Source: Sipunculus nudus
Lineage: Eukaryota > Annelida > Sipuncula > Golfingiida > Sipunculidae
Reading direction: 5' to 3'
DNA length: 64,000 nucleotides
Assembly: GCA_026874595.1 (NCBI GenBank)
Contig: CM049314.1
Location: forward strand, 53,055,812 to 53,119,811
The position numbers were made by a program, and so were the translations under genes. The notes below the pieces were generated by a model that searched no databases, was not told the DNA's origin, and saw only the letters and a list, made by a program, of their open reading frames with translations. Below are positions 1-64,000 of this stretch, one piece after another. Positions within the stretch are counted from its first letter, which is position 1, and the number at the start of each line of letters is the position of its first letter.

Positions 1-35
<35 letters not shown>
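1..35. repeat. (TA)n microsatellite at window edge
   Basis: Uninterrupted TA dinucleotides that probably continue past the left edge. It lies in the intron after the 92-260 exon of the YWTD gene. Confidence 0.95.
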
Positions 36-41
<6 letters not shown>

Positions 42-91
42 TAAAGTCAAGACTATACTACTCGATTCAAATAGGGCAGTGACTCCTGTAC

Positions 92-260
92 CTGTTATTG
101 CTGTCAAGCGCTATCGCTGAAGGATTTGCAAGTCCCGAAATGATGGTCGTGATGCCCGTCTGACCCCGTGGCCCGATAACCCGCACAGACTTGTTGTTCT
201 GGTCACTGTAATACACCGAACCTGTGCTGCCCTCTACAGCCAAACATGAAGGCATGGCAC
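92..260 (-). CDS. YWTD beta-propeller (LRP-like) gene, coding exon 3
   Basis: On the minus strand a good acceptor (TCTTGCAG) precedes position 260 and a GTACAG donor follows position 92. The exon enters in phase 1, matching the end of the 643-879 exon, and leaves in phase 2. The reading frame is open across all 169 bp. It encodes residues such as SCLAVEG, GSVYYSDQNNKSVRVIG and LANPSAIALD, the pattern of YWTD / LDL-receptor class B repeats (a YYSD version of YWTD followed by an I/V-x-V strand). Known proteins with this domain are extracellular beta-propellers of the LRP/LDLR group or related secreted proteins. The rest of the gene lies left of the window. NHL-type propellers are the main alternative. 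Confidence 0.82.
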
Positions 261-265
261 CTGCA

Positions 266-471
266 AGATTATATCAAGACAATCATATCTACATATTAAA
301 ATGAAAAAAAAAAATAATTAGAATTATAGACTTGCTTCCTTTTCTGAGTTTATAATGAAGTATTATATTGTTATAACTGTTTTAGAATTGACATATCCTG
401 GAAACCAAATACCTTAGTTTTTAAAACCTGAATGTAATATATTTGAAATGTGTCACACAGACAGTAAAAGG

Positions 472-477
<6 letters not shown>
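266..477 (-). other. intron 2 of the YWTD gene, nothing else seen
   Basis: AT-rich intronic sequence between exons 3 and 2. No further exon or recognisable repeat apart from the TA tract and short tandem repeat listed next. Confidence 0.6.
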
Positions 478-516
<39 letters not shown>

Positions 517-635
517 ATGAGTGTTTTGGTGAATTGTGGCTTGATGAGTATAATGTTGAAGTGTGATTTGATGAGTATAAAGCTGAGGTGTGGTTTGATA
601 AATATAATGTTGAGGTGTGGTTGAGTTGTGGTGTT
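478..635. repeat. (TA)n tract followed by a ~27-bp minisatellite
   Basis: A pure TA run (478-514) is followed by about four units of a ~27-bp repeat built on TTGATGAGTATAATGTTGA. An open minus-strand frame crosses it with repeated SNHTS residues, but it is intronic (past the GTAAAA donor of exon 2) and unlikely to be translated. Confidence 0.85.
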
Positions 636-642
636 GTTTTAC

Positions 643-879
643 CTTGTCCCAGACTGATGGATGTCGCCGTGCTTGTTCCGTTCAGTGTGACCATATTAAG
701 TTTCCCGTTACTTGGATCAGACCAGTAGATCGTCTGTGACTGTCTGTGGTAAGCCACGCGTGAGGGCGAGCTACCGTTACTGATTTGGACATTGATGACG
801 GTGTTGTCAGCCAGACTCACTTGTTTAATTTGGTTGGTCTCATTGTCCGCAATCAGCAGAAAGTTGTCAGTCAGTGGCG
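643..879 (-). CDS. YWTD beta-propeller (LRP-like) gene, coding exon 2
   Basis: Minus-strand exon of 237 bp between a CACAG acceptor (before 879) and a GTAAAA donor (after 643), phase 1 at both ends. The encoded segment begins PLTDNFLLIADNETNQIKQV and includes QTIYWSDPSNGKLNMVTLNG, a textbook YWTD repeat (YWSD, then basic/hydrophobic strand). The single base left over from the signal-peptide exon (T) joins CG here to make serine, so exons 1 and 2 splice in frame directly after the signal peptide. The propeller therefore starts at the very N-terminus of the mature protein, as in the first propeller of LRP5/6-type receptors, though family members cannot be told apart from two repeats. Confidence 0.87.
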
Positions 880-1760
880 CTGTGTTATGTAAAACAGTTG
901 TTTTTAAACAAAACAGCTACACGTACGTGTAACTGAAATAGGCACAATATATTAATAAAAGAATACCATACGAATGTGCAACCTCCTTCCCATCTTATTT
1001 CAGTAGTTAGATGCATGTCTAGTTGTGAATCAACTGACCACCGGCTATCAGCCAATCACATGCAGCTAGTGACTCCGGCCGCCCACTGCTTATTGCTTGG
1101 GATAAACTCCCTGGACAAGGATGTCTCTTGGAACCCAGCAGTTGAACTTTAAGGTTGCCCCAGCTCTCTGAGGTGGCCAGGGACTTATTCATTTGAGAAC
1201 GTTCCTTATCACCAGTGATTTTTTTGTGTGTACCAGACTGGGGGCTATTTATAATTTCAGTTCCCCTCAATTTAAAGAACAATGAATTGTCTCTTACTTG
1301 CTAAAGCAACTAGGCTCTATTCTTTGGGCCTGATCAAGCAGGATTAGATTGCTCCAGTAAAAAGTTTTATCTGAAATTTATCCCTCATAGGTGATAAGCT
1401 TAAAATGTCTTCATCAGAGGTCCCATAGAGCAATAAAATAAAAAAGGTATATGAAACAAATGCATGTATATAAGAAATTGAAACAAAAGATTAAATACAA
1501 GAGCTATCATGCAAGAGCTGTTTGTACTATTCAATTATTTTCATTATGTTATGCTCGCAGAAAGTTTCACGCATATTCCTATTTTATTGGGCATGAGCGG
1601 GAATCCGTAAATATCTTGTTTGCCCCACATATCAGGGGCGGATCCAGGATATAAGAAAAGGAGGGGTCCAACCCAGGAGGACAAATGACAAAGCCTAAAA
1701 AGAGCCACCAGGTCCAGAAAAGGGGGGCCCAGGCCGAAAAATTGGTCTGAAACACCAATT
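880..1760. other. intron 1 sequence without recognised genes
   Basis: Moderately AT-rich. A minus-strand open stretch of 87 codons at 1019-1282 and a purine-rich stretch near 1650-1740 show no domain I recognise and no convincing splice sites. It is inside intron 1 of the YWTD gene (880-7792). Confidence 0.5.
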
Positions 1761-1761
1761 T

Positions 1762-3203
1762 AAAAACAAGGGACCCATGGGTCACGGCGCTCAGCTGTTA
1801 TATATGATAAAAAATATGATTTGGGAATGAGGCACATGCTGGTTTTGTGTGGTTATAAATATAAGCTTTATTATGAGTTGTTGGTGTTTAGCTTATGTAT
1901 GATTTTGATAGTATCTTTGGAGACAGGGAAGAGGACTGATTTCATTTATTTTATTAACAAATGGAGTGCTATTGTCACACAGATTTTGACTTGGCCATAT
2001 AACTTATAAGCAGCACATATAATAAAAGAGTTTAATTATTTCTTAAAATTTAATAAAAAATATTGTGCCAATATAATTTTTATTTAAAACAAAATAATAA
2101 GAAAATCATATGATTTTTTAAAAAGTGCATTATGTTTGGGCCCATAAATTAAAACAATTACGCAATACTGACATCATGTCTGGTATTTGCATAGCGAATG
2201 TATAGAAAAATATGTATATTATATATGATCAAAATCAGATCAGTGGTTTTGATATTAGGCAATCTTACAGTGTAACAATGGGTTTTTAATGGAAAAATGA
2301 AGTTTTTCATTAATATCTCAAAGGAATTAAGTCCTAGTGATCAAATTCTTGGCATGGTAGGGGATTTTGGAGACATCTAACAGTATGCCAAATTTAAGGA
2401 ACTTAGAGCTGAAGCTGGGGAGCTGAGTTCTAGCAAACTGCATAACACTCGCTTGATGTAAACAATATGTGACATGGTGCTTAAAAACTTGAATAAAATC
2501 TACAATTTTTGATCAAATGGTTTCAAATTTTTGGTGTTAACAGTTGAAATGGTAATAAAAACATGCTTCGAAAATTAAATCCTCAGCAGTTACAGGTTAA
2601 AAACGTGCCATGGTCAAACTTGGGCAAAATTTAAGGAACCAATTTTATATTTTTGCCAATATTTTAAAAAAAAATTTATCAGATTTTGATCTAATTTTTG
2701 GTATACAATTAAATTTTGATTAATTAAAGTTGTATTACTGAAAAAAAAGTCCCTACCTTTAACACTTTTGGTCTTAAGTGACCAAATATCTTTCCTGATT
2801 TTTTTACAAAGTCCATTATGTTTGGGCCCATAACTTTTTAAAATTAAATAATACTGACTCAGTTTCTGGTATGTACATAGGAACTATATAGAGGAATATT
2901 TATGGTAAATATGAAGAAAACCAGATGAGTGGTTTTGATATTAGGCAGTCCTGAAGTGTGAAAATAGATTTCTAATAAAAATTGAGGTTTTTCCTTAATA
3001 TCTCGAAGGAACGAAGTCCTATTGACCCAATTTTCGGCATGGTTGGAGATTTTGGGGACATCTAACTGTATGCCGAATTTCAGATTCGTAGGTCCAATGG
3101 TGTCGAAACGTGCCAGTCTTACGGACGGACATCCGGACGGACGGACGGACGACGGACAATGGACCACGACTATAGCTCAGATGACTTATAGTCAGCTGAG
3201 CTA
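1762..3203 (+). mobile_element. shared-head/shared-tail non-autonomous element, copy 1
   Basis: Starts with the head AACAAGGGACCCATGGG (1765-) including GCTCAGCTG near 1789-1797, and ends with the hairpin TAGCTCAGATGACT / AGTCAGCTGAGCTA at 3173-3203. A short ACGG-type tract (3121-3150) and ACAATGGACCACGAC precede the hairpin. The interior holds two partly duplicated ~1-kb 'A-block' segments containing GTGCCATGGTCAAA, TATGTTTGGGCCCATAACTT and GGAGATTTTGG. This layout (subterminal inverted repeat, tetranucleotide tract, 3' palindrome) resembles bivalve pearl / Helentron-associated elements. No transposase reading frame is present. Confidence 0.75.
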
Positions 3204-3227
3204 AGGAGCTTGCGGCTGCTGAAAAAG

Positions 3228-3281
3228 AGGGGGGGGGGGGGAGGGGTCCGGCCTCCCTGGACCCTCCCCCTGGATGCGCTT

Positions 3282-3325
<44 letters not shown>

Positions 3326-3348
3326 ACACACACGTGTGTGTGTGTGCA
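3228..3348. repeat. G-run and (CA)n(TG)n microsatellite
   Basis: A G-rich run (3229-3245) is followed by a long CA tract (about 3284-3333) that flips to TG (3333-3348), so the junction is self-complementary around ACACGTGTGT. The open frames across it on both strands are composition artefacts. Confidence 0.95.
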
Positions 3349-3547
3349 GGCCAAGGAGTGCCCTAACTTGTGTTTTAGTCATTCACCTTACTGATTCCAA
3401 AATTAAGAGAATAGGTGATGCTTTTTTAATCAAATGAATAAAAGGTTGGAAGCAATAATATTGTCATAAGAGTATCCGTATAACTCAATATGCGTAGTTG
3501 GCTCTTAGGCAAAAACAAGATAACTTCTATTTTGAGAATATGTAAAT
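3349..3547. other. AT-rich spacer, nothing recognised
   Basis: No open frame, repeat unit or motif stands out. Confidence 0.5.
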
Positions 3548-5025
3548 AACTAGACATTTCGTGACACCGCAGGTGCCATTGTATCCTAGACCATTAATCA
3601 CCCCCCCCCTTTAAGAATAGCCCCCCCTATTTTTAGCAGCATATACTTACACTTTTCAAGCTACTATGGATTCTTTCATCTATTTACTTGAGAAACAATA
3701 TTTTTCACCAAATATGGGGGCCAATACGGTGAATCAGTCTTGAGAAAAGGGGATAAATTTATACTATAAAAATGGTAAGGTAGGTGGCGCCACCTGAATG
3801 GTTGACGAGAAAACTCTCCAAGATGGATGTACATGCCCAATTGTTGACCAACACATTGAACGACTCCTTAGATATGAACTATTTTCACCTTAAACAAATG
3901 TACGGATGGACGCCACACGAACAAAATGGCAGATGGCGCCACCAATCTTGAGTACAAGATGTGGGAGTCCAAGATCTATGGACATGCACATTTTCAGACC
4001 AATACGGCACTACACTCCTAAGAAAAGAGCATTAATTTATTCTACGGAAACGGGAAGGTAGGTGGCGCCACCTATATGGTTTACGAGTAAATTTTCAAAG
4101 ATGGATAGACATGCCAAATTTAAGACCAATATTTTGAACCGTTCCGGAGATATGAGCAATTTTCACCGAATGCAAACGTACCGATGGACGCCATACAATA
4201 ACGATTGCAGATAGCGCCACTGGTCTTGAATACAAGATGGAGGTATCCAAGATCAATGGACAAGCACAATTTCAGCCCAATCTGTCCATTAGTTTTAGAC
4301 TTATAATGCTCACAGTACTGTCAAGTGGCAATGATGAGGTTTTAAAAAGCGCGAAAACAGGAAAGGGACAGAAGGTGGCGCCACCTCTTTTCCGCAGAAG
4401 ACCAAGTTATCCAAGATCCAAATTGATTTTGTACCAATCCATCCATCCCTTATTCAGATATTTATGATTTTGTGTGATTTTCACCAAATATGGCAATATT
4501 CAAGGCCAAGGCCACTCTCATAGGAAAGGTCATGACCCCAGTTTAAATCTACATCATCCCATAACCCATGTCTATGTATCTGCATAATATGAAAGAAATC
4601 TGTCCATTAGTTTTTACTTATAATGCTCACAGTACTGTTAAGTGGCAATGTTGGGGAAATTAAACGGAACGAAAACAAGAAAAGGATCATAAATGGCGCC
4701 ATTAGTTTCCGGTTCAAGACAACACTATCCAAGATCTTCGGTCAAATTGATTTTTTGGATCAAACCATGCAATATTTCTTGAGATATTCAAAATTTGTGT
4801 GATTTTCCCCCAAAATGGACCAATTCAAGGTCCAGGTCACTCTCCTTGTTAAGGTCATAACCCCATTTTGAATAGACTTCGTCCTCTCACTCATATCTAT
4901 GCACATGTCAAGATTGGTAAAGATCCGTGAAATATTTTTCGAGTTATCGGGTCCAAAAGAAATCTCTTCGGCGGCGGCGCGATCGTGCTTACATCAACTT
5001 ATATCGACGTTGTCTAGGGATACAA
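3548..5025 (+). mobile_element. 'GTCTRGGGATACAA' family element, copy with palindrome-array core
   Basis: Left end AACTAGACATTTCGTGA, then TTGTATCCTAGAC (3579-3591), which is the inverted complement (one base short) of GTCTAGGGATACAA at the right end (5012-5025). The same left and right ends recur at 23393 and 25961 around a different core. A (C)n run and TTTTTAGCAGCATATACT (near 3640) are shared with that second copy. The 3' third (4466-5000) also matches 25415-25947 and includes GGCGGCGGCG. The core 3781-4480 is a tandem array described separately. No coding capacity. Confidence 0.72.
3781..4480 (+). repeat. tandem array carrying GGTGGCGCCACC palindromes
   Basis: The palindrome or close variants occur at about 3785, 3936, 4062, 4213 and 4375, so the spacing alternates between about 125 and 150-160 bp. 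The flanks share ATGGACATGC and GATATGA-type words. The same alternating spacing and similar words occur at 21211-22115, so the two arrays are diverged relatives. Confidence 0.75.
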
Positions 5026-5463
5026 ATATACAAATGAACCTAATTTTTATGCCCTGTGTGCACAAACTTAATGAATACCAACGAAAACTTGAATGTACTT
5101 TGATGTAAACATTAATAAAAAAATCTTAATATCTTAAACTGGATGGCCAGTTCACTAGGCTTTATAAGCTTGCTCTATTAATATCATAATGCATTTGTAT
5201 AAACCCTACATTCAGGGATCTTTATATTTAAATAAAATGGGTTTCTTGTGCAGAGAAAATTAGCCTGCATGCTGTATAAAATTAGGCTTAAATTTCTTTA
5301 CCTTACCTATAGTGATCACAGGGGTACACATTAAAATGCTTGTTTTGCCAAATTTACTTAACAGAAATGTTACAAACATTACCATTCGCCACCTGTTAGA
5401 GACATTTAAATCACATATGGTATGCAGTTATGAATGCATTTTTTATAAGTATAAAATATGAGG

Positions 5464-5465
<2 letters not shown>
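5026..5465. other. AT-rich intronic spacer
   Basis: No gene, motif or repeat boundary recognised. Confidence 0.5.

Positions 5466-5521
<56 letters not shown>
5466..5521. repeat. (TA)n microsatellite
   Basis: About 28 uninterrupted TA units. Confidence 0.97.
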
Positions 5522-5526
<5 letters not shown>

Positions 5527-5596
5527 TATTACTTCAGCTTATAATGAAACCGGGACATTTGAATAGGGGTATCTTGCATTGTTGATTTGAACTATA

Positions 5597-6755
5597 CAAT
5601 GGACCCCTGGGTCACTGTGCTCAGCTAAAGTTAACCTTGACGGTAATTATCTAAAAAAATCAAATGGAGATAAAGTCTAAGAACAAGAGGTAATGTAGGC
5701 CATGGTAATGATTGATGAAACTATTGCAAATAATATTTTGTAATCTGACAACTTTTTCCTAACGTTGAAACTGAAGCATGTAAGCAGGTTGTGAATATAA
5801 GATCTATACTATTACCATGATCGTTGGTCGGCTTTTTTATATAAACTGTTGACAGTTCAGCAGTTTATACATTTGTCCAATCAGATTCTATTTTATTAAA
5901 ACTTTTTTTTCTATTATATAAAATGTATACAGTTGCCATAACGTTCCTACTCCATAGGTTGAAGGAATTGATGATGGGGGGGGGGGGGGGGGGGGGGGGG
6001 GGAGTTATTGGTTACAACAGCCTAGGATATACATACAGGATATGAAATTTTATTCAACAATGCTAACAGGAGAAGCAGTTTATTCATTATTATTAAATAT
6101 TAAATATTTAAAAACAGGCAAAGAGATGGAAAAACAAAGCAAATTGCTTTAATTCCCATTATATTGAGTGAGATGGGAATACAGTAACTGTGCAGCTGTG
6201 ACAGCAAGGGTGCTCGACCAGTGTTGCATCAGTAATACGGTTACCAAGGCAGGGCTGTTGCGGCCTTTAGCTTGACAATGCAAATGAACATAACAGAGCT
6301 TCTGAAAAAAAAAAGCCTAATTTTTCAGCTTTTATTTGCAAATTTCAGAATTCAATAGATAAAATCCTTATGTGTATCTACTGTCAAATTAAATCAAATA
6401 TACTTACAGGGAAAAAATGTGCCACGGTGAACGTTGGGCATAATTTAAGGTACTGGTTTTATATTAATGCTAAGAACTTAAAAAATTCCAAAATTCAGAC
6501 CTAATTTTAGGTATACAATAGAATCTCGATTAAATCAAATTATATCCCTGAAAAGAAAAACTGATGTGTGGTTTTGATATTGGCAGTCCTCATAGTGATA
6601 ATAAGTTTTAATGGAAATTGAGATTTTTCCAAACATTATGCTGAATTATGGATTCGCAGGTCTACCGGTTTCAAAACGTGCCAGTCTAACGGAAGAACGG
6701 ACGGACGGACGACAGACAATGGACCATAACTAATTTATAGTCAGCCGAGCTAACC
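5597..6755 (+). mobile_element. shared-head/shared-tail element, copy 2
   Basis: Decayed head ATGGACCCCTGGGTCAC ending GCTCAGCTA (5599-5626). It is followed by TTAACCTTGACGGTAAT, the lead-in also seen at 33338 and 60983. The tail is a damaged hairpin whose right arm reads TAGTCAGCCGAGCTA (ending 6752). Inside is a 27-base G run (5976-6002), then GTTACAACAGCCTAGGATATAC and the A-block ending in an ACGG tract (6692-6714). The G run sits at the same module junction as in the 33.3-kb and 61-kb copies. Confidence 0.68.
5976..6002. repeat. poly-G run
   Basis: 27 consecutive G on the plus strand, at a module junction of the surrounding element. A likely site of polymerase slippage and assembly error. 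Confidence 0.95.
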
Positions 6756-6832
6756 AGTCATCAAATTGAAAACCAACACGAGTGCTTTAAATACTTTACC
6801 TGTACTTAAAGATACAATAAGCGGAAGTATTC

Positions 6833-6834
<2 letters not shown>

Positions 6835-6894
<60 letters not shown>
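6835..6894. repeat. (TA)n microsatellite
   Basis: About 29 TA units, again within intron 1 of the YWTD gene. Confidence 0.97.
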
Positions 6895-6896
<2 letters not shown>

Positions 6897-7360
6897 GTTT
6901 ATCCGCCCCACCTGCTTTTTCTAAGCATTGCAGAAAAAAGTTGTATTCTTAATATCTTGAACAATGAAGGTATATGTTCTTGCGCAGTGAAAACATATAG
7001 GCCTATGTTGTGAATAAAAGGTTGTGACCCCAGACTGATAGACCTGAAGAGGGTTTAGGTCATTTTAGTGTATACTTCAACACCATTATCTGACGACACA
7101 CGAGGCGCTGAGATGCCAACATGACACGTGCTCTCACTAACTTCGGCCTCAGATTCATGATAAATGAATGACGTCACGTGTCTTGTCATGGTCTAGATTT
7201 AATGACCGTAAATTATCACCGAAACTCTTTGGAAATTGTTGGAAACACTCCACAAGACATTACGACAGCTGAGACCCAGGAGTGGGTCAAAGTTTTCACA
7301 AGCAAAAGGGGGCGTTACACGTACATACATCAGTGCCATGTATACATTTTATTTAAATTT
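6895..7360. other. intron 1, possible regulatory patch
   Basis: Unique-looking, less AT-rich sequence. It contains TGACGTCACGTG (about 7169-7180), which fuses a perfect CRE (TGACGTCA) with an E-box (CACGTG). About 600 bp downstream of the signal-peptide exon in the direction of transcription, it could be an intronic enhancer; this is inference only. Confidence 0.4.
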
Positions 7361-7389
7361 ATAATACTGAATATAAAACTAAAATACAT

Positions 7390-7560
7390 CCTGTATTTAA
7401 GAAAGTAAGATAACAAATATATTTGTCCAACAATGGGGTCTGTATGGGGAATGCTTGATTGAACCTTCTGGAGCTACCTATTGTAATGAGGCTGTATACT
7501 GCCCGGAAGAATATGTTCACTGTAATAGGTCTTGGCCACGGCTCATCTAAAAATATTGGA
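7390..7560 (+). other. cysteine-rich open stretch, unassigned
   Basis: One plus-strand frame reads QQWGLYGEC followed by TYCNEAVYCPEEYVHCNRSW before a stop near 7550, with five cysteines in about 40 residues, a spacing reminiscent of small extracellular domains. I see no convincing acceptor, and it is antisense to the YWTD gene's intron. The minus strand is also open here for 125 codons (7359-7736). Either could be chance or a decayed exon. Confidence 0.2.
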
Positions 7561-7792
7561 AACATGTCGTTTTGCTGATACATAATTTGAAATAACAAAG
7601 GTATAATGTAAAAATATGTATACAATATATTTACACTTTCACGCCTCAACATTTGATGAATATATCTTAATTTAAATCTGAAAAGAGGTACAACTAACGT
7701 GATCAGGAATGGATTGTAATTTCTAGAGCCGTCCAACTTTTATATATTTTTGGCGATTATGGAATATATGCTCTTTTTAATCATTTACTTAC

Positions 7793-7853
7793 ACGCCTCC
7801 GTCTGTCGCCAGCAGAGCACAACCAAACACACGGCAATTTGTAGGGGAAGCAT
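7793..7853 (-). CDS. YWTD (LRP-like) gene, first coding exon with signal peptide
   Basis: The ATG is at 7853-7851 on the minus strand and the exon ends at 7793 before a consensus GTAAGT donor. The 20 complete codons encode MLPL, then a hydrophobic core QIAVCLVVLCW and RQTEA, a clear signal peptide with a likely cleavage site after the alanine. One leftover base (T) gives phase 1, exactly what the acceptor at 879 needs (TCG, serine). Intron 1 would be about 6.9 kb and is full of repeats. It is the start of the gene because the ATG opens a secretory signal and no longer upstream frame continues it. Confidence 0.78.
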
Positions 7854-8100
7854 GGCCGCGGAGACAAACCGGTATGACAGCTCAAGGCTCAAATGATGTT
7901 AATGTAAAAGTAAACAAGGTTAGAAAGCTAGACGTGAAGTGTGGCGGACACAGGATGTCTGCCGCGAGTATGCTTTAATTATAACGGGATCAGTAACAAC
8001 AACGTCACAGAGTGAAGATGAAAAAGCACAAAGCTCATACATAAACCACTAACTCGGTGTTGTCAAGGTCCACTTAGTCCATGCTTCAGACTAGACTACG
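7854..8100 (-). promoter_or_regulatory. 5' leader / putative promoter of the YWTD gene
   Basis: Upstream of the ATG on the minus strand the sequence becomes richer in CG than its surroundings (CTCCGCGGCC, GCCGCGAG). A TATA-like stretch, TTATAATTA, lies at about 7974-7983, roughly 125 bp before the ATG. Transcription could begin near 7950. No TSS can be proven from sequence. Confidence 0.35.
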
Positions 8101-8250
8101 ACAGGTGAAGTACTCTCATGAAATACAACAGTCTGGGCACGTACACGGGTGCAAAATCAGGTACACTTACAAAGACTTACAAAATAGGTAATTAGGCGTG
8201 TATTGAATCATAATAAGTCAATCTATGTTTACATAATCGCAGTTATTTAG
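8101..8250. other. intergenic spacer
   Basis: Nothing recognised between the YWTD gene's leader and the tail of the downstream LINE. Confidence 0.4.
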
Positions 8251-8419
8251 TCTTATTGTTATTATTATTATTATTTAAACATATTTATACAGGGTAGCCC
8301 GTTATGTCATGATTGTCTGATCTGCCACAGGGCACTGTTGGGTTATACAGTTTATACAATGTAAAAACGTAAAATGCAATTAATAATAATTAATAAAAGT
8401 GCCTTAAGATAAAATTATG

Positions 8420-8537
8420 CAGCAAGATGTGATATTAAACATGAAAATGTATAACTATGACATGCAACGTAATATATACAGCAAGATGTGATATTAAACA
8501 TGAAAATATAAAACTACGACATGCAACGTAATATACA
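8420..8537. repeat. 59-bp direct duplication in LINE 3' UTR
   Basis: CAGCAAGATGTGATATTAAA begins at 8420 and again at 8479, and both units end ATGCAACGTAATATA. Few differences, so the duplication is fairly young or typical of this LINE's 3' UTR. Confidence 0.9.
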
Positions 8538-8594
8538 AGGCAATCATGAGTGTAACATAAATATGAAATATAACAGAGTATGAAATACGATGCA

Positions 8595-11522
8595 TTATAT
8601 GACATATAAAGCACAAAGGAGGTTTAGATTTATTACTCGATACTTTTTAAAGACCTGTAAGGAGGAGCAGTTTCTTTGAGATTCATTTAATGTTCCACAA
8701 AATAGGACCTCGGAATAAAAAAGATTTAAGTAGTTTGTCCGAGGTTTGGGTACATATAATTTATTGGAATAGCTATTGCGTGTATCATGTTGGTTGACTT
8801 GGTGAACATGAGTGAACCAGTCGGTCATATAGGATCGACTGAAGTTATTCAGACATTTAAACATAAGGATGCGATTCAGATATTCATGTCTTTGCTCAAC
8901 TTAATTAATGCCAAGGGACTGACGGATATCTATTATGCTACAATCATGATTAAAATTGCGACTTATTATACGTGCGACTCGATTTTTAAGACTTTGAATG
9001 AGAGTCAGACATGAAGAAGGCGCATATCCCCAGATTTTGAGGTGTAGCCAATATGTAGCTGAATCAGGCCAGTGTACATTTTCAATGCGGTGTCTTGAGA
9101 AATGAATCGACTGCACATAACGAGGGAGCCTACTTTAGAGGAGAGCATTTTGCATACCTGTACAGAGTGATTCGACCATGTTAGGTTTTCATTAAGCACT
9201 AACCCAAAGTAAGTGATACTGTTAGATAAGTCGATCGGCTGGTCAAATGCTGTTATATTAAGGTCAAAAGACTCCATAGAGCGGGATCTGAAGAGGATGG
9301 TTGATGTTTTTTAGATATTGATTGAAAGCTTTTTATCATAAACCATATAGATAAAGTTGTGACGCGGTGTTGAAGTTCCGGCCTGATATTGTTAGGATAA
9401 TTATTTGTATAGTAAATAGTGGTGTCATCCGCAAAAATATTACATTGAAAATTGCAAGTGTTTCCTGTAATATCATTTACATAAATTAAAAAAATAAAAC
9501 GGCCCTAATACAGAACCTTTAGGTATTCCAATTTTCACAGGATGCTGTAAAGATACTGCGTTGGCTTTTTTTTACAGCATGAAATCTATCTGAAAAGTTC
9601 TTGATTAGTTCATGTGATTTACCATGGAAACCGAAATGTTTATTTTTTTTTGTAAGAGAATGTCGTTACTGATGGTGTCAAAACATTTCACGAGATCGAA
9701 GAAGCAAGCCCCTGTGAAACGTTTAGTATCAATTGCTTGGAGCCAATTGTTCACAACTTTATGTAAACTTGTTTGAGTCTAATCGTTTTTTTTAGAAAGT
9801 AGATTGATCAAGAGTTATTATTTCATTCCGATTTAAGTGGTATAAAATTTGAGCATGTAGAACCTTTTCAAATATGCATGCTAAATGAGGAAGAGCAGAA
9901 ATAGGCTGATAATTACTATCTTCTTTGGGTCCTTTACCTTTGTATATGAGAGTGATTCTTGTGGATTTCCATTCAGTGGGGAAGGTAGCTTCACTGATAC
10001 ACCGATTAAATAAGGCGGCTTAAGCTGACGCATAATATATGTGAGGCTATTCTCACCAGTTTGGAATCTATGCCGTTGGCATCGATTTTACTTTCGAGAG
10101 GTAGGCTTGGTAGTAATTGCTGTACTAGAGAGTAAGTTATGAGATTAAATTAAAAATTACTTGGCGATGTTAGGATGTCAAAACATTGCTTGGAGAAAAG
10201 AAATTTGTCAGACAGTTGAAGGCCAACATCAGCAAAGTGTTTGGCCGCTTCCTTAATATTTATTTTGCCGGAGATCATTGCTATTCTGAGGTTTCTTTAA
10301 GATGTTGTTCACAACTTTCCATATCTTTTTCTGGTTCATACCAGCTTGGCCGATCTTAGTCATATAAAATCTACGTTTATGTTGTTTGATTTTAATATTC
10401 ACTAAATATCGGAGTTGTTTATAAATAACCAAGTCAGTCTCAATGTTGTTTTTAGTCTTTTTTTATGCATGAAGTCACGTTGCCTTATAATTTCTCGTGT
10501 TTCATTGTCAATAAAACAAGGTTTTTGAGATTTTACTCTGACTTGTCTGATTGGTACATGCTTATTACAAACGAACAGAAACGCTTCGTTCTAGAGAGTC
10601 CATGCATCATTTACATCAGATGCAGTGAGTATGATGCGGATGAGTAAATGTTTAATTCTTTTAAGTCATCAAGACAGGCTATTCCATTAAATTTCCTCTA
10701 TGATCGTCGATGGCATGTGTGGTGTAGCCCATCTTTTGTATGCAAGGAATTAGATTGAAGGCAAGTAAATATTGCATAGTGATCACTGAGGAAGGTTTTA
10801 TACACTCCAGAGAATTTATGATTTTGTGGGTTCGGTGTTAGAATTAAATCGATAGTACTAGAAGAGGTTTGAGTCACACGAGTAGGTTCATCAATCAGCT
10901 GCTCTAAATCAAAGAGGTTACATAGGGACGTTAGTGGATTTTGTGATTATTGCTCTTGCAGTCAGTGTTAATTTCTCCGATTAAAATAATGTTTTGGCAT
11001 AGCGAGAGGGAATGTTCAATGTTTATTGACGATTCGAAGAACCTAGTTGGAGAGGAGGGAGGGCGGTAAAATGCGCCTATATGAAAGGAGCTCTTGCGGG
11101 GACATTAAATTTTAATCCATAGGTTTTCGATATCATCCATATGTAACCTGGGCACATATGTTGAGGTGAGGAGGTCTCTTGTATATACTATTAAGCCACG
11201 TCCGTGCCTGTTACGATGTTTTTTTAAATAATTGAAGCCTGAGAATGATAATTCGTGATCACATACTGTGTCATCTAACCAAGTTTCGCTGAGGCATATA
11301 GTACGTCAATATGCGTTTTATGCAACATGTCTTTGATCTGTTCATTTTTGGGGAGTAGCCTACGTATATTCAAATGAAAAATAAGGATATTTGACTTGGA
11401 AATTGTAGTGTATATAAGTGTGTTTTGTGGTAACCTAGACTTTTGTGAGCTTAATACATTTATCTGGGAAACAGACTGCACGGGAGAAAGCTTAACTTCA
11501 CTGCTAGAGGATGAGACAAATT
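8595..11522 (-). pseudogene. LINE ORF2: APE-type endonuclease + reverse transcriptase, decayed
   Basis: Order on the minus strand: endonuclease start (FHLNIRRLLPKNEQIKDML, near 11380; family pattern LNIRSLLPK..I), GRGLIVYTRDLL (near 11180), FYRPPSS (near 11060) and IILIGEINTD (near 10980, where GDFN is usual). Then come reverse transcriptase motifs SNYQPISALP (about 9895-9920), FFDLVKCFDT (about 9675-9710), the intact catalytic FADD (9424-9435) and YFGLVLNENLTWSNH (about 9170-9210). C-terminal segments FKCLNN..SYMTDWF and NSYSNKLYVPKPRTNYL (8620-8850) complete the usual layout. Several frameshifts and stops separate the segments. In life it nicks DNA and copies the element's RNA at the target site. 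Confidence 0.85.
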
Positions 11523-11740
11523 CGTGCTTGCTATTTTCTGTTGTGTCACTTTTTAGTCAAGTTTAGGGCTGGCTGTGACTTTAGGCCGAATCAGCATAAC
11601 TAGTTTATAAACATCGTCAGGAACAAGATTAACTGTCACATCAGTGCAAGTGGTTGACAATAATGATGAGTGCAACTGGCAGAATCTACGTTATTGACAT
11701 TAACCGTAGATACTGTGCCAAAATTCCAAAATAGTCCAGC

Positions 11741-12010
11741 TGTTAAGAGAAGAATTGTGCAAAAAATGAAAGAAGCATGAAACTTGGCATAACAGTTGTC
11801 CATACCATACTCATTATTTTCAGATATAGGGCCAAGCGGGATTCACTCTATCTTGGTCAAAATCCAAGATGGCGGCCAAGATGGCCGCCGGATTATAAAA
11901 TATCAATATATCCGGTTGTATTTGTCCTAGAAAGCATTGCAAGTGAACTATTTCTATGTTTTCGGGGTCATGAAATTAATTTATAAGGGTTTCAAGTATG
12001 TATTATGGCT
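11741..12010 (+). mobile_element. AAGATGGCGGC-repeat unit, left inverted copy
   Basis: Begins CAGCTGTTAAG then AATTGTGCAAAAAATGAAAG, and contains CCAAGATGGCGGCCAAGATG (11864-) and GGCCGCCGGATTATAAAAT. The same sequence lies in opposite orientation at 15186-15540, so the two face each other across 3.2 kb and sit exactly where the LINE is interrupted. They could be long terminal inverted repeats of one non-autonomous DNA element or two separate insertions. The apparent ORF across it is not conserved. Confidence 0.65.
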
Positions 12011-12514
12011 CTATGGCTGAATTCTGGTTTGTTGATTTTGAAATTATGCTAAATTTGCCTTTGTCTAGCACATCGAACAGCAAACATTATTTGCTGAGTT
12101 CTGCTGAGCAGTTGCATACTTTGTGGTTGTTCTCAAATGAAAGTGTTATTTCCTGAGCTAGATTTGTGTGTTTTGTCATGCATTTTCATGATTGAATTGT
12201 GGAACAGTTTCTATTGCAATTTTAATGTCCCTTTATTTGCATGCTGATAAATGTAATTGCTTTGAAGAGGTGATGGCGCAAGAAACTTCTGTGTCAAAAT
12301 CTAAAATAAAATTAAGAACTTGATATGTCCATAAACAATAATCATTAGGATATTTGAAACCAACATACATGTAATTAGATTCTGCGATCAACGTAACTTT
12401 CATGCAAATTTTTTTAGTGAAATTGGGAAATATCACATGCATTAATAAAACTGTGCTGACATTTGAAATATATATTATTTTTTATTTTTTTAAGCCCTAT
12501 ATCTGTTTCAATGT
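12011..12514. other. interior of LINE-splitting insertion, unassigned
   Basis: AT-rich; no gene or family recognised. Confidence 0.4.
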
Positions 12515-12725
12515 AATGATGTGGACAGTCAAGGGGTGAGACGCTCGTCTATCTCAAAAACCCCTGATTTGATCAACATCATTCCTATCAGAGTGAGTTG
12601 TGGTCCTTCCAAGGGCGGTTGTTTTCTCCGTGTTCTCCGATTTCCACCAACCCTATATACTACCGAACGCAACAATTCGAGCCATGGAGAGGGGCTTGTT
12701 ATAGTTGTTATAACTAATTGTACAT
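12515..12725 (+). mobile_element. SINE-like fragment (conserved central domain type)
   Basis: Contains GATCAACATCATTCC and the core GGTTGTTTTCTCCGTGTTCT then CCGATTTCCACCAACC, which resembles the deeply conserved 'Nin' central domain of metazoan SINEs (GGTTTTCYCCGGG..CTCCGGTTTCC). A related lead-in (GTGGGATCAACATTTCTG) follows the B box at 17315. The assignment is from memory of the family pattern. Confidence 0.45.
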
Positions 12726-14587
12726 TCCATATAAAATATATATACAAATAAAATAAACATTCCATATAAAATAACGTTTAGCTTGCTTATAATGCGTGCG
12801 TGGCAGAATAAAGACATATATAAGAAGCTCACACCTGTCAGATTCTATATGCCTACTGCGTACGTATTGAAATTTTGCTAGAAGTGTCTTATTCATTAGC
12901 ACTTACAATGTTTAAATCCTGTAAAATTTGTTTTTTTTTATACTGCATATTCAAATGAAAGTGTCATTTGCTGAGCTTTGTTTTATTATATTAATTTTTC
13001 TGATTTCTTCTGTTTTATTTCTCTAGAGGCGATGGATGAAAGAAATATAGCTATTATGTCCGGTATCAAATTTGGTAAATTTGACGATCAACTTCACATT
13101 CATGTAAACCTTTGTTAATGAAGTTTGGAAATATCAGATTGTAGTGCTGAAATTTAAAATACATGTACTGGTTACATGTATTTGAACACCATGCATGTTT
13201 CCACGGAAAATCGTATCCATAAATTATTTAGACTACATGCATTTATAACAGGATACGCACATATGTAGAAGCTCACACCTGTTTGCTGTATAGATTCTTT
13301 GCTTCTTTTGCCATAAGGTGATGGCTTTCACACTGTATGCTGGCATGAAGACAGAATCAGCACAAATTTAGAGGAGCATAACATGTTGCTGTTTACTTCC
13401 TTTGTGCTATGGTGATGAATGCATGATATAATCAACATACATGTAGATACCTTTGCAGATTGCTAATATTGTAATGTTATGATGATGCTCGTACAAAATA
13501 ATTAACATGTATAAGTAAATTATCACTACGTTTTCCCGTTGTTGCTATTTTCGTGATAAAAAACTTTTTCGAATTTAACGACTTGGTATTCACTTTGCAT
13601 GATGTGTCGGTATCAACAAAATGCTAACGGTATGGATACTTGTCGATTTATGTAGTTCATACATGTATTATCAGAATATTCACCACATGTATCAAACTTC
13701 AGGGGTCAGTGCTGTCAGTGTTCAAGCCAGCTGACCGTTGAAGTTTCAGGGATGTATGATGAGGGAATGAAAGAGCAAGATAGAATTTCGAATTCACAAC
13801 ACAAGGTTGAAAAATATAATAAACCCTTAGGTTCCAGACATACATTTTGTCTTCATCACCTAGATTGTATCAAAATTCAGTACAAAGTTTGATTTGAGTT
13901 TTCATTGACTTGATTGGTGAATGTAACGGTTCTGTGCTTGAAGCTGCTGTGCTATGGCGGTCAATTAATTTTTTACTTTCTGTCAGCTTTATGGCCAAAT
14001 GCAGAATGTTTGGGAAACTTTATTTCATATCACATGCTTCATCAAGTGAACATACATCAATGAGAATAGACTAATTCTGAATATTATTCCTGAATATTAT
14101 TACTGCTGAACAGAAAAGTTCATTACATAACATTTTGTAATATTGACATCATCCTTTTTCACTTATGCCTGAATATTTTCTTTTAGATCTAACAGGACAA
14201 CAGTGTTTTCTTCTGGTAAATCACAAACAATTCCAATTTACTAACCATAGGTTGTGTTTATCTTAGGTGCAAGGCTCAGTGCGATCTACAATTTTGCATC
14301 ATGTGCACAAGGGGTAAATTTTTTTTTTTTTTTTTTTCAAATAAATGTAGTAAATATTTTTTTGTAATTATATTTATAAATACATGTAAGTAATATAAAA
14401 TGTGTGCATTATGTAAGCAAATGAAGTATTTTAAGCAGTAACGGTAAATGCAAATGCAATGTCAGCTAATTGGTAAGGATAATCTTACCATATCACCAAA
14501 GTAGCAGGTAAATTACAAACTGCACAAGTATCTGCAAATTTGCTGATTCCGCATGCACAATCACCACATTACAAATATAGCACATCA
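12726..14587. other. interior of LINE-splitting insertion, no gene seen
   Basis: About 1.9 kb of AT-rich sequence with no long frames, no clear tandem structure and a T run near 14320. No homologous stretch elsewhere in the window was noticed. Confidence 0.4.
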
Positions 14588-14790
14588 AGGGGTAGGACGT
14601 CGCCTAGTGGTTACAACTTTGGACATCGGAGTTGTAGGTCCCCACTTCGAACCCCGTTCAGTAGTGATGGTTAGAATCAAAAGTCAAGGAGAACCACTAC
14701 AACCCACTCCCATAGCAACACCTATTATAGAACCTTCGTCGCCAGTGGAGAGAGCCGAGCGTTTTTTACATTGAGAGGGACACAGTGATC
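14588..14790 (+). mobile_element. tRNA-derived SINE
   Basis: An internal pol III promoter is visible: A-box-like CGTCGCCTAGTGGTTAC (14599-14615) and B-box-like CACTTCGAACCCC (14643-14655), at tRNA-like spacing. It is preceded by GGGGTAGGA and followed by a non-tRNA body. It lies inside the block that separates the two LINE ORFs. No folded mature tRNA is formed, so it is a SINE rather than a tRNA gene. Confidence 0.72.
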
Positions 14791-14869
14791 AAACATTTGA
14801 AATAATCATATGTATTAAATTTCAGCGAAGGATTCAACAAATAAGTTTGGCCGTTCCATGTGCCTGAAA

Positions 14870-15540
14870 AAGGTAATTAAGCACAATTATAATACCAAAT
14901 AAAACCAGATTTCATACACAGAGTCATTATACTAATTTGAAACCCATATAAATGAATTTCTCGACCCCATAAACATAGAAAAAGTGCACTTGCAATACAT
15001 TCTAGGACAAATAACACCGAATATATTGTCATTTCATAATCCGGCGGCCATCTTGTCCGCCATCTTGGATATTGACCAAAATATTCTGAATTCCGCTTAG
15101 CCTCATATCTGAAAATACTGAGATTGGTCTTGACTACTATTATTCCAAGTTTCATTCTTCTTTTATCTTTTACACCATTCTTTTATATATGCAGCTTAAC
15201 CGCTGACCTAATGGGAATTTTACCGAACTCTTGTTATAAAAACAAAAAATGAGTACTTGGAGAGGTTTTGAACCCCAAAATTGAATTTCTTGGCCCAAAA
15301 AACCTAAAAATAGAGTACTTGCAATGCTTTCTAGCGATATTATAACTCGAGTTATTGATATTTTTTTATCCGGCGGCCATCTTGGCCGCCATCTTGGATT
15401 TTGGCCAAGATAATTTATTTTCAGCTTGGCCCTATATCTGAAATTCACCATTGAGCTCCAAAGAACAGTTTTGGAAACTTTCATGCTTCTTTCATTTTTT
15501 TGCACAATTCCTCCAAATATGGGGGGCTTAACCGCTGAAC
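14870..15540 (-). mobile_element. AAGATGGCGGC-repeat, two tandem units (right inverted copies)
   Basis: Two head-to-tail units on the minus strand, breaking near 15185. Each starts TCAGCGGTTAAG, has RTGAAAGAAG/GAAACTT, then the CCAAGATGGCGGCCAAGATG core (rc at 15371-15396; a G-to-T-damaged version at 15043-15067), and ends with TTGCAAGTRCWCTW. They are inverted relative to 11741-12010. AAGATGGCGGC equals the extended YY1 recognition motif. Confidence 0.68.
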
Positions 15541-15544
15541 TAAA

Positions 15545-16852
15545 AGAATGAACTAAGATTATGTGGACTGTTTTTAGATTTATGTCCAGCCTGGTCACAG
15601 TTGTAACATATAATCGGGGCACCAAGCCAATATGAAGTTTCAAAATGTCTTTTCTCTCCACAAAACTTGCAGCAACGTCTATCTACAGGAGTTAAAGGTG
15701 CACGTTGATTCTAGTTTGTGATGACACGAAAGGCTGGTGGTCTGCGCTCCTGGTACCAAGCGAAGTTTGGTCGTCGCAAGAGTCGACGGCTTGACGAGGT
15801 ATCCATATGGGTTTAGATGAGTTGGCGGGGGTCGAGTGTCATGCGACTTTATTACATCAGAATAAGATGGCGTGAACCTCGGGGCTACAGTACGTTGCTG
15901 ATAACGTGTAAGGGAGTGCAGATCAAGATTCTGTAATAGTCGTTCTGTTCCACGTCGAGATAGATGGAGACCATCACAAAGACGAGCGAATCATCAACTG
16001 ACCGTTCTTTGAGAAGAAAAAATCATTATCTACATTATCTGTCTTTAAAGGAATTCGCTTTCATTTGTATCAGCCTGTCCAGGGTTTTTTGTAGGCCAGC
16101 ACCGCTTTTAGAGTTTATGCTCTTTGAGGGTGTAGTAGCCACCACGTCCCTCAAGAGGAAATCGCCCATCAAGAGATGTCGAGTTGCTGGAGTGCTGGTG
16201 GTTTCACTCAGGTCAGGAAAGTTGGTATGTGCAGCCTCAGCTGGAGGTGTTATGTGGCCGATGGTAACTTGAGACTTTAGTGCTTTTATTTCATCAGCCC
16301 CTGCCTGTTAGTCTAGAGTTTTAATCCTTAACTTCTCAACCAAACCCATGTTTGTCTTACTGAGAATTTGGATTGATTTGCTCATCTCAGTAGCTGTGTT
16401 GGATTGTTCAATGAGCAGGTCCTCAATTTTTGTAATGCGAGCGTATAACCGTGTGACAGTGTTTGGAAGTTCTCGACCGGAAATACAGTTTCATACGGTA
16501 GGTATATCCAGTAGTTTGTAAGGCCCAAGCAATGTTCGTGGAACCACGACATGCAAAGACAACAGCGAAGCATATTTTCTTTATCAGAGCCGCTCAGTGT
16601 ACAGTCAGGGGTACACCAGGCATTTTCGATGTTGATGGTGGGGTTGACATTGGGAATTTCTGTGAAACACTTTTCTAGTTAGACTACCATGTCGCTCGGT
16701 TGAGAAGATATTTGCGATGTATGATTAAGAATGGTGTCGTCAGTACACTCCAATTGACTTGAAAATTCTGCAGGTGAGAGATCACGGAGGGTACATTGAT
16801 CAAGGTGGGGTAACGAAGATAGCAGTTTAGTGAACAGAGCGGCCTGAGACAT
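15545..16852 (-). pseudogene. LINE ORF1: PHD finger + SGNH esterase + zinc knuckles, decayed
   Basis: The ATG (16852) opens MSQAALFTKLLSSLPHLDQ; an in-frame TAA at 16681-16679 breaks it. Next is a PHD-type zinc finger, WCTPDC...LRCCLCMSWFHEHCLGL (about 16530-16630; C-x3-C...C-x2-C..H-x2-C pattern). Then comes an SGNH esterase relic with MGDFLLRDV (near 16160, usual GDS changed to GDF) and DGLHLSRRGTERLL (about 15935-15970). Last are two CCHC-like knuckles, CKFCGEKRH and CYNCDQAGH (about 15600-15680), each lacking the last cysteine. PHD plus esterase is a known CR1-type ORF1 layout. ORF1 proteins bind the element RNA. Same strand as ORF2 at 8595-11522, so likely one original element. Confidence 0.75.
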
Positions 16853-17290
16853 TGATTGCTTACCCCTTATATTTTTTCATTTATCTTGAATTGTAATGTT
16901 GATCCCATTGCACAGAAACCAACATTCCTACCAAATTAACACTTCGAGTATATCTTGATGGTTTGCTTTCATATTGATGAATAGTTCCTCGTAAAATGCA
17001 TTTTTGGAAAAGGATGTGAACGAGTTAACTGGGTGGTCTCTGCTTTCAGTGCAGTTTCAAGGTTAGATTTGTGTTTCTGTAGTCTGAATGACATTTTGCA
17101 ACTCTACAGTTCTACTCCCACGTTACGGTTGCCTTTCACTACATGATGACCCCCGCATGCTGAATTTTGAAGTGTTGGATTTTGCGGTGTCCGCATGCTG
17201 ATGCCGCATGTATTAATATTTATATTAGTTTAGTGCCCTTGTGAAGGAGCTGGAGTTGATCGAGCGTGAAAGACATCATGATTTGTTATA
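16853..17290. other. LINE 5' UTR or flank, unassigned
   Basis: Upstream of LINE ORF1 on its strand; may hold its 5' UTR. No other feature recognised. Confidence 0.4.
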
Positions 17291-17400
17291 TTTCCAGCTC
17301 TGTCCGCTGGTGACCCGGGTTCGATCCCCCGTGTAGCTGTGAGAGTAGGTTGAGTGGGATCAACATTTCTGTCTCCTGATAACAACATCATATAACATGT
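17290..17400 (+). mobile_element. SINE fragment with perfect B box
   Basis: GTGACCCGGGTTCGATCCCC (17312-17331) holds a canonical pol III B box (GGTTCGATCC), followed by GTGGGATCAACATTTCTG and GTCTCCTGATAACAAC. A good A box is missing, so the 5' part is truncated or mutated. Confidence 0.6.
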
Positions 17401-17689
17401 ACATACATCTGTTGTAGTTAATATACTAAAATACTGCTACATGTCCATACAATCAACAGAAAGTTTCTACTAATGTTTTAACTGCATTCATGCTCTCACA
17501 CGCAGGTTACGTATAACAGACATTTTAAGTACTGTTTAATTACAAGACGGAGATGAAATTACTCTTATTTACTCTCATGAACTAACATATTGTCATGAAA
17601 ACCGCAATGAATAGGTTAATCATGGACTTGTCTTTGTGAGATTTGATAAGGATCTAGTTTGTTGACAAAACAATATATGACAACTAACT

Positions 17690-17935
17690 AGACCCTTATT
17701 AAATGTTAACAACACAAGTCGGCCTTGGTATGGCATAGTTGACATGCAGTTGCAATTCTTGGTAACTCATCAAAATCATAAATGATCTCTCGGGCAAAAA
17801 CTGCGCACCAACCTCATCAAGAAACGTTTCTAGAAAAGCATCGATCTTATGCGCATGCGCAATCTCTAAAAATAACTTCAGCCTTCTACGGCTCTCGGCC
17901 AACCCCGACCGAAGGCGCCATTTGCTGACAAGAAT
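17690..17935 (-). other. candidate exon or CpG-containing promoter patch
   Basis: Richer in CG than its surroundings. On the minus strand an acceptor-like TATTCTTGTCAG precedes an open frame: KWRLRSGLAESRRRLK, LFLEIAHAHKIDAFLETFLDE, then VGAQFLPERSF, ending at a stop near 17699. It contains TGCGCATGCGCA (about 17850-17861), a perfect NRF-1 motif. It could be a terminal exon of an unknown gene or a promoter. I do not recognise the protein. Confidence 0.3.
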
Positions 17936-17959
17936 ATTAACTACATTGTATTTGGCCCA

Positions 17960-18391
17960 ATAGTTGGAATTATTTTTTAATGAATAGTTAAACTCTCATA
18001 TCATTTGTGCAAGTGCTACTCCTGGGCATAGGTAACATGTAATTATTGAATAAAAGTTAACCCCTTTTTAAAAAAGCATGATAATTAACATGACTTATAG
18101 TGGACATATTTTTTCAAATACATCTGCTGCAATGAAGAAAAAATTATTAGGCCAAGTCAAAACCTGTGTGACAAAAGCACTCCTTACCAAATGTAAATAA
18201 TATAAATGACATATTAAGCCCTCTTCCCTCTCCATGAATTTTATCAAAATCTTTACATAACTTGAGTTAAACGCCATCATCCTCATAAATCAGCTTACAA
18301 TACCACACAAAACCAACATTTTTCTCCCCTTCTTCCAAATCATTTTTATGATCATAAATAACAGCTGAGCGCCGTGACCCATTGGTCCCTT
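17960..18391 (-). mobile_element. shared-head element fragment (minus orientation)
   Basis: The head reads outward at 18362-18391 (rc: GGGACCAATGGGTCACGGC, then GCTCAGCTG). The body matches 63342-63755 in inverse orientation, for example TTTGACTTGGCC, AGTCATGTTAATTATCATG and the block near 17960-18050. No tail hairpin was found, so it is truncated at about 17960. Confidence 0.65.
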
Positions 18392-18770
18392 GTTATTGAT
18401 ACCCGTTAAGTCATGATTTTTTTATAATTATTCTATTCTTAACATTATAGTCGTCATAGTAGCATGTACATGCTAGTGTTTTCAAGATTTTCTGTCTAGC
18501 TCTAAATATATATAAAGCTAGTGGGAAACAAATACAATATAAAAATGATTATATTCCAGTTAGCACTATCTTAAATGAAATATTTGCAGAATGCGTCCAT
18601 TTGGGATTTGATCTGCTTCTTGACAATAAGAGAGAAATAAAAAAGTTATATCACTGCAATGGAAGGTGTTAACAACTTAATATTGTTTAAGAAACTGCTG
18701 TCAAATTTTCAATTCATGACAACACAGAGAACAAACTGACATTTATTGCAAAACAGAATGTAGCCGTGTC
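18392..18770. other. AT-rich spacer
   Basis: No gene or repeat boundary recognised. Confidence 0.4.
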
Positions 18771-18778
18771 ATAGTCGC

Positions 18779-18794
18779 CAGCGCCCCCTGGTGG
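18779..18794 (-). promoter_or_regulatory. canonical CTCF-like binding site
   Basis: The minus strand reads GGCCACCAGGGGGCGCTGGC, an essentially perfect match to the bilaterian CTCF core CCASYAGRKGGCRS. It stands in AT-rich sequence with no array around it. CTCF sites organise chromatin loops. Occupancy cannot be inferred from sequence. Confidence 0.6.
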
Positions 18795-18799
18795 CCACA

Positions 18800-19195
18800 G
18801 TCGTATAACACATTATAGGGTTCTTATGTGGTCCATGCATGATAAAATGAAGTTTTAAGTCTGTGCATTCAGACATCTCAGAGAAGAGTGATAGACAAAC
18901 TCACAAACCCACAGATAGCACGATCAGACTGTACAGTGCAAACAACAGGTTACAAATCCAGTGAAATCAGTCCTATGTAGTAAATTATCTACATTTTTGA
19001 TTCATTACACGTTAACACTTTGCAAAACTAAATTTTCATTTGCAATCAACAACAAAAAAATGATATTATGGACATCTTTATTTAAACAATGAAGGTAATG
19101 TATATCTTAAATAACAAGGTTTTGTGTCAAATTTGGGATTTGGCATATAACTTGAACAGGAGTATTGTTTATGGTCTTGAAGGGTAACCTTTTAC
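18800..19195. other. AT-rich spacer
   Basis: Nothing recognised. Confidence 0.4.
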
Positions 19196-19199
19196 TGTT

Positions 19200-19965
19200 G
19201 CAATAAAACTAATGTCCCCATTGAAAAGGTGCAAGGACGTGTGTGTATGTGTGTGTGTGGGAGGGGGGGGGGATATGGTGGGAGTTGCAACACCTCTGTA
19301 TATACGTACAGGATAAGAAATTTAATGCAACAGTGCTTACAAAGGAAAAATATATATTCATTTATTATTATTAACTATTTACAAAAGAGGCAGAGATGGA
19401 AGAACAAAGCCACTTTATTTCCCATTCTACCTAGGCTGGAAAATAATGAACTAATGTTTGCATTTGATTCTCATTTTTTATTATATAAAAAAATTTTAGA
19501 TGTAACATTGTTATACATTTGCACTACAACATTTATATATCTGAATACATAAGTTGATTCACATTTCTATATTGCAACAAAATTCATCCCTAAATTGTTC
19601 AGATATCTTACATTATATACACAAGTGCAGTTATTTTTTTAAACACAAAAAAATATATTTGATAAATTTGCAAAGCAATAAATATCTGAAAATAGCACTT
19701 GATTTAGAATAAATAATTCTAAATTGCACCTTTATTTATCCATAATTCAGCTTATATATTATCAAATAATGCATACTGATGGGTTTAATTATATTTTAAT
19801 TCTGTTAAATTATTTAACAAGGAAATTTATTAAAAAAAAAAATGTTACATTACCACAACATGGCAACTTCTGGATATGCATGAATTACTATTTCCAGAAA
19901 TGTTTTGTACATTGGAGTGGATACAGCTTTACAATTAAGGTAATATAATTCAAACAATAACAACA
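19200..19965 (+). mobile_element. 'C-block' repeat after a G run
   Basis: GTGTGT and a G run, then GGGAGTTGCAACACCTCTGT, TACGTACAGGATAAG and GAGGCAGAGATGGAAGAAC. It then continues through CATACTGATGGGTTTAATTA and TTGGAGTGGATACAGC. The same ordered blocks are at 5995-6150, 33700-33920, 57050-57480, 60225-60450 and 61500-61860, where they are parts of shared-head elements. Here no head is visible. Confidence 0.6.
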
Positions 19966-19969
19966 AGAA

Positions 19970-20600
19970 TGGCTTGTTTTCGCCTTTGAAAAAACCGATG
20001 TCTCCTCCATTGCGTATAGGTTGTATCAATAAAGACATGCTGAGAAATGTGAAGCTGCCAGCAGTTCCGATGTTATGGGGTCCCTATAAATTTTTACATT
20101 TCGGCAGATTTGACCCTGAAGATGAAGGCCAAGGTCACCAGTTTTGGAACTCGTCCGGGCTTTTGGTAGGAACAATAAGTGTTTAAAATTTTGTAGGAAT
20201 ATATGCAGCCCTTCAAAAGTTCTCACATTCACAAAACATAACTATAATTCGGCTGATTTGATCTTGAAGGTTCTGGTCAAGATCACCGGTTTTCGAACTT
20301 AGTAAAAAACCTGGTAGGAACAATTTGTGTACCAAATTTTAGGACCAAAGGTGAAGCGGTTCAAAACGTATGAGGTTCCCAAAAATTTTACAATTCGGCA
20401 GGTTTGACCTTGAAGATGAAGGTCAAGGTCACCGGTTTTGGAACTCGTCCGAGATGGTGGTAAGAACCATCAGTGTACTGAATTTGGAGGAAAATATGCA
20501 GCCCTACAAAAGTTAAAGCGTAACAAGATATCCTGCAGACGAGTGACGGCACTGAAAACAAAATGTCTCCCCTGGAGAGGGGAAGAGACATTATTATTGC
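19970..20600 (+). mobile_element. pearl-like element with ~150-bp tandem core and 3' hairpin
   Basis: Three units start near 20098, 20249 and 20394 with TTCGGCAGRTTTGACC, carrying GAAGGTCAAGGTCACC. The 3' end folds AATGTCTC (20559-20566) against GAGACATT (20584-20591) with extra CCC/GGG pairing inside. A related GATGTCTCC lies near the left end (about 19997). TCAAGGTCA in the units equals the monomeric ERR/NR5A nuclear-receptor site. No coding capacity. Confidence 0.65.
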
Positions 20601-21060
20601 AATACACCGGGGGGGGGGGGGATGAGATGAGAATTACTGTTCACCTGTTACAGCAGGGGTGCTCTCCCAGTGGTACATTACAAATCAGGTATAAGCAGGC
20701 ACAACTACATTGAGAAGAAGTTGGCTGCCTGGATAGAGCCTCAGAAAATAAAATCAATAACTAGCCTTATTTTTTAGCTTTTATTTTCAAATTTCAGAAT
20801 ATTAAGGATTTTATCCTTATGTGTACATGTTGTGAATATAAAATCAAATATGCTTATAGGAAAAAAAAATTGCCATAGTCAACGTTGGGGAAAATCAAAG
20901 GTACCAGTATTGATTTTATATTTGTGCTATAATAACTTAAGAAAAATACAAGATTCTGATCTAATTTCAGGTATACAATTACATTTTGATTAAATAAGGT
21001 TATATCCTTGGAAAATATTCTCTTGCTTTACCAATTACTGTGTTGAGTAAATATATTTCA
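20601..21060 (+). mobile_element. A-block fragment following a G run
   Basis: G run (20609-20621), GAGATGAGAATTACTGTTCACC and the A-block opening (TTATTTTCAAATTTCAGA, GCCATAGTCAACGTTGGG, GGTATACAATTAC), stopping before the tail hairpin. Same module order as at 33976-34400 and 61905-62330. Confidence 0.6.
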
Positions 21061-21210
21061 TGAATTTTTCAAAGCGCATAATGTGTAAGGCCCTAACTTT
21101 GATAAACTAAAATACGGGTATCCGCCAAAATCAGGGTAGGACGGGTTAAGTGAGGCATGGATTGATAGGCAAGAGGAAATAGAATTACATGTGTTACATA
21201 TTAGAATGGA
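21061..21210. other. short spacer
   Basis: Transition between A-block fragment and the 279-bp array. Confidence 0.4.
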
Positions 21211-22115
21211 TGTCTGCCATGTAAACATGATTGTAGGTGGCGCCACCTGCTATTTGAACGAGAATCGATCCAAGATGTATACACATGCAAAATTTCAGGT
21301 TGAAACGTCAAACCACTGCAGAGATATGAGTGATTTTATCCCACATCAGACAAACAGATGGACGCTGTGCAAAAATGGCTGCAGGTGGCGCCACCATCTT
21401 TGTGTATATTATAAAGCTATCCAAGGGCTACATTTGTGTAATTTTTTTTTCCTGATTGGTCAAACGAGTCCGGAGATATAAGCATTCATGTCTGCAGCGT
21501 GAACGTGAATGAAGCTGGCGCCACCTGCCATAAAATCAAGAAAGCTATCAAGGATGTATACGCATGCCGAATTACAGGTAATTTGGTCAAACCACTGCAG
21601 AGATACGAGTGATTTTAACCCAAGGCAGACAAACAGATGGACGCTGTGCAAAAATGGCTGCAGGTGGCGCCACCACTTTTGTGTATGTTATAAAGCTAAC
21701 CAAGGGCTACATTTGTGTCATTTTTTTTTCCTGATTGGTTGAACGATTCCGGAGATATAACCATGGATGTCTACAGCGTGAACGTGAATGTAGTTGGCGC
21801 CACCTGTCATAAAATCAAGAAAGCTATGTGGGATGTATACGCATGCCGAATTTCAAGTAATTTGGTCAAACCACTGCAGAGATATGAGTGATTTTATCCC
21901 AAGGAAGACAAACAGATGGGCGCTGTGCGAAAATGGATGCAGGTGGCGCCACCATTTTTGTGTATGTTATAAAGCTAACTTAAGGGCTACATTTGTGTAA
22001 ACATTTTTTTCCTGATTGGTCGAACGGTTCCCGAGATATAAGCTTGGATGTCTGCAGCGTGAACGTGAATATAGGTGGCGCCACCTGCCATAAAATCAAG
22101 AAAGCTATGTGCTTG
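21211..22115 (+). repeat. 279-bp tandem array with two GGTGGCGCCACC palindromes per unit
   Basis: The words GTCTRCAGCGTGAACGTGAAT recur at about 21490, 21770 and 22047 (spacing 280 and 277), with a diverged first copy at 21211. Palindromes occur at 21237, 21388, 21520 (variant), 21665, 21796 (variant), 21942 and 22075. Units share ACAAACAGATGGACGCTGTG and TTCCTGATTGGTYRAACG. Related reversed units are at 54240-54620. The open frames on both strands follow the repeat and are not conserved as protein. Confidence 0.85.
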
Positions 22116-22129
22116 TTGCTTTGAGTGGC

Positions 22130-23150
22130 CGGATTAACCTCTGAACTTTGACCTCTTCGTGTTGTCGAATTAATGTCCCCAAAACTGCGATTCTGTGAAA
22201 CTTTAAAGGCCCGAGGTCATTTGTGTTGTTGATTCGACATGTTTCACGCCTGTTATAATTACGTCACGTTGACGTTAGCCGCTCCCCAAACAAGGAAGGT
22301 ACATATTTTCCCAATAGTTTTAAATGAGGAAAACAACACGCACGGTGATACGTATCGTGAAGGAATCATTCGCATAAAGCGCGACGGTACATACATACGT
22401 TAGAATTCCCGGTTAACGGTTCTTGCAGCGATAGCCGTCTGTGCAGGTGGGATAACTTGCATTTCATGTCAAAGATACGAGTGTTTTATGCATCTGTCAC
22501 ATTAAACTGCCAGGATAAAATGATAACGTAAAAGTTCATCTGACCGTGCAACCCGTTGATTACTGATGAATTGCAAATGGTCAATTGGTGCATTATTTCT
22601 GCTATAATTAGTTTCACTGCATGTACATTGACCAATGGCGCATAGAGTTTGGTAGACATCTTCATTGTTTTATTACTAATTTTCAAGAGAGAACATAAAT
22701 TATCAGAAGTAACAAACACCAAGTAAATAAATTTTATTGAACGCTCCATCCACATACGAACCTGAATTCCACGGGGATTATAATCGTTAGGGGACAGACC
22801 TAATACAACAGAGCGGTGGGGGACAGTCATTCAAGCCGGCATATGGACAAAATACGTCTTTATTGTTTCATTTATATTATTTCAAAGTTATTTTAAATTT
22901 TGAGAAATAACAAACACCAAGTTAATGTATTTCATCGCATTATACATCCACATACGTACCTGAATTCAGGTCACTCGATCAGCATGGCCACCTGCAGGGT
23001 CGGCCTTTACGGAGTCAGTAAATGCAGTCTATGACACACTTGACCACTGACTCTGTTGTGTGCAACTAATATTATTATTATATAATAAGCTTTTAAGCTT
23101 GGCGGGGAGAAATGAACGCGTTACATCACGCCGTTATTTTGGCTAAAGAA
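22130..23150 (-). promoter_or_regulatory. CpG-containing unique region; possible alternative first exons
   Basis: CG-richer and apparently unique. It contains TTACGTCACGTTGACG (near 22259) with a CRE-like site. On the minus strand two near-copies of ATTCAGGTNCGTATGTGGATG (donor-like CAG|GTACGT and CAG|GTTCGT) occur about 198 bp apart (around 22763 and 22965), within a 198-bp direct duplication (22660-22790 and 22860-22985). The upstream copy-specific sequence differs, as for alternative first exons; the 22.8-kb one opens MTVPHRSVVLGLSPNDYNPR. No downstream exon was recognised. Confidence 0.25.
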
Positions 23151-23392
23151 AAAACTGAGTTTAGGATGGCTCATCCCTTAGTTTTCTTAATGTGATCTCC
23201 ACAAAAATCTGTGTGAGTGTGTGACGGGTGGGGCGGGGGTCTTATTACTGGAGGGGTGCTTTTTTCGTCAAATACGGTATATATTATACTGAATATATAC
23301 TAAAAAATCATGGTGTTCACTAGAAATCCTATATTTCTGCAGATTGGACCTTAAATTCAAGATCAAGGTCATCAGTTTTCAAAGTTATCTAA
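23151..23392. other. spacer before the 23.4-kb element
   Basis: Contains a GTGTGAGTGTGTGACGGGTG stretch; nothing else recognised. Confidence 0.4.
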
Positions 23393-25961
23393 AACTAGAC
23401 ATTTCATGAGCCCCCCCCCCCCCCCTTTAAGAATAAACCCCCATTTTTAGCAGCATATACTGACACTTGGCATATTTATTGTTTCTTCCATCTAACAATC
23501 CACATTCTTGTTGAAGATGTTGGTCCTGTGACCTTGATCTTTTTAAAGATGTGTCCTGTGACCTTGATCTTTGGCCTCATGACCCCAAAATCAATTCTGG
23601 TCTTGCTTTTCCAATGGGACATATGCAAGTCAAGTTTGAAATCTATACATCAATAAAGCAGGAATTATCATCCAGGAACTAATTTTTGGACAGATGGCTC
23701 CTGTGACCTTCACCTTTGACCTTGTGACCTCAAAATTGATAGTGTTCTTCCTCTCTTTGCAGGAGAACTATATGTGCAAGATGAAAGATCTGAGATGAAA
23801 TGTTTGGCTGAAAATGCATCCACATCTTTTTAAAGATGTGTCCTGTGACCTTGACCTTTGACCTCATGATCCCAAAATCAATTTTGGTCTTGCCTTTCCT
23901 ATGGGACATATACTAGTCAAGTTTGAAATCCATACATCAATAAAAGCAGGAATTATCATCCAGAAACTAATTTTTGGACAGATGGCTCCTGTGACCTTCT
24001 CCTTTGACTCTGTGACCTCAAAATTGATAGTGTTCTTCCTCTCTTGGCAGGTGAACTATATGTGCAAGATGAAAGATCTGACATGAAATGTTTGGCTGAA
24101 AATGCATCCACAATCTTTTTAAGATGTGTCCTGTGACCTTGACCTTTGACCTCATGACCCCAAAATCAATTTGGGTCTTGCTTTTCCAATGGGACATATA
24201 CAAGTCAAGTTTGAAATCCATTCATCAATAAAAGCAGGAATTATCATCCAGGAACTAATTTTTGGACAGATGGCTCCTGTGACCTTCACCTTTGACCTTG
24301 TGACCTCAAAACTGATAGGAGTCTTCCTCTATTGGCAGATGACTTATATGTGCAAGATGAAAGGTCTGAGATGAAATGTTTGGCTGAAAATGCATCCACA
24401 ATCTTTTTAAAGATGTGTCCTGTGACCTTGACCTTTGACCTCATGACCCCAAAATCAATTTGGGTCTTGCTTTTTCAATTGGACATATATAAGACAAGTT
24501 TGAAATCCATACATCAATAAAAGAAGGAATTATCATCCAGAAACTAATTTTTGGACAGATGGCTCCTGTGACCCTCACCTTTGACCTTGTGACCTCAAAA
24601 CTGATAGGGTTCTTCCTCTCTTGGCAGGTGAACTATATGTGCAAGATGAAAGATCTGAGATGAAATTTTTGTCTGAAAAATGCATCCACATCTATTTAAA
24701 GATGTGTCCTGTGACCTTGACCTTTGACCTCATAACCTCAAAATTAATTTGGGTTTTGCTTTTCCAATGGGACATATACAAGTCAAGTTTGAAATCCATA
24801 CATCAATAAAAGCAGGAATTATCATCCAGAAACTAATTTTTGGACAGATGGCTCCTGTGACCTTCACCTTTGACCTTGTGACCTCAAATTTGATAGGGGT
24901 CTTCCTCTATTGGCAGATGACTTATATGTGCAAGATGAAAGGTCTGAGATGAAATGTTTGGCTGAAAATGCATCCACAATCTTTTTAAAGATGTGTCCTG
25001 TGACCTTGACCTTTGACCTCATGACCCCAAAATCAATTGGAGTCTTGCTTTTTTAAAGGGACATATATAAGTCAAGTTTGAAATCAATACATCAATAAAA
25101 GCAGGAATTATCATCCAGAAACTAATTTTTGGACAGATAGCTCCTGTGGCCTTGACCTTTGACCTTGTGACCCCAAAATTTATATGGATCATCCACTAGT
25201 GGCAAGTGAGCTATATATTCAAGATGGAAGACCTAGGATGAAAGTTTGGCTTAAAATGCATCCACAGTATCTTTTAAAATGCCAGTCCAGTGACCTTGAC
25301 CTTTGACCTCATGACCCTAGAACCTATAGGGTTCTCACTTTAGTGGTGGGCCATACATAAGTCATGTTTGAAATCCATATGGCTATCAACACTGGAGATA
25401 TCATAAGAGGTGTGTGTTTTTCACCATATATGGCAATATTCATGGTCAAGGCCATTATCATAGGAAAGGTCATGACCCCAATTTAAATAAACATCATCCC
25501 ACAACCCATACCTATGTATATGCATAATATAAAAGAAATCTGTCCATTAGTTTTTGACTTATAATGCTCACAGTACTATAAGGTGGCAATTTTGAGGGTA
25601 TTAAACGGCACGAAAACAAGTAAAGAATAATAGGTGGCGCCACCAATTTCTGGAACATGACAACCCTATCCATGATCTTCCATCAACTTGATTTTGGGAT
25701 AAATCCATGCAAGATTTCTTGAGATATTAAAGAATTTTTGTGATTTTCCCCAAAATTGGACCTATTCAAGGTCAAGGACACTCTCCTAGTAAAGGTCATG
25801 ACCTCATTTTACCGTCCTCTTACCCATATCTATACATATACCAAATTTGGTAAAGTTCCGTGAAATATTTTTTTGGGTTATCGCGCCAACAAGATTTATA
25901 TGCGGCGGCGGCGGGACCGGTATGAAAACATAGTATCCCCCGACTTTGTCTGGGGATACAA
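23393..25961 (+). mobile_element. 'GTCTRGGGATACAA' family element, copy with nuclear-receptor-motif core
   Basis: Same left end (AACTAGACATTTCATGA, C run, TTTTTAGCAGCATATACT) and same right end (GTCTGGGGATACAA, 25948-25961) as 3548-5025, and the same 3' third from 25415 on (AATATGGCAATATT homologue through GGCGGCGGCGGG). The right end forms a hairpin, GTATCCCC (25933-25940) with GGGGATAC (25952-25959). The core is a different tandem array (23500-25400), so the two copies share ends but not middles. Confidence 0.72.
23500..25400 (+). repeat. ~288-bp tandem array rich in DR1 motifs
   Basis: GGGACATATRCAAGTCAAG recurs at about 23616, 23903, 24191, 24480, 24769 and 25058, giving a period near 288 and about 6.5 units. 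Each unit carries TGTGACCTTGACCTTTGACC, which holds TGACCTTTGACCT, the complement of AGGTCAAAGGTCA (a DR1 site for RXR/HNF4/COUP-TF-type receptors). Seven exact copies are visible. Diverged single units lie at 30320-31060 and 47500-48350. Open frames over units are not conserved protein. Confidence 0.88.
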
Positions 25962-26192
25962 TAATGAAAGGAACACTCTGTGGATCCAATTTGAAGTAAA
26001 ATATGGACTACTTCAACCAGTTTTGGTTTAATATGAGACTTTATGAAAAGACCTCCCAGGATATGAAGTTAGAATTTTCTAGGTCAAACGGTTATGATCT
26101 GTGCCTTGCTAACAGACAGTTGAACAGTATGATGGTCATATGGCTCATTGCTTTAGCTCACGATCAGCATGACTAAAAGTAAGATGAGCTAA
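25962..26192 (+). mobile_element. tail fragment of a shared-tail element
   Basis: Ends in a degraded tail (TAGCTCACGATCAGCATGAC, then GATGAGCTA at 26192) preceded by GTTATGATCTGTGCCTTGCT and ACAGACAG. The next element's head starts within 7 bases, so the elements abut tail to head. Confidence 0.5.
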
Positions 26193-29100
26193 TAACAAGG
26201 GACCCATGGGTCACGACGCTCAGCTGAATTTTGGAAAATATTAGTAACTGCAAAATATTTTTATTTCTAATGGTTTTTCCATGTATATTACCATTTGAAA
26301 AGCTAAGAGAAAATGGCCCAGCTTAAATGAAACTCTGTAAATTATAGTATAATGGACATGAGCTAAAGCATATGGACTGTGTAATAAACCTTTGGCCTGA
26401 AACCATTCAGTGATGCACCAAGGGAAAAAATGGGCCTACGGTAAGTGTCATATAAAAGTTCCATTTCATAAACAAATAATGTGTGAAGGTAATTAAGTTT
26501 TCAAAAGTTAAATATATGGCCATATGAGTTAAAAATTAATCCCACAAAGTTTGACCTATATTCCTAATTTTAAAAACTAGGTTTAACAGTGTTATTCACA
26601 CTTAGGCCCCACCAACTTTAAGAGATATGAATGAAATGCTACCAAGTATTTATATCTTCTTAAATCTTGTCAGTTAGCACTTACATTAGGTCCTAATATT
26701 TTACCATATTTGAATATAAGGATTAAATTCCTGAACATTTTTTTCTTTAAAAAAAATCAAAATTGTCCAAGTCTCAACAAAAAGAATTTTTTAACATTAA
26801 AATTATAAGCTTTGTCTTGTATATTAGTCCTGTATATCAAAGCCGTGGGTCAGGGAGAGGTCTCTGTTGTTACTGTTCATCGCTGAAAAAATGTGAAATT
26901 ATAAGATTCAGCTTGTTTAGAGTACAGGTCTGTCAACAGAATGGGGTGGGGGGGGGGGGGGGGGAGAGAAAGGCTCCCTGTGGTATTTATGCTGGCCAAG
27001 CCAAAAGAAGTATACGCTCATCGAGCAGCTACAGGTTGCTGCGGTCAAGACCTCAGCCCTGTGCGCTCCTTAAGCATGTTCTCTGAGCCAACAGTCGCAG
27101 TGCCACGCCAAGCCAATCAGGGAGCCGTAGAGGGCGCCATCCTCTCTCCTGGGTTGTTGTTCTTGTTAGAAAGCTACAGCATCCACAGCCACAAAGCCAG
27201 AAGCAACCCGCATTCCCTCCACCGATCCCAGCAGTGGAGACCGAGCCATGCCATTCAAGAGCCGAACTCGATCCTTGTGAACGACCTTACTTCGAGACCT
27301 GCTGGCAGCCTGATCAAGCTCAACAAGAGAGAGGGCTTGCTGGAGTGATGGGATTACATAACAGCCTGGGGAGCATAGAGAGTTGCACTGAATGACCTAC
27401 AGTGACCTCAGTGGACTGCTTGACAATGTAAGGGAATACAACAAGAGCCTCCAAACAAATTCAATAACTAGCCTAATTTTGCAGCTTGTATTTTTCAAAT
27501 TTCATATTTTAACAGATTAAATCCTTATGTGTACATGCTGTGAAAATAACATCCACAGTACTTACAGGAAAAAATCGTGCCATGGCCAAAGTTGGGCAAA
27601 ATTTAAAGTACTGATTTTATATTTATGCTAATAGCTTAAAAAAACTGCAAATTTTATATCTAATTTTTGGTATACAATTGAATCTTGATTAAATGATGTT
27701 ATATTCCTGAAAAAAAGTCTCAGCCATTCTTATGTTAAGTGAGTTAATATATATCCTGATTTTTTACAAGGTGCATTATGTTTGGGCCTATAACTTCAAC
27801 AAATTATGCAATTCTGACCTAAATTTTGGTATGTACATAGGAAATGTATGGAAGAATATGAATATTTACAATTACATCTAACATTATGCCAATATTTGGA
27901 TTACCAGGTAAACAAAAGTAGGGTCATGATCCTAGAAAATACAAATACATTAAGGCTTCTAAAAAACTTCAATAGCTAGACTATTTTTTAAGCTTATACT
28001 TTCAAATTCAAAATTCATCAGATTAAAAATCCATATGTAAACTGGCTGTGAAAATTTAATCAATTGTACTTATAAGAAAAAAACGTGCCATGGTCAAATT
28101 TAGGCAAAATTTAAGGTACCAATTTTTATATTTTTGCTAATATTTTAAAAAATTTAACAGATTTTGATCTAATTTTGGGTATACAATTTAATTTTGATTA
28201 ATTAAAGATATATTACTGGAAAAAAGTCTATAGCTTTAAAATGTTTTGTGTTAAATGATCAAATATCTTTCCTGATTTTTTACAATATGCATTACGTTGA
28301 GCCCCTAACTTTTTTTAAATCATATAATACAGACCTTATTTCTGGCATGTACATAGGAACTATATAGAGGAATATTTATGGTAAATATGAGGAAAAACAG
28401 GTGAGTGGTTTCATAGTTAGGCTGTCCTGAAATGTGAAAATAGTTTTTAATAAAAAATTGAGGCTTTTCCTTAATTTCTCAAAGGGACGAAGTCGCAAAG
28501 ACCCTGTTTTCGGCTTGGTAGGAGATCTTGGGGACATCTAACATTATGCCAACAACCTTTGGAGCACAGAGAGCTGCACTGAATGACCAACAGTGACCAC
28601 AGTGGACTGCTTGACAATGTAAGGGAATACAAAAAGAGCTTAAAAAAGAATTCAATAACTAGCCCAATTTTGCAGCTTTTATTTTCAAATTTCAGATTTT
28701 TACAGATTAAATACTTATTTGTACATGCTGTGAAAATTAGATCCACAGTACTTACAGGAAAAAAACGTGCCATGGTCAAAGTTGGGCAAAATTTAAGGTA
28801 CCAAATTTTTTATTTTTGTTAATATTTTAAAAAATTTAAAAGATTTTGATCTATTTTTGGGTATACAATTTAATTTTTATTAATTAAAGTTATATTACTG
28901 GAAAAAAGTCCATAGCTTTAACATGTTTTGTGTTAAGTGATCAAATATCTTTCCTGATTTTTTACAAAATGCATTATGTTTGGGCCCATAACTTTTTAAA
29001 ATTAAATAATACAGACCTAATTTCTGGCATGTACATAGGAACTATATAGAGGAATATTTATGCTAAATATGAGGAAAAACAGATGAGTGGTTTCGATATT

Positions 29101-29370
29101 AGGCAGCCCTGAAGTGTGAAAATAGGTTTTTAATAAAAAATTGAGGTTTTTCCTTAATTTCTCAAAGGAACGAAGTCGCAAAGACCGAGTTTTCGGCTTG
29201 GTAGGAGATCTTGGGGACATCTAACATTATGCCAAATTTTGGATTCCTAGGTCTTATGGTTTCAAAACGTGCCACATCTACGGACGGCCTGACGGACGGC
29301 CGGACAGATGGACGGACAATGGACAATGGACCATGACTATAGCTCAGATGACTTATAGTCAGCTGAGCTA
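26193..29370 (+). mobile_element. shared-head/shared-tail element, copy 3 (large, with repeated A-blocks)
   Basis: Head AACAAGGGACCCATGGGTC with GCTCAGCTG (26199-26226); tail hairpin 29340-29370 after an ACGG/GGAC tract (29280-29320). The interior holds about three A-block segments (27470-27930, 27960-28555, 28610-29340), each with GTGCCATGG and AAAATTTAARGTAC words. A 70-bp segment (TTGCACTGAATGACC...) is repeated at 27385 and 28573. At 26975-27360 there is an unrelated CG-rich insert. It could be several nested elements rather than one. Confidence 0.6.
26940..27380 (+). other. G run and CG-rich island with a 135-codon open frame, unassigned
   Basis: After a run of G (26943-26965), composition changes abruptly to CG-rich sequence open for 135 codons (26941-27348), ending LIKLNKREGLLE. 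I recognise no domain. AGCCAATCAGG (about 27110) is a CCAAT box, and CCGTAGAGGGCGCC just after it matches most of the CTCF core. It may be an inserted promoter or exon fragment captured by the element. Confidence 0.3.
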
Positions 29371-30070
29371 AAAACAGATGATGCACTCTCACACTCAGAT
29401 GATATACTCAAAGCTCTCATAAATGTTTAATACTTCCATATATCACACCATGTTTCATACATAACAATGCATCCAAGTGGCATCAATTCAGATGGTTCAC
29501 ACTTATGTCAATAATTCATGACACTCAGAGGTTTATTAAATAATTATTTATCAAACTATATATATAATTTTTATATATTTTTTTAAAATCTGCCATCTCT
29601 AAAATTATTATTTTTATCTTTTAAATCCAGATGAGACAACCCACTGTTAAATATTGACACATCCAGGTTTTTAATCCAAATGGCATATCTCTGTCCACAA
29701 CAGTGATTCCAGGAGGTATATCCCTGTATTCAACATATCCAGATGATGCACCGCAGAATTTCATAAACCAAGATGATATATGTTGTATGTGGAGTATATA
29801 CATTTCCATATTTATAAATACAAACATTTTTCCATAATACAGGAGCGAGGTGAGTCTTGGATTTGGTTCATGCAGTTCACTCGCCTTCATGCTCTGGATC
29901 ACTGCTTCTTTCTGTCAAATGGATCAGTCCATGGTTTCAAACCTTAAACATAAGAGAAAGAATATGAAATCAGTATTATCATTGAAACTTAATACACTCA
30001 AATACACCTTGAGATATGTGTGCCTGAGTCTGAGAAGCCTAATTCACCATTTAAATCAACACAATCGAGG
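29371..30070. other. AT-rich spacer, unassigned
   Basis: Holds a short set of ~20-bp imperfect repeats (ACTCAGATGATATACTC-like, 29390-29530). A minus-strand open stretch of 93 codons (29621-29902) has no recognisable domain, though its GYTSWNHCCGQ and YRDIPPGITVVD alternatives look exon-like. Confidence 0.35.
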
Positions 30071-31590
30071 AACTAGGGACCCATGGGTCACGACACTCAG
30101 CTGATTTTGTCTAGAAGGATATTTGTTAGATAAAATTTTCAGAATGAAAATCCTATGACCTTAACCAACGATTTTGTGATAAAAAAAATATGAGAACTTA
30201 TTATCCTTGAACTTGCAGCATTTAGATTGTTCTAAAAATCTTAAAATAAGTGGGTCCAGATCTTGCATGAGCTCTGACCAGGTAACTTCAAAAGCTACTG
30301 ATTTCCTCACGTTGGGCAAGTAAGCCATGTGTGAAAGATGGAAAGTTTGGGATGAAAAGTTTGATTAACAGTGCATCCACAATCTTTTAAAAGATGTGGC
30401 TCCTGTGATCTTTACCTTTGACCTCCGAACCCTGAAAATCAAAATGTTCATTTTGAAGCCAATCTGTCTATCCAAAGCAGAATTATCATCCATAAACTAA
30501 TTTGTGAATGAATGGGCCCTGTGACCTTTACCTTCGACCGTATGACCCCAACATCGAAAAGAATCTTCCCCTACTGGCAGGTGAGCAATATCTTGAAGAT
30601 AGAAGGTTTGTGATGAAGTCTGGCTTGAAATGCATACACATTATTTTCAAAGAAATGGATCCTGTGACTTTGACCTTGGTACCCCAAAATGGACAAGGTT
30701 CTAACTTTAGTGGTAAGCCATATATAAGTAAAGAATGAAACCAATATGTCAAACTAAACTCGAGTTATCATCTGGAAACTATTTTAAGAACAGATGCTCC
30801 TATCACCTTGCCCTTTCACCTTGTGAACCCAAATTCATTTATGCTCTCCCAATACTGTCAAGTCTGCTAAATGCACAAGATGGAAAGTCTGGGATGGAAA
30901 GCTTGGCTTAAAATGCAACCAGAATATGTTTAAATAAGTGAGTCCTTTGACCTTGGCCTTAGACCTCATGACCCAAAAAATCATACAGAGTTTTACTTTA
31001 GGGGTGGGCCATACGTAAGTCAAGTTTGAAATCCATATGTCAATCCAACCTGGAGTTATAATCTGAAAACAAATTTATGTGGATGGACAGACAGACAGAT
31101 GGGATGATTGCTATAGGGCATCCACTTGTGATCAATAAACACACCAGGTTTTGGGACACTAGATGGAATTAAAGATGAGAAACTGGCATGGTTTTTGTAA
31201 TTTTACAGATAAAAATACAGAAAAATAATCGTAAAAATAAGAAAAAATACAGGTGGCACCACCACTCTTCAGGAACTGACAAAACTAGTCATGGTCAAAA
31301 TTCAAGTCAAGATTCAAGACAATCAATGCATTATTTATCAAGATATTGGAGGTCTTGGGGGTAGTTACAAGCCCCATAGCTTGGAGGACATAGGTGGCAG
31401 TGACCTAATTTCAGGTTTCCAAGGAATTTTTAAATTTTATTGATCTTCCTAGAATTTTAGGTTCAGGCTTCTAGGGTCAGCAGTTACAATTTGTGCCCCG
31501 CTAACAGGCAACCCAGATGCTGGAAAGCTGAATGGACGATGGACAATAAGCCATACCTATACCTCAGATAACTTACAGTCAGCTGAGCTA
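30071..31590 (+). mobile_element. shared-head/shared-tail element, copy 4 with diverged DR1 modules
   Basis: Head AACTAGGGACCCATGGGTC with ACTCAGCTG (30076-30103); tail TACCTCAGATAACTTACAGT / CAGCTGAGCTA ending 31590. The interior contains about 2.5 diverged relatives of the 288-bp unit (GACCTTTACCTTTGACC, AAGTCAAGTTTGAAATCC) and, near 31252, the palindrome variant GGTGGCACCACC. Head and tail match copies whose middles are A-blocks. Confidence 0.68.
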
Positions 31591-31638
31591 CAAACCAAAG
31601 CTTTAGCGATAAGTATTGGATTTATATCACTAGAGTAC

Positions 31639-33003
31639 AAATGTCACAGATCAGGTAAAAAATCAGGTGCTACCAGGACTGTGTGTGTCTGCTGGGTCAA
31701 CATGTCACAAATCAGGTGCTGCCAGAACTATAAGAGTCTGCTCGGTCAAGATGTTACAGATCAGGTGCTACCAGGACTGTATGTGTCTGCTGGGTCAAGA
31801 TGTCACAGATCAGGTGCTGCCAGGACTGAATGTGTCTGCTGGGCCAAGCTGTCACAGATCAGGTGCTACCAGGACTGTATGTGTCTGCTGGGTCAAGATG
31901 TCACAGATCAGGTGCTACCAGGACTGTATGTGTCTGCTTGGCCAAGCTGTCACAGATCAGGTGCTACCAGGACTGTATGTGTCTGCTGGGTCAAGATGTC
32001 ACAGATCAGGTGCTACCAGGACTGTATGTGTCTGCTGGGTCAAGATGTCACAGATCAGGGGCTACCAGGACTGTATGTGTCTGCTGGGTCAAGATGTCAC
32101 TGATCAGGTGCTACCAGGACTGTATGTGTCTGCCGGGTCAAGATGTCACAGATCAGGTGTTACCAGGACTGTAGGAGTCTGCCGGGTCAAGATGTGACAG
32201 ATCAGATGCTACCAGGACTGTATGTGACTGCTGGGTCAAGATGTCACAGATCAGGTGCTACCAGGACTGTATGTGTCTGCTGGGTCAAGATGTCACAGAT
32301 CAGGTGCTACCAGGACTGTATGTGTCTGCTGGGTCAAGATGTCACAGATCAGGTGCTACCAGGACTGTATGAGTCCGCTGGGTCAAGATGTCACAGATCA
32401 GGTGCTACCAGGACTGTATGTGTCTGCTGGGTCAAGATGCCACATATCAGGTGCTACCAGGACTGTATGTGTCTGCTGGGTCAAGATGTCACAGATCAGG
32501 TGCTACCAGGACTGTATGTGTCTGCTCAGTCAAGATGTCACAGATCAGGTGCTACCAGGACTGTATGTGTCTGCTGGGTCAAGATGTCACAGATCAGGTG
32601 CTACCAGGACTGTATGTGTCTGCTGGGTCAAGATGTCACAGATCAGGTGCTACCAGGACTGTATGTGTCTGCCGGGTCAAGATGTCACAGATCAGGTGCT
32701 ACCAGGACTGTATGAGTCTGCCGGGTCAAGATGTCACAGATCAGGTGCTGCCAGGACTGTATGTGTCTGCTGGGTCAAGATGTCATAGATCAGGTGCTAC
32801 CAGGACTGTATGTGTCTGCTGGGTCAAGATGTCATGGAACAGGTGCTACCAGGACTGTATGTGTCTGCTGGGTCAAGATGTCACAGATCAGGTGCTACCA
32901 GGACTGTATGTGTCTGCTGGGTCAAGATGTCACAGATCAGGTGCTACCAGCACTGTATGTTTCTACCAGGTCTATATTTCACAGACCAAGTGCTACCAGG
33001 ATC
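31639..33003 (+). repeat. 49-bp minisatellite, about 27-28 units
   Basis: The step ATGTCACAGATCAGGTGCTA recurs every 49 bp from 31702 to about 32927 and, degraded, at 32976; the first unit (31641) has a 12-bp internal duplication. Units are very similar, so the array is young or homogenised. All three plus frames stay open because the unit has no stop in any frame and 49 is not a multiple of 3; frames rotate through the same three peptides. No start context, splice sites or signal suggest translation. Confidence 0.95.
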
Positions 33004-33304
33004 AGGAGGCTTTATGTCCTCTGCATGTGAACACCTACTCATAGTGTAGAATTTAAACATAAAATACAATTTATGTTACACAACAATGTTACACATAATC
33101 CTATCAATCTTACTTTTTTCCTATACTGACAAAAGCATCCAATATTAACAAGCAAGCTGTGGTAACACCTGTAAAATACATCCAGCTTTTATTCTTTAAC
33201 AGGAGTCACTGGTGCACGATACAGACACATACTGTTAGAAGGTTGGGGTAATAGCAATATGAAACAGTGAGGTACTGATTTTACATTTATGCTAATAACT
33301 TAAA
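33004..33304. other. spacer
   Basis: No gene or repeat recognised. Confidence 0.4.
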
Positions 33305-34901
33305 AACAAGGGACCAATGGGTCACTGTGCTCAGCTGAAGTTGACCTTGAAGGTAAAAATCTAAAAAAATATCAAATGGAGATAAAGTGTAAGAGGAAGA
33401 GGTAATAAAGGCCATAGTTGGTTTATATAATTGGTTTGTATTGATGAGCAAGAAATTGTTGCAAATATTATTTTGTGACCTGACCATGTGTTTTCTAATG
33501 TTGAAACTGAAGCATGTGAGCAGTTTGTGAACAAATGATCTGTACTATTACCATGATCATAAGTTTGATTCTCATCATAAATCTCAGTCTTGTCAGATAA
33601 CACCACATCATGCATACAAATGTTTATTTATTTTTTACCACAAAAATTATCTTTTAAATCTGCAAAACAATAAATAGCTAAAAATAATACTTGATTTAGA
33701 TTTCACAATTTTTAATTGTGTCTTTATTTATCCATAATGTGCTTCATATTTTATAATAATTTAAGCATACTGATGGGTTCATTTATATTTGTTAAAATCA
33801 TTTAAAAGAAAATTTATTTCTTTAAAAATGCTACATTACACAACATTGCATCTTCTGGATTACACCTTTTTTCAAGGAAAGTTTTTGCATATCGGAGTGG
33901 AAACAGCATTACAATTAAGGAGATACAGTGAAAACAATAACAATTACTGCATAACATTTGGTGGGTTGGGTTTGCGGGGGGGTGGGGGGGGGGTGGGGGG
34001 GGGGGGGTGATTGGGGTGGTGATATGAGAATAACTGTACACCTGTCACAGCAGGGGATCTCCCCCAGTGACTGTAACAAATCAGAAACCCTGGCATAGCT
34101 GACTTCCAGTGACCTGGAGTGGGAACCTGCATCTGTAATCAAAGCAAGTGACTCCAGAAAAAAAATCAATAACTACCTTAATTTTCAAGCTTTTATTCTC
34201 AAATTTCAGATTTAGACAATCTAAATATTTATGTTTACATGCTGTGAAAATTAAATCAATGGTGCTTACAGGAAAAAAACGTGCCATGGTCAAAGTTGGG
34301 CAAAATTTAAGGTACTGATTTTTTTTTTATGCTAATAACTTAAAAAATTTACAAAATTCAGATCTTATTATGGGTAAACAATTAAATCTTAATTAAACAT
34401 AGTTATATACTTGAGAAAATAGACTCTAGTTTCAAAATTTTTCATGTTAAGAGAGTTATTATTTTTCCTAATTTTTTACAAAGTCCATTATGTTTGGGCC
34501 CATAACTTATAGAATTTATACTTTACAGACTTAATTTCTGGCATGTACATAGGAACTATATAGAGGAATATTTTTGGTAAATATGAGGAAAAACAGATGA
34601 GTGGTTTTTATATTAGGTAGTCCTGAAGTGTGAAAATAGGATTTTAATAAAAAATTGAGGTTTTTCCTGAATTTCTCAAAGGAACGAAGTTGCAAAGACC
34701 CAGTTTCCGGCTTGGTAGGAGATCTTGGGGACATCTAACATTATGCTGAATTTTGGATTCCTAGGTCTTACGGTTTCATAAGTGCCACATCTAGGGACGG
34801 ATGGACGGACGGGCGGACGGGCGGACGAACAGACGGACGGGTAGACAGACGGACGGAGGACAGACAATGGACCATATATGGACTTATAGTCAGCTGAGCT
34901 A
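33305..34901 (+). mobile_element. shared-head/shared-tail element, copy 5 (near-complete reference copy)
   Basis: Head GGGACCAATGGGTCACTG with GCTCAGCTGAAGTTGACC (33310-33345), C-block (33700-33920), G run with interruptions (33975-34010), GATATGAGAATAACTGTACACC, A-block, then a GGACGG tract (34795-34860) and tail arm AGTCAGCTGAGCTA ending 34901 (left arm damaged). The block order is the same in 60950-63259, which makes this the clearest template for the family. Confidence 0.78.
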
Positions 34902-35359
34902 AAAATGACAACATTCTTTCTAATTCCTGGCATACAGTTAAATATTCATTACATAAGTGCTTGAAAAAGGCTCTCTAGTTTCAACAATTACAATGTAAAG
35001 TAGGTAAATATCTTTCCTGATATTTTGACAATATACATTATGTTTGGGCCCACAACTCCCACAAATTATGCAATATAGTCTTAGTGGTTTTCATTATTAG
35101 TCAGTCTTGAAGTGTAACAATAGAATTTTAATGGAAAATGGAGGTTTTCCTTAATTTCTCAAAGGAACAAATTCACAGTGACCCAGTGTAGGGTTTGGTA
35201 GGAAACTTAAGAACATCTAACTGTATATCAAATTTTGGATTAGTAGATCAAATGGTTTAAACATGTGCCCTGTTAACAGACATCAAGACGGCCAGACTGA
35301 CAGCTGGACCGACAAAGGACCATCATTATAGCTCAGATGACTAAAAGTCAGCTGAACTA
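34902..35359 (+). mobile_element. A-block 3' fragment with tail hairpin
   Basis: Begins mid-block (GGCATACAGTTAAATATTC), runs through GTTTGGGCCCACAACT and ends with TATAGCTCAGATGACTAAAA / GTCAGCTGAACTA at 35359. Headless copy directly after copy 5. Confidence 0.65.
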
Positions 35360-35495
35360 AAAATGTTGTAATAGTAATAGTATCAGATGGATTAAGTATT
35401 AACAGTAATAGTAATACTGATAGTAATAGAACCCCTGTAATAGCCCCTAATCTCTGCTGTTATCAGGTTATGACGTGTTTATGATCTGTGTGAGC
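35360..35495. repeat. AGTAATAG-type low-complexity sequence
   Basis: Imperfect AGTAATA/GTAATAG repeats, similar to the patch at 35940-36060. Confidence 0.6.
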
Positions 35496-35502
35496 TACTT
35501 AC

Positions 35503-35559
35503 TTGCCGGCCTTTCTTGGTTCTGGGCTACATCTGATCCTGTACTCTTCTGTATGTTTC
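35503..35559 (-). CDS. SMIM20: SMIM20 (MITRAC7)-like gene, exon 2
   Basis: On the minus strand a strong acceptor (TTCTTCTTATTGTCAG) precedes 35559 and a GTAAGT donor follows 35503. Read in phase 1, as required by the upstream exon at 38480, the 57 bp encode RNIQKSTGSDVAQNQERPA and leave phase 1 again. The R-x-x-Q-x-x-T/I..Q-x-E pattern resembles the segment after the membrane helix of SMIM20 proteins. No last exon (KVW-x-DPF tail) was found to the left, so the 3' end is unlocated. The assignment rests on splice quality, phase and a short resemblance. Confidence 0.55.
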
Positions 35560-35569
35560 CTGACAATAA

Positions 35570-36370
35570 GAAGAACACTGACATCTACTTCTATTACAGG
35601 CAAACCTTGAGTCAAATCTGAATTGATTTGGAATTGATTTGGAATTGTAGGGAAAACTGAATGAACTGGAACTGAACTCAAAAAGTGAAAATTAAATGAA
35701 CTGGAACTTAACTGGAACTGAAGTTTACAGTTAACACACTGAATTGATCTGAATTTATGACAAAAGTTCCAACTCTCATAATATTCAAAGTGTCGCTCAT
35801 TGGAAGTGGCGATAGGTCAATTTTAAAATCAAACTTGCAGCATTTGGTTAAAGTCAAAACAAGCATCATGATAACAGAAATGTTTCTTAATCACTTTTCC
35901 TGAATTGTTTGTATCAGCAGTTTCAGCAAGGATGGGATAATATTAATATGTTGTATAGTAATAGAAATTTTAGCTTATCAAAGTAATAGTAATAAAATAA
36001 ATATAAAAGTGAGCTGTAAAAGTTATAATAATAGAAGGTAAAGTATTAGAGAAATAAGTATTACTTTTTACTGCCTAGAATTTCATGCTTTTCCATAAAG
36101 CATGTGATCAGATAATACTGAACTGGCTTGTTATGGTCCAGTGACTTTCTAGGATGTGCCTATTGTTACAGCATTCTGTTTGCCTGGAGCTGCTCTGCTG
36201 GCCTGGTGTGCTTTGACCAGTGGGTCTGATTAACTAGGGTATTTCATTGGACAGAATAAGCAACAGTAAAATACCTCTCATAGACTGTTAGTCTTTGATG
36301 ACTAGAGTCAGTTAAATTATATTGCACATGCTTCAAATATATTGACCTTGCTAGGAGATATAACAGTGAT
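35570..36370. other. AT-rich intron with GAATTGA and AATAGTAAT runs
   Basis: Low-complexity GGAATTGATTTGGAATTG-type and AGTAATAGTAATAA-type sequence inside the presumed SMIM20 intron; similar GAATTGAA sequence resumes at 36715-36850. Confidence 0.5.
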
Positions 36371-36375
36371 CATCC

Positions 36376-36402
36376 TCCCCCCCCCCCCCCCCCCCCCCCA
36401 CC
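36376..36402. repeat. poly-C run
   Basis: About 26 consecutive C on the plus strand. Confidence 0.9.
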
Positions 36403-36946
36403 ACCATGTTTATGAGAACTTAAATGTTTGCATATGTATTGATGCACTAAACTAGGTTTACAAAACTTTATCACAATTTAGCCAGTTTACCTGATCTTAA
36501 GGAACAATTGCTCAGTAAAACTAGTAAAACACTAGAACCTGTCTGGCTGCTATGCCTTACCACAAGAAATGGTAAACCTTGTAATTGCTGACAATTTAGA
36601 TTTGGAGCAAATTCAACCAATTCTGAACAAAATTGTGTACTTGTGGAAAAGTAATAGAAGGCCTGTGGAAACACTTGTTACACACCAATGAAATGCATTC
36701 AAATGCTTGCAACTTTTGGAATTGCAAACTGAATTTGAATTGAATTAAATTATTTGAAATGAACTGGAATTGATATTTTTTTCCAGCACACTGAATTGAA
36801 TTGGTATTGAAGTTAAATAAAACTTCTTGAATTGAAACTAAAAAATTTGAATAGACCAGAGGTTTGGTTACAGATATACAGTAACATATACAGTGTACAC
36901 AGTACATCTGATCAGGGAACAATTTGAATTACCACTCTATCACAGA
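36403..36946. other. AT-rich intronic spacer
   Basis: Nothing recognised except short GAATTGAA-type repetition. Confidence 0.4.
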
Positions 36947-37910
36947 ATCAACCCATGGGTCATGACTCTCAGCTGACTAGAATGATATTACTGGCTAACA
37001 TTCACAACAGGAATTTCATCAACTGAAAACCAAATTAAGATAAACTTCAGATGTGAGCTTGACACCAAGGTCGACAAGGTCTTCCTAAAGTGATATGGGT
37101 CACAGATATGTAAAGACAGAATGCAATTATGACTGACCTATACAGGATGTACAGAGAAGAATAAGATCAAGTTCACCAGTTTTCAAACCTCAGAGAATGT
37201 TGTGGAAACTTTGGTGTCAAATATGAGGGACACATACACAATACTTCCAATGTTACTGCATAACAAAAATGCTAAAGACAAGGTTTAATTTGGCTGATTT
37301 CACCTTCAAGATAAAGGTCAAGATCACAAGATTCTGAAGTCCCCTGAGAACTTGGCTGACACATTTTGTTAATCAAATCTGAGGACAAATATGGAATACT
37401 TCAAAATATATCATGTTGACATAAAGTTTACTTTTGGCTGATAAGACCTAGTAGATAAATGGGAGCAGTTATGATTTGTGCCCTGTTAACAGATGACGGC
37501 ATCTTTTGAGGTCTCAAAAATAGAGAAAAAAATTGTAAAAAATAAAAAAAAATACAGGTGTTGCCACCAGTCTGCAGAAACTGACGAAACACTCCATGAT
37601 CAATATCCATGCAAAGAATATTGGCAATCAATGCGTTAGTTGTTCAGATATTTGAGCTTTTGTATCAAATTTTTCATTATTCTGGGGGGTACTTCAGAGC
37701 CCCATAGCTTAAAGAATATGGGTAACAGAGACCTAATTCCAGGTTTCCAAGGAGATTTTTCATGGAACTCTCTGGATGTAAAGTTAGAAGATTCCAGGTC
37801 CAGTGGTTATGATTTGTGCCTTATTATTGAACAAACGACCCGGTCGTCCGGCCGGACGACCAACAAAGAGTGATCGCTATAGCTCAGATGACTTACAGTC
37901 AGCTGAGCTA
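36947..37910 (+). mobile_element. shared-head/shared-tail element, copy 6 with a third interior type
   Basis: Head TCAACCCATGGGTCATG with CTCAGCTGA (36951-36977); tail TAGCTCAGATGACTTACAGT / CAGCTGAGCTA (37880-37910). The interior differs from A-block copies: CAAGGTCGACAAGGTC, GGTTATGATTTGTGCC, a GGTGTTGCCACC relative of the palindrome (37557) and a GTCGTCCGGCCGGACGAC stretch (37842-37859) that is itself a near-perfect palindrome. Only about 0.96 kb. Confidence 0.7.
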
Positions 37911-38364
37911 AAAAGTATGAAGTGCTTCGAATTATATAAGGGTCATAATAATCCTAAAATTCTGCACGGAGACTTTCAATGACCTCCCTGGATGTTAAGT
38001 GAGGACAATCTAGGACTTAGCAGACAGACAATGGGCAAAGAGTGATCCCTATAGCATAAATGAGTTTCAGTCATCTAAGCTTATAAACTGTGGATATGAA
38101 AATATTCTATACCATGCAGCCTGTAACATGGAACAAGTAAAGCTCTCTATAATAAATCAGTGCAAAGAATTTTTCAGAATAATCCACAGAACTATTCAGG
38201 AAAAATATTGATCTCTTCTTAATATTGGTAAATGAAAAAGGCTGTTGACAATGAATCTATTTTAAAACCTACTCTATACTGTATATACATTCTGTTTTTT
38301 TAGATGTCAGTTGACTTTTTTTTATCACTCAAGCTTTTTGCTTTTAAGGATATAATGACCACAG

Positions 38365-38366
<2 letters not shown>
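37911..38366. other. decayed tail fragment and spacer
   Basis: 37950-38080 repeats the interior and a very decayed tail of copy 6 (GATCCCTATAGCATAAATGA). The rest is unassigned. Confidence 0.4.

Positions 38367-38400
<34 letters not shown>
38367..38400. repeat. poly-G run
   Basis: About 34 consecutive G immediately before an exact 299-bp tandem duplication; a likely sequencing and assembly trouble spot. Confidence 0.95.
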
Positions 38401-38401
<1 letters not shown>

Positions 38402-38479
38402 GGCAATGCTGATTGAAAAGCTGCTGGGCAAAATGAAGTGCAAAATTATGAAAAAGCTGTGATGGTTTTATTAACTCAC

Positions 38480-38625
38480 TCCACTTCTCTGGGTGTAGAT
38501 ATGGATCAATCATGGCAGGGTATACGATGCAGCCTAACGCAGTCAGGATCCCTCCCACCAAGGCTACACCTCTCCAACCACGCATGTCAACAGCTTTCTG
38601 TGGCATCTTCTGTCCTTACTTCAGT
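38480..38625 (-). CDS. SMIM20: SMIM20 (MITRAC7)-like gene, first coding exon, copy A
   Basis: The minus-strand ATG at 38606 opens MPQKAVD, MRGWRGVALVGG, ILTALGCIVYP, AMIDPYLHPEKW, ending in phase 1 before a GTGAGT donor (exon end 38480). A TTATTTTAG acceptor-like site lies at 38626. A single hydrophobic helix followed by YP and a short charged tail matches SMIM20, whose vertebrate form starts with R..ALIFGGF...FYPIYFRPL. SMIM20 is an inner-membrane protein of mitochondria that stabilises newly made COX1 during cytochrome c oxidase assembly; in vertebrates it is also the precursor of phoenixin. The start could instead be the second methionine. The exon is exactly duplicated at 38779-38924. Confidence 0.72.
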
Positions 38626-38778
38626 CTAAAATAACAGAGAGGTATAAAATAATAGAATTCTGTAGAATCACACAGCTTTTTCACACCATAGTGCCTCCAA
38701 AGTAATGCTGATTGAAAAGCTGCTGGGCAAAATGAAGTGCAAAATTATGAAAAAGCTGTGATGGTTTTATTAACTCAC

Positions 38779-38924
38779 TCCACTTCTCTGGGTGTAGATA
38801 TGGATCAATCATGGCAGGGTATACGATGCAGCCTAACGCAGTCAGGATCCCTCCCACCAAGGCTACACCTCTCCAACCACGCATGTCAACAGCTTTCTGT
38901 GGCATCTTCTGTCCTTACTTCAGT
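38779..38924 (-). CDS. SMIM20: SMIM20-like first coding exon, copy B
   Basis: Identical to copy A, with ATG at 38905. On the minus strand copy B is transcribed first. Both copies keep their donor and acceptor. If both were spliced into one mRNA the frame would shift (the 146-bp exon is not a multiple of 3), so either one copy is skipped, they act as alternative first exons, or the duplication is an assembly artefact. Confidence 0.55.
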
Positions 38925-39002
38925 CTAAAATAACAGAGAGGTATAAAATAATAGAATTCTGTAGAATCACACAGCTTTTTCACACCATAGTGCCTCCAAA
39001 GT

Positions 39003-39350
39003 ACGATGAATTCTGACCTCATTAAATATGCGTGGATTTTGTTAGAAATAGAAGTTAGGCCAGATATTTTATTGATTAACCTTTCTGAAGAGTTTGATCA
39101 AAATCCTTCATATTTTTTGTAAGTTATTGCAGTGACACCACAAAGTAGCCTGGTGACCTGTGACATTATTAAATATGAGTGGATTTTGCCCATAATTGAC
39201 CTCGTCGAGATAATCTGTTGGTAAGTAGTTATGGTGAGTTTGGTGAAAATCCATCAACGCCCCGTACATTATTGCAGCGACACTAAAAGTTAACAGATGG
39301 ATGGACTGTGGGTATACCATGATACTCCTGTCATATGACGGGAGTATAAA
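39003..39350 (+). mobile_element. pearl-like element with 3' palindrome
   Basis: Two ~150-bp units (TCATTAAATATGCGTGGATT near 39018 and TATTAAATATGAGTGGATT near 39167) are followed by a short ATGGATGG tract and then the palindrome ATACTCCTGTCATATGAC / GGGAGTAT (39322-39347), perfect except for one pair. Tandem core, GGAT tract and 3' palindrome are the pearl layout. Copy B of the SMIM20 duplication abuts its left side. Confidence 0.68.
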
Positions 39351-39730
39351 AAGTATTGTATGAGCCACTTCTGTAGAAAATAAAGCTACCTTAAATGTTG
39401 AATTGTACTGACTTCATAACAATCAATTCAACAGTTCTGTAAACTTGAATATTTTGTAGGATTTTCAACAAAATTTGGAACGAAGCCAGGTTTATCTTAT
39501 CCCAATATCCTGATTGTACAGGTCCTGACATAAGCTTTTTATCTCTGATACAGGTCAGTGCAAGCCCATTTTTAAAAGAAAAATGTCTGTTTGTTTTAGC
39601 TGTGCATTTTTATTTTGCAGTAATGGGGCAGTAAACTGCAATAAACAGAAGAAAGTATTTTAGGTGGCACCCTCAGTCTTGTGATCTTTGGCTGTCCTGA
39701 TTTTCCTAATATTTATCCATGCATTCATGA
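39351..39730. other. spacer with GGTGGCACCCTC (39663)
   Basis: Contains one decayed relative of the GGTGGCGCCACC palindrome; otherwise unassigned. Confidence 0.4.
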
Positions 39731-40011
39731 TATGTAATGTCCAACCACAAATGTCCCTAATATTTATCCGTGCATTCATGTGTAATGTTCAACCACAAAT
39801 GTCCCTAATATTGATCCTATTTTCATGTGTAATGTTCAACCACAAATGTCCCTAATATTGATCCATGCATTCATGTGTAATGTTCAACCACAAATGTCCC
39901 TAATATTGATCCATGCATTCATGTGTAATGTTCAACTACAAATGTCCCTAATATTGATCCATGCATTCATGTGTCATGTTCAACCACAAATGTCCCTAAT
40001 ATTGATCCATG
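39731..40011 (+). repeat. 48-bp minisatellite, left part (~6 units)
   Basis: CCACAAATGTCCCTAATATT recurs every 48 bp (39745, 39793, 39840, 39888, 39936, 39984). Because 48 is a multiple of 3, one frame repeats a 16-residue peptide (MCNVQPQMSLILIHAF); I do not think it is coding. Confidence 0.93.
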
Positions 40012-40491
40012 TACGCTCGTTACACAGCGCTTTAACTATAGGCCTAGTACCTATATCGTAAGCTCTGTTTGTTATGACCTAGTATCCTGAATTGCTGTAA
40101 TTCAAATGAAACGTAACAACAAAAGCTGCTTGCACACCTTGCTGGTTGGTTTCAGTTCTGCAGACAACAGATACATGGCTACGCTAACAGAGTCATAATG
40201 TCATAATCGAATCGGTCAATGATGCGAGAATGCAGAGGGAGCAATTCAAATTCGACCGTAAACTCATCAAGCGGCGCTTGAAGCGCAGCTATGGGCGGAG
40301 CCAGAATGCCAGCTGTCATGTGTTTGTTTATTGGCATCTGGTTGGTTGCTTGTCACATCATACGCACATATTTTTCAGCGGACAACAAACCGCCATCTGG
40401 TGTCTAAATATATCATAAATGGTAAAAGCTGGCTGCGTGAAAATCAGTTGCTTCTTTAGAAGCGCAAGATTTCCGCTGCCTCGGGAGCGTA
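40012..40491. mobile_element. ~480-bp MITE, Mutator-like by its 9-bp target duplication
   Basis: It interrupts the 48-bp minisatellite. Ends are TACGCTCG (40012) and GGAGCGTA (40491), inverted repeats of 7-8 bp. TGATCCATG flanks both sides (40003-40011 and 40492-40500), a 9-bp target site duplication, the length typical of Mutator-like elements. Composition is CG-richer than the surroundings. No transposase. It carries GACACCAGATGGCGG (rc of about 40390-40404), a near-perfect CTCF core. An 8-bp duplication (hAT) is the alternative. Confidence 0.68.
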
Positions 40492-40590
40492 TGATCCATG
40501 CAGTCAAGTGTAATGTTCAACCACAAATGTCCCTAATATTGATCCATGCATTCATGTGTAATGTTCAACCACAAATGTCCCTCATAATGA
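40492..40590 (+). repeat. 48-bp minisatellite, right part (~2 units)
   Basis: Resumes with TGATCCATGCAGTCAAGTG and ATGTTCAACCACAAATGTCC twice (40511 and 40559), so the insertion at 40012-40491 happened inside an existing array. Confidence 0.9.
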
Positions 40591-41325
40591 AGGTCATGAC
40601 CCCAATTAAAAAGGGCAAGATTTGAAAACTAGACAACCATAGGGGGTTGGCTAGTTAGGTAAAAACACACAGACACAGACAGACAAGCTGACAGGCAGAG
40701 GGACAATGGCACACATGGAAATACCTTATATGAATGACCCATTTTCTGGGAGGGGGGAGCAGAAACAAATAATATGTTTATGTAGTTATGCTGATTTTGA
40801 AAAGTCGCAGAAAAATACATAAAGGGACAGACAGAAAAGGTCAAGGTCAAGGGCAGGTCATTCATTCATATTATGGGGAACGGAGAGACAGATAAAATGA
40901 TCCACAGTTTATGTGGATACAACAATTTATGTCAATCTTATGAGGAATATAAAATGTTGAGGTTTTTGGATGACTATAACGGTGACATGTGACTGATTTT
41001 TTAATTTAATAAACACAAAGGCTGTTAGTTATACATTATATAAATATAGTTAGTTTATATATATTATTGTTACGGAACCTAATAACAACAGATTAAGTAG
41101 TCGTGAAGAGCATAAATTTTGTTATGGAGATAAATAAAAATCAGTTTCTGTAACACTAGGCAGCGTGAAATGTCTAGGGAAATGAAAAAGAATTCAGTGG
41201 TTTTTTTGTAAACAAATAATTATAATTGATTCTTAAAACAATCCTAACATTACAATACACTAAATCAATACAATTACACAGTATAACAGCAGTACAACAG
41301 CTAATCAATACAATTACACAGTGTA
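40591..41325. other. spacer with CAGACA tract
   Basis: An ACACAGACACAGACAGACA tract (40663-40690) and AAGGTCAAGGTCAAGGGC look like a decayed element end. The rest is AT-rich and unassigned. Confidence 0.4.
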
Positions 41326-42345
41326 ACTAGATGTGGTCAGACAATGGTCCTCAGAGGGCCCCGCGTTTCTGCAAGTGCTGGACTAGTTTACATATGGGTG
41401 AAAAATTAAGTTAAATTTGAAAAATATCACAAACAGAAACAGGTTTTTATCAATATGCATGAGGGAAAAAAATCATACTGGATTGGAGAAGATATGTCTG
41501 AAATAATGTGTGAAATAGAAAATCAACGAATGTAGTCTGTTAGCCATATTTGATTTTGAGCAAGTCTGTAATTGAAAAGGTCTGGAGCCCTCATAGGGAC
41601 CAATTACCCCTGTAAATTTTGAATAGCTGAAGTATGTTGTTGTTTAGTTATCAAGCACGAAAGAAAATCAGCAATGGGGCAGTGGCAGCCATATTGAAAT
41701 TCCACCAGGTCTGTAATTCAAAAGGTCTGGAGCCCTTACAGGTACCAATCATCCCTGTGAATTTTGGAAAGCTGCAGTATGTTGTTGTTGAGTAATTTTG
41801 TGCGAAAGAAAATCAGCAATCAGGCTGTGGTGGCCATGTTGGAATTCTGACAGGTGTGTAATTCAATAGGTTTGGAGCCCTCACGTGTACCAATCATCCT
41901 TGTAAATTTGGGAAAGCTGCAGTAGGTTGTTGTTGAGTTATCTTGCACGAAAAAAATAAGGAATTGGGCTGTGGCGGCCATATTGGAATTCCGACAAGTC
42001 TGTAATTTGATAGGTTTGGAGCTGTCATAGGTACCAATCATCCCTGTGAATTTTGGAAAGCTGCAGTATGTTGTTGTTGAGTAATTTCGTGCAAAAGAAA
42101 ATCAGTGATCGGGCTATGGTGGCCATGTTGGAATTCCGACATGTCTGTAATTGGATAGGTGTGGAGCCCTCATAGGTACCAATCATCCCTGTGAATTTGA
42201 GAAAGCTGCACTATGTTGTTGTTGAGTTATCGTGCATGAAAGAAAGTGTCACTGACGGAAGGACGGAGTACGAAAGGATGGATTGACGGACTGACACGGT
42301 GATCACTATAGGGCACCACTTGTCAAGCAGGGCCCTAATAATTCT
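41326..42345 (+). mobile_element. pearl-like element with 145-bp tandem core
   Basis: Head CTCAGAGGGCCCCGCG (41352-41367); tail GATCACTATAGGGCACCACT with TAGGGC pairing to GCCCTA (ending about 42340), after an ACGGAAGGACGG tract (42255-42290). The core is a tandem array (41540-42245). GGGCCC is present near both ends as a subterminal inverted repeat. No coding capacity. Confidence 0.65.
41540..42245 (+). repeat. ~145-bp tandem array, about 4.8 units
   Basis: GTCTGTAATT..A.AGGTCTGG recurs at about 41563, 41710, 41855, 41998 and 42143. Each unit holds GGNGGCCATRTTGGAATTCC, with a GCCATNTTGG YY1-like core, and AGTATGTTGTTGTTGAGTWA. Confidence 0.88.
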
Positions 42346-42371
42346 AATCTGGGCATTCTGCGTCTATACAA

Positions 42372-42432
42372 TGTCTAGACGTCTAGAGGTCTAGACATAT
42401 TGTCTAGACACCACAAATTGTCTAGACACCAG
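42372..42432. repeat. cluster of GTCTAGAC palindromes
   Basis: The octamer GTCTAGAC occurs three times exactly, with GACGTCTAGAGG between, within about 55 bp (…ATGTCTAGACGTC…GGTCTAGACATATT…TTGTCTAGACACC). It sits between two elements. Confidence 0.85.
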
Positions 42433-42439
42433 ACAGAGC

Positions 42440-43860
42440 CAGGTCAGTTGCCATAGTGATGTCTGGACCCCCCTGGTTGTACTGAGTGACCTCTTGACTT
42501 GCCTGCTGACACTAAGCATGTTGTCAAATCTGTTTTCAAACACAGAAAGCCTTTTTCAATTTTCCACACTCCTTTTTTAAGCTGCATTTACCCAATCTAT
42601 TTTTATTAAAATAGCAGAACCCTACCATAGAATAATTCTTGTAAAGTTTAAACATATCAGCCAAATAGTTTCATCATAAAACAGTGTATTAGCTAGAAGA
42701 GCCAAAAATTACATTTTCGCTTGTAAAAAACAAGATGAATGTAGGTGGCGCCACCAATACCTCAATTTCAGATATGACTCATGTGACAAACATTGGCATT
42801 AAATTTGGTGATGACAGCTCCAGCTGTTTCTGAGATTTTAAGTTAAGTATGCTTTTTTGTACAGATGACTAAGTTAAACCTGTAACTCATCTAAAAATCA
42901 CTGAACCTGAGCCATTCAAACAAATTTGCGAGAGATTGTTCAAGGGATCATTTCTGTGAAATATTGGACAATTTGGCTTAACAGTTTTGGAGAAGAAGAT
43001 TTTTATCTCTTTTTTTACTTTTCCTGTATAAAATCTTAGAAAATCACTGAATCAAAACCATTTGAACAAATTTGAATTATCAACATATAAGGATCATTCA
43101 TGTGTAAGATTAAAGAATTTGACCCAGTGGTTTTTGAGAAGAAGATCTTTGTTGCGACTGAGCAGACATGGGCTGCTTTAACATTTGACTATATTTAGCT
43201 TCCCATTACTCGGCCAAAAGTCTTTGAACAGAGACCATTTGAACAAACTTAAGAAAGCACTCCCCTAGGAGCATTTCTGTGCAATATTAAACAATTTGGC
43301 TTTATGCTTTCAGAGAAGAAGTTTTTTGTAGCCCTATGTATGCCTAGGGCACCGTTGACCCCAATCAAAAAGACCAATGCAGGTGGCGCCACCAATACCA
43401 CCAATTTCAGATATGACTCAAGTGACCAACATTAACATAAAATTTGATGATGATAGCTCCAGCCGTTTCTGAGATTGTAATTTTAGCATGCAAATGACTA
43501 AGTTCAACTTCCTGTAACTCGGTCAATAATCACCGAACTGGAACCATTCAAACAAACTTGAGAGAGATTGTTCCAGGGAACATTTCTGTGAAATATTGGA
43601 CAATTTGGCTGGAGAGTTTCAGAGAAGAAGATTTTAAAATGTTTTTAAGCTTTCTCTCTATAAAATCTAAATTAATGCAGATACCGAATAATAAGCTCTT
43701 AGGCACCAAGTTTCACATGTGACTAATTTTTACATGTAATTTGGAGCTGCTAGCTCCAACAGTTTCTGACTTACAGCCATGGACAGCAGACGGCCAGCCC
43801 TGGACAGTGGAGGGACGCCACTGCGCCATAACATAAGCTCACAGGTTCACCAATGATGGA
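42440..43860 (+). mobile_element. 'family B' element (TAAGCTCACAGGTT tail), copy 1
   Basis: Two or more ~640-bp units starting near 42740 and 43380 with AGGTGGCGCCACCAATACC, TTTCAGATATGACTCA and ATGATAGCTCCAGC. Each contains AACTCGGTCAATAATCACCG and TGTGAAATATTGGACAATTTGGC. The tail ACGGCCAGCCCTGGACAG, then ATAAGCTCACAGGTTCACC, ends near 43850. The same tail ends copies at 56960 and (inverted) 52208. No coding. Confidence 0.68.
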
Positions 43861-43969
43861 CAGACAGCTGATCACTTTATGTCCAATTCTCCTGAGGTGA
43901 GAATATGACTTAATTAGATCTTAATTTTTTTCTAATACTAATTTGAAAAAATTAAATAAACTTTACACT

Positions 43970-44153
43970 TGAGGTTTTTTCTTAATTTCTCGAAGGAACA
44001 AAGTCACAGTGATCAAGTATTTGGTTTGGTAGGAGATTTAGGGGATATCTAACAGTTGGCCAAATATTCGATTTGTATGTCTAACGGTTTCAAAACATGC
44101 CAGTCTTATGGACAGATGGATGACAGATGGATGTAGTCAGCTGAGATAAAAAC
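43970..44153 (+). mobile_element. A-block 3' fragment with decayed tail
   Basis: GAGGTTTTTTCTTAATTTCTC through GTAGGAGATTTAGGGG and CAGCTGAGATA, the last 180 bp of the shared-tail family; the left hairpin arm is lost. Confidence 0.55.
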
Positions 44154-45290
44154 TCTCTGAAAATTCTCTGTGAATTCTCCAGCTCTTCGCGGATTCTCTG
44201 ACTTTTTGACAGATCCCTAGAAGACATTCAGGGGCTTAAAACTAATAATTAATAGAACATATTATTTTACAATGTGCCATATTAAGTTAATGCTAATGAA
44301 TAAAATTTGCAACCTAAAGTAGTGAATGTAGTCTCAGAGTTGTGTCACCTTGTCTCTGTATAATAGGCTAACGCTTTAATGCCTACCAAGATCAGATGAT
44401 ATGCCAAGTGATATGTGTTTGGTAATTGATAATGAACTACATGAGGATATCTTTTATCATATATTTTACAACTTTTCAACTGAACACAGTGTTAAAAGTA
44501 TTTAAAAAAAACAATTTTTGCTTTTCATATAGAAATTTTATTTGTATTTGAAAGAAAACATGGTCAATTTCAGAAAGCAAACAACTTCTAATAAATATTC
44601 CTGTTACTGATTTCTCTTGGCCATTTTTCATGACGCTCCAGATTAGATTCATGATGATGCCCCAAATATAAGATGTAGGTGGATTCCACACAAATTTCCT
44701 CAAATTGTTAATGACATTATCCTAATATTATTCACGTATTCTATTAGGAACTTTACTGTATTGATTATTTTTTATTAGTTATCTTGTATTTAAGCACTGA
44801 AAAAGGCTGTCACTATGGCATTGTTTTTACAACTGTGTTGAAACCATAGCTGTCAATATCTTGGGATATAACTGTATGTGAATGAACAGCAAGATATTAA
44901 TTTGTGTATTTTCTTGGGTTAGCAATTAATATTCTTGTTGGTTTGGACTCTGTGTGGCATACTAATCCTGTATTTTATGCACTGTACTTTTATGACACTG
45001 GTTAAATCTTAAGTTAGAAATGTTAATGAAACCTTATCAGTGACTTTCTTATAAATGACCATACCCTGTACAGAAAAAGCAGAATATTTCAATTATAACT
45101 TAATATGACAAAGATTCTTCACCATGCTGTAGCAAAAAGTTAAAGATTAAACTTTAGAAGAGTAGCTCACCAAATCTGCAGAGCTAATTCAGGACATATG
45201 ACATCTTACTGTTCACATCAACCCTGTAAAGATAACACAGAATATATAAGTTTGTGATACCTGTGTGTATCAATTTACATGTAGTACATT
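44154..45290. other. AT-rich region, no gene seen
   Basis: A 75-codon minus-strand frame at 44476-44703 has no recognisable domain. No repeat family identified. Confidence 0.4.
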
Positions 45291-45920
45291 GTAATTTGTC
45301 TACTGTCAGACACTGTTAAGCTCAGAAACAGACCCATGTCTGATGACTTACAGTCAGCCGAGATAAAAATAAGGGACTTTATGGGTAAAAAGTGTAAAAT
45401 TTTAGCAAATGCAAAATATGCTTCTTTCCATGGACCTTCCAGGATGTCAAGATGAAAGATTCTAGGTCTAGTGATTACGATTTGTGCTCTGTTAACAGAT
45501 GACCACATCTTTAAAGGTCTAAAAAACAGAGAAAAAAAATTGAAAAAAAATACAGATTACCGATATCCATGACCAATATCCATGCTATGAATCATGGTGA
45601 TCAATGCATGGACCTTCCAGAATGTCAAGTTGAAAGATTCTAGGTCCAGATTTGTGCCCTGTTAACAGATGACCACTTCTTTTTAATAGAGGTATAAAAA
45701 AATCAGAGAAAAAAATCTGTAAAAATTGAAAAAATACAGGTGGTGCCATCAGTCTGCAGAAACTGATGAAACATTCCATGATCAATATCCATGCAAAGAA
45801 TCATGGTGATCAATGCATTAGTTGTTCAGATACTTAAGCCTTTGTATCAAATTTTTCATTAATCTGGGGGATACTTTGAAGCCACATAAGGGTGATAGAC
45901 ACTTTTGAGAAAAAATAATG
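45291..45920 (+). mobile_element. fragments of the copy-6 interior and a shared tail
   Basis: A decayed tail (GATGACTTACAGTCAGCCGA ending 45365) is followed by two partial repeats of GGTCTAGTGATTACGATTTG / CCATGGACCTTCCAGGATGTC. Next are GGTGGTGCCATCAG (45739) and TCTGCAGAAACTGATGAAAC, which match 37550-37700. Confidence 0.5.
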
Positions 45921-46218
45921 AAAAGATTAATTATGCAGTTAAATAGAAAATAATCACAGAAAAGAATACAAACTTCTCAGAGAAGAGTACACAAATGATA
46001 TGTCTGCCAAATTTTGAGGGCAAAATCACAGTCAAAGCAGGTAAACCTTTCTGGAGAAGAAAACCCAACAGCATATCTGATCACTTTATTTTCCATGCTG
46101 CTGAGGCAGGGAAATAATGAACAAATCTTTGCATTAGATCCTCAATTTTTTATTATAGCAAATTTTCACAAGTTTAACAAAAAGTTCACAAGTTTCATAA
46201 ATTTGCAATATAACATAC
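45921..46218 (+). mobile_element. C-block fragment
   Basis: ACTTTATTTTCCATGCTGCTG, AATAATGAACAAATCTTTGC and CCTCAATTTTTTATTATAGC match 19420-19500 and 60380-60450. It stops where a new sequence starts at CTAGCTGATAAACCC. Confidence 0.5.
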
Positions 46219-46800
46219 TAGCTGATAAACCCAGTATACTGGGTTTTGCTGGGGTTGTTGTTATGTATTAAAGTAGATGAGGAATTTTGGCTCATTTTAT
46301 TGTTCTAGAAATTAAAAGAAAATATAGATTTCCAGTGAGATACTGTCTGAAATGTACAAATATGTACAATATGTACAAATACGTTTACACATTTTTGTGG
46401 CCCTATGCTCGTGGTAAGAAATTCATACATCATCATGTTTACATTGAAGACCTAGTCAGTGATGACATTTACATTTGCCAACCTGAATGGGCAAGAGGAC
46501 ATTCAAATATCTTTGACTGGTTACATATATTATTATTTTGTGAGGCCTATGAGAAATGGACTGATGCAAGGAAGATTTTGCAGTCATTGCTGAAGGCCGT
46601 TCGGCTGTTCTCAGTCCATGGTTGCCTCCCCAAAATTTAGGAACAATTGAAAATCACTCAAAATGATGTGTACATTAAACATTATTAATTCTCATATCAG
46701 TGAGGTCACTGCGGGTACAATAACCTTTAAAATGAGGTACAGCACAGTATCATATGCAATGCGGTTTCAAAGAACATTGTGAACAAAGGTGGACTGAATT
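46219..46800 (+). other. unassigned insertion starting with a 16-bp palindrome
   Basis: After AGCTGATAA comes ACCCAGTATACTGGGT (46229-46244), a perfect palindrome. It is followed by a plus-strand frame of 117 codons (46287-46640; ...YICQPEWARGHSNIFDWLH, ILQSLLKAVRLFSVHGC) that I cannot assign to any family. It could be chance or a captured gene fragment. Confidence 0.3.
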
Positions 46801-46816
46801 CATTTATAAGTAAACA

Positions 46817-47040
46817 GGCCAAAAAAAACAGGTATGGTTCTCAGGCAACTTTATTTAGAAATCGTTGTAAGTGGGTGGTATTTTAATTTTTTTACCTCTT
46901 TGAATGTTTCGATAAAATTGTTATATGATTAGGGAACGGCAAAAACATAACCATTTTTTTGCTAAACAGGTAAAAGCACTACATAAAAAGTATTATTTAT
47001 CTTCTTGACAGATAAAAATAACAAGGTCTACAGGCCTAAT
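46817..47040 (+). mobile_element. Harbinger-type MITE, left part
   Basis: GGCCAAAAAAAACAGGTATG then GTTCTCAGGCA equals the left terminal repeat of the complete copy at 58335-58673. The interior ACAGGTAAAAGCACTACA also matches it. The right terminal repeat is missing here. Confidence 0.65.
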
Positions 47041-47190
47041 GCCAACCTGTGCATTGGGAAATACACCAGGTATAATGCTTCAATACTGGACCATTACTTT
47101 TCATGTATATGAACAATACAAGTACCAAACATTTTGAATAAGAAACAATTACATAAACATCACTGCTGAAATTCTGGCATGGGTGCACAC
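47041..47190. other. spacer
   Basis: Nothing recognised. Confidence 0.4.
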
Positions 47191-48588
47191 ATCACAAAAA
47201 TGATTGTAGCTGGCACCACCAGTCTTGTATACGACAAAACTATCAGAGATATATACATATGCCCAATTTCAGGCTGATAATATCAAATTCCTCTGTAGAT
47301 ATAAGGAGGCACATATATTGTGCAAAAGTTTTTGTTATGCACTAATGATATATTCTTATCACTCCATGAGCTGATACAAAAGGGAGTCATATATCACAAG
47401 TGTCACTGACAATTATGGGCACATAGTGAGATGTACCAGTTGTGAGTGCCATATAGTTATATATACAAGAAAACAAGAAAAATAGAGATGGTCTACAAAA
47501 TAAGTTATTGTGAACATCCCTGACCTATGACCTTGGCCTTTTGCCCACATATCAACTGGATTCTTTCTAAATGATGGGTAACTACTTACCACTTACATCT
47601 GGCTGGGTGTAATTACTTGGCAACCAATGAGTGAATAACTTAGAATAACTTTAACCTCCTGACCAGCTGACCTCAAAATTAATTAGTTATTTCTTCATGC
47701 AAAAAGACCCATAAATATGAAGTTTGAATCAAATTCAGTGATGCATAGATGTGCCATATGTGAAAGACTGAAGGTTTGGGTTGAACAGTTTCACTTGAAA
47801 TATGTTCACAAGCATTTAGAACAATATTGTGACCTTGACCTTTGACCTTTTGAACTCAACATCAATAGGCTTCTATTGGTAGGTAAGCCATATATGACAG
47901 ATGGAAAGTATAGATTGAAAAGTTTGCTGAAAATGACTCCACGCAAGAAGAGGGTGCTGTGAACTTGACCTTTGACCTCAAAATCAACAGGTCTTTTCCC
48001 CTGTTGGCAGAGAAGCGATATCAGTGCTGAAAGGTTTGGAATGAAAGGTCTAGCTTGAAATGTGTCCACAACCTTTTCAAAGAAGTGGACTAGTGACCCT
48101 GCTTGTGACCTCAACATCTATAGGATTCTTCTCCCACTTAGTAGGTGAGCTATATGTGAAAGTTCAAAGAATTGGGATGAAAGGTTTGGCTTAAAATGCA
48201 TCCTGAGGCTTTTCAAAGAAGTTGGTTCTGTGACCTTGACCTTTGACCTTGTGACCTCAAAATAATTATGGTTCTTCCCCTGTTGGTAGGTGAGCTGTAT
48301 GTGAAAGATGGGAGGTTTGGGATGAAAATTTTGGCTAAAAGAATTATTTCTGGGGGGTGCAAACACACCCCATAACTTCAAGAATATAGGTCGCAGTGAC
48401 CTAATTTCAGGTTTGCAAGGAGATCTTTTTAGAACCTCTAAGACTGCATAGGGTTCATGGCCCTAGCCCCTATGGTTACGATTTGTGCCCTGCTAACAGA
48501 CGGACGGCCGGTCTGGCCGGACACACGGAAGGACGCCGGACAAAGACCCATCGCTCTAGCCCAGCATGACTGAAAGTCAGCTGAGCTA
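47191..48588 (+). mobile_element. shared-tail element with diverged DR1 modules (head not seen)
   Basis: Starts in a module with GGCACCACCAGTCTTGTATA (47210), runs through three diverged relatives of the 288-bp unit with exact TGACCTTTGACCT at about 47835, 47970 and 48238. It ends GACGGCCGGTCTGGCCGG (48503-), then the tail TAGCCCAGCATGACTGAAAG / TCAGCTGAGCTA at 48588. The head is missing or unrecognised. Confidence 0.6.
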
Positions 48589-49180
48589 AAAATTGTAGCT
48601 GGCAGCACCAGTCTTGTATACAATGAAGCTATCAGAGATATATACATATGCCCAATTTCAGACTGATATATCAAACCCCTCCTGAGAAAAACGCAGGGAC
48701 ACACACTGTGCAAAAGTCATGGTAGGTGGCAACACCTGTCTTGTGAGCGAGAGAGCCATCAAAGACACATAGACAGGTCAAAATATTAGGCTAATACATC
48801 AAACTTACCTTGAGTCTGATGCATGGGGCTGACCAGGTTTAGGTGAGAAAGGCTGTTGCCCTGAGTGAATTGTGACAAATTGCTTGCTCAGACTACTGCA
48901 CTGAGTGAACTCATGACCTGCACCTGGCTAGACTGAGTGAACTCTTGACCTGTTGCATAATCTGACACAGTGGGCAGTCTGCCAACGCTATAAATAGAAT
49001 GCAGCTACTGCACTGAGTGAACTCCTGACCTATACCTGGCTGCACTGAGTGAACTCTTGACCTGTTACCTAATCTGATACAGTTGGCAGTCTGCCGAAGC
49101 TATAAATAGATCCAGACTGACCTTTGGCCTGTTGACAAATCTGAAATAGAAGCCACATCATAGCATAAGCTCACAGATTG
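48589..49180 (+). mobile_element. family B element, 5'-type portion
   Basis: Contains palindrome relatives (GGCAGCACCAG near 48600, GGTGGCAACACC near 48722) and repeated CACTGAGTGAACTC(T/C)TGACC (48890, 48935, 49010, 49045). It ends near ATAAGCTCACAGATTGGC (49160). The reverse complement occurs at 53680-54640. Confidence 0.6.
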
Positions 49181-49330
49181 GCTCTACATGCATGGGCATG
49201 ACACCCATGAGGTGATCACATGATACTCATGAGGTGATCACATGCTACCCATGAGGTGATCACATGCTGCCCATGAGGTGTTCACATGACACCCATGTGG
49301 TAATCACATGCCTTGTGTTTGGCTGCACTG
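49181..49330. repeat. short tandem repeat CCATGAGGTGATCACATG
   Basis: CATGAGGTGATCACATGMTA-type 24-bp units occur about five times from 49205 to 49310. The core contains GTGATCAC, a perfect palindrome. Confidence 0.85.
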
Positions 49331-50160
49331 ATTGAACTCTAGATCTGTTGCAAAATCTGAAACAGTTGGCAGTTTTTTTCAACCTATTCAATGATACAGA
49401 CACATTCTTTGCCTGTTGGTAAATCTGTTTACACATACTGAAAGACTATCATTAAAAATATCTATAATAATAAAAGTACTTTCATTGTTAAAGGTCCAAT
49501 AGTTCTGCCAAAAATCATTCAAGTAAACTTGAACAAAGGCCACCTAAGAATAATTTTTGTGCAATGTCACAGAAGTTATAATTGATACAACAATTTTGTA
49601 GAAGAACACTATTGCAGTCCTCAGTTTGAAATAGACATAATAATGGCCATAAGACCAACTTAATCTTTTCACGACTCAACCAAAAATCAACAAACTCGAC
49701 TATTCTTATATGATTGAAAGAACCATGTCCTAGGATAATTCTTTTGAAAAATTTAACGATTCAACTTGACAGTTTCATCATAAACATTATAAGCTGAAAG
49801 AGGTTAAAATTATGAGGTTTTTGCCCATAAAAAACAGGTCAATGTAGGTGGTACCACAAAATCTGCAACTTCAAATATGAGTCATGTGACCAACATTTGC
49901 ACAATACTTGGTAATGCTAGGTTCTGTCATTTCTGAGATTACTATGTCAGTATCCTTACTTGCCCAAATAACAAAGTTCAAATTTGTGTAACTCCGCTAA
50001 AATTCATCAAATGCAAACCATTTGAACAAACTTGAGAAGGCTTGCCTCTGGGATCATTGTAAAATATTGAACAATTAAGCTGGACTGTTTACAAGAAGAA
50101 GACTTTTAAAGGTTTTTCAGCCTTTTCCCTATAAAATTTAAGTAAATGCAGATAACAAAA
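49331..50160 (+). mobile_element. family B fragment
   Basis: CTGCACTGATTGAACTC, GGTGGTACCACAAAATC (49847), ATATGAGTCATGTGACC and CAGCCTTTTCCCTATAAAAT follow the family B order; no terminal tail is seen before the next head at 50164. Confidence 0.5.
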
Positions 50161-52207
50161 CAAGGGACCTATGGGTCACGGCGCTAAGCTGTTATATATG
50201 ATAAAAAATATGAATTTAAAATGAGGTACATGCTGGTTTTGTGTGGTAATAAATATAAGCTGTATTATGAGTTGTTTAGCTTATGTATGATTTTGATAGT
50301 ACCTTTGGAGACAGGGAAGAGGATTGATTTCATTTATTTTATTAACAAATGGAGTACTATTATCACACATATTTTGACTTGGCAATATTACTAACAAGCA
50401 GAACATATAATATTAGAGTTTAACCATTTATTAAAAAAAATTACAAATATTGTCCCAAATATAATTTTTATTAAAAATAATAAGAGAATCCTATGATTTT
50501 TTAAAATGAAATATAACTGAAATGATTTTTAAAATAATATTAAAGAATATATTCATGAATGCATTCATGAATACATTTTGAAAGTATTTGCACTGGTATT
50601 TTACTCTCATTTTTACCTGAATTCCCATTCTTTATGCAAAAAAATTTATAATGGAGTACATATTCATATTTGTATTTAAATACAATTGCAAAGTATTCGC
50701 ACCAAGTCTGGTATTTATTCAGTTTCACCAAACAGTGATGTTGAGAATCCAGAATATACCATATTCACACATTTAAATAATGATCATAAGTATCTGGTTT
50801 TATGGCTTTTCTTTATATTAAAAAAAAATAAATGTAATATATTCATTTTGGACTAATTTCACATCAATGTACACACTAGACACAGTAGGAATCTAGATTA
50901 ATATTATCAACTGCATCTTTGTCTATCATTAATTTCCTTCATATGATCCCTAATATTTAGTAATGAATAATATGATTTACTTTTTTATCATTAAAATTGA
51001 ACTGAAAAATACCATAGGTAACTGCATGGTGTTATTTGGAATATGTGACATTCTATCTATCAATACAAGATTCTTATATCATCAGTAACTGCGAGTTAAT
51101 TTCCTGTTATTATACACTAACAAATTCCTTTTCTATTTTTCTTTAATTTGTTATTAAAAACCAATAAAAATTTATTAATTTATTGTTTTTTGTTATGTTG
51201 TTGGTCAAAACTACTAGATGAGTTGGGTTGGACACCTGGATCAACTGTGGCTGTCCATAAGCTTCCTTGGATACCCCAGTGTATGTCTCGCCTCAAGCAT
51301 GCATAATTTGCTGAAAGTTCAACAAGGTCAACATACAGGTGACTAAAGAGGGGCTGGAGAGAGCCAAGGTCTGACATAGTATCATAAAAACATTAATAAA
51401 AGCTACAAATTTTGGCCAATTTCTGTCAGCTTTCTAGACTACAAAGCTGAAATCCTTATGTGTGCATGATATGAAAATTATATCAACAGTGCTCACAGGA
51501 AACAAACGTGCCACGGTCAAATTTGGGCAAAATTTAAGGTACTTATTTTATATTTATACTAATAACTTATAAAATTTGAAAAATTCAGAACTAATTTTGG
51601 GTATTCAATCGAATCTTGATTAAATAATGTTACATCCCTGACAAAAAATCTCTAGCTTCAGCAATCCCCTTGTTAAGGGAGTAAATATATTTGATTATTT
51701 ACAAAGTGCATTATGTTTGGGCCCATAACTTAAAACAATTAAGCAATACTGACATCATTTTTGGCATGTGCATAGAGAATGTATAGAAAAATATGTATAT
51801 TATATATGATTACAGTCAGATCAGTGGTTTTGATATTAGGCAGTCTGGAAGAGTAACAATGGGTTTTTAATGGAAAAATGAAGTTTTTCATTAATATCTC
51901 GAAGGTATTAAGTCCTAGTGACCAAATTCTTGGCATAGTAGGAGATTTTGGAAACAACTAATTGTATACCAAATTTTAGGAACTGAGAGCTGAAGCTGGG
52001 GAGCTGATTTCTTGCAAGATGTAAACAATATAATACATGGTGCTTGAAAACTTGAATAAAATCTACAGTTTTTGATCAACTGGTTTCAAATTTTTGGTGT
52101 TAACAGACAAAATGCTAACAAAAACATGCTGTGAAAATTAAATCCACAGTACTTTCAGAAAAAAAGTGCCATGGTCAAAGTTGGGCAAAATTTAAGGTAC
52201 CAATTTT
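50161..52207 (+). mobile_element. shared-head element, truncated by a family B insertion
   Basis: Head CAAGGGACCTATGGGTCACG with GCTAAGCTG (50162-50191), then the same body as 1798-2160 (GTTATATATGATAAAAAATA, GGTTTTGTGTGGTAATAAAT). A-block pieces follow from 51470 (GTGCCACGGTCAAATTTGGG, GTGCATTATGTTTGGGCCCA, 52170 GTGCCATGGTC). The sequence breaks inside an A-block at 52207 where an inverted family B element begins, so that insertion is younger or the region was rearranged. Confidence 0.6.
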
Positions 52208-54640
52208 TTATTAGCTAACCTGTGAGCTTATGCGATGGTGCGGCCTCGTGCATCATGTGTTGTGCGTTAACCATAGCTATCTCGAAAACGGCAGGAGCTA
52301 GCATCACCAAATTTTTTTGCAAATAATCAGTTATTCAAAAAACTATATCGGATTTTGTTTATTTTTTTTTTCTAACTGCATTTTCTTTGATTTTATATGG
52401 AAAAAGCTAAAAAATCTTTAAAAATCTTCTTCTCCGAAACTGCCCAGCCAAATTGTCTAATATTTTACAGAAATGATCTCTGGAACAATCTTTCTCAAGT
52501 TTGTTCGAATGCTTCCATTTTGGAGATTTTTGGCCGAGTTACAGGAGGTTGAACTTTGTTAACTGTGCAAAAAAGGATATTAAAATTTATATCTCAAAAA
52601 CTGCTGTAGCTATCATCACCAAATTTTATGCCAATGTTGGTCACATGAGACATATCTGAAATTGAGGTATTGGTGGCGCCACCTGCATCTGCCTTTTTTG
52701 TACGGGGTCATCAGTGCCTGTATCCCACTGAGGGCTACAAAAAACTTCCTCTCTGAAACCAAATGGCCAAAATGTTTAATATCGCACAGAAATGATCCTA
52801 GGGTAGTGCTTTCTGAAGTTTGTTCAAATGGTCTCTTTTCAGTGACTTTTGGCTAAGTTATGGGAAGCTGAATTTAGTCATATGCCATAACAGCCCATTT
52901 TAGCTCAGTGGATACAAAGATCTTCTTCTCAAAAACCACTGGGCCAAATTCTTAAATCTACCACATTAATTATCCTCAGATGTTGATAATTCAAGTTTGT
53001 TCAAATGGTTTTGGTTCAGTGCTTTTTGGTTGATTTATAGAATGCTGAACTTAGCCAATTTGCTGTATCTTCCTATTCGAGTTATAAACCTGTGAAACGT
53101 TTTTCAACCGATGCCACTGAAGCCAAGTTTGTAAAATATTTTACAAGAATAATCCCTACAATAATTCTTATAATAATTGTCATAAATGGTACCACATGAA
53201 TGATTTTTGGCTGAATTATGGAGATTGAATTGAGTCATTTTACCATACATGTTAGCAATGTGATGCTGTTACATCAAGCCTAGCACCAGTTTATCAGCAT
53301 CTATTACATCATGCCACTAGACATTTAGATTTCAGGTTATCTTTGGTTAATATTGACAAGAAAGTTTTAAAAGCTTTTAAATGATTAAAGTTATTTATCA
53401 TACCAGACAATGTTACAATCATGGATATTCAGCTCTCTGTGGCTATATAAAGACAACTGTATGTGGATTATAAATTTTTTGTATCCCGACTCAACATAAT
53501 TCAAGAATTTGCCATCAATTATATATATCTGTATTTTATTTTTGCATTCAGTATGCATCCGTAATAATTTTACATATATTTTTATTATAAAAAATCATTT
53601 TTTAATAAAAAGTCAGCTGAAAAGCATTTTGTATTGGGAAAATAAATTTCAAAGTTATTTCAAGTAGGGACCACTTTAATGTACAGATGGCAGCACTTGG
53701 TTTATCATTGGCAGATTGCCAGTGCCTTGATGTTGGCCATTAGCCAAGATGATGTCAGCTCTATAAATAGTTTTGGTACAGTGCCAGGATTGGATCAAGT
53801 GCAGCAAGGTATAGGTCAAGAGTTCAATCAGTGCAGTAGCTGCATTCTATTTTTAGCTTTGGCAGACTGCTCACTGCATCATATTTGGCACCAAAGTTCA
53901 GCCTGAATCTATTTATAGCCTTGGCAGACTGTCAGCTGTGTCAGATTATGCAACAGGTCAAGAGTTCACTCAGTGCAGCCAGGTACAGGTCAAAAGTTCA
54001 CTCAGTTTAGCCAGGTGCAGGTCAAGAGTTCACTCAGTGCAGTAGCTTGAGGCAGCAATTTGTCACAGTTCACTCGGGGGCAACTGCCTTACTCACTTGA
54101 GCCTTGTCAGTTCAGTGCATCAAACTCTGGGGAAGTTTGATGTATTGGACTGATATTTTGACCTGCCTATGCATCTTTGATGGTATTCTCATTTACAAAA
54201 CAGGTGGTGCCACCTACATTAACTTTTGCAGTGCTTATTTCTACAGAGGAATTTGATAAATCAGCCTAAAATTGGGCATGTTAATACATATCGGGTAGCC
54301 CTCATTTTTGGTTGATCTCTGACCTTTCTTCTCTGCCCAGCGTCCATTTGTGCGTCTGTTTCCACGCATAAACCCACATATCTCAGCAACCGTTTGACCG
54401 ATAAGGCTAAAGATTTTGCACAAATGTAGCCCTTGGAAAGCTTTATAACATACACTAAAAACGGTGGCGCCACCTGCAACCATTTTTGCACAGCGTCCAT
54501 CTGTTCATCTGTCTTGGGATAAAATCACTCATATCTCAGCAGTGGTTTGACTTATTCACCTGAAATTTTGCAGGTTTATACATCCTGGACAATTTTCTCG
54601 ATTTTATGACAGGTTGCACCACCTGCATTCACATTTACGC
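52208..54640 (-). mobile_element. family B element, copy 2 (minus orientation, longest)
   Basis: Its terminal sequence reads outward at the left (TTAGCTAACCTGTGAGCTTA, 52210-52229), the inverse of the tails at 43850 and 56960. Palindromes GGTGGCGCCACC at 52671 and 54462 and variants at 54205 and 54612 are present. So are inverted CACTGAGTGAAC repeats (53800-54110) and a 54240-54620 portion related to the 279-bp array of 21211-22115. Family B thus links the two array types in one element. Confidence 0.65.
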
Positions 54641-54935
54641 TGCAGACATCCAAGCTAATATTCAACACACCTCACTCCATTCCCCTTGCCACTTAATCCA
54701 TGCCTCACTTCACCCGTGCCACTTGATTTCTGCGGATACACATAGTCGCTTGTCGACTACCCATATTCTAGTTTTAAAATGTCCAAGTCTGAAACTTGCA
54801 GGTCCGAAACGTCCATTTTGCTGAAATCATAATGACTAAGGTAGATATGCAGGACTTAAGAGGATCAATATTAAATTTTAAAAATTAAAACCTCCATGCA
54901 TACCCCTAAACTTTGCACAGGTTCGCATTAGGCCT
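54641..54935. other. spacer, unassigned
   Basis: CT-rich stretch with CACTTAATCCATGCCTCACT and TGCCACTTGATTTCTGCGG; resembles the short word AGTGAGGCATGGATT seen inverted near 21148, so it may be the far end of the array element. Confidence 0.45.
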
Positions 54936-55515
54936 GTAGGCCTTGTTTTTGTTAATATTTTAAAAAATTTAAAAGATTTTGATCTAATTTTGGGTATACA
55001 ATTTAATTTTGATTAATTAAAGTTATATTTTTGGAAAAAAAGTCCATAGCTTTAACATGTTTTGTGTTAAGTAAACAAATATCTTTCCTGATTTTTTACA
55101 AAATGCATTATGTTTGGGCCCATAACTTTTTAAAATTATATAATACAGACATAATTTCTGGCATGTACATAGGAAATATACAGAGGAATATTTATGGCAA
55201 ATATGAGGAAAAGCAGATGAGTGGTTTTGATATTAGGCCATCCTGGAGTGTGAAAATAGGTTTTTAATAAAAAATTGAGGTTTTTCCTTAATTTCTCAAA
55301 GGAACGAAGTCGCAAAGATCCAGTTTTCTGCTTGGGAGGAGATCTTGGGGACATCTAACATTATGCTGAATTTTGGATTCCTAGGTCTTACGGTTTCAAA
55401 ACGTGCCACATCTACGGACGGACGGACGGACGGACGGACAGAAGGACAGACAGATGGACGGACGACGGACAATGGACCACGACTATAGCTCAGATGACTT
55501 ATACTCAGCTGAGCT
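54936..55515 (+). mobile_element. A-block with intact ACGG tract and tail hairpin
   Basis: GTTAATATTTTAAAAAATTT through GGTATACAATTT, TGTTTGGGCCCATAACTT and GGAGATCTTGGGGAC to (ACGG)n (55415-55438) and hairpin TAGCTCAGATGACT / CTCAGCTGAGCTA at 55485-55515. Headless copy between two family B elements. Confidence 0.72.
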
Positions 55516-55516
55516 A

Positions 55517-56962
55517 AAAATAAGCTGAATCTAACAAAATTTGATATGTAACAGATTATTGCATAAAATCTGGGGATGGTAGCTCCTGCTATTCCTGAGA
55601 AATTATGGGTTTATATACAGATGACCAATGACCCCAGTACAAAAAAGGTCAATGCAGGTGGTGCCACCAATACCTGAATTTCCTATATGACTCATGTGAC
55701 CAACACTGGCATAAAATTTGGTGATGATAGCTCCGGCCGTTTCTGAGACTGTCATTTTAGTATGCTTTTTTGGACAGATGACTAAGTTCAACTTCCTGTA
55801 ACTCGGCAAAAATTCACCCAAATTTAACCATTTGAACAAACTTGAGAGAGCTGGTATAGGAGATTAATTCTGTAAAAAATTTAACAATTTGGCTTGACCG
55901 TTTTGGAGGAGAATATATTAAACAGTTTTTTAGCTTTTTCTCTATAAAATCTAAGAAAATGCAGAGTTTTTCAGATGGCTAATTTTTTGCATTAAATTTC
56001 ATGATGCTAGCTCCAGTCGTTGTAAAATATTAAACAAATTACCTCAGTTGTGTTGTTCAAAAATGTTTAGCAGGTTTAAAACTCACATAGGAAAATACAG
56101 AAAAATGGCTAAGTTATGCTTCCCATAACTCGGCCAAAAATCACTGAACCAAAACCATTTGAACAAACTTGAATTATCAACATCTAAGGATAATTAAATT
56201 TTGAGATTTAAGAATTCGGCACAGTGGTTTTTGAGAAGAAGATCTTTGTAGCCACTGAGCTAAGACAGCCTGTCATGGCATATGACTAAATTCAGCTTCC
56301 CATAACTCAGCCAAAAGTCACTGAACTGAGACCATTTGAACAAAATTCAGAAAGCAGTACCCTAAGATCATTTCTGTGCGATATTAAACAATTTGGCCAT
56401 ACAGTTTCAGAGAAGAAGTTTTTTGTAGCCCTCAGTATAATAAGGGCACTGATGACCCCCATACAAAAAAGGCCAATGCAGGTGGCGCCACCAATACCTC
56501 AATTTCAGATATGACTCATGTGACAAACATTGGAATAATATTTGGTGATGATAGCTCCAGCCGTTTCTTTTTTGGACAGATGACTAAGTTTAACTTCTTG
56601 TAACTCGGCCAAAAAAACACCGAACTTAAACCATTCTAACAAACTTGAGAGAGATTGTTCCAGGGAGCATTTCTGTGAAATATTGGACAATTTGGCTGAA
56701 CAGTTTCAGAGAAGAAGATTTTTAAAGGTTTTTAAGCTTTTTCCCTATAAAATCTAAGAAAATGCAGTTAGCCAAAAAATAAGCAAAATCAAATAGAGTT
56801 TTTTAGATGACTAATTTTTTGCATAAAATTTTGTAATGGTAACTCTTACCGTTTTCAAGATAGTATGGGTTAACAGACAGACGACGGACAACAGACGACC
56901 GCCGACGGACACCGGATGACGGCCGACGCCACACCATCGAATAAGCTCACAGGTTCGCTAAA
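55517..56962 (+). mobile_element. family B element, copy 3
   Basis: Two tandem ~830-bp units with GGTGGTGCCACCAATACC (55655) and GGTGGCGCCACCAATACC (56482), CATATGACTCATGTGACC and GATAGCTCCRGCCGTTTC. The tail is ACGACGGACAACAGACGACC, CCGACGCCACACCATCGA, then ATAAGCTCACAGGTTCGC (56942-56959). Best preserved tail of the family. Confidence 0.72.
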
Positions 56963-56967
56963 AATAT

Positions 56968-57026
56968 GGGGGGGTTAAATTGACACAGACGGTGCCTGAG
57001 AACCATACCTCTTATTTGTTTTGGCC
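56968..57026 (+). mobile_element. Harbinger-type MITE, right end only
   Basis: GGTGCCTGAGAACCATACCT, then TTGTTTTGGCC, followed by TTA, equals the right terminal repeat of 58335-58673. The left part is missing. Confidence 0.65.
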
Positions 57027-57143
57027 TTAGATATATGAATATATAAGTTGATTCACAATTCTTAATTGCATCATCTTTTATCCCTAATTTTGCTTATATA
57101 ACATCACATTATGCATACAGATATATTTATTTTTTCATCACAT

Positions 57144-57191
<48 letters not shown>

Positions 57192-57500
57192 TGCAAAATA
57201 ATAAATATCTAAAAATTTAACTTGATTCAGAATTTCACAATTCTATATTGCACCATTATTTATCCATAATTTGGCTCATATATTTTAATTATGCATACTG
57301 AAGGGTTTGATTATATTTTAGTTTGTTTAAATTATTTAAAAGGAAATTAATGTCTTAAAACATGCTACATTATCACAACATGGCATCTTCTCGATTACTC
57401 CTTGAATTACTATTCAAGGAAAAGTTTTGTACATTGGAGGGGAAATGGCTTGACAGTTCAGAAAATACAGTTCTAACAATAACAATTATTGTGGAAATTA
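57027..57500 (+). mobile_element. C-block with (TA)n
   Basis: GTTGATTCACAATTCTTAAT, a TA run (57148-57186), CATACTGAAGGGTTTGATTA and ACATTGGAGGGGAAATGGC match the C-blocks at 19550-19950 and 61480-61860. Confidence 0.6.
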
Positions 57501-57935
57501 TTTAAATTGTGGAAACCTGTATGAAATCTGAGATGGGTCAATGTCTACCATCAAAATTACATCAGTGACCTTGAAAACTGCATCAAGGTCATCCCTATTC
57601 GAACCTGACCTGGCAATTAGTTAGGTATGTCAATGCTGCAAGTTAGGTGACTGTGCCTAAAATTCTTTTCGAGTTATTGTGTAAAATTCATTTTAGCATT
57701 ATTGCCTATGTGATCTTGTAAATGTGTCAAGGTTATCCATGTTCGAACGTGACTTAGCCCTTGATAAGGTGCATCAATGGTGCAAGTCTGGTGACTGTAC
57801 CTCAAATTCTTTTTGAGTTATTGTGTTAACATATCTGTTAAGGACAGACGGATGGATGGACTCTCACCATTTCAATGTTCCCCACCGCCGACATCTTTGG
57901 CGATGACCAGGGACAATAATCAGTAATCTATACCT
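57501..57935 (+). mobile_element. pearl-like element with two ~141-bp units
   Basis: Two core units (AGGTCATCCCTATTCGAACC near 57590 and AGGTTATCCATGTTCGAACG near 57731) end TTCTTTTNGAGTTATTGTGT. They are followed by a GACAGACGGATGGATGG tract and a 3' region TGTTCCCCACCGCCGAC ... GACCAGGGACAATAATC that can fold (TTGTTCCC-type arm with GGGACAA). Matches the published pearl layout of tandem core, tetranucleotide tract and conserved 3' end. Confidence 0.65.
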
Positions 57936-58331
57936 GATTGTCATGCCTAAAGAGCTTGCTATGTTGGCATGTAGCAGAGTATTGTGTTCTCGATTGTTTC
58001 ACATGTTAAGTTTTTTGCACACCCATAATTTATACATCACTTGAAATTTTCCATTTTCAGTAGAATAAGGATCTGACATTTTCAGGGCTTAATAAAATTT
58101 CTAGAAAAAAATTCCTATTGAAACATCATATATACCTGCCATAGTAAAATAAAAGCCTTAAAAGGTGATTAATTTGATAATTATTGGCACTTTTTACATG
58201 AACACTCAAACTGAGATACAGTAGAACCTCTAATACCATATTTTGTTTTTCTGAAAATTTGTTTTTTTCGGAAATATTAATTTAGGAACCAAAATTTACC
58301 TCTGTTAACCAAAAAAAGTAGAAATACAACA
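57936..58331. other. AT-rich spacer
   Basis: Nothing recognised. Confidence 0.4.
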
Positions 58332-58334
58332 TTA

Positions 58335-58673
58335 GGCCAAAATAAAAAAAAGGGTATGGTTCTCAGGCACTTTTTTTCAGAAATCAATGCGGGCGGGCGC
58401 TTTTTTCATTTTAATTTTTTTGGTATGTTGCAATAAAAATGTCAAATGATAAGGGGAAAAGCATGAAAATAACAGTTTTATTTTGCTAAATAAGTAAAAG
58501 CACTACAAAACAAAGGAAATTGTATGGTTTTATCTTCTTGAAAGAAATGTCGGAGCGGCAGCAGCTCAAAATTGGAAAGTTTTTATTGAAAATCAAAATA
58601 AAAATTTTTGATACGGGGGTTTAAAGTTGATGCGGGCGGTGCCTGAGAACCATACCTTTAATTTTTTTTGGCC
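58335..58673. mobile_element. complete PIF/Harbinger-type MITE (339 bp)
   Basis: Left end GGCCAAAATAAAAAAAAGGG, TATGGTTCTCAGGCA; the right end is its inverse, TGCCTGAGAACCATACC...TTTTTTTTGGCC, over about 36 bp. Both sides are flanked by TTA (58332-58334 and 58674-58676), the 3-bp duplication typical of PIF/Harbinger elements. No reading frame of note. Two partial copies are at 46817 and 56968. Confidence 0.82.
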
Positions 58674-58679
58674 TTAGTA

Positions 58680-59245
58680 AAATATATTTTTCCCAAATTA
58701 CTGAATGTGACATGGAGGATAACTGCTTCAGGGGAGTTCACTGGTCCGTGAAGAAAAACACATGGCCTGATCCGCGCATCTAATTAAGCTTATGTGTTCT
58801 TGACAGCTAAAGTTGCTAAGGCCTCACAGTGGATGTATTGAGTTGATAACCTGTTTGTGTACTGACTTAACACTGTTACCCTTGTTTTGATCTTTCTAAG
58901 TTTGTTCCTTTGTGCTTCTCTGTTTGTAAACTCACTCAAAGTTTGGTCAGAGTTAATATCAACAATCTATACCTGCAGTATCTATGTAGCCTATATGATC
59001 TTCCCATATGTTGTGTTTAAAATAACGCCTTGATGTAATGAAATCACACAAGTGCCTCATACAAGATTTCATGCTATATCATTTACAATATTCCCATAGG
59101 TTACAGCACTAGTTATCTTATAACAAGCATGCCGTGTGCAAACATTAATTATGGCGGCTTTGACCCAAACCCTCAATTCATTGAATATAAATGCTACCTT
59201 TGCAAGCTGTATGTATACATACAGAAATTTGCTAATTTCCTTTAA
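58680..59245. other. spacer
   Basis: No gene or repeat recognised. An open frame begins at 59136 and runs into the next element head. Confidence 0.4.
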
Positions 59246-59760
59246 ACAAGAGACCCATGTGTCACAGCGCTCAGCTGATCATGATTATAAATGTATTGTG
59301 GACTATAAATGTATTACCATTTTGATACTATATAGAGTCGATAAAGGTTATGAATACTATATAGAGTCGATAAAGCTTATGAAAAGCATGGACATGTTGG
59401 GCTGTATGTGTAGTGTATGGAAGTCTGCAAGATTTCAATTAGACAGACATAATGTTATGATTACCTATGCTGATGAGGGGATTTATGAATTTGTGATTGT
59501 ATGACATGATATCTCTTTGGTCTTGACAAGGTAGTACATTATTTTGATGCCCACCACATCTACATATTACACAATATTGACAATTTCTGGCATGCACATA
59601 GGTACCTATGGACAAATAGTTATACAGAATTTAAAATTATGAATATGTCTGATTCGTCTTGTTCTTGTTTACTGATGCTAACATTAGGATGGGGTTTGGA
59701 GAAGGGAATAGTGAGGGCAGCAAGGAGGGGTGGATGTAGAGAGAAAAGAAGGGAGAGAGA
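59246..59760 (+). mobile_element. shared-head element fragment
   Basis: Head AACAAGAGACCCATGTGTC with GCTCAGCTGATC (59247-59281). ACTATATAGAGTCGATAAAG is directly repeated (about 59327 and 59351). A-block-like ACAATTTCTGGCATGCACATAG (near 59577) is present. No tail before the GA repeat. A 122-codon frame (59136-59504) crosses the head and is not credible. Confidence 0.5.
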
Positions 59761-59763
59761 AAT

Positions 59764-59812
<49 letters not shown>
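59746..59812. repeat. (GA)n microsatellite
   Basis: Nearly pure GA over about 45 bp flanked by purine-rich sequence; open frames on both strands are artefacts. Confidence 0.95.
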
Positions 59813-60590
59813 GACAGAGCATTCAACAGTACTTAAACACCTGGAAGGTTAAAATCTAAACTATAATGAAATGTAGATAAAGTTTGACAGGAAGAGGTAA
59901 TCTAGGCCATGGTTGGTTAATATGATTGAAGAAATTGTTGCAAATAACACTTTGAGATCTGATCATGCGTTTCCATTGGTTACCTTTTTGATAAGCTGTT
60001 GACAGTTCAACAGTTTACACATTTGTCTAATGAGATCAATTTTTTTTAATAAATCTTAAAGTCCATAACATGTTGGAATGGCTTGATGCGGGGGGGGGGG
60101 GGGGGGGGTGAGGTTATGATGGGAGTTTCATTGCCTCTGTCTCTCTGTATATATTTTCTTTAATTATTAAATTCTATGCTATGGCAATAGAACTATTGTT
60201 CACAGTGCCAAGGAGCAAGGACTCAGTGGGGTGACGAAGGAGATGGTGGGAGTTACAACACCCTTGCATATACATACAGGATATGATTTTTAATTCAACA
60301 GTGCTTATGGGAAAAAAAAGTTTATTCATAATTATTTTATATTAAAAACAGGCAGAAAGATGGAGAAACAAAGCAGATCATTTAATTCCTTTTCTACTGA
60401 GCCAGGAAAAAAATAACAACATTTGCATTTATTCCTCATTTTCATTACATCAATTTTTTCCAGGTTTAAAACTGTAGCTATACATTCACAGTATAACATA
60501 TATATGTGAATATTTCAGTTGGTTCACATTTCTAAATTGCATTAACATTTATAGCTAATTAATCTGGTTTATAGAACCTGTAAAAAGAAT
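59813..60590 (+). mobile_element. element body fragment: lead-in, G run, C-block
   Basis: GATAAAGTTTGACAGGAAGAGG and GTTGACAGTTCAACAGTTTAC match the lead-in at 5660-5880. A G run (60090-60108) follows, then GGAGTTACAACACCCTTGC and GCAGAAAGATGGAGAAACAA of the C-block start. Confidence 0.55.
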
Positions 60591-60945
60591 TGGGTGGGGG
60601 ATGAAGGAAGGCATAGGGGTGAGAAAGAATGAAAGAGAGAGGGGGGGGGGGGGGAGAGAGAGAGAGAGAGAGCTAGACTGCCAGAGAGAGAGAGAGGGGC
60701 TTTCTGGTTATTTACTGCCTGACCAAGCATGACCAAGACACTCACAGAGGCAGTAGGCCAGGAGTGAAGGATTTATGTAACAGCAAGCACACTGCATACA
60801 AATGACTTGATGTAAAAAATCAAGACATGGTGCTAGAAAACTTGAATGAAATCTACCTTTTTGATCAATTGGTTTCGACAGGTTTCAACTGATTTTAACA
60901 GTTGAAATGCTTACATGTGTACATGCTGTGATCCACAGCACCATC
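60591..60945. repeat. G-rich and (GA)n tracts plus spacer
   Basis: G run and GAGAGA tracts at 60635-60700, interrupted by CTAGACTGCC; then an A-block-like piece (CTTGAATGAAATCTACC) repeating 2480-2520 and 52030-52070. Confidence 0.6.
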
Positions 60946-63259
60946 AGGAAACAAGGGACCCATGGGTCACTGTGCTCAGCTGAAGTTGACCTTGAAGGTA
61001 AAAATCTAAAAAAATATCAAATGGAGATAAAGTGTATGAGGAAGAGGTAATAAAAGCTGTAATTGGTTTATATGATTGGTTTTTTGATGAGCAAGAAATT
61101 GTATTTGCAAATAATATTTTGACCTGACCAAGTGTTTCCTAATGTTGAAACTGAAGTATGTGAGCAGTCTGTGAACAAATGATCTGTACTATTACCAAGA
61201 CCATTAGTTGGCTTTTTGATTAACTGTTGACATTTCAGTAGTTTACACATTTGTTCAATTATATATATGTATTTTTTTAATGAAATGTATACAATTGAAA
61301 TATAACTAATTAACAACATGAAACAGGGCAACCCAAACCTTAATCTCAAATTCTGCCATGGCAGGAAAATAATGTTTGTATTAAATCCTCATTTTTTTTC
61401 GCATCAATTTTTTTAAAAAATTAAGTTTATATTTCTATACATTTCCAATATAACATATATATCTGAATATAAAAGTTGAATCATAATTCTCAATTGCATC
61501 ATCATAAATCTCAATCTTGTTAGACAACACCACATCATGCATACAAATGTTTATTTATTTTTTACCACAAAACTATATCTTTTAAATCTGCAAAACAATA
61601 AATATCTAAAAATAATACTTGATTTAGATTTCACAATTGTTAATTGTGTCTTTTTTTATCCATAATGTGCTTCATATTTTATAAATTTAAGCTTACTGAT
61701 GGGTTCAATTATATTTGTTAAAATCATTTAAAAGAAAATTGATTTCTTTAAAAATACTACATTACACAACATTGCATCTTCTGGATTACACCTTGAATTA
61801 CTTTTTCAAGGAAAGTTTTTGCATATCGAAGTGGAAACAGCATTACAATTAAGGAGATACAGTGAAAACAATAACAATTACTGCATAACACATGGTGGGT
61901 TGGGTTTGGGGGGGGGGGGCAAGGGGGGGGGGGTTGATATGAGAATAACTGTACACCTGTCACAGCAGGGGATCTCCCCCAGTAACTGTAACAAATCAGA
62001 AACCCTGGCATAGCTGACTTCCAGTGACCTTGACTGTGACCCTGCATCTGTAATCAAAGCAAATGATTACAATAGAGCCTCAAGAAAAAAATCAATAACT
62101 AGCTTAATTTTCAAATTTCAGATTTAAACAAATTTAATATTTATGTTTACATGCTTTGAAAATTAAATCAATGGTACTTACAGGAAAAAAACGTGCCATG
62201 GTCAAAGTTGGGCAAAATTTAAGGTACTGAATTTATTTTTATGCTAATAACTTAAAACATTCACTAAATTCAGGTCAAATTTTGGGTAAACAATTGAATC
62301 TTAATTAACCATAGTTATAAACTTGGGAAAATAGACTCTAGTGTTATGTTAACTCTAGTTTCATGTTAAGTGAGTAAATATTTTTCCTGATTTTTTTAGA
62401 TATGAGAATAACTGTACACATGTCACAGCAGGGGATCTGCCCCAGTAACTGTAAGAAATCAGAAACCCTGGCATAGCTGACTTCCAGTGACCTGGACTGT
62501 GAACCTGTATCTGTAATCAAAGCAAATGACTACAATAGAGCCTCAAGAAAAAATCAATAACTAGCTTAATTTTCAAGCTTTTATTTTCAAATTTCAGATT
62601 TAAACAAATTTAATATTTATGTTTACATGCTTTGAAAATTAAATCAATGGTACTTACAGGAAAAAAAACGTGCCATGGTCAAAGTTGGGCAAAATTTAAG
62701 GTACTGATTTTATTTTTATGCTAATAACTTAAAACATTCACAAAATTCAGATCAAATTTTGGGTAAACAATTGAATCTTAATTAAACATAGTTATAAACT
62801 TGGGAAAATAGACTCTAGTGTTATGTTAACTCTAGTTTCATGTTAAGTGAGTAAATATTTTTCCTGATTTTTTACAAAGTCCATTATGTTCGGGCCCATA
62901 ACTTGAAGAATTTATACTTAACAGACTTAATTTCTGGCATGTACATAGGAACTATAAAGAGGAATATTTATGGTAAATATGAGGAAAAACAGTGGTTTTG
63001 ATATAAGGCAGTCCTGAAGTGTGAAAATAGGTTTTTAATAAAAAATTGAGGTTTTTCCTTAATATCTCAAAGGAACGAAGTCGCAAAGACCCAGTTTTTG
63101 GCTTGGTAGGAGATCTTGGGGACATCTAACATTATGCCAAATTTTGGATTCCTAGGTCTTACGGTTTCAAAACGTGCCACATCTACAGATGGACAGACGG
63201 ACGGACGACGGACAATGGACCACGACTATAGCTCAGATGATTTATAGTCAGCTGAGCTA
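60946..63259 (+). mobile_element. shared-head/shared-tail element, copy 7 with internal duplication
   Basis: Head GGGACCCATGGGTCACTG with GCTCAGCTGAAGTTGACC (60955-60990), C-block (61500-61860), interrupted G run (61908-61933), A-block and tail hairpin (63229-63259) after a short GGACGG tract. The segment starting GATATGAGAATAACTGTACA occurs at 61935 and again at 62399, a 464-bp internal direct duplication. Colinear with 33305-34901. Confidence 0.78.
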
Positions 63260-63341
63260 AAAACCTGCCATGGTCCAAATTTCCAAATTTGGACAAAATT
63301 TAAGGTACTGATTTTAAATTTCAGCTTATAACTTAAAAAAA

Positions 63342-63755
63342 GGGACCAATGGGTCATTGCTAAGAGCTGTTATTTATGATCATAAAATATGAATACAAAG
63401 AAGGGGTAGTCAAACGTTGGTTTCGTGTGGTAATATAAGCTGATTAATGAGGATGATGGTGTTGAACTCAAGTTATGTAAAGATTTTGATAAAATCCTTG
63501 AAGGGAAAGAGGGCTGATGTCATTTGTATTTTTTACATTTAGATAAGGAGAGCTATTGTCATACAGGTTTTGACTTTGGCCTAATAACTTTATCAACATT
63601 GTAGCATAAGTATTTGAAAAAAAAATGTTCACTGTAAGTCATGTTAATTATCATGCATGCTTTTTTACAAAGGAGTTAACTGTTATTCAATAATTACAGG
63701 TTACTCATACCCTAGAGTAGCATTAGCACAAATGATATGAGAGTTTAACTATTTT
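63342..63755 (+). mobile_element. shared-head element, copy 8 (inverse of the 18-kb fragment)
   Basis: Head GGGACCAATGGGTCATTG (63342-) with AGAGCTGTTATTTATGATC. The body matches 17960-18391 in reverse orientation. No tail hairpin before the window edge. Confidence 0.62.
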
Positions 63756-64000
63756 ATTAAAAATTATTTGCAATTATTAGGCAAAATATAATTTTAATTA
63801 AAAAATACTAACAGTGTCATCTTTTTTTTTAATAATATAATTGAAATAAATAATTATTTAAATAATATTATAAAATGTATTAATGAATCCATTTGCATTC
63901 AAATACTTTGAAAGTGGTTTTGTTAGCGGGGTTTTAATTTTCGCGCGAGCTAGATTTGCGCACAAATAAAAACACATGTAAATTCGATGCGAACGTTCGG
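63756..64000. other. AT-rich end of window
   Basis: The last 80 bases become CG-containing (TTTTCGCGCGAGC, GCGAACGTTCG), unlike the preceding AT-rich DNA; too short to assign. Confidence 0.4.

Follow-up and report, generated by a model that had tools for sequence, protein, structure and literature searches.

What are the two short sequences, a "head" and a "tail", that recur throughout a 64,000-nucleotide stretch of DNA of Sipunculus nudus (here called the window) and enclose interiors of different kinds? They correspond to the opposite termini of small rolling-circle jumping genes which encode no protein, and we are confident that these elements are HINEs, i.e. non-autonomous Helentron-type rolling-circle elements. 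Different interiors are carried between common ends, and copies are nested within one another in the window. The families are new; the kind is already known from oysters and flies. The polarity implied by the names has to be reversed, as by HINE anatomy the elements are read on the other strand, where the tail forms the 5′ end and the head forms the 3′ one. Ten of the 11 heads and all 14 tails have the minus strand of the window as their canonical strand.

All 11 heads and 10 tails listed in the original prediction were recovered by pattern and profile scans. With up to three mismatches, the head pattern GGGACCCATGGGTCAC gave 18 strand matches at 10 places in the window (shuffled sequences: mean 0.17, maximum 2) and the tail pattern TAGCTCAGATGACT gave 27 matches (mean 4.98, maximum 12). 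The profile scan, whose E-values are partly set by construction because the profiles were derived from the very copies scanned, detected every one of the 11 named heads (E 1.7e-13 to 1.5e-8), including the one at 36951, which is too diverged for GGGACCCATGGGTCAC, and all 10 named tails (E 2.3e-18 to 1.1e-10), together with four additional weaker tails, all on the plus strand (E 4.7e-6 to 0.014). Ten heads lie on the plus strand and one on the minus strand (18394-18358); minus-strand tail matches with E < 0.05 coincide with plus-strand tails and represent the hairpin read backwards. Both ends are present in eight complete elements in the window, which bears out the expectation that head and tail occur together at element boundaries. 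In the 1.43-Gb genome, the exact 3′ end ACAAGGGACCCATGGGTCACNNNGCTCAGCTG occurs 6,874 times (3,429 + 3,445), the backwards control never (0 + 0). At gathering thresholds, Rfam gave no match in the window, an exact scan of viral_contigs with the two end patterns gave 0 matches, and a Pfam search with four window frames at E 0.01 returned a single match, which was under its own cut-off.

On the canonical strand, the 5′ part of an element, preceded by a T-run, consists of TAGCTCAGCTGACT (the 5′ subTIR), a short loop, AGTCATCTGAGCTA and a GTCC-type microsatellite, followed by the interior; the 3′ part is composed of CAGCTGAGC (the 3′ subTIR), a short spacer, the palindrome GACCCATGGGTC and CCTTGT, after which a T-run follows. 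These ends, TAGCTCAGCTGACT ... GGGTCCCTTGT, define family 1. As AGTCATCTGAGCTA is the inverted repeat of the 5′ subTIR, the 5′ end is able to form a hairpin, which in good copies is predicted to be far stabler than in shuffled sequences (z -5.2, -3.4, -4.5; range -5.2 to -1.7 across the five copies folded). The first hairpin arm is recognisable in eight of ten strong tails, the exceptions being 6752 and 34901, and an ACGG/GTCC-type repeat adjoins the hairpin. The 3′ palindrome GACCCATGGGTC is present in the sequence, and its predicted 4-bp stem is no better than shuffles in three of three copies (z -0.26, 0.71, 0.35). The motif GCTCAGCTGA lies close to the 3′ end and is inverted at the 5′ end, as predicted for head and tail, with an exact subTIR identity between the ends of 9-11 bp, which is shorter than the 11-15 bp given in published descriptions.

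All published substructures of HINEs, namely 5′ subTIR, complementary inverted repeat, GTCC-type microsatellite, 3′ subTIR and, at the level of sequence, the palindrome, are found, in agreement with the rolling-circle, Helentron-type ends originally proposed. The hallmarks of canonical Helitrons (5′ TC, 3′ CTRR, insertion between A and T) are absent, the family-1 ends reading 5′ TAGC and 3′ CTTGT with insertion inside an A/T-run. The sequence does show the asymmetric terminal inverted repeats and the palindromes at both ends that characterize Helitron2, and the ends might belong to Helitron2-type elements, which have no endonuclease, instead of endonuclease-encoding Helentrons: as has been described for Helitron2, the inverted repeat sits at the extreme tip of the 5′ end and about 20 nt inwards of the 3′ tip, and each end contains a palindrome or hairpin. 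We consider this unlikely, as the combination of subTIR, inverted repeat, GTCC-type microsatellite, 3′ palindrome and T-run targets is the set published for HINEs.

The eight complete family-1 HINEs are all oriented on the minus strand, strands being given here as the canonical 5′ to 3′ direction of the element. An H1-type 3′ side is joined to an A-block 5′ side in E1 (1766..3203, from the profile scan) and in E8 (50160..55516, within family-2-type DNA), and an H2-type 3′ side to an A-block in E2 (5596..6752, with a worn 5′ hairpin), E6 (33306..34901) and E10 (60951..63259, with a duplicated A-block). E4 (26195..29370) has an H3-type 3′ side and tandem A-blocks and is directly preceded by a weak, degraded 5′ end (26141..26195, minus strand, profile E 5.1e-5). 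B-type 5′ sides are found in E5 (30072..31590), whose interior repeats are related to an array at 23.5-25.4 kb, and in E7 (36944..37910), which has a 3′ side of its own. The profile scan also located, on the minus strand, a B-type 5′ end (48540..48593) without a recognised 3′ end, weak 5′ ends at 38036..38081 (E 7.3e-4), 44134..44153 (E 0.014) and 45342..45370 (E 4.7e-6), a 3′ end without an assigned matching 5′ end (59244..59279) and an H1-type 3′ end whose element continues past the window edge (63338..64000); an H1-type 3′ end in the opposite orientation (17945..18394, plus strand) is one for which no 5′ end was found.

The joined flanks match uninterrupted DNA for three of the eight complete elements: E6, which lies within an older A-block (six spanning matches) belonging to an element whose 5′ end is at 35312..35364 on the minus strand (profile scan and empty-site matches), E8 (matches at 56700-56845 and 43616-43757) and E10, also within an older A-block (one spanning match). 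For the other five, no empty-site match was obtained. At these three sites there is no target duplication, and insertion occurred within an A-run; at least four A follow directly after 9 of the 14 tails, corresponding to a T-run on the canonical strand. The boundaries originally placed at the head and tail hold at the three elements except that the true element end lies about 4 nt (ACAA) beyond the head. The empty sites also bear on whether the elements could be cut-and-paste MITEs with inverted terminal repeats, a notion suggested by the short inverted repeats close to both ends and by the original naming of the bivalve Pearl elements as MITEs. Symmetric terminal inverted repeats and a target duplication, the features of such transposons, are missing, as the repeats are asymmetric and just 9-11 bp long and no duplication is seen at the three empty sites, which makes this origin very improbable.

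A second HINE family with different ends, TAGCGAACCTGTGAGC ... GGCCTGTAGGCCTTGT, is interleaved with family 1 in the window. A family-2 5′ end is located at 43833..43852 (minus strand; pattern, two mismatches), and a minus-strand stretch from a family-2 3′ end (47021) to a family-2 5′ end (49184, three mismatches), 47021..49184, contains the family-1 5′ end at 48540-48593. A family-2 HINE with both ends (52212..54946, plus strand) is nested inside E8 in opposite orientation, E1 being the uninterrupted counterpart, and E8 itself interrupts DNA whose family-2 5′ end is found at 56941..56960 (minus strand). Two families with differing ends have thus interrupted one another.

Between these ends, interiors are without detectable similarity in 12 of 28 pairs of complete elements, the heads being 71-94% and the tails 65-97% identical. 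The proposal of at least three unrelated interior types between the same ends is upheld by these pairs, but the types are not all independent, E1 being related to E8 by internal deletion. The 11 window heads sort into six classes by the 300 nt inside them, and the same rule applied to 41 heads (11 from the window and 30 chromosome-1 loci) yields 10 classes. We read these as about seven, since the first ~50-60 nt of L014 and L035 also occur in a larger class and in L034 a family-2 end breaks into an H1-type head. The 3′ side is more variable than the 5′ side (six classes in 11 heads vs two main classes and two singletons in 14 tails). An exact scan of genome_contigs with one A-block motif gave 0 matches. 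A head swap in E1, suggested by matches that mostly cover only 350-1443 of this element, was dropped, as loci L002-L008 reveal that E1 has instead lost ~1.2 kb from its interior.

Exchange of middles is indicated by the A-block 5′ side, which is joined to three 3′ sides, H1 (E1, E8), H2 (E2, E6, E10) and H3 (E4), that have no similarity over the first 200 nt inside the head. It is nevertheless possible, if somewhat doubtful in view of these three combinations, that the elements are HINEs whose middles have not been exchanged and which changed within lineages around old conserved ends by independent divergence, expansion, deletion or filler capture. Such changes are seen in E1, the internal-deletion version of the E8 type, in the diverged ~110-nt domain common to A- and B-type 5′ sides, which makes part of their difference divergence, and in the varying number of tandem A-blocks; moreover, the oyster authors prefer filler insertion and cut-and-replace models (PMC7492417).

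For the movement of the elements, established Helitron biology suggests a route. A Rep/helicase protein supplied in trans would cut the 5′ end, one strand would be peeled off until a halt at the 3′ end, and this strand would be inserted in a T-run with no duplication of the run. Since recognition would be needed at the ends alone, anything between a valid 5′ and a valid 3′ end could move. Renewal of interiors would most likely affect chiefly the 3′ side and occur when transfer overruns a worn 3′ end and proceeds to the next 3′ end of the same orientation in a nested copy or a neighbour; an individual chimeric event produced by such read-through was not traced. Tandem expansion and internal deletion would contribute further variety. 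Helper, strand transfer and read-through renewal are steps that we infer. As to the helper, the genome contains long open frames for Helitron-type Rep/OTU proteins: Helitron_like_N has 143 matches, 14 of them in frames 1,000 aa or longer, a part-frame (L057) contains OTU and Rep domains, and two Rep/OTU copies (L053 and L054) are near-identical (99.7%). No autonomous element with family-1 ends was found, the flanks of the one Helitron-type candidate copy examined carrying the ends of neither family, and an inverted-word search for the ends of the OTU/Rep element gave nothing beyond matches of 11-13 nt, with the best candidate lying within its 3′ tandem repeats.

Among the published elements most similar to those described here are the Cg_HINEs of Crassostrea gigas, whose group 2 already comprises related flanks around unrelated repeats (PMC7492417). 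They have in common a 5′ subTIR, a complementary inverted repeat, a GTCY/GTCC/GTCK microsatellite, central repeats, a 3′ subTIR and a palindrome, as well as T-rich targets, lack of target site duplication, insertion into other repeats and no linked autonomous partner (PMC7492417). Compared by description, not by sequence, the interiors here are longer, including A-blocks of ~0.7 kb, at least six 3′-side types occur on one end, and two families are interleaved in one window (PMC7492417). DINE-1/HINE-Mo and Helentrons likewise have subTIRs, a 3′ stem loop or palindrome, TT or T-rich targets with a varying number of T, and empty sites without target modification (Thomas et al. 2014, PMC4067079). 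They differ in that partner Helentrons were found for DINE-1/HINE-Mo and none here, where the flanks of one candidate were inspected, and in that the subTIRs are 12-15 bp (mite) or 13 bp (DINE-1) vs 9-11 bp here (PMC4067079). By description, central repeats between conserved flanks also occur in Pearl (C. virginica, Anadara), which was later filed as a non-autonomous Helentron, in DTC84 (Donax) and in MgE (Mytilus) (PMC7492417). The raw sequence confirms that HINEs behave as end-defined cassettes, an end with 6,874 exact genomic copies carrying at least six 3′-side types in a single window. The oyster study was unable to connect its HINEs with an autonomous element (PMC7492417). Having both high-copy HINEs and near-identical Rep/OTU copies, the present genome is well suited to settling that link.

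Neighbouring copies tend to point in the same direction, a tendency that is most conspicuous over the initial 1.2 Mb of chromosome 1. Among the 100 family-1 heads listed for this chromosome, the first 28 (64 kb-1.17 Mb) have one orientation, which is also that of the first 15 of 100 listed family-2 5′ ends (162 kb-1.04 Mb). With the first 1.3 Mb excluded, same-family pairs 100-300 kb apart agree above permutation (66/97, p 0.013; 67/106, p 0.006); past 1.3 Mb the two families agree weakly with each other (13/18, 25/46, 67/107), and for H2-type heads elsewhere on C1-C3 agreement is confined to distances under 100 kb (7/9, then 9/20). Nesting could cause the short-range agreement. That a single-stranded element joins a locally exposed strand, e.g. 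the lagging-strand template, so that the orientation of thousands of copies would record germline replication-fork direction, seems improbable, and the prediction for chromosome ends failed in all three informative stretches of the 12 stretches of 10 kb. Orientation bias, if it survives controls, would offer an inexpensive way to test across the genome where rolling-circle elements insert. The top repeat among the fetched loci, sought as a non-rolling-circle control for orientation, turned out to be a satellite. Target composition by itself was rejected as the cause of the common orientation, as A-runs of at least 5 are not commoner than T-runs on the plus strand outside elements (149 vs 183); inside elements the counts are 97 vs 89, and 51 vs 29 for runs of at least 6.

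All 11 heads and 10 tails of the original prediction are present in the window, above shuffled expectation, and four further degraded tails were added by a profile scan; 1/11 heads and 0/14 tails lie in the opposite orientation. They represent the two ends of one family of HINEs (non-autonomous Helentrons), designated family 1, in which, read on the minus strand, the tail is the 5′ end and the head the 3′ end. When the genome was scanned (1,426,538,692 bases in 153 contigs, the window being G000:C9:53055812-53119811), the exact head with its subTIR was found in 6,874 copies (3,429 on one strand and 3,445 on the other), and the control gave no matches. The 5′ end follows a T-run and begins with TAGCTCAGCTGACT, which a short loop separates from AGTCATCTGAGCTA; a GTCC-type microsatellite lies deeper in the element, two of these arrays also being listed by a tandem-repeat finder. 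As single-stranded DNA, this end is predicted to form a stem whose length reaches 13 bp, with a single mismatch, for which the stability against shuffles was z = -5.2, -3.4, and -4.5 in three copies and, in two worn copies, -2.1 and -1.7. In the 3′ end, a short spacer lies between CAGCTGAGC and GACCCATGGGTC, and CCTTGT follows, in most cases with a T-run after it; its predicted 4-bp stem was not more stable than shuffles (z = -0.26, 0.71, and 0.35). In head orientation, the outermost ACAA is exact in 8/11 heads.

The boundaries, for which empty sites had been proposed as a check, were examined by joining the 80-bp flanks from either side of the eight complete elements (E1, E2, E4 to E8, E10). 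Matches spanning the junction were obtained for three of the eight, namely E6 (six), E8 (two), and E10 (one), and none for the joined flanks of E1, E2, E4, E5, and E7. In the best matches of E6 and E8, joined flanks and empty site differ by a 4-nt gap at ACAA, and thus ACAA is part of the element and a target duplication is absent.

The predicted unrelated middles between common ends were borne out, as 12 of the 28 pairs of complete elements have no detectable interior similarity. Their heads are 71-94% and their tails 65-97% identical; in the control, 300 shuffles each of a single head pair and a single tail pair, the maxima were 61% and 62%. A 5′-side unit, the A-block, is carried by E1, E2, E4, E6, E8, and E10; E5 and E7 lack it and partly have another 5′ side in common. 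The six A-block elements carry three different 3′ sides (E1/E8, E2/E6/E10, and E4), dissimilar over the first 200 nt. Judged by the 300 nt on their inner side, the 11 window heads form six classes; by the same rule 13/14 tails form one class, which the microsatellite helps to link, and 110 nt further in the 14 tails form classes of 8 and 4 plus two singletons. In this small sample the 3′ side is therefore more variable than the 5′ side. E1 was rejected as an extra interior type, since seven genome copies, the best matches after the window itself (40 of 9,276 candidates scored), match E8 across the part missing from E1. Common flanks around unrelated central repeats (group 2), T-rich targets, the lack of a TSD, and insertions within other repeats are already known from the oyster Cg_HINEs (PMC7492417).

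Several tandem repeats were also observed. The nuclear-receptor DR1 motif TGACCTTTGACCT occurs at 23537-25317, 30412, and 47521-48237 (10 exact copies, 18 with at most one mismatch on the plus strand, 0 on the minus strand), several copies falling in tandem arrays related to the interior of E5. Between E5 and E6 (31662-33001) lies a minisatellite whose 49-bp unit is repeated about 27 times (93% matches), and a 299-bp tandem duplication at 38405-39003, 100% identical and adjoining a 35-base G tract, either arose recently or reflects an artefact of the assembly.

A member of a second HINE family, which has ends of its own, is inserted at 52212-54946 within E8 (5′ end TAGCTAACCTGTGAGCTTAT, 3′ end CACAGGTTCGCATTAGGCCTGTAGGCCTTGT), E1 being the uninterrupted counterpart, as the sequences flanking the insert on either side align to position 2650/2651 of E1. 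This family (family 2) is represented in the window by three further 5′ ends and a further 3′ end (47021-49184, 43833-43852, and 56941-56960), the ends reading TAGC(T/G)AACCTGTGAGC ... GGCCTGTAGGCCTTGT; the exact 5′ motif TAGCGAACCTGTGAGCTTAT has 2,550 + 2,455 = 5,005 genome copies (control 0). Both families start with TAGC and have a terminal palindrome followed by CTTGT, an observation on two families only. Nesting is mutual: the 52212-54946 insertion lies in family 1, E8 itself sits in family-2 DNA, its empty-site matches lying just inside two family-2 5′ ends, the family-1 5′ end at 48588 lies within 47021-49184, and at a locus elsewhere (L034) a family-2 3′ end begins about 40 nt inside a family-1 head. 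The palindrome GGTGGCGCCACC (14 exact, 25 with at most two mismatches, 3783-56481) is found in family-2 tandem repeats, with one or two further occurrences in the interiors of family-1 elements.

Nearly all ends in the window point in one direction. Over the first 100 places listed for each of two patterns, all on chromosome 1, neighbours agreed in orientation more often than in shuffles (77/99 vs 60.5; 71/99 vs 50.3). Among the matches listed, the first 28 exact family-1 heads have one orientation over 1.1 Mb (G000:C1:64037-1169133), shared by 15/15 of the first family-2 5′ ends. Family-2 ends agreed with the closest family-1 head, at most 100 kb away, in 32/39 listed cases (0.54 under circular shifts, p 0.005), and cross-family pairs at 100-300 kb in 0.79 vs 0.56. 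Much of this agreement rests on the first 1.3 Mb of chromosome 1. Without it, agreement among listed places at 0-20, 20-100, and 100-300 kb was 19/22, 34/50, and 66/97 for family 1 and 13/13, 36/50, and 67/106 for family 2 (permutation p 0.048 to 0.001, up to 300 kb), and weak across families (13/18, 25/46, and 67/107). Heads of the H2-type interior class on C1-C3, counted beyond the first 12 Mb of C1, agreed in 7/9 pairs (<100 kb), 9/20 pairs (100-300 kb), and 26/54 pairs (0.3-1 Mb). Nesting may account for part of the shared orientation, as 13/30 chromosome-1 heads have HINE DNA within 50 bp upstream, 12/13 in the orientation of the guest. A simple fork-direction prediction was contradicted in 3/3 informative stretches of twelve taken half a megabase from chromosome ends, in which HINE DNA makes up 1%. 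A stretch at this distance from the chromosome end on C5 (G000:C5:500001-510000) resembles a ~60-bp satellite throughout. No title or abstract on Helitron orientation or replication describing such domains was found, and a printed account may exist.

Helentron and HINE structure has been described (PMC4067079), and family 1 matches published HINEs (PMC7492417, PMC4067079) in its layout, in its insertion at T-runs, and in the absence of a target duplication. A Rep/helicase would act in trans on the family-1 ends, and the 3′ side could be renewed through 3′-end bypass into neighbouring 3′ ends of the same orientation; according to the Helraiser paper, bypass makes new 3′ ends, more often without a hairpin. 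In the search for an autonomous element with the same ends, with 150 of the 195 candidates scored, Helitron_like_N gave at least 143 matches in the genome and 0 in 14 control genomes; 14 of the matches lie in open frames that are 1,000 aa or longer. A 1,204-aa part of one frame (L057, about C8:80136599 to 80143349, followed by ~300-bp tandem repeats) contains DUF6570, OTU, Helitron_like_N, and a Rep match; neither family's ends were found in the 2.6 kb preceding and the 3.7 kb following the frame. In the oyster study, likewise, ten autonomous elements were not relatable to the HINEs (PMC7492417). Among the Helitron-type Rep/OTU frames L053-L062, two pairs at different chromosomes or places are near-identical, L061/L062 (99.2%) and L053/L054 (99.7% over 3,612 nt), the latter identity suggesting recent activity.
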